Of a DNA stretch of 64,000 nt, positions 1-64,000 are shown in pieces; within the stretch, counting starts at the first letter, position 1, and each line of letters begins with the position of its first letter. A program made the translations under genes and the position numbers. Location: positions 42,954,551 to 43,018,550 of the forward strand of contig NC_054872.1 of NCBI RefSeq assembly GCF_018320785.1, read 5' to 3'. The stretch comes from Cheilinus undulatus. Its lineage: Eukaryota; Chordata; Actinopteri; Labriformes; Labridae. The notes beneath the pieces are model-generated. The model did no database searches, was not told the origin of the DNA, and was given only the letters and a program-made list of their open reading frames with translations.

Positions 1-959
1 TATGCTTCTTGAAATACATTTTTGACCCAAAACTCATCATATTAAATTTAAATTCACTCCTACCTTAAAAGTTGTCCTTTTACAGCTTCATCTGTTGAAG
101 TTCCCACACTCCAAGCAGCGCATATTTCACATAATTTGTCTTCTCGATATCTAAATGAAGAAAAAAAAACAGCCTGGTATGAAGCGTTTCACATGCCGAT
201 GTGACAAGCTCTCGCCCGTTCTGTCTGACTGCTACCTTCTCTCTCGTCTCCTCTCTTCCTGTTCCTCTTACCACAGCCCACCCCTATTTACTTAGCCCAC
301 ATATGACATGTCAGTCTATTATGAAATAGCACTGTCAAAAGCAGAAGCAGCATCACAGGTTTGCTTTGTATGGTTCAAAGAAAAGGGTTTACACTATTTG
401 AGATCAATTTAGATTCTGTCAAAGCAGCTGTAAGTGAAGGCTGCTCTGCCTTGAGTGCTGCTCATTTTATTACGACAGACTCGACTGCAACATGTTGAAA
501 CAGGCTCACAGTTCTTCTGACACTGCTGTGGTTTTGGCACACATCCTGTTGACTTGCTGCTAAAAGGAGAAGTAGAGTCAGAGTAGTGAGAGAAGCTGTG
601 TGAGATTATCATTTAAACCAGAGACATTAAAAAAGGAGCTGCTTTAATCTGAGAGCCTCTGTTGACGCTGGTAACATGGCCCAGACATCAGAGCTCATAA
701 TCTCTGTTTAGTATAGGTGTTTTTTTTTCTTTGTTATTTCCTGACACCCACGTTCACACTTCTGCTTTCTGAAAATGCAAGGAGAGCAGATGTTTTGGTA
801 ACATTTCACCCAGCAGTGTATTGCCAGTCTGGCAGCCCACTTAATCTCCTTATAGTCCTTTTAAGAGATGATGTCCTTAATTGATCCTTCAAGAGGAAAT
901 TGAAGTTTTGCACTCTATTATTGAACTCTCTACACACTCAAAAGCTGAAACACAAATGC

Positions 960-1180
960 AATCAATCTTTATTTGTATAGAGCCGATTCTTAACTAATGA
1001 TACCTCAAGACACTTTACAAAAAAGTCAGGTCTAGATAGTACTCTTTGTTAACCTCAAATACCTGATATTAATCCACCATTAGCTCAGCACTAAGCAGCG
1101 ATTAGCACTGCTACAGTGGCAAGGAAAACTCCCTTTTAACAGGCAGAACCAGACTCATGTTGGACAGCCATCTGCTGAAG
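960..1180 (+). repeat. Teleost-type interspersed repeat
   Basis: The stretch contains the blocks CTTTATTTGTATAGAGCC, CCTCAAGACACTTTACA and GGCAAGGAAAACTCCCTTTT in the order I know from a very common dispersed repeat in fish genomes. It is diverged and no target duplication is clear. The assignment rests on remembered similarity. Confidence 0.5.
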
Positions 1181-2305
1181 CTGTGTTGCAGTTGTAAAGG
1201 GATAGAGGAGGATGCAGAAAGAGAAAAGGAGGAGATACACATACACAAACAGAATCCTATGCTCATGCACTAATGTAGAGACATTAGAATAAAGGTTGGG
1301 GTTTGATGTTTTGCTAAGGGGCCATTTGGCAGTACTCAGGAAGTGAAATGACAACTATCGACACCTGTTACAAAGCTGCAGTTGGTGGTTCAGGAAAAAG
1401 CCAGTTCCCTTCTTTTTTGGCATCCTGACCTCTAAGAAGATCCTAACATGACAAATACACCGTCCAAAATTACCGACAAATAAGGACATTTCAATGGACC
1501 AGCTCACGATGTTAACTGTACAAAAAGGCTCATTCTGTTTGAAGGAAAGGGGTTTACATTTTATAACTGGCTACATGTTCACTGAAGTAACAACACATAA
1601 CATTTGCAGTTTTGCTGCTCTAATGGGTAAAACCGTCTGGGCCCGACTGACAGGACCAATCAGCAATGAGGGGCAGTACTTACAGGTGCAGTGGAATTGT
1701 GACTGAACAAGCAGCAACAAGAGGCTGGTGCAATTATGGCAGAAGAGATTAGTGTGCATGCTGCTAAAGCGCCTGTTTTATCAGAATTCGATGACATTTC
1801 TTTGTTAAAAGATAAACAAAGAACAGTAGTGAGTTGTTTTCTTAGAACTGCGTTTTGCAGTTCTATATGGAGTTTACTCCTCAGTAGCGGCTACATCACG
1901 TGTTTTGTTGCTCTGATTGGCCCGTAAAGATGTAACAGACAGAACGTTCATCCAGTGATCCTCAGAGTCTTTTTTTCAAAGGCTCTGCTCTTTCCCAAAT
2001 GCTGTGTATGGGAGGTTTACCAGATGGCACACATCCATCTGATGTGCCAGGTTAGAAAATTTAGGTAAAAAAAAAAGAAAAAAAAAATTGTCATTGATTA
2101 AAAGCAGGATGGACCATGTTTTCCCTGACTTTCATGAACCCCTCTTTAGGACTTGGCCCCAGAGCCCCTGCTCCAGGCCTGGGACTAGTGATTTTTTAGT
2201 TTCCAACCTAGGTCCTTACAGACTCAGACACTGTCACCCCCAAATAATAACTAATTAATTACTATGAACTTCAATTACATTTGTCTGAAAGGTGATTTAT
2301 ATGGT

Positions 2306-2308
<3 letters not shown>

Positions 2309-2353
<45 letters not shown>
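2309..2353 (+). repeat. (GATA)n microsatellite
   Basis: About eleven uninterrupted GATA tetramers, directly visible. Confidence 0.97.
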
Positions 2354-2817
2354 GAGATTGTGCACATGCTGCAGCCAACAGGAGGTGGAGACAGAGCTGC
2401 ACTTTCTTACCACCAGGACTGCAACTTTTTTCTATTACCACAAGTTAGACCCATGCCAATAAAGCCTGTTGAATTGAACAGATAGCTAGACAGACATACT
2501 TCTGTCCTCTGAGTGATGCCTGACCAACACTGTCAAAAGGCCAACATGTCCCCCAAAAGGCAGCCTAGAGGTCAACAGAAATGCATTTTTTGGAAAGTAA
2601 GGGATGAATTATCGCTACAGTATTGGAAGGCTCACCTTGTTGAACCCATTGTTTTTATGTTCTCCATTCAAGGGTTGCACCCCTCACAGTCATTCACTCT
2701 GCTCCTACATCATGTGTCTCCCCTGGACTCTAGAGGAAGCAGAGGAGCATCTCATAACCAGCAGGACCTCAACAATGGCTTGATGGTCCTTCAGCTTGCC
2801 TTGACTCTGTGGGTGAA

Positions 2818-3200
2818 AGTTAAAGGTGCAGTGTTTAATATTTAGCCTAGTAGCATTTAGTGGAACAAACTTGGTAAAAATCAAACATAATCAATATAAG
2901 TAGTTCTAGATGAATAGGCCCAAGTGTTTATTCAACTGAATACAAAAAGTACTTTATAAATAATTCATAATAAGCCATTTATTCATGCATAGGGAGGGTC
3001 TCCTCCACAGACGCAACCATCTTGGCTTTTGCCATTTTTGCATGTTTCTATGGCACCACAGAAGAAACCAAATAACAGAGATACCATTTTTTTTTAAGTT
3101 CCACTGGTTGCCACGGTTATCACCAAAGAGACAAGCATCACATTCTAGAATTGACTGTTAAATTTTGATATTCCCAATTTTACACACTGCACCTTTAAAG
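2818..3200 (+). mobile_element. MITE, copy 1 of a family seen twice in the window
   Basis: The left end reads TTAAAGGTGCAGTGTTTAA and the right end TTACACACTGCACCTTTAA, so the ends are near-perfect inverted repeats of about 18 bp. The interior has no coding capacity. It shares the blocks ACCATCTTGG..TTTTTGCATG, TGTTTCT and TTCCACTGGTTGCCAC with a second copy near 62.2-62.5 kb. It is a small non-autonomous DNA element; the superfamily was not determined. Confidence 0.8.
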
Positions 3201-3779
3201 ATGGGAATCAAAGTAAGTTACATATAAAATGAATTACTTCTCTGCTGAAGTCAAAACACTGTGGCTTTGTTATCCCCTGAAACCACAACAGACACTTCTG
3301 CTTTCGGCAGTTCCAATGTGAGCAAATCTAAACATTTAATCTAGCACGTTCTTCCAGCACAGCTCATCAGTTAAGAGTGTCATAATATCAGAATTTTAAA
3401 CTTGGGTGTGATACTAATGAAACTCTGATAATTTTCTTGATACCATTGCAATAAAAAATAGAGACTCTGGCCTCCATATATGGGGTAATTCTCTGTTTGC
3501 CTGTAAAGCTAAGGGCTGAAGACTCTGACAGTAATTCAGTGTCACATCTGTGTAAACTAAATGTTTATCTTTAATGTACTAGTCTCTCCAAGTTGAAGCT
3601 CTTGTGAAAGTTCAGACAGGAAGAAAATATTCTGCATGATGATTTAATTTTCATTCTCACTCTAGCTGTAAGCAATCACCCATGGACTTATTTTCTCGTA
3701 ATCTTCAGCTGTTCACATCACCTGGTATCATCCAGTGGCCCTGCTCTACTTCCTCATTGTTAGCCTATCATATTCATGG

Positions 3780-4390
3780 TCTCTATATCCTCTCTACCCA
3801 GGGTTTGAACTCTGAAGATTCATACTGTTGGGCAGCAGTTTTAACCTAACACCACTGTTGTTGCCTAACTGTGTCTGAGTTTGAGATAGAATACCCTTCT
3901 AAAAAGATTATAGTACCATTATAACCAGATAAAGGTACAGTATCTGGGTATCAACCTTTAGAAACAGATCACCAGTTCCATGTAGGAAGGGAGCAGACTA
4001 CACAATGATGACACTGTTCTGCCTTGTAAAGTCTTTGTTTATCGGGCTGTATGTTCTTCCCACTATACTTTATGGTGGCTCAAAATCATCCTTGATGCTC
4101 TAGAGCAAGAAAGTCACTCTACCATCTATACCGGGATAGGGGTCCAGCTGGAATTTGAACCCCTACACTCATATGCCTATCTGGTGCACTACCAGTCTGT
4201 GTTTATTCCCTTCTCAGTACATAAGGCAGGTTTAAAAACAGGCTCATGGCTCCAATGGCGGAAAGCCAAAGCTCTCTAGCAGGAATTCCCCTGTCAGAGT
4301 TCAAACATGGATCCCTCAGGCTGTGAGGTAGCAGATTTAACCACTGTACCACTGTGCCAGATGCCGTTGCTCTCTTGTCAGGGTTTATGA
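3780..4390 (+). repeat. Degenerate SINE-like repeat units
   Basis: A block of the type 'GAGTTCAAAC ... GTAGCAGATTTAACCACTGTACCACTGTGCC' appears in diverged form about every 200-250 bases (near 3,805-3,860, 4,140-4,200 and 4,290-4,365). It resembles tRNA-derived SINE bodies or a tandemly inserted dispersed repeat. The family was not identified. Confidence 0.4.
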
Positions 4391-4799
4391 ACTTTCTAGT
4401 ACATTACTGTCTTTAAAAAGTCATAAGCTCACTCCTCTAGGAGAAAGCAAGAACGACCCAGCTCCCACAAGAAGGGAGCTAAACCTTCCAGCCACCACTC
4501 CCAGTAACTTTACCTGCAGTCAGATAAAGCCTAATTGTTGTGTTGTTATTATTTACGGGTTGACTTTATGCTCTTTGCATTTACCTTAGGCTTTCTGGGG
4601 AATTCACCACATTTACATATGACTTGTCTTCTTTCTTGTTGTGTGAGCGTGAACATGCATGTTATTTTTCCCTGCTGTGTTCATCCATCTGGTAGTCAGA
4701 TGGTAGACTTCAGCTGATCATTGGGCAGCTCTCACACAGTTGATGCAAAGCTTCATTTTTTTCTGTGTTATAAAGGTGATGTGAAATGCACAAAACCTC

Positions 4800-5080
4800 C
4801 CTCAAAAATTGCTCAAGTATTATTATTTATTTCATTTTATTTTATTTAACCTTTATTTAACCAGGTAAAAAACCCATTGAGATTGAGATCTCTTTTACAA
4901 GGGTGACCTGGCCAAGAGGTCAGCAGCACGCGTCATAATAAATAATACATATTCAAGAGACAAATGATAAACAATATGTTAGAACATACAATAAAAATAA
5001 TTAGAGGTAGATCACATTTAAAAGTGCAGTAGAAATCACAATAATAATTTAAAAACACAAGCACTGTTCCAATGTCTCGC
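4800..5080 (+). repeat. Dispersed repeat with the ACCTTTATTTAACCAGG block
   Basis: The blocks TTTAACCTTTATTTAACCAGG and CTCTTTTACAAGGGTGACCTGGCCAAGAGG are characteristic of a repeat I know from many fish genomes. No coding capacity is visible and the boundaries are approximate. Confidence 0.55.
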
Positions 5081-5274
5081 ATTGTCTATCAGTTAAGATA
5101 GAGCGAAAGTGTTCCAGTGAAATAAGTTCTGATATTTTCAAGTAAAAGTGCTGATTTGAAAAACTACTCAAAAAGTACAAGCTATACAAATATACAGTGG
5201 GTGTTTTTATTTTCCCAGCCTGAGATGTAGGACTATTTGGTACTATTTTGATATTTTCCTCATACTATATAGAT

Positions 5275-6306
5275 CAGGGGTGTCAAACTCACGGCCCGGG
5301 GGCCATATCAGGCCCGTGGTGCAGTTATACCCGCAGATCATATGACATTTTATTATAACTGGCCCACCAGTACGAGGTCTGTAGATTTCCTCCAGTATAA
5401 AAATGTAAACTTAACCTTGATGATTTATAATATCCTTGCTGAGTCATGAAATTAGAAAAAGAAAACAGTAAAAATAATTTGATTAAAAAGTAATAAACGT
5501 AGGGGAAATTTGTGTTTTGTGCATCGAACAGTTATGACTAAAAGTTATGGTTTTGACTGTTTATTTCATATTTTCACCTTTAAATCTCATAACTTTGATT
5601 TTTTTATCCCGTATTTTTACCTTTTAGATTCATAATTTAACATTTCAAACCCTATTTTGACCTTTTAAAGTAATGATTTTGACTTTAATTTCATGCTTTG
5701 ACCTCTTTCAATTCCTAACTTTGACTTTTATCTCATTTTTTTTTACTTTTAAAAATCATGATTTATAATTTTGTTTCATATTTTGACTTTTAAAACTCAT
5801 GAATTTGAAATTTAATCTCATATTTTGACATTTTAAACGTACATTTTGGATGTTTATCTCATTTTTTGATTGTTAAATATTATGATTTTGAATTGTATCT
5901 CAGTTTTGCTGACCATTTTCAACTCCTGACTTTGACTTCTATCTCATTTTTTTTTACCTTTAAAACTCATGGTTTTGAATTTTATTTCATATTTGGACTT
6001 TTACAACTCATGATTTTGACTTTTATCCTATTTTTTTGACTGTTAAAAATTATGGTTTCAGTATTCTATCTCATATTTTACCTTTTAAAAACATTTCTTT
6101 TAACTTTAAATTTTATGTTTTACCTTTAAAACTTATAAGTTTGACTTTTTATCTCAGATTTTGAGTTTTTAACTTATCATGTTGACCTTGTAATCTCAAA
6201 ATCATTTAGGCTGACAGTCAATGTTTAAATATTGACCCTGCTTGGCCCTCAGGTTAGACTGAAACTCAGAATCTGGCCCCTGCTGTGATTGAATTTGACA
6301 CCCCTG
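5275..6306 (+). mobile_element. Non-autonomous hAT-type transposon with 8-bp target duplication
   Basis: The element starts CAGGGGTGTCAAACTCA and ends TTTGACACCCCTG, giving terminal inverted repeats of about 13-16 bp. It is flanked on both sides by the identical octamer ATATAGAT (5267-5274 and 6307-6314), the 8-bp duplication made by hAT transposases. The 1,032-bp body encodes no transposase; from about 5,520 to 6,200 it is a degenerate tandem array of a TTTGACTTTTATCTCAT-like unit. The perfect duplication suggests a fairly recent insertion, just 228 bp upstream of the PBX start codon. Confidence 0.93.
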
Positions 6307-6534
6307 ATATAGATAATCCAAGTATCATAGACTGATGCATAGAAAAAGAATATTGTAATTGAAAAAAAAGTACAACTTTGGTATCAGTTGCTGTACTTTG
6401 TTTACTCACTGTGGCTTGTACCTCTTCCCACCAGTCACTAGGGGACCTGCTCCGTGCAATGCCTCGCATCGGCCCGTGTTGTCTGTCTGTGAACACAGTC
6501 GGGCAGCAGTCGTCGCCACTGTGCGTCGCTGAAA

Positions 6535-16135
<9,601 letters not shown>

Positions 16136-16228
16136 TGGCCCCGCCCCTCTGGCCCATGACAACGATGGAAAGTTAGTTGATGGAAAAGAAGACAGAAAAG
16201 AATGATTTCACACTTCCCACAACCCACA

Positions 16229-16320
16229 GTTTTTTTTTTTTTTTTTTGTTTTTTTTTGTACGTTGTTTGTTTGGTTTTATTTTTTTAAATGTTCGTCTTT
16301 TTTTTTTTTTTTTTTTTTTT
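16229..16320 (+). repeat. T-rich tracts in the PBX 3' UTR
   Basis: Two long T runs (about 16,231-16,257 and 16,299-16,320) lie just after the PBX stop codon. GT-rich and (ATT)-rich stretches follow to about 16,580. Confidence 0.85.
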
Positions 16321-16848
16321 CTTACTGCTCAGCATTGGTCATTATTATGTTCATATGATTCGCTGAGTGCACAGATGGTAGAGTGAAATGTGTGTTTGTG
16401 TGTGTGTTGTGTGCATGCAGGTGTGGTTTTCTTATCGGGTCGTAGGGGTTTGTTTTCCACTACTTTTTGACATGTTACTGAGGTGTGTTTGTCGATGGGA
16501 AGGAGAAGGGAGGGGGGTGCATTATCATGGTTTTTAGCACACTATATTATTATTATTATTATTAATATTATTGCTGTTTTATTATTAGTGCTACAACTAT
16601 TTTCATTTTAACAGCTCAGATAGAGAGAATGCATTTATGAGAGAATGAGAGGGCAATAGAGAAAAATCCAAAGATTTTGTGTGTTTGTTTCTCTGTTTTG
16701 TTTGTTTTTTATTTTCTACCGGGCTTCTGTGTCCCTGTAAAAATGAATGAGGCGTGTCTGAGTCCACATTAATGGTTTGAATGAGTATATCAACAGTGCT
16801 GTCTTTTTCTGTACAGTGAAACACCTGTATTCTCTCTACCTCTTTTAC

Positions 16849-16854
16849 AATAAA
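16849..16854 (+). terminator. Probable PBX polyadenylation signal
   Basis: A canonical AATAAA lies in TTTTACAATAAAGACTC about 715 bases after the PBX stop codon, a reasonable 3' UTR length. It is followed by GT-containing sequence. No closer canonical signal was seen. Confidence 0.6.
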
Positions 16855-17246
16855 GACTCTCTGTATTCACTACCACATGCTGAGCTGTGCAGATTGTGTC
16901 CAGGCAAAAGATCACAACCAATAGAAGGGAGGTATTTAAAGGTTTTTTAACTATGTAAATAAACAACCTTCAGTAATTGTCAGGGTTTAGTGTGTTTTCC
17001 TTTTACAAACGAGGTAAGAGGGAGAGTTTTGGTTAGGAAAGTGAAATGTTCTGTTTTTAATGAAATGATTGAATCCATGGATCGTTTTTCGTATCTAACG
17101 GAAATCTTTCAGTGGATTTAAGTCTACATGCCTCTGACATGATAACAGATTAACAAAACAAGGTGAGGATTAATAATGTCAGAACTTTAACCTTCAGTGT
17201 GACCTATAACCTGTTCAATTTGTTAAAAACAAAAAGAAGTATCTTT

Positions 17247-18190
17247 TGATTTCAATACAGCAGAAGTCTCAGCACAGCCTCTGTAAACTTGGCAAAATTT
17301 GCACATTCTTCCTCACTGAAGTGTTTAAAATCTGTCAGATTGTCAGGATATCTCCTGTGCACATCCCTCCTAAGGCCACCAGATTTTCAGCTGAAATTAT
17401 CCTGAAAAATGTATTAATGCACAACAAAGATGCACAAAATTCAAGTTGAGTTGAGTAGCTAACTGGGAAAAAATGGCATCCTTTGAGAGTTCCAAGGCAA
17501 AAACCACTGCTGACAGACAAAAGAACACAAAGACTGGTCTCACATTTGCTCAGGAACATCTTGATGATCCCTAAGACTGAAAATATTCTGTGGACTGATG
17601 AGACAAAAGTTGAACTTTTTGGAAGGTGTGTCCCGTCACATCTGGCATAAAACTAACAGCATTTTGAAAAGGGAACATCATACTGACAGTCGAACCTGGA
17701 GGTGGTAGTGTGATGGTCTAGGGTTGCTTTGCTGTTTCAGGACTTGGACCACTTGCCATAATTGATGGAACCATGAATTCTGCTGTCTACCAGGAAATCC
17801 TGAGGGAGAAGGTTTGGCCACCAGTCTGTGACCTCAAGCTCAAGCACACTTTGATTATGCAGCAGGGCAATGATCCGAATTACACCAGCAAGTCTACCTC
17901 GGAATGGCTCAGATTTAACAAGTGAAGATTTTTGGAGTGGCCTAGTCAAAGTCCGCACTTGATTCCGATTGGGACGCCGTGGTATGACCTTAAACTGGCC
18001 AGTCGTGCTTAAAAACCCTCCAATGTGGTGGAATTGAAACGATTCTGCAGAGAAGAGTGGAGAAACATTCATCCACACCAATGTGGAAGACTTAGACAGT
18101 TATTGCAAATGCTTGCTTGCAGTTGTTGCCGCCAAGGGTGGCACAACAAATTTTAAGGTTTTAGGGGCGATTACTTTTTCACATAGGACC
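17247..18190 (+). mobile_element. Tc1-like transposon relic
   Basis: On the plus strand, fragments translate to decayed Tc1 transposase: GGGSVMV then GCF near 17,700-17,735, and a DDE-region stretch around AIIDGTMNSAVYQEILRE at 17,758-17,815, followed by several stops. It shares blocks such as AGGGTGGCACAACA and GGGGC(A/G)ATTAC(C/T)TTTTCACATAGGACCAG with the second relic at 49.5-50.7 kb, so both derive from one family. The first about 150 bases may be a fragment of another Tc1-related repeat. Confidence 0.75.
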
Positions 18191-18599
18191 AGATAGATTT
18201 GGATGGCTGTTTCCCTAAGAGATGAAATCATCATTTAAAACCTGCATTTGTACATACTCAGATTATCTTTCTCTAGTATATAAAATTTGATTGTTCATCT
18301 GAAACATTTAATTGTGATAAATATGCAAAAAAAAAAAAAAAAAAAGAGATCAAGAAGGTGAAAATACCTTTTCACTCAAGTCTATGTTGTTACTTCCTAA
18401 AAGGACCATTGCTTTGTTTTTTGTATTGATTTTTTACTTGAAATCAAACTAAGGGTATGCCAAAAGGCTTATTATTCTTAGGCTCTTTTTAATTTACCAC
18501 ACTTAAAATAATCTAAATGTTGGTCTATTTTATTTTTATATTATTCTAAATGTTTTTTTCCCCTAATTTCTTGAATTTTTGTCTATATCAAGCCAAAAC

Positions 18600-20155
18600 A
18601 GACAAACTATTCTCCATTAAAGTTGAAGTGTTCACACGAGCCTGTCCCAGAGTGGCGTGTGGAGTCTACACTATAACCACGCGCGTCAGCCATAGTATAA
18701 TGCAATCAGGACTATTAACTAATCCCCACATGAAAGGTTTCCCACGGGGACCTCCAATTTTGGCAGCACTTGTTGAATCTTAAAGCTGGTCTCGTGTGCG
18801 TGGTGACTGTAACTCGGCTTTCCCACGGTCTCCTGGCATCATCAAAGACTTTCCACGAGCAAATGTCGAACAACTGTGGTGCTAAACGGCGCGCCAGCAC
18901 AAGACGACCGCCCAAATGGCACGCGTGGTCTAATGTGCCATGTGGGTGCGAACGCAAAAATGGGAACTCTTGTTACACCTTCTCTGCTGTGGGCTGAATA
19001 ACAAATGCACAGGCGTCACGTGCGAGTGGTGAGGTGTCGGCACTCGCCATCAGTGGGCGCACACTTAACCGAAATTAGAACAAATTTAATGACGTTTTAT
19101 GCTGAAAGTTTAGCATTTAAATCCACAACATCCCAAGAATTTGAATGACAAAAATAATATGCTTGAACATCTCAATTTGGCAACAAATATTAAAGCTTGT
19201 AATGAATCTGTGCCATGTTTGGTACATTAATGAAAAGGTGAACATATGGATTGAGGTGCTAGCTCATTCAGGGCTTTGCACCTCAAATGGTACAAACCAC
19301 ACAAATGGTTCACGCGCTCAAGTTTCTCAGGCTGTACGTTTCTTTATCATCCTGTTCTTTTGCATAAAACACGTAAGAAGAAAGCTGCTGTTCCAGGGGG
19401 AAAAGTTGTTACATAAGAGCAAACACACGACTTAATGCCCACTGTGGTCGATTTTAACGCACATCTGACGCTTGCATTTTTATTTCATGTATTTCTAAGT
19501 CATTTTTGCCGTTTAGCTAGTATTCAGTTTGTATGCATATTGCCACAGGACACATCCAGAGAAATCTGCGACTTTGGTTGTCACTGTTTTAAAGTAAAAA
19601 GTAACACTTGGGTTACTATTTGGTTCTGTCAAGCAGAAAACAGTTCTAAATTTGGATGAGAAACAGTAGAGTGAACGTCAGGCATCACAAATGCCACTCA
19701 AAATGAAGTTAATTTTCTTTACTCGCCTTTATTTTCAGATTTAACCCCAGGTTTTGGTATTTTACGCATGGATTTTACGCACGAGTTTGCGCGCGATAGA
19801 AAACGTTTCTTCGGCTCGTGCCTTGGTCCTTATAGCCTCACCATAAACTGTTTTATAACCTTATCGTTTCATTAAAGCTTCAGAGCAATAAAATTGAGAA
19901 TTGATTCGTTACATTCAATCTGAAGCATCTGCAGAAGTGGAGATGACAAACGGTGAGGTGGAGAGGGAGGGGTTGGTGCGTGCTTGGTTGGGGAGGTGGG
20001 TGTGGTTAAGTTGGGCGGTAGGAGGAGTCTGCAGTACTGGGGGAATAATAAAGTAGCTGCAGCTCGAGAGGAGCTGTCATTCTCTTATCAGCTGCTGACT
20101 GAGAGAGATCTCTGTTCTACTGGATAACTTTACCATAACTGGACCACTGGCTACG
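18600..20155 (+). promoter_or_regulatory. Upstream regulatory region of the first her gene
   Basis: No coding exon is visible. Two Su(H)/RBPJ-type sites matching YGTGRGAAM on the minus strand occur at 18739-18745 and 18820-18826, and a CACGTG at 19017-19022. Two TTTACGC motifs lie at 19761-19767 and 19774-19780. The proximal 100 bases before the transcription unit are G-rich (GGGAGGGG, GGGGAGGTGGG), with an AATAATAAAG TATA-like box near 20,045. The pattern fits a Notch-responsive promoter; activity is inferred. Confidence 0.5.
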
Positions 20156-21216
20156 ATGAAGCTGTTACAACAAAATGAGGATTCAACAAAGGATAGAAAG
20201 GTATAAATCTTTCTTTGTTCATTTGTTATGAAAAGTTTTTAAGAAGAAAAAGACAAGGACTTATTTTCTGAATGCTATAAAGAAATTAAGATTGATTAAA
20301 TCGTTTAAGTGGGACAGCTGTGATTTAAGTTAGTATTTTATGGCTCACTTGTAGAAAATAAATTTTGCATTTAACCGCAGAAGAGCTAAACCACTCCTGC
20401 AGAGGTGGAGGGAAAACTTCTGAGTTACATTTAGAGGAATTACATGCAATTTCCCACATTTTAAAATTCCCACAACACTTTTGTTCCTTTTTACAGTTTA
20501 TAAAATCTCAGGTGGAGAAACGTCGAAGAGAGAGGATGAACTCGAGTCTGGAGCGTCTGAGGACCATGTTGGTTCAAGAGCCACAACAACAGGTACATAA
20601 AACTGGCCTTTAAATGTTATCACATGTTGTGGCTTTAATAGAGTTATTCTGTAAGCTAGAAAGATTAATTTACTAATAATGTGATGTTTTCATGCAGGAT
20701 GGGGCTCGGATCAGAGTGGAAAAGGCTGAGATCCTTGAGCACACAGTCCTCTTCTTACAGAAGACTGCAAAAAAGGACAAAAGAGCTAGAGGTGGTGGTG
20801 GAGGCCAGAAACACTCCTTCCAAGAGGGAGTCTCTACCTGCCTGCAGAGAGCCGCTCAGTTCCTGGGACCTGAGGGGAAAGGCCTGTGGCTTGGAACAGC
20901 CCTAGATGCATCTTTTGCTGCCAGATTTTCCCGTTCAGACTCCGACTCTGCATCAGCCTTCCTTAAAAGAACTGGAGCTCACTCCTCCAGCTCCCTGTCA
21001 CACACAAAGTCCATTCTCCGGATGCTGAGACAGAAATCCAAGCACAGACTTCACACAGGAGCAGCCTGCAGTCCGAAGAGTTTTGCTCATCCGTACCAAC
21101 TTCCAGTGCAGAAAGAGTTCCCCACAGTTCCCCAACAGGCTCAGACACAAAATCAGACCGGGAGCCCATCCCAAAGCAGCCCAGTCAGCCAGACTCTCTG
21201 GAGGCCCTGGCCTTGA
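20156..21216 (+). CDS. Hes/Her-family bHLH-Orange repressor (first of two)
   Basis: Exons 20156-20200, 20497-20592 and 20698-21216 give a 219-aa protein. A short N-terminus (MKLLQQNEDSTKDRK) precedes the bHLH (VEKRRRERMNSSLERLRTML, then VEKAEILEHTVLFLQK), an Orange-type region (STCLQRAAQFLGPEGKGLWL) and a C-terminal WRPWP. WRPWP recruits Groucho/TLE co-repressors in this family. Members act in the nucleus as Notch-regulated repressors, for example in somite segmentation or neurogenesis. The arrangement is most like the HES7/her7 group. An oddity is that the basic region reads KSQVEK where the paralogue downstream has KPQVER, so the family-typical Pro is replaced by Ser. The start codon opens a short first exon that has an exact counterpart in the downstream paralogue. 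Confidence 0.92.
20451..20473 (-). promoter_or_regulatory. Paired Su(H)/RBPJ-type sites in her intron 1
   Basis: TTCCCAC occurs twice, at 20451-20457 and 20467-20473, 16 bases apart in the same orientation, just 24 bases before exon 2. The first matches YGTGRGAAM on the minus strand; the second has T in the last position. The closeness to the splice acceptor could be incidental. Confidence 0.35.
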
Positions 21217-21455
21217 CTACATGGCTGTTGAAACTGAACTTTGAAGGACTCTAATATATATCTAATACTCATTTATCCAAGCTGTACTGGTCCTGAAAGA
21301 ACATTTGCTTTGTAGGTTTGCAAAAACGGCATCTGATCTTCTCTACTCATACAATGTCAAACCCTGTTCAAGCCTGTAAATAATGTAAAAATGTCTTTTG
21401 TACATGTGATTTATGTGTGAAAGTGTTCACTCACTACTCCTCTTTAGTGGTTGTG

Positions 21456-21461
21456 AATAAA
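21456..21461 (+). terminator. Polyadenylation signal of the first her gene
   Basis: AATAAA in GTGAATAAAAGCAGG, 240 bases after the stop codon. Confidence 0.6.
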
Positions 21462-21501
21462 AGCAGGCAGCGGTGCAGCAATCTTTTCTGCAAGCAGGCA
21501 C

Positions 21502-21776
21502 ATGGACTCCTCCAGACTGGGAGAGCCGGATCGAGAGACCGGGCCGAGCTGTCCGAGTTTAAACTGCTGCTGTGCTGAAGAACAAGTTCAGAGGTGAGTT
21601 TAAAAGAGATGATGAGCTTCTGTCCTGCTTCATTAACTTCAAAACCCCTCTGCTATGATTCTTTATGGGTGTGATGCTGAAGTGGATAATGATTGAGTGT
21701 CCATCCATCACATTTCCAGGTGTGGGATCTCATGGTTGGAGGTTTGGAGAGCCCCCACCTTCACCTGTGTGCCATG
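21502..21776 (+). CDS. Possible small two-exon open reading frame, 49 aa
   Basis: An ATG at 21502 opens a frame (MDSSRLGEPDRETGP..) that reaches a donor-like AG|GTGAGT at about 21,594. An acceptor (TTTCCAG) ends at 21,720. Joined, the frame ends shortly after (..TFTCVP, stop), and an AATAAA follows at 21,901. I do not recognise the peptide. It may be a non-coding transcript or the 3' UTR of a longer her transcript. This is weak, from splice signals only. Confidence 0.2.
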
Positions 21777-21906
21777 AAGTCTGCTGTCTACATTATAACT
21801 TGTATTCTCTTTCAACATAAATATATATATTTTGTCTATTTTGCACAATTATTTATTCTTGATGTCTCCCTATGGTGAGCAGTATTCTTTTTTACTCAAA
21901 AATAAA

Positions 21907-23999
21907 AGCATTCCTTAAAATTACATCAATGTGTTGAATTTTATTCCTAAGATGAAGGCTTCAGAGCTTTTTGTTTGTGATGCTGACAGCTCTTTTTAGA
22001 GTAAGTCAGAGGTGTGGAGCGTGGCTTCCTGCAGAGCGACATCCTTTAGGTGTGAAGTCTGCCTGTGATGTGAAACAGTCCAGAAGTGGTTCTTACTTCA
22101 AAGACTTCAAAGACGCTCACGTTCACACCTCATTCACTCAGTTTGAAGGGCTTTAAGGTTGAGGCCATGAATAAGAAAAGATGACATGGTATTTTACAAA
22201 TATAACCGTTGTTGCAGGAAGAAATACCCAATATGTTTTAACATGAATCATATAAATTTAGCTGTACCCTTACTGAGTGTGCTTCAGTGCATCATTATTT
22301 TGTAAAGTTTACCCAACTTGTTCTGGTTGATAGCTTTATTAGTTCCACTAGTTCCCAAAGCGGGGGTTAGAACCCCGGGAAAGGGGGGTGGGGTAAATGA
22401 CACTGAGGTTGGTTTGTGAGATCCCTTACAAAAAGCAAAGAAAATTTTAGTATTATTTCAGTGATATATGAGTTTAATTCCGATTAAAATCACTGCTGGG
22501 TGAAATTTATGCTGAAAGTAATTTATAAAAAAAACATTTAAAATTTAATTTTGCACATAACAGCAATAGTGTAGGGGTCCAAGGCTCTTTAAAGACACAT
22601 AGACTTGTCATTACATTTCATATGTCCAGTGCTCAAGTCTTACTTACATTTTTGTATTCTACTTTAAGCCTTTCTTATAGGAAGCTATATGAGCTATATT
22701 AGATAATGTTAAGGCTTTGTCTTTAGGCCAGTGAAGGCTCTACAAGAAAGTCTACAAGAAAGTGCACATGGCTGTCATTTAATGGTTTAACCCCCTTCAG
22801 GGATGGAGGTTGTCTCTTTTGAACAGTTTTAATAGCCTGGTGTTGTCAGAAGTTTTGACAGATAAAGGGCAACCTCAATTAGAAGAACACTTCACATTTA
22901 CTGCAGAAAACTTTTGTAGAATAAAAAAGGACACAAAAAATAAAGATGGACTCTAACATTTATCTAGGAAAGAAAAAATTACTACAAATATGCCCATAAG
23001 ATCTGCAGCAGGTCAGCATACTTTCTTACTAAATAAGACCAAATTACTGATTTGCAATGCATTTTGCTTACTGATATCCTAAGTCTTTTCTTTCCTGAGT
23101 AATTGTAAAATGTTATAGCCTGTCCCACAGTTTTTTAGTGATAAATGGTCTGCCTGTTGTTGACATCTGTCCCAGATAAAGACAGGGTAGTTTCAAGGAC
23201 TGAAGTAAACACATCCCTTGGCTACTAATGGAAGTTTAACGGTAAATAAAGATAGTTCAGATAGCTATGTCTGAGTTTCCTTTGGGACAATAATCTTTGA
23301 ATAACATGGGGTTGAACAATAAAAACTTCAAGCTCGTGTCCGCGTTTGTGTTCATAGTATTTAGTGTTTCTTTTCTCACCTAGACTTCCCCCCAGCTGTT
23401 CAAACGCCGTTTATTTTCTGCGCATGTGCGGAGTCGCTACGAAGGGAGGCCAAAGGCGTCATCACACCTACTGACGTTAGCTTATGTCCCGTAAGGTCCT
23501 GTCACTCTCAAACACACATTTACTTGTCATGCTATCTGTTTGGCTTTCTTTTTTTGCCATTTATGTATTGTTATTATACCTACAAAAAACCCTAATGTTT
23601 TAATTAATTTAAATCGATATACAGGTATCCTTCACCTAAATAAGTTCGATGAATATCCATTATCATCGAAGAAAACCTCCTCTCACAGAAACAGCCGTTA
23701 GCCTAACTTTAGGCCTTTCAGTGCAAGAGAATGCTGTAAACTGTAGTTTATTGTTTAGTGTTACCTGTATTTGCATGAAAGTTTCTCCTTGATTAGCTAA
23801 CATTTGAGCATAGTACAAGCTAGTAGCCTTTTGGCTCAGATGTTGTTCAATAGGTCTGTGAGGAAAGGGGAAATTTATTATAAAAATGTGAGTGTAATTG
23901 GTATAAATTAGCCTTAATTTAATTTAATAGTGTCAACTGGAGGAAACAGGCTAGTAGCCCAACATATGACAACATGGGGGACCGTTCTGGTTCTTTCTC
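21907..23999. other. Intergenic stretch between the two her genes, proximal part
   Basis: No supportable exon. A GTTCCCAAAGCGGGGGTTAG remnant near 22,350 resembles a decayed hAT end. At about 23,400-23,520 there is a local GC-rich, CpG-containing patch described separately. Confidence 0.5.
23395..23520. promoter_or_regulatory. CpG-containing promoter-like patch
   Basis: The patch holds TGCGCATGTGCGG, close to an NRF1 site (GCGCATGCGC), plus CRE-like half sites GCGTCATC and TGACGTTAGC within about 80 bases of AT-rich DNA. Such clusters mark vertebrate promoters, yet no adjacent coding exon was recognised. It might drive a non-coding RNA or an alternative transcript. Confidence 0.3.
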
Positions 24000-24105
24000 G
24001 TGGGAAACAGCGAGCAGAGAGCCCATTTGCACTTTTATAATCTGTTAGAATTAGGACATCATTAAAAGAGGTGTGTGTGAAGGACTGTGAGCATCAGGTT
24101 CCCAC
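24000..24105 (+). promoter_or_regulatory. Su(H)-pair module A
   Basis: An inverted pair of Su(H)/RBPJ-type sites, GTGGGAA at 24000-24006 (in CGTGGGAAA) and TTCCCAC at 24099-24105 (TGTGGGAAC on the minus strand), start 99 bases apart. Between them lies the core, here CTGTTAGAA followed by GGACATCATTA, starting 42 bases from the left site. Spacing and core recur in modules B, C and D. Confidence 0.6.
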
Positions 24106-24581
24106 ACACACACACTCACCCATGGTCACTCAAATGCAAATTACACGCCAGGCGTACTCCTCAGTTTAAATCATTTTACACCTTTACGTTGAGCTCTCAG
24201 CTCCCTGTCTGCCTAAAGAGGAAAAAGTCAAAATAAATACATTTATTTTAGCTAATATAGCCTGTGTGCCTTGAGTACAGAACCCCCAGGATTTAGCTGT
24301 GTTTTTTTCATTTGGGCTCTCTAATTATAAAAACACTAACCTGCTATTTATCCGGAAAAAAAAACGTTTCCTTTAACGTCAGATCACTGATGTTTTTGTT
24401 GATTAACTGAAATATTTCCTGCATTTTAACAGAGTCAGAGCTAATGTGTTACTGAACAGCTTAAAAGAAACCAAATTAATTTATAATTAATCCTAGCACT
24501 ATCTCTGGGTTCACTTTATTTTATATTTTTTATTGATGCCTATCAATTGAATATCGAAGTATTATCTCAAAAATATGTTGG

Positions 24582-25596
24582 CACGTGCCCAAAGTATTTT
24601 GAGTGGCTACACAACAATAAATAAGCAAAAACGTTAGCAGCCACGTGTAGAGCGTTAACAATGCTTTATGGCTGTTTTCCAGAGATATTGTGAACAATAT
24701 TCTTCTTTTGTTGCCCATAAAATATTAACTCGAAGTTAAGTATGCGATTTAGATTGTTTAAATGTTAAGCGTTTTCCGGCTGGCGCGTGTCCGATTAGGT
24801 GTGAAGTGGTCTCGTGCTGCCTCACGTGTCTGACTCAATCTGTTTTAGAGAAATTTGGGATTGTATAGTTTGGTAACAAAAGTTCAGGTTGCCAGTTGGT
24901 TAAAAAGTCAAAGACCGTTTTTTAATATCTAAAATGGCAATCAATGCTCAGTTTGAGATAACTTTAGGCTACTTAAGTCAGTTTTATGTGACATGACGCT
25001 TCAGCTGATTTATATGTCAGAGGCACACAGTGGTGCCTCATTTCTTTGGCATCCAAGGAACCTCACAGCCTCTTTTTTTCCTGTTGGAATACGCATAAGT
25101 TAAGTTTGCCCCAATTATTTAGCTAGGAGAATGACGTAGCTTAGGCAATTTCCTACAAAACATCTTTTGTTATTGCACAAAAACACCGAGAACAAACAAG
25201 CAAAAAACTAAAACAAGTAAGTAAAATAGAACATGGTTTGAAAATATATATATAATTCAGTCCAAATGATTAATTTCTCCAGAATAACACCAAGAAGTAA
25301 AAACTAACTCTTCCAGGTACACTGCTCATTTTACTTCTGCTCTATAATCTTTAATAATCACTGCATTTCTCTGGCCAGGACTGACTTCAGGACTTGTAGA
25401 TTATATTTATTGATGTAAAGCACGTCAGTCGTTCCTCACTGGTTACACAAGCTCTGTGCATCATGACGAGCTTTCATAATGACGCAAATGGTCACGTGTT
25501 CTTTAAACTAAATTGCAACATACATACAAAGTAATTTTCTTTAAAGGCCATGCACATTTGCCGTCTGACACCTTGCTGGGCATTGTTGAACACGTG
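24582..25596. promoter_or_regulatory. Cluster of CACGTG boxes between the her genes
   Basis: CACGTG occurs at 24582, 24642, 24823, 25493 and 25591. Further copies lie at 26725, 28352, 28503 and 29317, giving nine in under 5 kb. CACGTG/CACGCG boxes are bound by Hes/Her proteins and by other bHLH factors, so autoregulation by the neighbouring her products is plausible. Binding is inferred. Confidence 0.4.
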
Positions 25597-25632
25597 TTAC
25601 AGTGGGAGAATAACCCTCTGCTCACTCTCATC

Positions 25633-25737
25633 CTTGGAACGTGGATCGGTAGACCTGGTCTTCACTTTATGACGTGTTAAAACAGATACTTCATTCACTG
25701 AGTGCGCATGGAGGAGAGGCTGCTCTTAGGTTCCCAC
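25633..25737 (+). promoter_or_regulatory. Su(H)-pair module B (left site decayed)
   Basis: The right site TTCCCAC is intact at 25731-25737. The position 98 bases to the left reads CTTGGAA (25633-25639), two changes from GTGGGAA. The core GTGTTAAAA then GATACTTCATT begins 41 bases from the left site, as in the other modules. Confidence 0.5.
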
Positions 25738-25837
25738 AGGCACACGTTATGAAATAACATCACAGTTCGTGATGGGTCCAAAATTTATTAATTTACAAAA
25801 ATTAAACAGCTAAACATAAACTAGACAAGACGACCGT

Positions 25838-26584
25838 GCGTAAAAGACTCCACTTTACGCATGAATGTCAGAGGCGGACTTTACGCATAAAGCTCCAAAC
25901 TGTTTCCCCCTTTAGATCTTCTACAGTTTGGCAGTATGTTATCCAGTGTATCAGATGACATACTTGAAGATAGTTCTGTGTTGATGGTTTGGTTTTTAAA
26001 AGGCAGATAAACTCTTGTAATGTAATAAACTCCATTTATTTAAGCTATGTCAGTAGGCCCCTCCAGCTGTTCTCGTGGGAACGTTCTGTCTTGAGCTCTG
26101 TTCTTACTTTATTACCTGTTAAAATCGATACATCATTAAAAAAGGGTGATATGAGACCATGTAGCTCTCTCTTTCCCACGCGCTGCAGCTCACCATCTTC
26201 ACAAAGTGACGCCATTTGGCACATTCAGTCTCATCTTTTCACAGGTATTTGTAACCTTACGCACGACACAAAGAACATTTTCTGGGAAACTTTGCTTATG
26301 GTTTGTTTAAAGATAAAGTTTGAATTGCATATTATATTTAACCCAGAACTGTGTTTTTTAAACTTTGACACAAAGATACCAAAAAAGAAAAGAAGGGGTA
26401 CATTTTACGCACGCTTCACGTTTCTGTTGTTCTTCATTATTTAGAGTTTGTCTGGGAGTCTCTAACAGAGCGTTTATTTAAATGTTTGTCCCCCTTTCAG
26501 ATGACGTTCCTGGCTTTATTTAGCATGCAGAGCATGCCTGGGAACATGTCTCGTGACGCCGTTCACACTAATAAGGCGCGTAAA
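25838..26584. promoter_or_regulatory. Cluster of GCGTAAA/TTTACGC motifs
   Basis: The heptamer occurs at 25838, 25854, 25880, 26404 and 26578, mostly in the wider form GTGCGTAAAA or TTTTACGCAC. Others lie at 19761, 19774, 28474, 28842 and 29010. The factor is unknown to me; the motif partly resembles bZIP (C/EBP or PAR type) half sites. Confidence 0.4.
26075..26179 (+). promoter_or_regulatory. Su(H)-pair module C
   Basis: GTGGGAA at 26075-26081 (in CGTGGGAAC) and TTCCCAC at 26173-26179 (CGTGGGAAA on the minus strand) start 98 bases apart in inverted orientation. The core is CTGTTAAAA followed by GATACATCATTA, 41 bases from the left site. It is the best-preserved forward copy and lies 1.0 kb upstream of the second her gene. 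Confidence 0.65.
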
Positions 26585-27094
26585 AGTCCCCCACAGTCGT
26601 TTGTCTGGGCTTCACGCTGTGTTGGCGGATGCGTGTTGCTTTTCTTCACATGTGTTAATAAGCGTCACACGAGCAGGTTACACCTTTAACAGGCGCGTGC
26701 CTCTCACACCCGACTGGGCGGCTGCACGTGCCCGCAGATTAGTAAAGGGCCCATTGGCGCGTCGTTCACCCTGCATTCAGATTAGAATACTTCACAAAAT
26801 GTGCTAAAAGTGCGCCATTAAGAAAAAAGGTTAAGATAGAAATCCAATAAATAAAGTTTTTAAATCAACATCTCTTCTTTTGAGACCATAGCCCACTTTT
26901 TATTATGTCCAACACTGAACTTTTAAACAGGAGGCTTAAAAACCCAAACAACTCAGAAGTATAATGTTAAAATACATGATTTAAAAACAACACAAGCGGT
27001 TTCACAAAACTTTATTTTTGTTTTTAGTTCTTTTGTGATTTGGTGGTTTCAGCATGGATTGAACCTGCAATAAAACGAAGCTTTGGGTGGGTGG

Positions 27095-27160
27095 TGCCAA
27101 AGGTTACGCCCACCTATGGCTTAAAAAGCTCTGGCTGTGGCTAAGATGCTCACATTCAGC
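27095..27160 (+). promoter_or_regulatory. Core promoter of the second her gene
   Basis: A TATA-like CTTAAAAAG lies near 27,120, about 100 bases before the start codon, preceded by GGGTGGGTGG and a CCCACC block. The placement fits a TATA promoter with a short leader. Confidence 0.4.
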
Positions 27161-27219
27161 TTTGACTAACAGGACAGCCTGAGCTGCTGCGCACACCGGA
27201 CAGACCTTGGATAACAATC

Positions 27220-28150
27220 ATGAAATTGTATCAGGATTTAGAGGATGCTAAGGCCAAAAGAAAGGTACGTGTACTCTTTAATCCTTCATGTATTATTGTA
27301 TATTTTTCTTAATTTATATTGTCTCTACTGAATTGTATTTTCCACATGTTAATGGATTGTAAGGGAACTGAAAGATTTTCAGTCTCTTTATACTAATAAA
27401 ATACATGATCTTGTTTTGGTCTGGTAGAGTCTCAAACCTCAGGTGGAGAGACGTCGTAGAGAGCGAATGAACCACAGTTTGGAGAGCTTGAAGACTCTTC
27501 TGCTGCAGAGACAGGTAAAGACCACTGTGCTCAGGTGGCCCATGTGTTTGTCAGTAAATGTTTAGCCTTTATGTTTGGGCTGGAAACTGTGCATTTACTC
27601 GTTTTTTCTGTCGTAGGAGGCAACGCAAAGGAGAATAGAGAAAGCTGAGATCCTCGAGCACACCGTGCTCTTCCTACAGAGGTCCGCCAAAAGAGACGAG
27701 ACGACAGCTGGAGACGGCGGCGGAGGGCAGACACATTCCTTCCAGGACGGCTTCTCCACTTGCCTGCAGAGAGCTGCTCACTTCCTGGGACCAGAGGGAA
27801 AAGGCCTGTGGCTCGGAGCAGCACTAGATGCGTCTTTCGCTGCTCGTTTTCCCCGTTCAGACTCTGATTCTGCAGCAGGTTTCCAAAGAAAAGCTGAAGA
27901 TCATTCCTCCTCCAGCTCTCAGCTTCTAAAGAAGACGTCCAGGTCTATTCTGCGGTCACTGATAGACAGGTCCGGGTACAGAATCTGCACGCCAGCCTTC
28001 AGAGGGGCCAGTTCTGTGAAGAGCAGTGAACAATCTATTCGCTCTCCACAGACCCCCCAGCAGCCCCACAAAGTATCGAGTCGAGCGAGCAAACAGAGCC
28101 CGCCTCAGAGCCAGTCTGCCAGCCACACTCTGTGGAGGCCCTGGCCCTGA
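27220..28150 (+). CDS. Hes/Her-family bHLH-Orange repressor (second of two)
   Basis: Exons 27220-27264, 27428-27514 and 27617-28150 give a 221-aa protein with the same three-exon plan and phases as the gene at 20.2 kb. The order is MKLYQDLEDAKAKRK, bHLH with the usual Pro in the basic region (KPQVERRRRERMNHSLESLK), IEKAEILEHTVLFLQR, the Orange-type stretch STCLQRAAHFLGPEGKGLWL, a Ser-rich tail and WRPWP. Much of the Orange region is nearly identical to the first gene, so the two are tandem duplicates about 6 kb apart on one strand. The role is transcriptional repression with Groucho/TLE in the nucleus, and the family is typically Notch-controlled. It is HES7/her7-like, but I cannot assign an exact orthologue. 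Confidence 0.93.
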
Positions 28151-28445
28151 TCAGCGCGCAGTGACTTTATAAAATGAACTTATAATGCCTCTAACATTAT
28201 GAGTGATATTAACACAACAGCATCTGTTGTTCTTTTGAGCTTCTACAATGACAATGTCTACAATATCCTGAGTGCAATGTTTTGAAAACAGGCCTCCTGC
28301 TTGGCGTAAAGTGACATGTTTGTAGATATTGTACATTTATTGAGATCACACCACGTGCTGCTCTGACCTGTCCTGACCAATTCCTGTTGATTGTGCCTTT
28401 TATGATGTATTTTTGCACCTTAATTTATTATATTTGTCATTTGTA

Positions 28446-28451
28446 AATAAA
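28446..28451 (+). terminator. Polyadenylation signal of the second her gene
   Basis: AATAAA in TTGTAAATAAACAAATTG, 296 bases after the stop codon. Confidence 0.6.
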
Positions 28452-29130
28452 CAAATTGAAAATCCTTAACAGTGCGTAAATGTTCATTCATTGTAAGCAT
28501 GGCACGTGCCATGGGAGCGCGTGCTACCACACAAGTGAGGATGAGGGGCACCATGCGGTGACGTTTCACAGTTTCACACGGTTGAACATCCTGAAGCCTT
28601 GTTAACAGAAACTATAACATACCTTAAAGTGGCGAAACATTTCATAAATTAAATACATACCAACATTCATACGTGTTTATAGATTAATTACAGCAGTAAA
28701 TATCTTAGTAGTTCTGAACAATTCTAAAATGAAGAATTAAACAAGGCCTTAAGATTGGAAATAAAATGAGTTTTGAGCTGTTAAATTCACTAAAACTAAT
28801 TAATTAAAAATCAAATCACGAAAATATGGCTTTGAAGCCGTGCGTAAAAGGTGCCTTCTCCGTGCGTAACGGCGTGTCTTCCGGCTTTAACATCGTCACA
28901 GACAGAAAAAAACCCATCTTCCCGCCTAAAAGAGATTTAAGTAGTAAATAATACTTGATTTATGGCAACAGTCACTGTTAACTGCACAAAGTATGTGGTA
29001 TTTTGTCGTGCGTAAAACCCTGGACGCTGTTCTTTGATTTAACGGCTTTAGTTTAAAGGGTTTTCATACAGTTGTAGAGTTTATGCAGCCTTCAACTCAT
29101 TTGCACCTCAGTCATCCTCAGCGAGTGTGC

Positions 29131-29241
29131 GTGGGAACTTAGGAAGTGTGGGCTCTCTGTGCCACCCTGTCTCTCTAATGATGTATCAGTTTTAACAGGT
29201 AGCAGAGCAGTAAAATGTGGCGCCATTTCCTTCTTTCCCAC
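29131..29241 (-). promoter_or_regulatory. Su(H)-pair module D (reverse orientation, downstream of the her genes)
   Basis: Read on the minus strand, GTGGGAA (29241-29235) and TTCCCAC (29137-29131) start 104 bases apart and are inverted to each other. The core is CTGTTAAAA followed by GATACATCATTA, 43 bases from the first site. It matches module C in the core almost base for base, although it lies 3 kb away and is flipped. Confidence 0.65.
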
Positions 29242-29391
29242 GAGAAAGAACTGAAACGTTCTTATATGTAAATAAATCTGGTGAATGCATCCGGAAAGCC
29301 TTTTGATATTCACTGGCACGTGTGTCCCAGGCACGCGCCTGTTCCGCCGATAAGACACGTCAATTGGTGCCACCACTCTATGAATAGTCAA

Positions 29392-31050
29392 CTACAGACA
29401 TTCTCACAGAGGGAGTCCTGACTCTTGTTCTCAGCTTGTGAAAAGAGATAGGAGAGACTATCTCCATTAAAGCGAATGTGTAACTAAAAAATGAGGCAAA
29501 AACATCCATGATGTATGGAAGCCCCAAGAGGACACATCCATGTATTTCAATTAACTGTTTTGCCGCTATTAAAAAGAGTTAATTTGGTTGTCTTCTCTAT
29601 ATGAAGTCATATTTATCTTGTTATGTTCATAAGAAAAAGCTGATAATACCATGATTATGTGTTAACCTCTCACAATCTCTGTAAAGCAACCACATTTTAC
29701 ATGTATCACAGGCAACAGAGTGAAATGAAATGTGTTTTTAGTATGACCTCCCAGGGCTTCTGATGAACGATTTGCTTTTCTATTTTTTGTCCAGTTTCTT
29801 TGGTCAATTCAAAGATTTTGTTCCTTTTAAGGTCCAAACTGCATTTTTTTTTCCACTAAATAGATTTAAAGTAGTTGACAATTATTTGGGTAAATTCTCT
29901 AGGGTTGTCAATCTTAATCACATTAATCCACCATTAGTGCATCATTTTTTAAATCTTGCAAAATTGCATGTTTTTATTGTCCCTTTGCTCACTCACAGCT
30001 GTTAAGCCACGCCAGCATCTTACCTTTTTAAATGCAATGAATCCCTGAACATCAAAACTCTTATGATCTCTTCATATGCCAGTCTTTTAAAGTCAACACT
30101 TCTCCAGCCAATCAGAATTGAGCTGCTGCTTTGAGTAAAACGTGACATGAAAAAAAGTTGCTTTCTACTATTTTATAATATATTTTATATTTGTCTGATA
30201 CATTTAATATTCACACTTTCTGAAAAATGCCAAATATCCTGTAGAAGACTTCTCACATTTGGACCCGCATTTAGAGCGGCAATGATCTCAAATCTGTTAT
30301 TTTTTCTTCAGTTTGGAAATGGTGGCATGTTTATAAATGTGGATTATCCAGAGATAATAGATTGACAAAACTAAACCAAAATGGCAGATTCATATACTTG
30401 TATACATGTTGAAATTAAGTGAAACAAAACTGTAAATCCAAATTACTTTTCTATAATGTCACTTTATTGCATGCATCAGCAGGATACTGACATTTTTGTG
30501 CAAAAACAGTTTTTTTAACAGTATTTTTTCTTAATCTTTTACTCTTTTATCAGAGCACAACCTGTCAGATCAGTAAGAATATATTACAATGTTTGGCAAC
30601 AAATCTCAAGACATTGCAGTGTTGTAATAACTGCTACATTCATCATGTTTTCCTGGTATCCTTTTAAACGGAACAATATTCTCCTCACTTGTAAAAAATA
30701 TACAATTATAAAAGTAATAATTTAAGCAAAGCTGAGAGAAAACTGGGGGTCAGAGTTGGGAAGAAACATCTCCAAGTGCTGATGTGTTTTATTTGGTAGA
30801 CTCTAATGAGTTAATCTGTTCAACAACATTTAACAGGCACTGACTGGATAAAAATTAAGAGTAAAAACCAGAGAAAAAAGACTGGGTTTCCTTGAGCTTT
30901 GGGCTCTTTTCAGGTCTTTTGCTTTGGGTTTAAAATGTAATATTCCTTGTGTGAAACCTGAGGTCAGTGCCTCTCTTTTGAGAGAGCATCATTTTAGGTT
31001 ACAAAGTTTATGATACTAGTCTACTATGCTTTAAGGGATTTGTTTGTTCT
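29392..31050. other. Intergenic stretch and 3' flank of the Notch-like gene
   Basis: No coding exon is seen. Minus-strand AATAAA signals at 30793-30788 and 30468-30463 could end the Notch-like transcript, giving 3' UTRs of about 260 or 590 bases. Confidence 0.45.
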
Positions 31051-31718
31051 CTAAAGGGCTGTTTGTGTGGAGTCAGCATTGTTGTTTGACCTCTCACCTC
31101 TTGATTTCTGCTCTGAGTTTGATGAATTCACTGCTGCTTGTTCTGCTCTGCTTGGATTATCCCCATTTACGAATGGTGGGCGATCTGACTGAGCGGCAGC
31201 ATCTGTGGGAGGAGAAACAACCACTCTTTCTATGGGCTCATGGGCTAAGTTGTCTGTTACGATAAGATAATTTGGCTCAGGCTGTGGGGCACTGGAGCGA
31301 CGCTGCAATGCATGCTGAGTGCAGGAAAAAGAGCGCTGCCGAGGGGCTGGCTGGGGCGACAGGAAGTGAGGTGTTGCGGCTCTGGGAGCTTCCTGATGCC
31401 TGTCTCGGTCCTCGTCTTCTGAGGTCACTTCCTGTAAGGTGCTGATGGGCCGAGGTGAGCGGCCCATGACTCTTGGAGGGACCAGCGCTGTTGCTGATTG
31501 GTTGAGCTGTGGCCGCCAGTTCTGAGGGGAGGGGTACTGAACCCGGCTCATTGACCAATCACTGGCAAGACAAGATGGTGATAGTAATATCAGACAATGC
31601 ATAGAGGCTTAGAGACATAGAGGTCTGCAACAAAGACAACAAAAACAACAAAAAATTGATGTTGGGCATGATTAATGCAGAAAAAAAGACAAGCTTCAAC
31701 AATAGTCAGAAAGTTGTA

Positions 31719-31761
<43 letters not shown>

Positions 31762-34700
31762 TTACTAATAAATGAATTAATTTATCATACAAGTAACTCA
31801 TGTGGAGGCTATGGATGCTCTGAGAGACAACTAAGAAAAAAAGCTGATGATCAAAACTTTCCTCTCTTATTTTGACTGAAGCTCAGAGAAGGAAAGGTGT
31901 TTTTCAGGTTAAGAGGTTAGTATTTTTTATCAGTTAATACAATTATTTTCCCCCTTTTTGAAATAAGCACAGTGTTCATAGGTCCAAATAGGAATGTGTA
32001 TGATTGGCCAGCAAAACAATTAAAATCGGGTCCCTTGGTGATCGGCAATTTCCTAATGCTTTGTCTAATCTGTAACGCAGCCACCTACCACTAGTTGCCA
32101 CTATAGCTCCAGTCAGTGGCTACCACCATACTGTCATAAGGCTTTACAATCTGGATAACAAGCACAGTAAACAGGTGGCATAAAAAATAAAAATAACTGG
32201 ACTTAGTCCAAACACGCCCTCAAGGAATTTTATTTGGCACACTTGAATGCAGGGCTGTTTCCTGCTATATACAGACTATGCAAATGCATGGGGTTCATAA
32301 GGCACTGAGGGGCCCCAAAGCTGAATGTTCATCTTCATCTGAGTATAATTAAAATGACCTGTCTTTATCCCTTATATGCTTAAAAAACTGTAGGATATTG
32401 GAATAAAATAAACCTCAATGATTGTTGTTGTACAGATGTCTACTATGTCATCGGCCAGCGGAAGTTATTTCTCAGATATTTGCCACTTAACGTTACTTTA
32501 GGATAAATCTATTAAGTGTAGTGTGCATTTTACAGGCCTAAAATAAATAACACTGGTTATTTATTAAGTGACTTACAAATATTAAGCCTGTTGTTGATTA
32601 TTTTGGACTATTGTGGCAGTAGATTGTTGCTTTGAGTGGATTTCTGCTAGTTCAGCTGAGTTAGTTAGTGAGCTAGTTTGAATAATTCTGCCTCCATTCC
32701 TACAGCTGAATAAAGTTATTGATGTAGTGCTTTGTTTTATTCAGAAGAACCATAACATCATGAATGGAAGTAAGTGTAATGTAAACGATGCTATTTATGA
32801 CATTAGCTCTGCCCACAGAAAAAAATATAGGTTAAGAGCATAAATAATTTAATATGAGAGGTTATCATGACTATAGCCTGTTTTGGGCATTAAGTGTCGT
32901 AGATTGTGGCATGTTTGTGGATCATCTAATGAATTAGGAATCTCTACATCGTAGTTTAGCAAACTAGGGGCCCTCAAACAGCATCTTGCGCAGGGCCCTG
33001 ACAAAGCTAGAAACAGCCCTCCTTGGATGTGATGATAGACCTGCTCCACAATCCCCAATCAAAGAATGCTCTCTGTATCCATTCTCCGTGCTCATATTCA
33101 ACAAGATCCTACAGGAGATGTGTCACATGTTGCTGTTAGAATCATTCACTGTGAAATCATTATTGCTGTCAATAATTGTAGTTGTAGTTGTTGGCCTATT
33201 ACCACACATATGCACCAGCGTGCAGAGAGTGCGTGCTGAGCCATTACGCAGTTGTTTGGGGGAAAAAACACTCATCTCCAACCAAATTGGCCCAAATGCA
33301 TTAAGCATCTAATGATGAGGACGGTAACAGCATGGCATGAATAGAGTTAAGATTAGCCTACTGTCTGCAAGAGCTGATGAAAGTGAGCTGCAGTTTATAT
33401 GATGCACAAACTTTCCAGAGACCAGGAAGCAATTTCACCTTTGCATGAATTAAAAATAAATGATGTGTAAATAAGGTAGATAAATATCATTTAAACTTTG
33501 CTATTATTAAGCTATAACCAGGACTTAAATCAGTCAGAGGTTCTCAGCTGCTTTTTTTATCCATGTGTAGCACCATTACACATGATGAGGATCTAAGTGT
33601 TGTGGTTGTTTTCTCAGAGTTTTCCTTTATTCAGGGACAAAACTTTGTCAAGGTGGTGCTTAAATGAACACATTTCTTTACTGAAACGCACTGTCAGTTA
33701 TTCTGAATATTTAACATGGATTGTCAGAATCTGTGTGGGATGTGGGTGGGACTGGACACACCTTTTGCACGTGTGGACAAGAGTGGATGACAAGCACTGC
33801 TGGAATGGGTGGTAATGGTTAATAATCAAATGGGAGCGGGTGGATGTAGGATTTACCCCTTAAAGCCTGAAAACACAAATTATAGCCAGAAAATTATATA
33901 TTTTTTGGCACTAAAATGATTTTTTTTAACTTTCTACTGAAATCCAAAAAAATCCAAACTTCCATAAAATTTGACATATATATTTTTTGTATCTCATTTG
34001 ATACATGAGGTGTTTTTGGTAACTGATAATCCACTTGAGGGCATTTTTTGTCATTTATCAAATTTTATTCAGAAGTTTCTTTTAGTAATTTATTGATCAT
34101 ATTGATTAGATAAAGGTATCATAAAAGTATGTATCAAATATGACACAACAGGCTTTAAGGGGTTAAGAAAAGAGTCCCATGCAGGGCTTTACTGTAATGT
34201 TCTTGTCGTGTTGAAAATCTTTGGTGCAAAATGTGCTTAAGACTAGTCAACTAGGACTTCCGGTTGAGCGCTTCAAAATGGCGGTGTAAAGGAAAAATTC
34301 TCCTGGTCGACCAAGTTGAAATCCCCACCAAAACACGAATTTTGGGTTGACTTGACACTATACTGATCTAAGATGGGTGGAGGTAAAAACAAGAAATCTA
34401 AAAATCAAGAAGAAACACAAGAACAGGACAAAACGAACGATAACCAAACCGACGTGGTGAGGATGGAGGCTAACGGTGAGGACGGGGACTTGAACGCAGT
34501 TAAAGCTATACAAATTCTGAGCACGGACATACAAGATCTAAAAAAGGAGCTTAAGCAGCAGTTATCTGACTTCAAAAATGATTTTAAGAATGACATCAAA
34601 CAAGAATTCAGCAACTTTAAAACGGAGATGACTCATAAGCTACAAAGTATTGCTGCTGACGTTCGCAACCATGGCACAAGGCTAACCGAAGCTGAACAGC

Positions 34701-37700
34701 GGGTAGACGAAGCAGAATCAACTAACACGGAGTTAAGGGACGCTTTGCTGCACTCTTTAAAACAACAAAAAATCCTCCAAGCTCAGGTAACGGACCTAGA
34801 AGGAAGGTCACGCCGTAATAACATACGCATATACGGCATTAAAGAAGGCACGGAGGGTAGCTCAATGCTAACATTCATCGAAAAGTTTCTGAAGACAGAA
34901 CTTCCACTGGACATGAACACCGACTTGCTCATTCAGCGAGCCCACCGGTCAGTTGGCCCGAAACCCCGAGATGAAAATGTCTCAAGATCCATTCTGGTTA
35001 ACTTCCAAAGATATGACACTAAGGACAAAATTCTCAAAGCGGCATGGGCAAAGAAGATCACTTGCGAAGGTAAAACGGTCTCATTTGCACAGGATTTTCC
35101 CACCGAGGTTAATAATAAACTGAAGGAATACAGAGACATTAAGAAGATTCTTAAGGAGAAACAAGTCCGTTTCCAGACACCATATCCTGCAAAGATGAGG
35201 ATTCACTGGGAAAACGGAGCATGCCTTTACAACAGTGCAGCTGAAGTAGCCCAGGATATGAGGAAGCGAGGCTACTCTGTGGACCTGCCGAAGACAACCG
35301 ACCCGGACTGGGAACAGAGGCTCACACAAGGCGCACACTGGAACAAGAAAGACGGAGATCACGCCGAACGAGTACGATCGAGGCTTAAGGACTTTGAAAG
35401 ACCGCAAGTATAAAACATACAAACGAAAAAGACTGAGGTATATGAGGATTTTTTTTTCCATTTTTCATTTGCTTCAACACTGACTAGTAATATTATGTTA
35501 CAATCTTCACATACACATTAAACACACACCTGAGTCCCCAGCTGCTGCTGCTGACCCACACAGATACATTACACATACATATACAAATACACACACCCTC
35601 ATCACCAGTGATGATCATTTAACTATCAATATGAACACTCCAACTCACCTTTACTTTACATGAACATGCAGATAAATATGGGAATTTATCTTATTTTATG
35701 ATCAATTAGTGACTGTTACATTATAAATCCCCGTGGTAAATAAAACAATAATGACCGGGAAGAAAAGAAAAGAGATGGAATGATTGGCTCAACGATAAAG
35801 GACGGTTTGCTGTTTGCAAAAAGGGAGCCCCTGCATGATGTAGGACTGATCCTCCACCTGTACAGAAAGGGTCTTGTGAAGGTAATAGGGCAGTGTAAGT
35901 CCCTGAAGTTGGAAGTCATTTATGTAATAATTCTAAACGTGATTATTGTTCTTGTTTCTTTTACAGTTCTCTTTTTATGTTGATGTTGCCAGTACAGTTA
36001 AACTTACCTTAATCATGGAGTTTAATAACTATAGAGTAGTTTCCTGGAATGTAAATGGTTTGAATAATCCAGTGAAAAGGAGTAGAGTCATGTCAAAAAT
36101 GAGAAGGGAAAAAAACCAAATCATATTTCTACAGGAAACGCACTTATCCCAAATGGAGCATGAAAAATTAAAAAGATTTGGATATAAGAACACATTTTAT
36201 AGTTTCTTCAAGACAGGTCATAAAAGAGGGGTCGCTATATTAATTCATAATTCAGTTAATTTTGAACTTGTTAGGGAGATCAGGGACAGTGATGGCAGAT
36301 ATATTTTAGTACAGGGCAAGTTGGAGAATAAATTGATCACCTTGTTTTGTGTTTACTTGCCTCCACAAAGTGATCTCAAAGTTATGAAGAAGATTTTGGA
36401 ACTGATGGCTTCAGAAACACAAGGAATATTATTATGTGCAGGAGACTTAAATACAATAATAAATAGAAAACTGGATACAACTAATAACAAGAGGACTGTG
36501 TCCCCTTTGACAAAATTACTGAGGAAGGGACTGAAGGAAAATGGACTATTTGATGTTTGGAGGGATTTACATCCTTTAGATAAAAGTTATACCTTTTACT
36601 CAGCCCCCCATGCAGTATATTCTAGAATAGATCATGTCTTCATGTTTCAAAATGACAGACACAGGATCCTCAGTTGTGATATTGGAACCAGGGACATTTC
36701 AGATCATTCACCAATTTTCCTAAAGTTACATTTAGATAACAGGCCAAAGAAAACCACTTGGAGATTAAATACCAGTCTATTGAACAATAAAACAGTTATA
36801 CAGCAAATAAAAAAGGAAATTCAGACCTTTTTGGAATTCAATGATAATGGTGAAACTAATCCAAACATACTGTGGGACACCCTAAAGGCAGTAATAAGAG
36901 GAAAATTTATTTCTCTTAGTACAGCAATGAAAAGATCAAAGGAAGAAAAACTTAAAGAACTCGAAAATAAACTAAAAGAATTAGAAAGACAACATAGTGA
37001 AGATAAGAACCCTGTAACAATGCTTAAAATTCAAGAAACAAGAACCCAAATTTTGGATATATATAAGGAAGATATCGAGAAAAAATATAGATTTCTTAAA
37101 CAGTCTTATTATGAGGTAGGTCCAAAAGCTACTAAACTATTGGCTAAAAAAATTCGTAAAAAGCAGGTGTCACAGTCAGTGTTTAAAGTAGAGGATCCCA
37201 AAACAGGGAAACTATACAGTGACTTAGATGAGATAGACACTGCATTTCAAACATACTATCAGGCACTTTATTCACAACCAAAACAAGGATGTAAGGAAAA
37301 GATAAAATTATTCTTGAATTCATTAGACCTTCCTACAATTGGAGAACAGCAAAACAAATGCATTACAGCACAAATTACAATGAAAGAATTAGAGACAGCA
37401 TTAAAAAAAGTAAAAAATAATAAGACACCAGGAAGTGATGGTTTACCAGCTGAATGGTACAAGACATTTAGAGAAGAGCTGAATCCAGTACTCCTTAACT
37501 CATTTAACTGGACACTGGAAAATCTATCTACACCACCTTCCTGGGCTGAAGCTATTATTTCAGTTATACCTAAAGAGGGCAAGAGTAAAACACTGTGTAG
37601 TTCATATAGACCAATTTCAATTTTAAATCAGGATTATAAACTGTATGCTTCAATTATGTCTAAGAGGATGAATTCCTTTGTTTCTGATCTAATTGACACT

Positions 37701-40700
37701 GATCAGACTGGATTCATTCAAGGTCGCCAAGTACAAGATAATATTAGACGCTCTCTTCATGTAATACAAAATCTAAGAGAAACTAAAACAAGTGCTGTGC
37801 TAGCCAGTCTTGATGCTGAGAAAGCTTTTGACTGTGTTAGTTGGGATTATTTATTTCTGGTTTTGGAGCGATTTGGCTTCACCAAAAAATCTATCAATAC
37901 TATTAAAATATTATATACTGCTCCTACAGCAAGAATTAAAATAAATGGCCGTCTCACCGATCGGATCAGATTAGAAAGATCCACTCGTCAGGGATGTCCC
38001 CTCTCACCAACTCTTTTTGCACTCTACATTGAACCTCTAGCACAAGCAATAAGAGAAGATTCTAATATTCAAGGAATTATGCATAATAACATAGAACACA
38101 AAATAGCGTTATACGCAGATGATATACTGCTTTATATTAATAATCCAAATGTCTGCCTACCTGTCCTTTTAGATCTCCTTGAGGTATTTGGTACATATTC
38201 AGGTTATAAACTCAACATTCAAAAACACAGTTACTAACATTTTCCTACAGCCCATCGACTGAACTTAGACAGAGACTTCCCATTGACTGGTCTCAAACAG
38301 CAATCAAATATTTGGGAGTGTGGTTGACATATTGTCCCAATGACCTATATAGAAAAAACTATGAAACTGTTAACAAGAAAATTAAGGAGGATCTTAGTAA
38401 TTGGTCTACATCATTACTTAGCTTTAGTGCAAGAATTGAAGTTATAAAAATGTCCATTTTACCTAGACTGTTATATCTGTTTATGTCACTACCAATTAAA
38501 GTCCCGAACAAACAATTCAATGAATGGGATAAGCAAATTTCTAGATTTATTTGGAACGGCAGAAAACCAAGAATAAAATATAGCACATTAATGATCAGGA
38601 AAGAAAAAGGTGGGATGTCTCTCCCCAACCTGAGGGATTATTATCATGCTGCTCAGTTAAAAACTGTATTTTTTTGGTGTGAAAGTGGATATGAAGCAAA
38701 ATGGAAGGAGATGGAGAATGAATTTAAAGGTATACCAATTCCAGCAATGATTGGAGACCATAAACTAATGTTAACCTACCAGAATCAATTGAATCAATAT
38801 GTCTCCTTCACTCTACATGTTTGGTTTGATATTATAAAACAATTACATCTATGGACGCAAATAAAACAACTGAGATGGGTGGCCTACGATACAGAATTTA
38901 AACCAAATAGTATGGATTGTGGGTTTAAGTATTGGACAAATAGAGGCATCACCGCTTACTGTAAAATAATGGAAAAGAATACATTGCACAGTTTTCAAAC
39001 ACTTAGAGAAAAATATGACTTGGAAAACTCAGACTTTTTAGATTTTTGCAATTAAGAAATTATCTCTCCAAAATAGTTAAAGAAAATGAGACAAATAAAG
39101 AACTTAGTGATATAATACAGTTAACTATTAAAGCATATAAAGGTACTACTAATTCGATTATTTCCAAATTTTATCAAGGGATCACAAACGGTAAAGGACA
39201 TACCACAAATTATATAAAAACAAGATGGGAGAAAGAATTAAATGAATCAATTACAAGACAACAGTGGGAAAATATGTGTGAAACTATATTCACAACCTCC
39301 TGTTCTATGTACTGGCGTGAGTTCGGTTGGAAAAACCATATCCGCTATTTTATTACTCCTAAATTACAGAGATATCGCAGAGCTGAGACATGTAAATGTT
39401 GGAGAAACTGTGGATGTGATGAGGCAGACCACCTACATATTTTCTGGAGATGCACTAGGGTACAACTGTTTTGGAAAGGTATTTGGACAATTATGCTACA
39501 GATTCTTGGACAGTTGTTCCCCTTGAATTTTACATCACTTTATTTAGGTGACGTACCTGAAGAAATAAAAGGATCTGATAGATACTTGTGGAAAATATTT
39601 ACAGTAGCAGCAAAAAAGGCCATAACCCGTAAATGGTTACAGATAGATCCCCCCACAACAGACAATTGGATCGATATTATTAAGGAAATTCATGAGTTGG
39701 AAAGGCTGACTCTCTTATTGAGATTGAAAAAAGACTTATACATTAAAAGATGGGCTAAATGGAAGCTATACTTGGAAGAATAAATAGCATCCCCGGTGGT
39801 CTGCCTTAGACACTTGTATTGTTACAATGCATGTACCGCTCCCTTAACATAAACTCTGATTATTTACAGCTGATTGTGTTAAATCCTCATTAGACTTGTA
39901 TTGAAATCTGTATTTTGATTTTATGTCTGGCAATGTCTTATTATGTTTTGGTGTTGTTTTTGATGTTATGTTTTTGTTGAAAAACAATAAAATATAAGTA
40001 TAAAAAAAAAAAGACTAGTCAACTAAACACCATTAATACTTTTGCATTTAACCAGATTGGAAACTATTTGTCCATAAACACCCCTTGTTCCAGTTTTGCT
40101 GTCTAATAAAAGAGACAAAAAGCAGCTTTACCAATTTGATATATTTTTTTAAAGATTTACTTTTGGGCATTTATTAGATAGAGGAGGACAGTGGATAGAG
40201 TCGGAAAGAGGGTCAAGAGTGGGGGAGAGACATGCGGTAAAGGGCCTCAGGCTGGATTCAAACCTGCGCCGCCCGCGCACATGGGGAGCGCCTTTAACCA
40301 CTAGGCCAGCTGCTCCCCTTGAATTTTTAACGCCCTTGCAAACACTTAACTCCTTACTTGATGTTGGGTCATAAAAACAGACACTTGCTCAAACTAAGTG
40401 ACAAAGAAGGAAATCCTATGTGAAATAGGATTTAAAGGAAGTTAATTTACTGAAAATATAAGTTAAATAATAATAGGACTATGTAAATCAGACAGATTAG
40501 TCATGAATGTGTGGATGACTGTGGTTAAGTGTTGTATATGGATTCATCCTTGACTTACTTTTGAGGAGGCGGGGTCATATCTCGATGGGCTATGATCCCA
40601 GAAAAGGAGGCACTCCTTCCAGGCAGGCCCTGTGGTCCACCCCATGGCGAGTACATCAGAGCACGCTCCTCCCACAGCATCTCATTGGCTGCTTCAACAG

Positions 40701-43700
40701 TGACGGGCCCTCTTTGAATCTGATGAGCCAGTAGGAGCTCTAGGATTTGGTGACGCATGCCTTCTCTGGCCACATCGATCGGACGCCGGCCTCTACGGTC
40801 ATGTAGCTCCAGATTGGCTCCATGGAGGAGGAGGAGTCTGGCTGTATCATAGCAACCGTGGAGGGCAGAGAGGAAGAGTGGCGTCTCGCCCTACGATAAA
40901 AGTAATTATTATTACAACTTTCTGTGATGTTTGGAGGATATTTAAAAGGCAGGGTCGGATCTTACTTTGTTGTCTTGCAGGTCCACAGCGGCCCCGTAGC
41001 GAATGAGGGTCCTTGTTAGGGAGAGGTGATTTACCGAGCATGCCCAGTGCAGGGCTGATCTCCCTGAGAGAGACAGTGTGAGTGGAGGGGAGGTGAGGGG
41101 AAGAAGGGAGGGAGTAAGTCAGCCAATGAACAACCATTATACAACAGAGTTGAGCCCAGATGGAGAAAGAGAGGGAGAACAGAGAGATGAGAAGTGGAGA
41201 TGATTACTTCAGCTGAAGGAGGAAGATGAAACAGAGAGAACAAGATAAAATGGGGTAAAGAGGAATGTATAGACAGAAAGACAGCTACAGCCAGGAGGAG
41301 TGTGAGCAGCAGAGTTAATATCACTCAAGTTTGAGCACATCAGCTTTGTTCAGAGTCAGAGGAGGGCAGCAGGGGATCTAGAGGAGGAGAGGAAGAGAAA
41401 GGCCATGAAGAGATAGGAATGAGCACAAGGTGGGAGAGGAGGGAAGAGAAGGGGTAAGTTACTCAACCCCTCAGAGTACAGGTGGCAGAGAATGACTTGA
41501 TCAAGAGTTGTACAGTTTTTACCCTTTGAAATAAGCTGTAGCCCATATCAAACCCTTACTTATCCAAATATTGCATAGAGTACTTAAGAGCATGGAAAAG
41601 TTTGTTTTTCCAGTGATTTTTTTGTTTTAATCTTGATAATAACGGCTTACAGCTCACAAAATAAAAAAAATCAACTTTCTCAAAATAATAGAATATTGGA
41701 GAGCTAGGGAGGACTTAGCACCTGCCACAGCGAAAACAAAAACCACCAGAATCTGATTTCCTGACCATGGCATTACTGTACTTGATTGGCCATCCAACTG
41801 GCCTAACCTGAACCCTATAGAGAATCTCTGGGGAAATGTCAAGAGGAGGATGAGAGACACAAGACTCAACAGTACAGACAGGCTGAAGGATGCTATCAGA
41901 GCAACCTGGCCTTCATAACACCCTAGCAGTGCCACAGGCTGATTGGCTCCATGCCATGTCACATAGATGCTGTGATATAAACAAAAAGAGCTCCAACCAA
42001 GTGCTAAGTGCAAAAACAGCATAATTTTTCAGAAGGTCAACATTTCTGTTTAATAAATCCTTTTTTTGATTGGTGTTTTGGTACTTTGGTACTGAGATAG
42101 TGGATTTTTTAATGCTATAAGCTATAAGCCATCAACCAATCATCAACATTAAAACAAAAAAAGGTTTGAAATATATAACTTTAACTGAGATGAATCTAGA
42201 GTATATGGCAGTTACACTTTTTGAATTACACCACAGGAAAAATGAAGTTTTTCATGATATTCAATTTGTTTTGAGTTGTACTAGTCTTTAACACTGCTGT
42301 ATCAGAGTTTACAAGGCTATTAAGTTAACTTCCTTCCTACCTTCTGACCTATATCAAACATAAGCTTACAGGAAGTTGCAATCGCTGATATCAAGATCTT
42401 TTTAATAGTCTGTTTCAAAGGTCAGAACTGAGCTGAGAAAAGGCATTTAAGTATGCTACAGTAAAACCAGAAGCTGAATGAGCTGTAGCTCCAGCATTTT
42501 GACTGTTTCTAGGTTTAAGTTAATGCATCTGACAGGGATATATTACCAGTGTGATCAGTGTTATTGACTGGTACTCCTGCTCTCAGCAGCTCCAGGACCA
42601 CCCTATCCAGGCCGCTCCGGACAGCCCGGATCAGAACCACAGAGCCATCAGGGCCACACCACTCTGCTGACTGCAAATACAACAAATGTATTATCAATAA
42701 AGAAAACACAGACATAAACAGAAAGAGAGAGCTTAAATGTGGTCTCATACAGTGTGGTCTGTGGTTATATATGAAACCTTCAGGGCTTAGTAGATATTTG
42801 GATAACAGCAAAGTTAAACATTAAATTCTCAAAATAATTGAACACTGGTTCTTCAAAACCTGTTGATAAAAGGACAGACCTGCTGTGGAGGACTGAGAAG
42901 AGGAGGAGGCATGGCATTTCTCTCCCATCCTCTAGGTGGAGCTGTGGGAGAATAAATAATTCAAGGTAGATGTCAGACTATAAGGCATTCTGATAATCAT
43001 ACAGTACAAAAATGTTTAGTTTGGGTTCAGTATGTCATCTTTTTTTGTTTGCAAAAGACACGCCATTCTTCTAAACAAATATCAATAACATTCAAGTGCC
43101 ACCATTATTTTCAGCATCAGGACACCCCAGAGTTTATTTTGCTTATATCATGGCCACTTACCATCAAACAAATAAAAATGTTGAAAATGCTGAAAATGTT
43201 TCAAGTCTTACACTGAGCAGATCTGCGTGGCTGGGAGTTCCCTCCTCTGTAGTGTTTCTGCTCGGGGCTGCGGTGGTCACAGATGGAGGCATCCTCGTGT
43301 CGCCGCGAACATCTTGCATTGATGTCTTCCATTGAACTCTGGGTAAAGTCCGTGTCACTTCCTATATCCTGGTCTCTCTTGAGAGGTCTGAAAAACAAAT
43401 TGATGTTTTGATACGGCACATAGGGAAACAGTTATATCCATCCTGTTGTTGCAGTGGTCACACACGGTGTGTACATATGCGTTAAACAAAGGTTGGAATT
43501 ATTCAGAGGTTCATTATTTTCAAACCATGACATGTAGATTTTCACAACTTTAGAATGTCAAAGGTGACTGCAGCAGTGGCCTAGTTAATTACAATACAAT
43601 CATACCATTTAGTTAAAAGCCCAAAGACACATTTCAATGTGCAAAAATGTTTTAAAAATGACAGGAAGAGGCTACAGTTTCCCTGAGCCAAAATCAACAC

Positions 43701-46700
43701 TATCTGTATGCTTGGTTTGTGTGATCACAGTCACTTATTAAAAGTTATTTAATATGTTTACAATTTTAAAATGAGAGAAAGAACATCAAATGTTTAAATC
43801 TAAATGTTTGACTAATTTCCAAATTGATTCTTAGCATATTTGAGCACTTATATTTGTCGTGCCTTGATTATAATCCAACCATGCTGGTATAGGACTTACA
43901 CTATATGGACAAAAAGTATTAATCAAACCCATTACCACATGTGCATAACATAAAGCACCTAGCCATCCAGTCTCCATTCGCAAACAGTTATGATAGAAAA
44001 TGTGTTGCTCTGAAGAAATCAGGGACTGTAAGCAGGGTACTGTGATGGATGCCACCTTTGCAAAAAGATGTTTTTTGATAGAATTTGAAAGTGGAAGCAT
44101 TTAGGAATAGCAGCAACTCAGCCACAAAGTGGAAGACCACAGAGTGGGATCAATGATTACTGAGGAGCAAGGTGCTTAGAGTCGCCAATACTTGATTCCA
44201 TAGCTGAAGAGTTCTGAACTTCCACTGGCATTAATGTAGACACAAAAACTGTGCCTGAATGGGTTTCCATGGCCAAGCAGCCACATGCAAGCCTCACATC
44301 ACCAAGTCCGATGCCAAGCATCAGAAGGAGTGGCCTAAAGCACTGAAGCCTGCTGCACCAGCTGTGCGTAAATTCTGTCTCAAGTTATGGTCTCAGGTCC
44401 ACCCTAAACTCTACTTTAAAACTATTTAAGATATAACTTTAGTTGTGTCATTGTTTGGTTGTTCTACGGAGACGAAAAGTTGATCTTAACTAGTAGATGC
44501 TAATATCCAATATTGTCGCAGATATGACATTTTCACCTAATTTACCCAATCAATGAACAGAATTTTTAACCCAGTGTTTGTTACAGCACTGCCTCTCATG
44601 TCTAATTGTCTCTAAACAGACTAACAGCTAAAATAAGTTGTGCTAACTGCTGTTATTCCTCTAACGGCATCCTGTGTGGATTAAAAACATGACAAAGCAT
44701 TTTGCCTAAAGCCATTATGAAATAATACTGACTTCGAGTGGTGAAATCGCTTATAGACATCAGTGCCTGACCTCATAAATGCTCTACAGAATGAATGAGT
44801 AAATATCTCACTATCACACCTACAGGGATTGTAATGATACTTTTGTCCATATAGTATGTGGATTATTGTTGGCGTTCAAAATGTCAATAAAAAAGTAGTT
44901 AAGAAGATACTGGCAAGCTGAAAGAAGCATGAAGCATCTCTAAAAATACACCATGACTGTGCCAGTCGTGAGGTAAACATCATAACCATCACCCACTTGT
45001 TACACTGATTTTGCTGAATGAATCTTTGTGCAGAAATGTATTTGGAAGAGGTAAGGAACATTCCTTGTAAAGCCTGGTAGAAAAGTCAGACATTTATGTT
45101 TGCAAATGTCCCTGAAATTTGGGAAATTTTCTTCAGTTTTTTGCAATTGTGAGAACACTGTACATTTAGTAAATTTAAAAAACAAATGCATGAATACAAT
45201 ATTCTCAAGGAAAATCACTGCAATCACAACTTTACAATGGTTCCATTGTTGTAGACACATGAGAAATAATACTACTTCATGTGAGGTGGAGAAGAGTTTG
45301 CAAATAAACACAGGACAAAGGTAATTTTCAACTGACAGACAGGAAGAGGGACCAGCCTTTTCATTAACTTTACAGGATGACCTCTAGCTTGTGTAAGTAT
45401 ACACCTTATTTTTCTACGTGACATCAGTCCTAAAGCAGACAAAACATCCTCTCAAAGACCTAATAAGCGTGTCCTCCCACTCACCGCATTCGAATGGCGT
45501 CCTCCCCCAGTGGTTCCCTCCTTCTCTTCTTCTCTGCTTCCTTCGCTTTCTTCTTTTTCCTCAAGCTGATCTTCTCTTTCTCTCTGCTCAATCTGACCCT
45601 TTGGTCTTGGTGAGCTGTGTGTGCTGTTGTTGCTGCTTTAGATTTGGGGTCACTGTCTGTGATAATGGACCGGTGTCTCACCCTGTGACCATCCTCCCTC
45701 TCTGCCCGATGCTGCCTCACCCTCCTCACCACCAAGAACGCCACCAAGGAGAGAACGAGCAGCAGGCCCAAGGCTATGGCTATCACCGCCCAGAGCCACG
45801 CTGGAGTTGGCTCTTTGAGAGGGAAAATACATATTAGAGTTGTGTAACATTAGAGAAATATGATTTTGTTTGAGAATTTTTCATAGTAATACCTAAACAA
45901 CAAAATAAGATGCTATTGGAGATGCTGCAAACTCCTATTCTTTTTCAAAATGACCATCATCACATCTGCACACTGGAAACAGAAAGGTGTTTATGTGCTT
46001 TGTTTGGATCAAATTCAAGCTGGACGTGTGTTTGTGGGTGTATTTGAGGAAGGACATGAGAGCCTACCTTTAACTTCCTTTATCACAGTATCCTCCTCCC
46101 TGCTTCCTATTTCCTCTCGGACACCTTTTATACTGATGACAGCGTTCAGCTCAGGACGGGTTTCGGATGACTTAGGCCTCCGCAATACAGCACGCAGGAA
46201 ATTGGCCGCCTCTGTGGCATATGGGAAACAGGTAGAGGGAAGACGGGAGCATGGCCTGTTGTCCACCTGGAGGAAAAGGAGGGAGCTAGCAAATAGAGAC
46301 AGAGTGAAACCAGGGAAAAGAAGAAGTACGTCATAACTGAGGCCTTTTTTCTAAAGCGCAGGAGTGTCAGGAAATCTTTACGTAATAATATCTGGCAGCT
46401 TCTTAATGATTTGCAAAAGTAACACCCTGTTTTTAATACTTTAAGCATGCATCCAGCCTAACTGGGCTCAAGCTCTGTCACAAAGAGCACAAAACGCCCT
46501 TTTATTTAAAAACATGTGCATGTTGCATATGCCTGAGGGCAAAAAGATCCAATATTGACTTTTGGCCTTGTCGTTGTGTACAGAGATTTCTCCAGATTCT
46601 CTAAATATTTCAATGCTTTTATATACTATAGATGGTGGAATACTGAAAGTCTTCACAATTTTATGTTGAGGAACATTTTTCTGATATTTTTCCACAGTTT

Positions 46701-49700
46701 TTAGACACAGTCTTTGGCAGATTGATGAACCTCTACCCATCTTTACTTCTAATAGACTCTGCCTCTCTAAAATGATACTTTTATGCCCAGTCATGTTACT
46801 GACCTGTTGCCAATTAACCTAATTAGCTGCAAAATGCTCCTCCAGCTGTTATTCATTGCTACCACTTACGTCGAGCCTTTCAATGCCTCGTCCATGCTTT
46901 TTTGAAATGTGGTGCTGCCATCAAGTTCAAAATGAGATAATAATTTTCAGAAAATGGTAAAATGTCTCATTTTATACATCTTATATGTTGTTTATGTTCT
47001 ATTGTGATGATTTGACAACCATTGCACTCTGTTTTTATTAGCATTTTACACAGCACCCCAACTTTTTTGGAATTGTGGTTGTAAAGAAAATTAACATAGT
47101 GCCACCTAGCCACGTTTTCTTTTGCTAGAGAAATAAAAAAGGTATTAAAATGAAAGTTGAGACTCAGTGGACTCCAGCAATACCACCCTTGTCATTGAAG
47201 TTTGTATTTTTGCAGTAAACATTTTTTTCATCGCAGATAACTCTGCTGGGGTCGAACTTCAGTTCATTTGCATGGTTGTCTTTGAATGGGAAATGTTAAT
47301 TAGTCTGGTTAATTTCTGTAAAAAGAAAAAATATATTTTTTTTTTATGATGTCAATCAAACAATCGATCAAGAATTTTATTTGTCCCAATTGAGGCAGTT
47401 CATAAGGGAGCGTAAGAAACATAAAGACACATAAAACATATATGAGTACATAAGAATGTGTAAGAGCACAAAAATACACATTTGAGCACAAAGTAAACAA
47501 AACTTTGTGATTAATTAATCACAAGGAAATTGATTAATTAATCACACTGGGCTGTCACAATGTGCAAAGTGCAAAAAGCTATCACTTCCTACTGGAGTTA
47601 GGAGAGGTGGCAGTAGGAATAAAGGAGTGTTTGTATCTACTGGTGTTGATTGGTTTAAGTCTGAGGAGGGAACCTGATGGAAGAAGCTCAAATTGTTGAC
47701 GTAATGGATGAGAGCTGTCTGACAAGATAGACTTAGCCATGTCTTACACCTTTTTGTTGTACAAATCCTGAAGAGGTATGCTAACAGATGAAGTGAGGAG
47801 AGCATGTGGCACCCTGTCTGATGCTTGCATGCTGTTTGAGATAGCATTTTAAGAATAGTGATTCTTAGAGCAGTGGTTCCCAAGCTACTTTCCTTGGAGA
47901 CCCCCCTACTTTTATCTAAGAAAAGCCGAGACCCCAAGGACCCACATATATTAAAAAGTGATAGATTGCTGTCAAAAATTAGCATCAGTTTTAATTGTTT
48001 TATGGACAAAAGCCTAAGAAAATAGGTCTACATTAGTATACTAAAAGACATTACTAAAAGCCATGATCTTAGTCAATAAATATATGCCCCCCCCCAGGTT
48101 GGGGACCAATGACCTAAGAGTGTGTCCATGTTTTTGACAGTCTGGCAAATATTAAGGTGAGTTTAGCCTGCTTTGTTTTACTTCCTAGCATTCCTCTTGG
48201 CCCACTTTTGTTTAAACTTTACCTACATAACCTAGATGTTAACGACCCTATCAAACCTACATATGCAACTTTGTCAGCCTGCAAATCTTTGTTCTCATCT
48301 GTCTTTCACAAACTATGGACAGTTTAATATGTTTGAAGTGTAAAAGTAACTAGCTTGTGTTTGATGCAGCATGCTTGAACTGTTCTCCAATGCTTGTTGT
48401 AAAGTGAGACCAAATGACTCTATTGTTAACTTTCCTTTTCTGCTGAGGCTGGACCAGATCTGCCTTGCAAAACAAGATTTCAGCTCCTGTGAGACTGTTT
48501 AAATACAGTTTTAATAAAAACAGGTCTACTTTGAAAGTTTCATACATTTCAACATGTACCTACCCGTTTGAGTCAGTCGGTGATGCCTGAGCCAGCATGT
48601 TGGCCAGCTGCTGAGCGTCAAAGTCAAACAAGTTGCTGTCAGGGGCGAGGGGGGCGGAGCCTCTCAGTTTAAGGGGTGACTGGAGGAGGACGCTGAGCGC
48701 CCAGAGCAGGGAGCTGTTGGAGAAGGTCCCACGTTGTTGTGGTATGTTGGCGTGAAGGATCAATGTGCCTTTGGCCCACAGGGGGCTCTGGTGCGTGAAG
48801 CAGTCACTGCCGTCCCATCCGCAGGGGCCGTTGTCACATCCCTGATCGCAGTGGGAGTTAGCATAGTGGTCGCGACAGTAAACGATGTGACTAGGTCTGA
48901 GAAAAGAAAAAAAACGAGATCTGCCTCAAGATCTTCATACTTGCTCCCCAGAGCTTAAGATGATCTTTTTTATTACAAAAGTCTAATGTGTAAGTTAACA
49001 ATAACTCTTCTGGTGGAAACGTACAAAAAGTTGTTTCAGGATTGTGGTTATTCTCTCCGTCTGACAAGGCTGATCTTCAGCAAACATGTGAAGTGGTACA
49101 AGATCAGCTTTGACAGTTGCAACTTATTTGCAGATAAACCAAACTCATGTACATCTTCAAAAACAGTAAAAAAGTAGGAGCTAGAAGTTTCTTATTCACA
49201 CCATCCACTATTAATGATGATAACAATGAATGTGTTTTACTTGCAGGGGCCTCCTGTCCTGTCCTTTAGGCAGTCAAAGCCATCTCTGAGACACACGGGT
49301 TCCATACAGTCTCTGTCACATGAGCCGTCACCAAACTTTTCATTACACTTTCTGCTGACTGGACACTTGCCCCAGGGATCTCCAGACGCTGTGGAGAAAA
49401 AAAGACACTAAGTTAGTGCTTACAAAAGTGTCAGCAATGCAAAGGCAATTTTTTTTTAAGCTGAGTTCATTTTCACTAGCCACACCCTCGGAGGATTACT
49501 GCCAGACCTGCTGAATCAAGAGATCACTAAACTAGAACCTGTTTGACAAAGTGAAGAAAGCCAGAACATCTCAAAAACCCACAAATCATGCTGCCATCTA
49601 AAGAAATTCAAGAACTGATGAGAAACTAAGTCACTGACAACCAATGGTCTGAAAAGGGTTACAAAGCCATTTCTAAGGCTTTGGGACTCCAGCCAACCAC

Positions 49701-52700
49701 AGTGAGAACCATTATCCACAAATAGAGAAAACTTTGGACAATGGTGAACCTTCCCAGGAGTCGCCAGCCTACCAAAATGACTCCAAGAGCACACTGATGA
49801 CTCATCCTGGAGGTAACTAAAGAACCCAGAACAACATCTAAAGACCTGCAGGCCTCACTTGACTCAGTTAAGGTCAGTGTTCATAACTCAACAATAAGAA
49901 AGAGACTGGGCTAACATTGCATCCATGAGAGAGTTCCAAGATCAAAACCACTGCTGACAAAGGCTTGTCTCACTCTGGTTTAAAACTAACACAGCATTTA
50001 ATTGAAAGACTGTCATACCAACAATCAAACATGGTGGTAGTTTGATGGTCTGGGGCTGCTTTGTTGCTTCAGGACCTTGACCACTTGCTATAACTGATGG
50101 ATCCATGAATTCTGCTCTGAATTAGGTGAATGTCCGGCCTTCTGTTTGTGACTTCAAGCTAAAGCACACTTGGGTTATGAAGCAGGACAATTCCAAACAA
50201 ACCAGCAAGTCCATCTCTGAATGGCTTACAAACACAAAGTGAAGTTTTTTGAGTGGCCTAGTGAAAGTCCAGACTTAAATCTGATAGAGATGCTGTGGCA
50301 TGACCTTAAACAGGGCATTCATGCTTGAAAACTTCCAATGTGGCTGAATTTTAACAATCCTGCAAAGAAGAGTGAGCCAAAATTCCTCCATGGAGATGTG
50401 AAAGACTCATTGCCAGTTATTGCAAATACTCGCTTGCAGTTGTTGCCACCAAGGGTGGCACAACCAGTTATTAGGTTTAGGGGCAATTACCTTTTCACAT
50501 AGGACCAGGTAGGTTTGGATGTTTTTTGCCTTCATAAACAAAATCATCATTTAAAAAGTACATTTTGTATTTACTTGGGTTATCTTTGTCTAATAGTAAA
50601 ATCTGTGTGATGATCTGAAACATTCAAGTGTGACAAATGTGCATGAAATAAAATATCAGGAACGGGGCAACTACTTTTTCATGGCACAGTATGTGATTTA
50701 AATGTAAAGATGATTTTGATCAAGTCATAGATAATTACAGGAATGTTTAGAAATGTCTTGTCCATGAGTGAAAAATTTAAGAAATGGGTTTACCATGAGT
50801 GTTGCTAGTTTAAACTGCAGGTTAATTTTATCATAATTAAAAAAGTGAAACAGAACCACTTGCACATCACTTCTGCATGCTCTGTACATGAACTGAATAC
50901 ATTTTTGGACTAACATGTAAAATATCTAAACAAGTTCTGTTTTCTTTTCCTTTCAGTTTTATTCCAGCGAATTAACTGCTCTCACTAAGTGATTTATCGC
51001 ATGGCCAAGTCACCCACATATTCAAACCTCTCATTGTTTCAGTGCATTAGCAGCTTTTCATAACAATGCAGGTCAAGCCATGAAAGGTGGCTCCTGATAC
51101 GGACTGTTAAAGGAAACAGGAAATGGCCCCGACATAAACAGGAAGTTTCCAGGAGAAACGAATAGCTACAGGAAATGGAGTGGGCCGTGCCTTGATAAAG
51201 GTCGAAGGTCGTCACCGTGGCAATGAGGAATGTGATGGAGTTGGACAATGGGGTTGGCAGGTGTGTGCAGGGCCATAAATTCATAGTAGCAAAAAAATCA
51301 TGAACAATAGAGCTGAAATTAGAGATGGGGAGTTTTTAACACTTTGGTTTCATTTGGTCAGCAAAAAGTGTTCCTGATACAGTGGGAATAAAAAATGTTT
51401 ACATTTCTATAAATAAGATAGAACAGTATAAAGCCGTGGTTCTCAACTGGTCCGGCCTCAGGGCCCACCAGTCTGTCTTAGGACAGATCATCACTCAAGT
51501 TTCCAAACAATTTTCAACAACACATGTTTACATAATTGAATATGTTTCAGTTTGGACCAAAACACCTGACTTAAAAAAGAAAAGAGGCAAAACTGACAAA
51601 TTTGATACCATCTTTCAACATCATTATGTGTCAATTTTTGCCAATTTTGCAGAGAACTTGTGAAATTAGTTCATTATCATGGGAAAAGTAGCAATTTATT
51701 GCAAGAAGATGAGATAAATTAGCTGAAATATTGATCACATTTTAAAACTGACCCAATTTCACAGTAAAACTGGGTAAAATAAAAGGTATCGATGCATGTG
51801 CAATAAGGACTACAGGACATCAGCCACAAATTTTATTTTCAGACACCTAGTCGCGACCCACTGAAAACTGCTCTGCGACCCACGTTGGGTCCCGACCCAC
51901 CAGTTGAGAATTACTAGTATAAAGTATAAACTCCGAGAGCAATTTTTGTGCCAGGATTCTTCAAAATGACAGCACAAAAAGAGAACACAAAAGAGCATCA
52001 AATGTAAATGAAATACATAAAAGAATGAAGTGTATTATGAAGTATTCAGTGGATAGGTTTTATTCAAAAACGTCATAAAAGAAGGATAACTAGAGGGACA
52101 ATCAGTTCAGCATCAGACTTAAACATCTCAGACAGTGTTGGCACTACTCCTTAACAGACTTTACGGTACAATATCTGTTGCCTAAACTTTATCTGTGGGA
52201 TCTTTCAATTGAAGCCAATGTAAAGTGGCTTAAATCTGCATTCTTGTTTATGGCCAATGGGGGCAGCGCAGGTTACAAAGGCTGTGACTTTTGAGAGAGT
52301 CATCACTCAATTTTTGACTTCAGAAAACTCTTCCTTACAAAATTGCAGCATAATTAAATTATCATTTTAAAATTCCTGGTAATGCAACTATTTCTTCAAT
52401 CATGTTTCTTTTATTTATTTGTTTGTTTGGTTTAATATCAAAGAATTTTTTTTTTTTTTTATAATTCCAGAAGACCGATCCAAGAACTGTTGAATCCATT
52501 TCTGAAATGTCAAAAACAGTTTAAAGGAAGGTTTGGCAACCAAATTAAAGTGGGCAGTTGCTGAGCCGAAAGGACCAAAATGAAGCAAACAAAAAAGTGT
52601 CTTGTGCACTTGCATGTCCAAATTATTTCTTGCACTACCACAGTAGAGACACTTTGATAGTGCTAGAAATGTCCCTACTTTGGTGTAATAAATGATTAGG

Positions 52701-54942
52701 ACCTCCTCCTCATGCTGGTCACCAGCCTGGTCACACACTGCTGTGGGATGGCATCCCATTCTTCAACCAGCATTTCACACAAGTCAGTCAGTGTGTCATA
52801 CAAGTCTCTGATGAACCCTGCCCTGTGGGGGCAAGTGTTATTTTGTAGTCTGGTCCCAGACTGTGGAGATTACCACTGGTTGCAGAATCTCATTTGATAG
52901 CTCTCTTTATTGAGATTGCTTCCAGTGATGACAAGCCTCAAATTTCCAGTGTGGGAGATGCCGCCCCACACCATCACACTGCTTCCACCAAAAGATGTTG
53001 GGCAGAGAGCCGGCAACCACATTGTCCTGAAAACCTTTACTGCAAATCTGTAGAAGACTCCTAGGTTCCTAAGTGCTGAAAGGTTGAGGAGACTACACTC
53101 TTGGGGTGTCATCTTCTTGGGACGCTTATGTTTCCGCCTGTCTCTAACACCCCCTGTTATATGGAACTGGGCCTTCAGTTTGGAGATGGTACTAGAGCTA
53201 ATTCCTACTTGGTTTTGCATAACACCAGCTTGAAGTTTCCCTATCCAGATCAGTAAAACGTAGCATATGGGTTCTTGGAGGAGACACCAACTTATTACTG
53301 TAGCAGGGCCCATGCTCACAGGGGCCAGAAGCTGCCAAAAGCTACCAGAAGCTCAAAAGAAGAGTCTACACAAACACTAGCATTGGCACAAAGGATTTGG
53401 CTAATTTTTCATGGGAGCAACCCTCATACTCAGCTCTACTGCTCATCCCACAAATGCATGTTCCTTACAAATGTGGCACCATTAACAGGGAAATAAACAG
53501 GCTTTCCAATGGTGTAAGATTTATTGCCAAGAAGCATTGTTACAACAACGAAATAATACGTTTTGTGCTAAGTATATACAGAAATAATAAAGTCGTCTCT
53601 CTGATAGCCTGGTTTGCTTTCGTAGGTTATACAGAAGGATCGGCACAAGTTTCTGTTTTCATTACCAGATTTGAAAGGAAATCTCATCACAGGAGTTTTA
53701 ATCTTTCAGAAAATTCTTTAAAATCCCTTTTGAAGATGAAACTTTCTACTAAATACTGTTTCTACCCACTCATTATTTTATTGCTGGTTGTATTCCACCA
53801 TTTTCTCCAGGTTTGATCTGTTATTCTTTTATCCAGTCCTTTTTTGATACATTCCTCTTAATCTTTTAAAAATCTAAACTTGTTGCTTGCTTTTTATTTT
53901 CTATCTCCATTTTTTTTATTTATTTTGTTTTTACTGTTGGAATTTGATGTTTTGCAAAGCACAATTAAAACAGTTGTTCTAACTGCTATACCAATAAACA
54001 TATTTATAAAGGATATATTTAGTTCTAAAAATCAATGCATAATGTATGTACAGTTTTGCATTTTCTGATGAAGACTATTATAGGAAGCAAAAAAGTGAAA
54101 AAAGAAGTGCATATTAAAGAAAAGATAAATTGTGCAACACATAGAAAAAACATTTGGTTCATGAAACTTCTTTACTTTTTCTTTTACTCCAAGAAAACAT
54201 TCTTGTCCACAAATAAATTAAAGTAAGATTCCCTTGTCAGTCATGATATTGTAGTTGAGGCAATGTAAATATGAAAGCTCCCCAAATCTCTTCCTTTAAT
54301 TGTAAAGGATTTTATTTGGAGTACAGTATTCTCTGAGCCTGTGTCTTTATGAGGGAAGGAGGTCAGAATTCCACTTTAACATGCTTTTAACTGGCAAGCA
54401 AAATACTTATTTATGGAGTTATTTATGCTTAGTGACTTAAAGTCTCCAAGGATCCACAATTTAGGGTCACTTAGGATGTTTTTTTCCCTAAAATTACTGA
54501 GGAAGTTTTGATAACATAACTCTAGAACTCTGAAATCACTGGACAAAGCCCTGGCATGTGTATAGGATCAACACTTGTGTGTGCTGTGGGTTTGTCAAAG
54601 GTAGATTTATATCAACTAAAAATCATATCTCTTTTCCTGAATAGGTTATTTAAGAGCTGTAGATAAAAGTGTAAAAAAAATGTTTTCTCACTCAAAAACA
54701 TTAAGCTGAATAGTCAGTCACTGGTGTAATTAAGAATCTACTGACATCAGTAATGTACAGTAATGCATCATTTTGATGCATGGGCCCTGGGGGCTCAGTT
54801 TTTTAGGTTTGGAGCATCTGCTGTAAACATCTTCTATGTTTTGTATAAACTAACTGGCGATTCAACTGTTGAAATTAAGCACAAACTCACCTTGACTTGT
54901 CCAGCTCAGCCCCAGCAGAACAAACATCCTCAGAGCCAACAT
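31051..54942 (-). CDS. Miniature Notch-like receptor lacking EGF repeats
   Basis: Eleven exons (54942-54891, 49388-49241, 48896-48564, 46285-46068, 45812-45485, 43387-43212, 42941-42880, 42670-42547, 41063-40966, 40890-40559, 31561-31051) have matching phases and give 793 aa. In order: signal peptide (MLALRMFVLLGLSWTSQA, about 1-18); two Lin12/Notch repeats (about 19-95) equal to LNR-B and LNR-C; both heterodimerisation halves (LWAKGTLILHANIP.., then LLFLQVDNRPC..CFPYATEAANFLRAVL); a transmembrane helix (AVIAIALGLLLVLSLVAFLVV) followed by RR; the block KKRRREPLGED; three ankyrin repeats (VLIRAVRSGLDRVVLELL, SALHWACSVNHLS, GETPLFLSALHGCYDTARLL); and a tail opening DWSMS. No EGF repeats, LNR-A, furin loop, RAM Trp-x-Pro motif or ankyrin repeats 1-4 are found. 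It is probably a membrane receptor-like protein; signalling ability is uncertain. An in-frame upstream ATG at 55209 exists, but 54942 starts a proper signal peptide. Confidence 0.88.
31721..31763 (+). repeat. (ATT)n microsatellite
   Basis: About fourteen ATT trinucleotides in a row, in the last intron of the Notch-like gene. Confidence 0.95.
32250..33021 (+). mobile_element. hAT-type non-autonomous element
   Basis: The left end is CAGGGCTGTTTCCTGC and the right end GCTAGAAACAGCCCTC, inverted repeats of about 12-16 bp. The flanking octamers CTTGAATG (32242-32249) and CTTGGATG (33022-33029) match in seven of eight positions. At 772 bp it has no transposase. It lies in the last intron of the Notch-like gene. 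Confidence 0.85.
34373..35413 (+). CDS. L1 ORF1 protein (nucleic-acid-binding chaperone type)
   Basis: An intact frame of 346 aa. A charged, Lys/Glu-rich N-terminus is followed by a long coiled coil (about 45-140, with heptad-like LKKELKQQLSDFKNDF and EAEQRVDEAE), then the RRM-like core typical of L1 ORF1p (GRSRRNNIRIYGIKEGTEG, about 145-225) and a basic C-terminal domain (about 230-320, IKKILKEKQVRFQTPYPAKM). In L1 elements ORF1p forms trimers that coat the element RNA. No break is visible. The start codon follows a 119-base leader. Confidence 0.92.
   Translation: MGGGKNKKSKNQEETQEQDKTNDNQTDVVRMEANGEDGDLNAVKAIQILSTDIQDLKKELKQQLSDFKNDFKNDIKQEFSNFKTEMTHKLQSIAADVRNHGTRLTEAEQRVDEAESTNTELRDALLHSLKQQKILQAQVTDLEGRSRRNNIRIYGIKEGTEGSSMLTFIEKFLKTELPLDMNTDLLIQRAHRSVGPKPRDENVSRSILVNFQRYDTKDKILKAAWAKKITCEGKTVSFAQDFPTEVNNKLKEYRDIKKILKEKQVRFQTPYPAKMRIHWENGACLYNSAAEVAQDMRKRGYSVDLPKTTDPDWEQRLTQGAHWNKKDGDHAERVRSRLKDFERPQV
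36015..39783 (+). pseudogene. L1 ORF2 (endonuclease / reverse transcriptase), broken by two frameshifts
   Basis: The first open segment (from 36015 to 38237) carries an apurinic-type endonuclease (VSWNVNGLNNP, QETHLSQ, AGDLNTI, RIDHVF, SDHSPIF) and a reverse transcriptase (KTPGSDGLPAEWYK, SYRPISILNQDYKLYA, GFIQGRQ, LDAEKAFD, RQGCPLSPTLFALY, ALYADDILLYI with the catalytic YADD). One frameshift near 38,218-38,232 and another near 39,030-39,045 move the rest into two other frames (to 39055 and 39046-39783). The last part has a Cys/His cluster (CKCWRNCGCDEADHLHIFWR), as in L1 C-termini. Domains are otherwise complete. As written, the element cannot make a full ORF2 protein. An ORF2 start further upstream at 35946 is possible but less likely. 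Confidence 0.92.
40143..40320 (+). repeat. Dispersed repeat, tRNA-like end
   Basis: The stretch has the blocks GAGGACAGTGGATAGAGTC, GGGGGAGAGACATGCGGTAAAGGGCC and GGATTCAAACCTGCGCCGCCC, ending in a CACTAGGCCAGCTGCTCCCC that resembles an inverted tRNA-like body. A reverse-strand relative is at about 56,860-57,000. Confidence 0.55.
41640..42070 (+). mobile_element. Tc1/mariner relic
   Basis: The plus strand encodes a decayed C-terminal transposase segment, DWPSNWPNLNPIENLWG at about 41,791-41,845, followed by VKRRMRD and interrupted by frameshifts and stops. This is the D-W-P..NPIEN-W signature of Tc1/mariner proteins. It lies in an intron of the Notch-like gene. Confidence 0.75.
43898..44857. 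mobile_element. Tc1/mariner-type element with ACTATATGGACAAAAGTAT ends
   Basis: The left end has ACACTATATGGACAAAAAGTATT (43898-43920). The right end reads GATACTTTTGTCCATATAGTATG (44836-44858), its inverted counterpart. The body of about 960 bp keeps only decayed transposase-like segments. These ends are familiar from fish Tc1-related elements. It lies in intron 5 of the Notch-like gene. Confidence 0.8.
46468..47090 (-). mobile_element. Tc1-like transposase N-terminal relic plus dispersed-repeat tail
   Basis: On the minus strand, 46794-46468 contains a transposase-like helix-turn-helix fragment (KMGRGSSICQRLCLKTVEKYQ, then KTFSIPPSIVYKSIEIFRESG), similar in pattern to Tc1 N-termini. From about 46,800 to 47,085 the sequence ends in the CCCAACTTTTTTGGAATTGTGGTTGT tail shared with the segment at 15.5-15.9 kb. 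Confidence 0.6.
47350..47870 (+). repeat. Probable dispersed repeat in Notch-like intron 3
   Basis: The stretch has the texture of a fish dispersed repeat (AATTTTATTTGTCCCAATTGAGG..; GGTGTTGATTGGTTTAAGTCTGAGG..), with no coding signal matching the gene. No ends or duplications were found. Confidence 0.3.
47872..48112 (+). mobile_element. Short hAT-like remnant
   Basis: It starts CAGTGGTTCCCAAG and ends TTGGGGACCAATGA, imperfect inverted ends of the CAGTGGTTCCCAA type. The flanking octamers TCTTAGAG and CCTAAGAG agree in six of eight bases. It contains a poly-C run. Confidence 0.5.
49500..50700 (+). mobile_element. Tc1-like transposon relic
   Basis: The plus strand translates to decayed Tc1 transposase: LPSKEIQELMRN, GYKAISKALGLQPTTVRTII and NLPRSRQPTK in the helix-turn-helix part, then HGGSLMVWGCFVASGP (about 50,030-50,078) of the catalytic region, with many stops and frameshifts. 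It is the same family as the relic at 17.2-18.2 kb and lies in intron 1 of the Notch-like gene. Confidence 0.85.
51434..51916 (+). mobile_element. hAT-type MITE with perfect 8-bp target duplication
   Basis: It starts CCGTGGTTCTCAACTGG and ends CCAGTTGAGAATTACTA, inverted repeats of about 17 bp with a few changes. The flanks are identical octamers GTATAAAG (51426-51433 and 51917-51924). It contains GCGACCCA..GACCCACCAG segments typical of this fish MITE type. It is non-coding. Confidence 0.9.
52600..53420 (-). mobile_element. Tc1-like transposon relic, internally deleted
   Basis: The minus strand at 53319-52870 reads as a partial transposase: STISKLKAQFHITGGVRDRR, RPKKMTPQECSLLNLSALR, then after a deletion or fusion FGGSSVMVWGGISHTGN and LNKESYQ. 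The N-terminal helix-turn-helix and part of the catalytic domain are present, but the catalytic Asp residues cannot all be placed. It is a different Tc1 family from the relics at 17 and 50 kb. Confidence 0.8.
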
Positions 54943-57891
54943 CTCCAGGTTGTCCAGGTCACCAGCTGTTTGCCTTTTTTTCTCTGCTGTCCGCTCCAGC
55001 TGCCGGGTAAACTTCCCTTTGATCTCAAACAGAGCGTTAACACTGCTGTGGTGTAAAGTCACAATGAAAAGTTTACTCTGAACATGTCGTACAACTCCAT
55101 CACCAAATCCAACACCAGCACCTTCCAGCTCCACCACCACCCAGCCCACTCTGTTCACTGGCTTTTTTTTTTCAGAGGCCCTGCGGATATCTGGACAACT
55201 TCCTGCCACTGTGTAGAGAAGAATAGGAGGGTGACGGCTGTATGTGCATGTGTGTGTGCGTATTTGTAGCTCTTTTTGTGGCTCAGCATGAAAAAAAGAA
55301 GAAACAGTATGGAGTAAGGGCGACTTTAGAGGAACAGTTATTTCAATGTGTCAAAGCTGCAGGGTGTGAGGGAATGGCGTGGTTTGAATTTGACCTTTAC
55401 AAAGAAGTCTGGACGTACGCACACACAAACACACAGTTTTGTCCAGCTGCTGAGTCAAAAAAATGACTGAGTTGCCTGTAAGAGGAGCGTATAGACTGCC
55501 TCACAAAAGGAAACAAAAGTGGATTTTTTTTTAAAGGACAAAGAAATAAGAGTTGTACATTTAAAAGAAAAGCCGTTCTGAGAAACAAAACTTGTTTTAT
55601 TCCCAGAGACTGAGAGAAAAGCATTTCAGACAATGCCATTTGTGTTGTATATAACCAACTGATATCTTAATTTACCCCAAGGACATTACATTACCAAAAG
55701 AATCCAGACGTTAAATAAAAAGACATAAATTTGAAAAGAAAAAAAAACAAACAAACACTGATTTGGACAAGGTCCTGCTTCAAACCCCTATTCCAGTGTC
55801 TCCTACTGAGTAATCATTTTTCCATGGGTGGCAGAGGGGGTTTATTTTTGTGTACTTCTGCTCTTTTGAGATCGTTCACCAGCAGTAATTTGTATAAGGA
55901 TGTTCAAATAACATCACTCACCTTTGAAAATGTTTCACCTTCCATTGCTTAATCATTGCTGATGAATGCTGATTGTTGATAAGGTAGCTTAAAGCAGCCG
56001 TCATCCTAGAGTGCAGGCATGTTAGATGATACTGGCTGCAAACAGCTGCAGAAAAATATTAAAAGGAAAACATTAGGAGCTTGATTTTTAACATGAGAGA
56101 TCACCCCTGAAAGGAGCATTTACTGGAGGGATTATCGGTGAATGCCTCTCTCTCATGCATGGATAGTGAATATTTAGGTATTGTTAAAAAGACAAAAAAA
56201 AAATGGTGTGCAAATTTACTTTGGTGGCTGTAAAAATACCTGGGGAGCCTGCCCATTTGTGGTCTACATGTGGGAAACACTGCCCAGAAATGTAACCATT
56301 GATAACCTTGCATCTTTGAATATCAAGGTTCATTTGAAAAATGTCTAACTTTATAATCTCACTAACACTAGGTTTTATTTTTTGCGAACTGATGACTTAA
56401 AAATGACAAAGTCGGGACATTTTAAATATCAAAAATACCTACAGGTTAACACAGCTTAATAGCTAAATTCTCTTGAATTCAAAACTTTTTTTTCTTTCAT
56501 TTTTTAAAGAGTGGCCCTACAACATCATCACAAAAAGGAGGCTGTGCAAAGCACAACAGAGTACCAAATACAAATACGAAGTTTCAATTATTTTAATAAG
56601 ATGAAGTGCTAGGACCACATTGAGGCAAAACAAATTAGACTTTGAGAATAAAGTTAGAACACTACAAGAATAAAGAAGTGAGAAAATGATGTCTGACTTT
56701 TATGAGAGAAAACTTTGTAAAATTACAAGGCTGCCTTAGGGATGTACTGTATTGGATACTTGCCAATATGCTGATATTTATAGACTAATTTTAGCCACTA
56801 CCCATATTCAAATATGTAACTCAGACCTAAAACTTTAGTCCTTAAAACACATTCTAAGAGGTCCAGAAGGCCTGTTGGCTGAGTTGCACCCCAGCCTGTG
56901 GCTCTTTCACCACATTGTCTCCTGCTCTCTCGTCCCTGTTTCCAGTTCTGTCCACTGTCCTATCTCTCTACAAAAAGGCAAAAAAGTTCTAAATAAATCT
57001 TAAAAGATGACAAAAAAAGAAAAGCACACATTAAAGTTTGAAGCAAGAACAAAGAATCAAAATTAAGTCCCAAGAGAACACTTCAAAGTTTAAAGGAATG
57101 ACGATGAACAAAAAAAGGCTTAAGGTGACAGGTTGATATTTAGAGCTAATATTGGTCGATATTCACAGCTGATATCAGCAAAAATGTTCATATTTTTTGA
57201 TAATAAACTTTTAAGCTAATACCTGTCAATACTGATATCATGCCAATTATATCATGTATCCCTATATCAGTGTTCAGGTTTTGTGAAAACACCGCAAGTG
57301 TGACTTCGCAAGATGCTACATATTACACTCATTTCAACACAGGAGGCAGGCTGCCCCACTGATATTCCCCTATGAATAACACAAATGCCAATCATATCCT
57401 CAAATAACAACTGATTTCCTATACAATTGTGAATTAATTGATAGAAAATTCCAACTTTAGTCCAGAGAATTAAATTTTTATTTGTCTTTCTTCTCACAAT
57501 TTTCTACTTTATCCTCATGACATTACTACTTTATTCTTGTGTGTCTTTGGTTTTAAAATCTCATTTTTTCCCTTTAATGTGGCTTTGTTGTAAGTACAGC
57601 CATTTTAGAATATTTTAAATATGCTTGAGTGTTATTTTTATATGTTGTGACATAATAAAGGCTGAAAAGCCTGATAAGGGAACTGCCATCGTAAAGAACA
57701 ACAGAACTCTATAAATAAAAAAATACAAATAATGTCATCCTCTTCAGTGGAACAATTGCTTGAGTCTGGAGACTGGAAGAAGCAACCATGTGTGCAAAGA
57801 AATGTGAAGTCAGTTATTTTGGCAATTTCACAGTCTATATAATAAAGATGTAAGAAAAAGAATGTCACAGATTACAGTGCAACAGTATACT
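54943..57891. other. 5' flank of the Notch-like gene and intergenic stretch
   Basis: Upstream of the signal-peptide ATG the reading frame stays open to 55209 on the minus strand, but this part does not look like a secreted protein start and is probably 5' UTR. CA/TG-rich tracts lie near 55,240-55,265 and 55,420-55,435. Beyond about 55.5 kb I see only AT-rich DNA and repeats. Confidence 0.5.
56739..57264. repeat. Decayed hAT-like element with a nested dispersed repeat
   Basis: GGGATGTACTGTATTGGATAC on the left and ATATCATGTATCCCTATAT on the right look like decayed inverted ends. Internal TGATATCAGC/TATTGGTCGATATT blocks are typical of such elements. About 56,860-57,000 contains the reverse-strand relative of the repeat at 40.1-40.3 kb. 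Confidence 0.45.
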
Positions 57892-60800
57892 TCAGCATAA
57901 AGCTTCTTTGTCCTTAAATCCAGTCTGTTGCTCCAGTTGTGGCCCAGGAGCTCCCCTTTCCATGCAGTACTCCTCCCAAAGTTCACTAAATAAATTCCCA
58001 GTTGCACCAAAAGTACTCTCTTGCTCCTTTTTGTGGTCACACAATCCCAAATCCATCTTTTTAAAAACAGCACAGAACACCTGTCGAGAGAGTGGGGAGG
58101 TCTCCTTCTCCATGCAGTGGTTGTAGTAGTGCCTGTAAACCTCTGACATGGTTGAGAAGGCCGGCTCCAGATACAGCTTAGAGACAGATGTCTCGCAACA
58201 GTACGAGGGTGCTTTGGGTAACCTTTCCAAGAACTCTTTCAGGAATATGTGCTCTGAAGCTTTACGGGATGCCCTTTGTGTTTGCTTTTTGCTGTTTTCA
58301 TCTTGTTCGCATGAGTTTTGTGCCCAGTTAAGCACAGACCACTCCCCAATCCCCAGAGTGGAGAGGAACATCTTTTTACAAACCTGTTTTCTGTCACCGT
58401 TGGCTATCAAGTGATACCGCATTGAAACTGACCTTCGTGATTTAGCTGATAGTGCTCTGGTCCTTTCCACTGGGTCACAGTCTACCAACCCGGCCACGTA
58501 GATCTTTCTCTGAGCCCAGTTCATACACTGCCAGAAAGTGGTGAAGAGGTGGTTCCTGGCTTCTTCACTGAAGTCTGCACAGAAGCGGTTTGATGCCCTC
58601 CTGCAAGCGCTGGAGGTGCATCTCATTCCCATTGTCCTCTGGGATTTAGTCACAGTCGTGCCGTCTTTCTTGCGTTTGCTGATGTATGGTTTTCCCTCCA
58701 TTCTGAGCTGCTTCTGTTGGTTTTGTTTCCACGTTAGCGGCCTGGCAACCCTTGGTTTCTTTCTTGCAGGGCTCTCCAGTTCTGTTGGACTGTTCTGGTC
58801 TATTTCAGTGGGATTTTCTGACTCTGAAAAAACAGGACAATGATTCACTTGTAGCAAGCACAAGTATTTACTTCAACATTTTACTGTCTAGTTTAGAAGA
58901 TGGCATAAATATAAAAAAATGCTCTTCACAATTTTCCGAGGCCTAGAACTGTCTTTATTTCGCCTTTTTTTTTTTTTTTGTCCTACAACAACTGAACATA
59001 TCTGACAAAATAAAAACAGAAGATTCTTCCAGTCAAGAAGCTTCAGCAAACAAGTATTTGATATACTTCCTTAAAAGTAGAATAATCTGATTGAATAGTG
59101 GCCTAGTTACCAAAAAGTTGCCAATCATTTTTTTGAGTCCACAACTCAATCAATCATTGTATCTCTAGCTATATGTGTTAAGTGTTACAGTGGCCGCTCA
59201 TAGGGCTGAATGATATAATGTTTTACAACCACGATGGCAATGTATGCACAAGTATGGAGCCTCTGAAGGGACATTAGTAAAAAAATTTACTTCATGGTGC
59301 GCATGCAAAACACTGCTACTAAATTTAAATAGCTGTCAAAATTAACACTGCTTGAGCCTGAAGCATTATCAGTGGAGACCAGGAGGGAAAATCCTCTTTT
59401 GGCATGCTTCATTCGGGCCCTGTGTGAGTGCGCCTTTAGACAAAAACTGTAGTTTCGTCAGACATCTCAAGGTTTGTCATGCTTTGAAATGCTAAGTGCT
59501 GCAGCAGGACATAGCATGTGTTTGAGGTCTAGGCTTTGACCATATCACTCTTTGCAGATGTAATGTACTTGGATACTTGAAGATTTCTGGCCTACATTGC
59601 CCCACTTGTGGCCTACATGTGGATGCTTGGGTCGTGGAGGGGTTGAAATCAAGAGCGCAGTACTGCTGCAGAGCAAAGCTGTTCCGGGCAGAGGGGAGGG
59701 AAAGACTAAAAGTTTTTGACATCACCATCAGCAGCCAAAAAAACTTAGCACAGTTCATGCAAGAGTCTGTGTGTCTCCTGCTTGTAAAAACGTTCAGGCT
59801 ACAGGTGAGGCTACTGCTGTCACAGATTCACTGGCATGTTGCTTGAGGCAGATGCTCAATGTTGCCTTATAATGGTTCTCACAATATGTGGTCCATTTAC
59901 GGCACAATGGTTTATTTCACAGCTGCAGTACATGACATTTACACGTGTAAAGCACCAAAAAATTCTATCCTTTTTCTTACTAAAACATTATTCTGTTTTT
60001 TTTAAACTGTCTTGTCCAACCTGCACCTACATCCTGAGGATTTTTTTTTTTGCTTGATAAAATGATAAAATGTTAATATGTCTGCCAGTACACAAATTAA
60101 TGTTTAATCCAGTTGAAAGCTGTGATATCTATGCCTATGTGAGATATCGTGTTCAGGCTCAGCGGAGCCAGCAGGGTGGCGCAGCACTGTGTTCGTGTGC
60201 ATGTCTGACTGTGCGTTTATTTGGAGCTCCAGCTGTGCCGTGCTTTCTCACCGCCCCACAATGTTATAATGTGCTGTCGTCAGGGTGACATGAATGTCTA
60301 AACGCGTAAAGACAGAAGAGTAATCTAGAGAAATACACAGTCAAGGCACCTCACCTTCTTTTATCAGTGAGTAAAATCTGCTTTATAAGTAGCTGAAAAA
60401 TACTTGAAATAAGACACAAAAATGACTTACCTAGTGTAACTTCAACTGAATAACACACTGAAGAAGAAGCAGGGTTTTGCTGTGGGCACTGGGGCACAGC
60501 TTCAGTCCCGTCTCCTTTGTGTTCACTCAGTCTGTTGTTTTCTGTTTTTCCTTTCTGCGCCCAGTTGAGCACGGACCACTCTCCGATCCCCAGAGTGGAC
60601 AGAAACATGTTCTTACACACTTGTTTCCTTTTACCATCCACCAGCAAGTGATAACGAAATGAAAGTGATCTTCTTGACTGTGACCCCACAGCTCGAGATC
60701 TCTCCACAGGGTCACAGTCAACTTGTCCTGCTACATATAGTCTCCTCTGAGCCCAGCTCATGCACTGCCAGAATTCATCAAAGAGTCTTTTTCTGACGCC

Positions 60801-63483
60801 TTCTTCGATTTCATTACAAAGTCGGTTGCAGGCCTTTTTGCAAAGACTGGACGTGCACCTTGGTCCCACTGCTCTTGGCTGTTTGGTCACAATCTCACCA
60901 TCTTTTTTGCGTTTGCTTGTGTATGCTTTGCCCTCCATCCTCAGCTGCTTCTGCTTGTTTTTCTTCCAGTTAGAAGGATCTGCTACTTTGGCTTTTTTTC
61001 TGCTAGGACTTGGCTTACTCAAATTATTGTCTCCATTTGTAGCAGTTGTATTCAGGAATGCTGAGAAGACAAATAAAATGAAATAAGGGGTTTAATGCTG
61101 ACACACGATTTACCTAAAAAAAAAACACGTAACACTTCTGGCTTATCATACATGATAAGTCTGCATTAAACAAAGCTAATCTGACATCTGGTAAAGAACT
61201 AACAAACAGAATGTGTTTATTTAAACATTAATAATTTGCGAGCTAAATTTTCAACTATCCTTTTTTCTTTTTTACCTGCCTTTACTGATTGGTTAGTTCT
61301 TAAAGTTCCTCTTGCTTACACTGAACTCTGTAAAACTGCATTTTCATTTGATGCTCCAAACTCATGGAATGCCCTCCAACAAAGCTCTCCCCTCTCTTGT
61401 AATGTGCCTGTAATCCTACTGACACTCAAAATAAGAAAACCCCAATGCCCTTTCCAGAATAAAGGTTTGAAATAAAATCTTTTGCCTCTTAAACACTGTA
61501 TTTTCACATATGCAGAACACAAATCTACACATCAAAATAGGCCAGGTACTGTCAAAGAGCAATGACACCAATGTCACTGCAATAAATCTGCATTTGCAGA
61601 CTTGATTTTGAAATTATGCTCAGTTTAATAGGTAACACTTTATTTGAAGGGGTATACATAAGACTGACATGACACTGTCATAATCATGACTGTCTTTCAC
61701 ATAAAGGAGGCTTTATGAGCATTCATGAATGTAAGTCTATGCAGGTGAGTTCTGTGTTGACAACTATAAACAGGCAGAACTTGGTCTGTGCTGATTAAGT
61801 AGCACCACTTGATGGTATTCTTATGATGATATGTTTATTGCTACCAACAAATATCTGCATCAAGGTGCAGCTATTAATCCATCATAGATCAAACATTTAA
61901 ATTTGAGCCACGAATCTGCTTGACATTGTATAAAGCCAATCAGCAGTCAGATTCCCTCGCTACCTGAAACGCATTAGAAAGGACTGGATCAACTGCTGTT
62001 AAAAAACATGCAATTAAAAAGTTGTTTTCTCTTCCTCACGACAATGTCCTGACTCTTTTTAGAATTTGCACTATGTTGTGTTATTTTTGCAACCTTTATT
62101 TATATTCTATTGATTAGGAGAAATCTCAATGAAATTAGTTTCTTTTTTCAGTTCAAACTACTTAAAGGTGAAGTGTATGATATTTTAGCCTTACAGCATT
62201 TAGCTGAGCAGACTTAGAAATGAAACATTATACATGTAAATAGCCTTAGCTAAATCAGTGTCTATTTTCCTGAAAATTTAAAATGGTTTGTTTTTAGTAA
62301 CTTAGAATAAGGAGTCCACCATCTTGGGTTTTTGCATCCTGCATGTTTCTACAGTATCACAAAAGAGTGCAAATAATGGAAACCCATTTTTTCCACTGGT
62401 TGCCACAGTTACCAACAGAAGTGTGTGTTGCAATGTAGAATTTGACAATTAGATGCAGATAATGTTGCACCTGTAAGTGATTGTGGGTACAGATGACCAG
62501 TTTGCTGTGAAACTGAGACTCATCCAATGAATGGTGCCTCTCTGAGGCTATTACATACTAAATTAACCATTAAATTCCAGTTTTTATATTAAATGCACAC
62601 ATAAAGGCTAAATAGAAAAGGCAATCTTGCCTGAAAGTCATTTAACACTAACTGCTGGCTTTCCCTAAAGAAAAACAAATCCACTGCCAGAAGTGTAAGA
62701 CATTAATTTAAAATGACAGCCGATAGGTTTCAAGAATGTGTCCTGTATAACTGATAAAATTCAGGCTTAATTGTTTAAAATCAATCTCTTAAACCTACTC
62801 ATATTATTGAGAAAGTGTGTTTTACTGTGTTTGCTACACTAGAGCATTTCTATCATTGGTCACATAGTTACATGTTGCCCCTAGCTATCCCAATTCAGAA
62901 TATGACCAAGATTTAAAAACCAGAAAGCATTCATATATTTGACATTGGATAAATGTGAATGAATAATGTGTAAAAATAAAAAATGGGCTTCAACAGAGGG
63001 AAAATGTTTTCAGCATCAGATAAACACTGTGGCAGTTTTAAGACTCAATATATATTTAAATATAACCTTTACTTCTTAAATCAAGATCAAAACTAACCTT
63101 GGGGTTGTTTTCAATACACTTTTTACATGACATCACAACACTGTTACTTACTGCTGTCGGCACCAAGAGAACCTGCATTCTGGGACAGAGACTTAGGTAT
63201 AATCTGTGACTCTGTTGTCATCACTGAGCTGAAAATTCTTCTGGACAGTCCATCTTTATCAGTGTCAGGTTTTCTGCCTATATCAGCGATGCACAGGGGC
63301 TCTGGGTAAACAGAAAACATACAGATAAGATATGACAGTAAGGTACACTACGTTCTGACAAATAGAAGGTGACTATCTAAGCTCACCTGGTGGGAAATGG
63401 TGTAACCCAAACGTCTCAGAGACAGTAGGAATGTGAGGTAGGGGGTCACTGATAGCTTTCTGAGGGAAACTGATATCCTCCAT
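57892..63483 (-). CDS. Unrecognised protein with two tandem copies of a Cys-containing domain
   Basis: Exons 63483-63387, 63301-63152, 61060-60431 and 58823-57892 (all internal introns phase 1) give 602 aa. Exons 3 and 4 each encode a copy of a roughly 150-residue domain: KQKQLRMEGKAYTSKRKKDG, RCTSSLCKKACNRLC, FWQCMSWAQRRLYVAGQVDC and NMFLSTLGIGEWSVLNWAQ in the first, and close equivalents in the second. Each is preceded by a basic NLS-like stretch (SRKKAKV / ARKKPRV). Only the second copy continues into FLERLPKAPSYCCETSVSKL and LDLGLCDHKKEQ-like sequence. From memory, this resembles the N-terminal part of large uncharacterised, probably transposon-derived proteins in arthropods and other animals; the expected catalytic part is absent here. 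No transmembrane segment or signal peptide is seen, so it is probably nuclear. The ATG is just after a splice acceptor, so a non-coding first exon must lie upstream. I do not know a function. Confidence 0.78.
61630..61800 (+). repeat. Dispersed repeat fragment
   Basis: GGTAACACTTTATTTGAAGGGG, then CATAATCATGACTGTCTTTCAC and ATTCATGAATGTAAGTCTA, resembles a common fish dispersed repeat end. The boundaries are approximate. Confidence 0.4.
62163..62480 (+). mobile_element. MITE, copy 2 of the family at 2.8-3.2 kb
   Basis: The left end TTAAAGGTGAAGTGTATGA and the internal blocks CACCATCTTGGGTTTTTGCA, CATGTTTCTACAGTATCAC and TTTTCCACTGGTTGCCACAG align with copy 1. The right end (TGTTGCACCTGTAAGTG) is more decayed. 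It lies in the second coding intron of the 602-aa gene. Confidence 0.75.
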
Positions 63484-64000
63484 TGCTGCAATGGCTGAAA
63501 TACAAAGAAAATACAGATTCTCATGCGTATTTCACATAAAATAAACAATGACACATTTTTTAAAAAGTGTATTTAGTGACCAGCATTCAGATAGTTGACT
63601 GAAAAGTGTCTGTTTACTCATATTTTAACGACAATCCCCAGGCCATGTGCCTAAATTCATTTGTTTATATGGCGCACGTTACAAGTAGGCGTCACAGGTG
63701 TAGCGGTTCAATGAGTGACCGTGTTAAATGGTGACTTCTACCGGAGTGCGTTGTCGTAGTTACAACAGATGTTGAAGATGGAGAGGTTTTTAACGGCTGG
63801 CTCTTAGTTCAAATTATACTATAACGTCGAAAATCCTCATTTGTTGCGTCTTCAATCAAAAACTAACAAACAGGCGTTGGCTTGGACGCTGGAAGTTGAC
63901 TGCATCTTTTCTAACTACGACAACCACGGATGCTTTCGGCTGAAAGTCGCTCACTCGTTAAACCGAAACACCGGCCTGCTGACATTTATCAAAAAGGTAC
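63484..64000. other. Likely promoter region of the 602-aa gene; possible divergent transcript
   Basis: Base composition becomes more GC- and CpG-rich (AACGTCGAAA, GTTGCGTC, CCACGG, GAAAGTCGCTC) toward the end of the window, suggesting a promoter for the minus-strand gene. On the plus strand, an ATG at 63930 opens 22 codons (MLSAESRSLVKPKHRPADIY..) up to a donor-like AAAAAG|GTAC at 63996. This could be the first exon of a divergent gene beginning here, but it is too short to identify. Confidence 0.3.

Follow-up and report, generated by a model that had tools for sequence, protein, structure and literature searches.

Structure of the Notch-like gene

The window, which is the whole 64-kb stretch of Cheilinus undulatus DNA that was analyzed, contains a Notch-like gene on the minus strand, spanning 54942 to 31051. 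Rebuilt from splice sites, the gene has 11 exons (2382 nt), and its spliced frame comprises 793 codons plus a stop, with 0 internal stops. GT-AG boundaries were present at all 10 introns, and all phases match. The coordinates obtained were identical to those of a preliminary description of this DNA, which had claimed 11 exons, 793 codons, and matching phases.

Exon 1 (54891..54942) encodes a predicted signal peptide, MLALRMFVLLGLSWTSQ, and ends in phase 1. It joins in matching phase to exon 2 (49241..49388), which begins at the second Lin12/Notch repeat (LNR2, or LNR-B). This join between a phase 1 signal-peptide exon and an exon for the second LNR had been described before and was confirmed here, with LNR2 aligned to four paralogues. 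Exon 3 (48564..48896) carries LNR3 and the N-terminal half of the heterodimerization domain, from which the S1 furin loop is missing, and exon 4 (46068..46285) carries the C-terminal half of that domain (NODP) and an extended premembrane stretch. The transmembrane segment lies in exon 5 (45485..45812), which also has a Lys/Arg-rich insert where the W-x-P motif of RAM is expected and a conserved RREPLGED end. Exon 6 (43212..43387) links the RAM region to the ankyrin region, and exon 7 (42880..42941) is a further linker. Exon 8 (42547..42670) is the counterpart of the ankyrin repeat 4 exon, and the exon that normally encodes repeats 1 to 3 is missing; exon 9 (40966..41063) encodes ankyrin repeat 5, and exon 10 (40559..40890) encodes repeats 6 and 7 and the start of the tail. 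The remainder of the C-terminal tail and the stop are placed in exon 11 (31051..31561). An assignment of exon 8 to ankyrin repeat 1 was considered and rejected, since its length and exon end better match repeat 4. An AATAAA signal is found at 30793, past exon 11, and a second one at 40175, after exon 10, so that an earlier gene end is possible. Exons 1 and 11 are predictions, and the start or end of the gene could differ.

Features shared with other Notch genes of the genome

The gene keeps LNR2 and LNR3, the heterodimerization domain, the transmembrane segment, the basic RREPLGED stretch, and ankyrin repeats 4 to 7. Pfam recognized two LNR stretches, NODP (E = 2.5e-7), and ankyrin repeats in the protein; NOD was absent from the Pfam list. 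When the regulatory region was searched against PDB chains, the eight sequences recovered came from Notch1 to Notch3 only (Notch1, E = 9.8e-35; Notch3, 2.2e-33; Notch2, 6.4e-23). A genome search for LNRs, counting best candidates only, yielded 16 matches. C17, C21, C5, and C7 each had three, and the window and C23 had two each. The Notch exon frames on C17, C5, C21, and C7, followed from the final EGF repeats through the tail, have an ordinary Notch appearance and served as paralogues for comparison. The two C23 matches (C23:23706476-23706868) lie outside these Notch genes. Relatives were also sought in viral contigs (0 of 27 pattern matches).

Exon ends fall at the same residues as in the paralogues at five junctions (exons 2/3, 3/4, the end of exon 5, 8/9, and 9/10), as judged by eye on translated paralogue frames. 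The exon 2 acceptor falls inside what is a single LNR1-LNR2 open frame in the four paralogues, and the tail is split by an intron that the paralogue last-exon frames do not have. Identity to the paralogues in LNR2 is 16 to 21 of 45 to 48 residues. All 14 invariant ectodomain cysteines are retained when scored by eye (13 of 14 by script, the last one being gap shifted), compared with 31 of 56 of the remaining invariant positions there. In the ankyrin block, 47 of 99 invariant noncysteine residues are kept. The shared exon ends and the sequence similarity indicate that the gene is of Notch descent.

Absence of EGF repeats and further domains

None of the 15 Pfam families listed for the protein at E ≤ 1 is an EGF family. 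A hidden Markov model (HMM) was trained on 29 EGF repeats taken from the genome's own Notch genes and applied to frames of at least 18 codons over 114 kb, comprising the window, 20 kb on its low side, and 30 kb on its high side. The best score was E = 0.27 and no EGF repeat was found, whereas the positive control reached 7e-36 at two loci that themselves supplied repeats to the model. In tblastn searches that used LNR1, EGF, and ANK1-3 sequences from two or three paralogues as queries, only the gene's own LNR and ankyrin exons scored below E = 0.2, and relics of degenerate EGF, LNR1, or ANK1-3 exons were not found in the 114 kb. The absence of EGF repeats claimed in the preliminary description therefore holds, across the 114 kb by HMM and tblastn and in the protein by Pfam.

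An assembly in which EGF exons of intron 1 were collapsed or dropped could give the same picture, since EGF arrays are repetitive and intron 1 contains repeats. We consider this very improbable. The gap that had been raised as a concern was looked for, and neither the window nor the full 114 kb contains an N, which makes a gap unlikely; the contig is 54 Mb long in an assembly of 46 contigs. Exons 1 and 2 are also in matching phase, and LNR1 would have to have vanished together with the EGF exons, yet it was not found elsewhere: of the 16 LNR matches (best candidates only), the four other Notch genes account for 12, and the remaining 4 are the 2 of this gene and the 2 on C23.

The reduction goes beyond the EGF repeats: LNR1, the S1 motif, and the exon for ankyrin repeats 1 to 3 are missing as well, as is the W-x-P motif of RAM. 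Two of three LNRs, the second and third, are present, and LNR1 is gone. The S1 furin motif R-x-[KR]-R does not occur in residues 1 to 254, whereas in the alignment all four paralogues carry a sequence of this kind at the S1 position (RKRREL, RMKREL, RLKREL, and RPKREL). Likewise, each of the four paralogues has LWFP or LWLP as its RAM W-x-P motif, and the aligned RAM region of the Notch-like protein has none. The sole W-x-P of the protein is NWRP at residue 639, in the exon 11 tail and outside the RAM position; the RAM motif has the form hydrophobic-W-hydrophobic-P, which NWRP does not fit. All four paralogues possess the ANK1-3 frame that is missing here, leaving repeats 4 to 7 of the seven ankyrin repeats. 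The tail is also short, at approximately 280 codons for exons 10 and 11 versus 412 to 542 codons in the paralogue last-exon frames. The preliminary description had spoken of a Notch regulatory region with no ligand-binding part. The second half of that statement stands with the missing EGF repeats, but the regulatory region is itself without LNR1 and the S1 loop, and on the intracellular side the loss of the RAM motif and ankyrin repeats 1 to 3 had gone unmentioned.

Natural loss of the S1 loop can be compared with engineered S1 loop-out forms of Notch1 and Notch2, which share that loss and reportedly keep EGF repeats, LNR1, RAM, and all ankyrin repeats. Because the regulatory region of the loop-out proteins is reported to stay folded and autoinhibited (PMC2726630), loss of the S1 loop alone appears to be tolerable.

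Coding evidence

In a looser scan for signal-peptide exons, the 14.6 kb upstream gave three candidates on the minus strand against a shuffle mean of 0.43 (60 shuffles), and only the exon at 54942 had a 9/9 donor. A strict scan that demanded the 9/9 donor gave 1 match per 400 shuffles of 6.1 kb and 1 match in the real 114 kb, both strands included. Under this stricter scan, whose threshold was chosen after exon 1 had been seen, exon 1 is unlikely to have arisen by chance. The exon 11 open reading frame (ORF) ranks 7th of 80 by codon score among ORFs of at least 100 codons, with another frame scoring slightly above the coding frame (0.32 versus 0.30). Overall, exons 3 and 6 are the only 2 of the 11 in which the coding frame outscores the other five, and the codon-score test by itself therefore gives little support. 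CpG enrichment was not found at exon 1, nor were paired RBPJ sites found in the 64-kb window.

These results bear on whether the gene only appears to be intact and is in fact decaying, NOTCH4 function having been lost recently in this lineage. The number of lost domains, the divergence in LNR2, and the weak codon score in most exons are what would be expected of such a gene. We nevertheless regard decay as improbable, given that the 793 codons are open across 11 exons with intact splice sites and phases, that the ectodomain cysteines are kept, and that salmon has a NOTCH(-like) gene listed at the corresponding position and zebrafish notchl is reported to be expressed (see below). As judged from the intact spliced frame and the kept cysteines, the earlier view that this is not a pseudogene is probably correct.

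Neighborhood of the gene and MHC synteny

Outward on the low side of the Notch-like gene lie two her-type genes, a PBX gene, a GoLoco gene, a DNase II gene, and a weak RGL2-like piece. The two her-type last-exon frames (27617..28150 and 20680..21216, both on the plus strand) each end in WRPW and are presumably of the her/hes type; Pfam, run on one of them, returned no significant family. They stand in tandem between the PBX and Notch-like genes and are identical at 102 of 164 aligned residues. The PBX gene (7439..12472, plus strand) has PBC exons at 7439-7522, 11436-11681, and 12278-12472 by Pfam. A PBX gene and two her genes had been named as neighbors before; the PBX gene was verified by its PBC domain, but the her names rest on the WRPW ends, with one frame lacking a Pfam family. 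The GoLoco gene (C8:42952153-42952972), which lies beyond PBX, has three GoLoco motifs, and beyond it is the DNase II gene on the minus strand (window coordinates -17417 to -16310; Pfam E = 1.3e-22 and 1.5e-11). The RGL2-like Ras-association piece is weak (E of about 0.007) and had no Pfam match. On the high side are TAP1, for which TAP1 chains were the best matches, and a bromodomain gene most similar to BRD3 and BRD2; two pieces of the latter gene were assigned to no family by Pfam.

This arrangement resembles regions of the major histocompatibility complex (MHC) in human and Atlantic salmon. A table of the human MHC class III region places NOTCH4 beside GPSM3 and PBX2 (PMC1309616), and the window reproduces this synteny when the names PBX2 and GPSM3 are given by position, the data themselves showing a PBC domain and GoLoco motifs. 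In Atlantic salmon, BRD2, TAP1, NOTCH(-like), PBX2, GPSM2(-like), and RGL2 are listed together in the MHC class II E region on chromosome 2 (PMC4810163), a set of neighbors that matches the present locus, weakly in the case of RGL2. BRD2, TAP1, PBX2, and RGL2 are also described as linked in salmon in a second report, whose main text names no Notch (PMC4219347). The suggestion of a reduced Notch4-like locus is thus well supported by TAP1, the BRD2/3-type gene, PBX, the GoLoco gene, the weak RGL2-like piece, and the salmon region.

Identity of the gene

Because its neighbors match the salmon MHC region with NOTCH(-like), PBX2, and RGL2, we read the gene as a teleost NOTCH4 ohnologue that is real but radically reduced, and we hold this identity to be very probable. 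Across the genome, PBX genes share C21, C7, C5, and C8 with Notch genes and also occur on C13 and C4, where Notch is lacking; C17, with its Notch gene, gave no PBX match. GoLoco genes occur on all five Notch-bearing members of this set (C21, C7, C5, C17, and C8) and, without Notch, on C13, C22, C4, and C10. Notch, PBX, and GoLoco genes lie close together only on C21 and C8 and are megabases apart on C7, C5, and C17. We interpret this distribution as what is left of four ancient blocks, of which NOTCH4-PBX2-GPSM3 is the fourth.

The same distribution allows that the gene is a teleost duplicate of notch3. The C21 Notch gene, which by our reading of its LNR pattern is notch3, lies with GoLoco and PBX genes within about 260 kb (C21:26.89-27.14 Mb), mirroring the trio of the window. 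The DNase II neighbor points the same way; its human relative is, we assume, near NOTCH3, so that the block is not a pure NOTCH4 block. HD-C also slightly favors C21 (20/44 versus 19/49). Against this, identity to C21 is not raised in LNR2 (16/45, versus 21/47 for C17) or in the ankyrin repeats (59/136 versus 58/139). In one exon the PBX gene of the window matches C21 PBX at 55/78 and C7 PBX at 59/78, and in a second exon C21 is level with three others (59/65). The adjoining TAP1 is an MHC gene. We therefore consider a notch3 duplicate improbable and retain the NOTCH4 ohnologue as the identity.

The locus is already described in part, since NOTCH(-like) is listed in salmon and in situ data exist for zebrafish notchl, a Notch-like gene reported to be expressed in the dorsal aorta and intersegmental vessels (PMC9338088). 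We take notchl to be the probable orthologue of the present gene. Searches of the open PubMed Central literature showed no title or abstract describing an EGF-less teleost Notch. The presence in a teleost of an intact Notch gene where NOTCH4 would be expected implies that NOTCH4 predates the teleost/tetrapod split. If the identity is correct, it contradicts a zebrafish survey that called NOTCH4 and PBX2 absent, with NOTCH4 given as absent from both zebrafish and fugu (PMC1309616), or the view in a 2023 paper that NOTCH4 is known in mammals only and is of debated origin (PMC10277265). That mammal-only view is already weakened by an entry for chick notch4 in a table (PMC10859470) and by the mention, in an axolotl paper, of NOTCH in the class III block of caecilians (PMC12619710).

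Proposed function

Compared with mammalian NOTCH4, in which EGF repeats are accompanied by three LNRs and seven ankyrin repeats, the Notch-like gene has no EGF repeats, two LNRs, and four ankyrin repeats. The explanation that we favor overall, with a probability of roughly 0.55, is that of a reduced NOTCH4 ohnologue with a modulator role. The product would cross the membrane once. Its signal peptide would be followed by two LNRs, a heterodimerization domain that has lost the S1 loop, and the transmembrane segment; inside the cell it would carry a basic stretch resembling a nuclear localization signal and, of the ankyrin repeats, no more than the last four. Without EGF repeats, Delta/Jagged cannot pull such a protein open. 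LNR1 is part of the S2 cover in known structures, and in its absence the S2 site is probably less covered, so that shedding may be ligand independent. The RAM motif and ankyrin repeats 1 to 3 are needed for the usual RBPJ complex; because the W-x-P motif and these repeats are missing, the usual RBPJ-Mastermind complex should not form.

We tentatively propose, at somewhat less than even odds, that the gene encodes a ligand-blind, noncanonical, and likely inhibitory Notch protein. It would modulate, and most likely dampen, full-length Notch receptors in the same cell, by competition for proteases, trafficking, or partial ankyrin partners. The site of action would be the arterial endothelium, as suggested by the zebrafish notchl expression, if the gene is expressed similarly in C. 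undulatus. The main rival to a brake of this kind is a receptor that signals independently of ligand, being shed constitutively or mechanically and releasing an intracellular part that would enter the nucleus and act through non-RBPJ partners. The kept transmembrane segment and RREPLGED basic stretch, together with the loss of LNR1, would suit such a receptor. The loss of the RAM W-x-P motif and ankyrin repeats 1 to 3 speaks against it. With these parts missing in addition to LNR1 and the S1 loop, an ordinary ligand-independent receptor is less likely than a modulator, and we consider it unlikely.

What is reported for mammalian NOTCH4, which shares the neighbors GPSM3 and PBX2, bears on a dampening role in both directions. 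Endothelial expression has been reported, and inhibitory behavior was described in a macrophage line, in which NOTCH4 lowered CBF-1 activity (PMC8671160). Elsewhere, inhibition of Notch1 is assigned to the NOTCH4 extracellular domain, and the NOTCH4 intracellular domain is reported to activate RBP-J transcription (PMC12375735). Both reports count against a brake here, the former because most of the extracellular domain is missing. Searches of the open PubMed Central literature found no paper testing notchl function.

A fuller account, which we offer with more reserve than the inhibitory mechanism, is that NOTCH4 was not lost in teleosts but remade as a separate type of Notch protein. It would no longer sense Delta/Jagged and would lack the RAM motif through which RBPJ is engaged, and it would have persisted for hundreds of millions of years alongside antigen-presentation genes, as a brake or mechanical switch in arteries. 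Without its ligand-binding part and the parts that activate the usual target genes, yet with an intact frame, the gene may encode a Notch protein that has ceased to act as a normal receptor. If so, it provides a natural test of a Notch remnant without ligand binding or the main transcription-factor motif, and since notchl can be removed in zebrafish, such a remnant is open to genetic test.

Mobile and repeated sequence

Intron 10 contains, at 34367..39783 on the plus strand and outside the gene proper, what is, from its motifs, presumably a non-LTR retrotransposon, with an ORF1-like frame followed by a broken endonuclease/reverse-transcriptase-like frame. In intron 1, a frame at 52873-53352 (minus strand) resembles a piece of what is presumably a Tc1-type transposase (WGGISHTG). 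Beyond the gene, two related open frames lie on the minus strand at 57892-58872 and 60351-61091 and share the motifs QKQLRMEGK, FWQCM.WAQR, and MFLSTLGIGEWSVLNWAQ. One of the two was run against Pfam and had no significant match; together they resemble a repeated family, perhaps one derived from a transposon.
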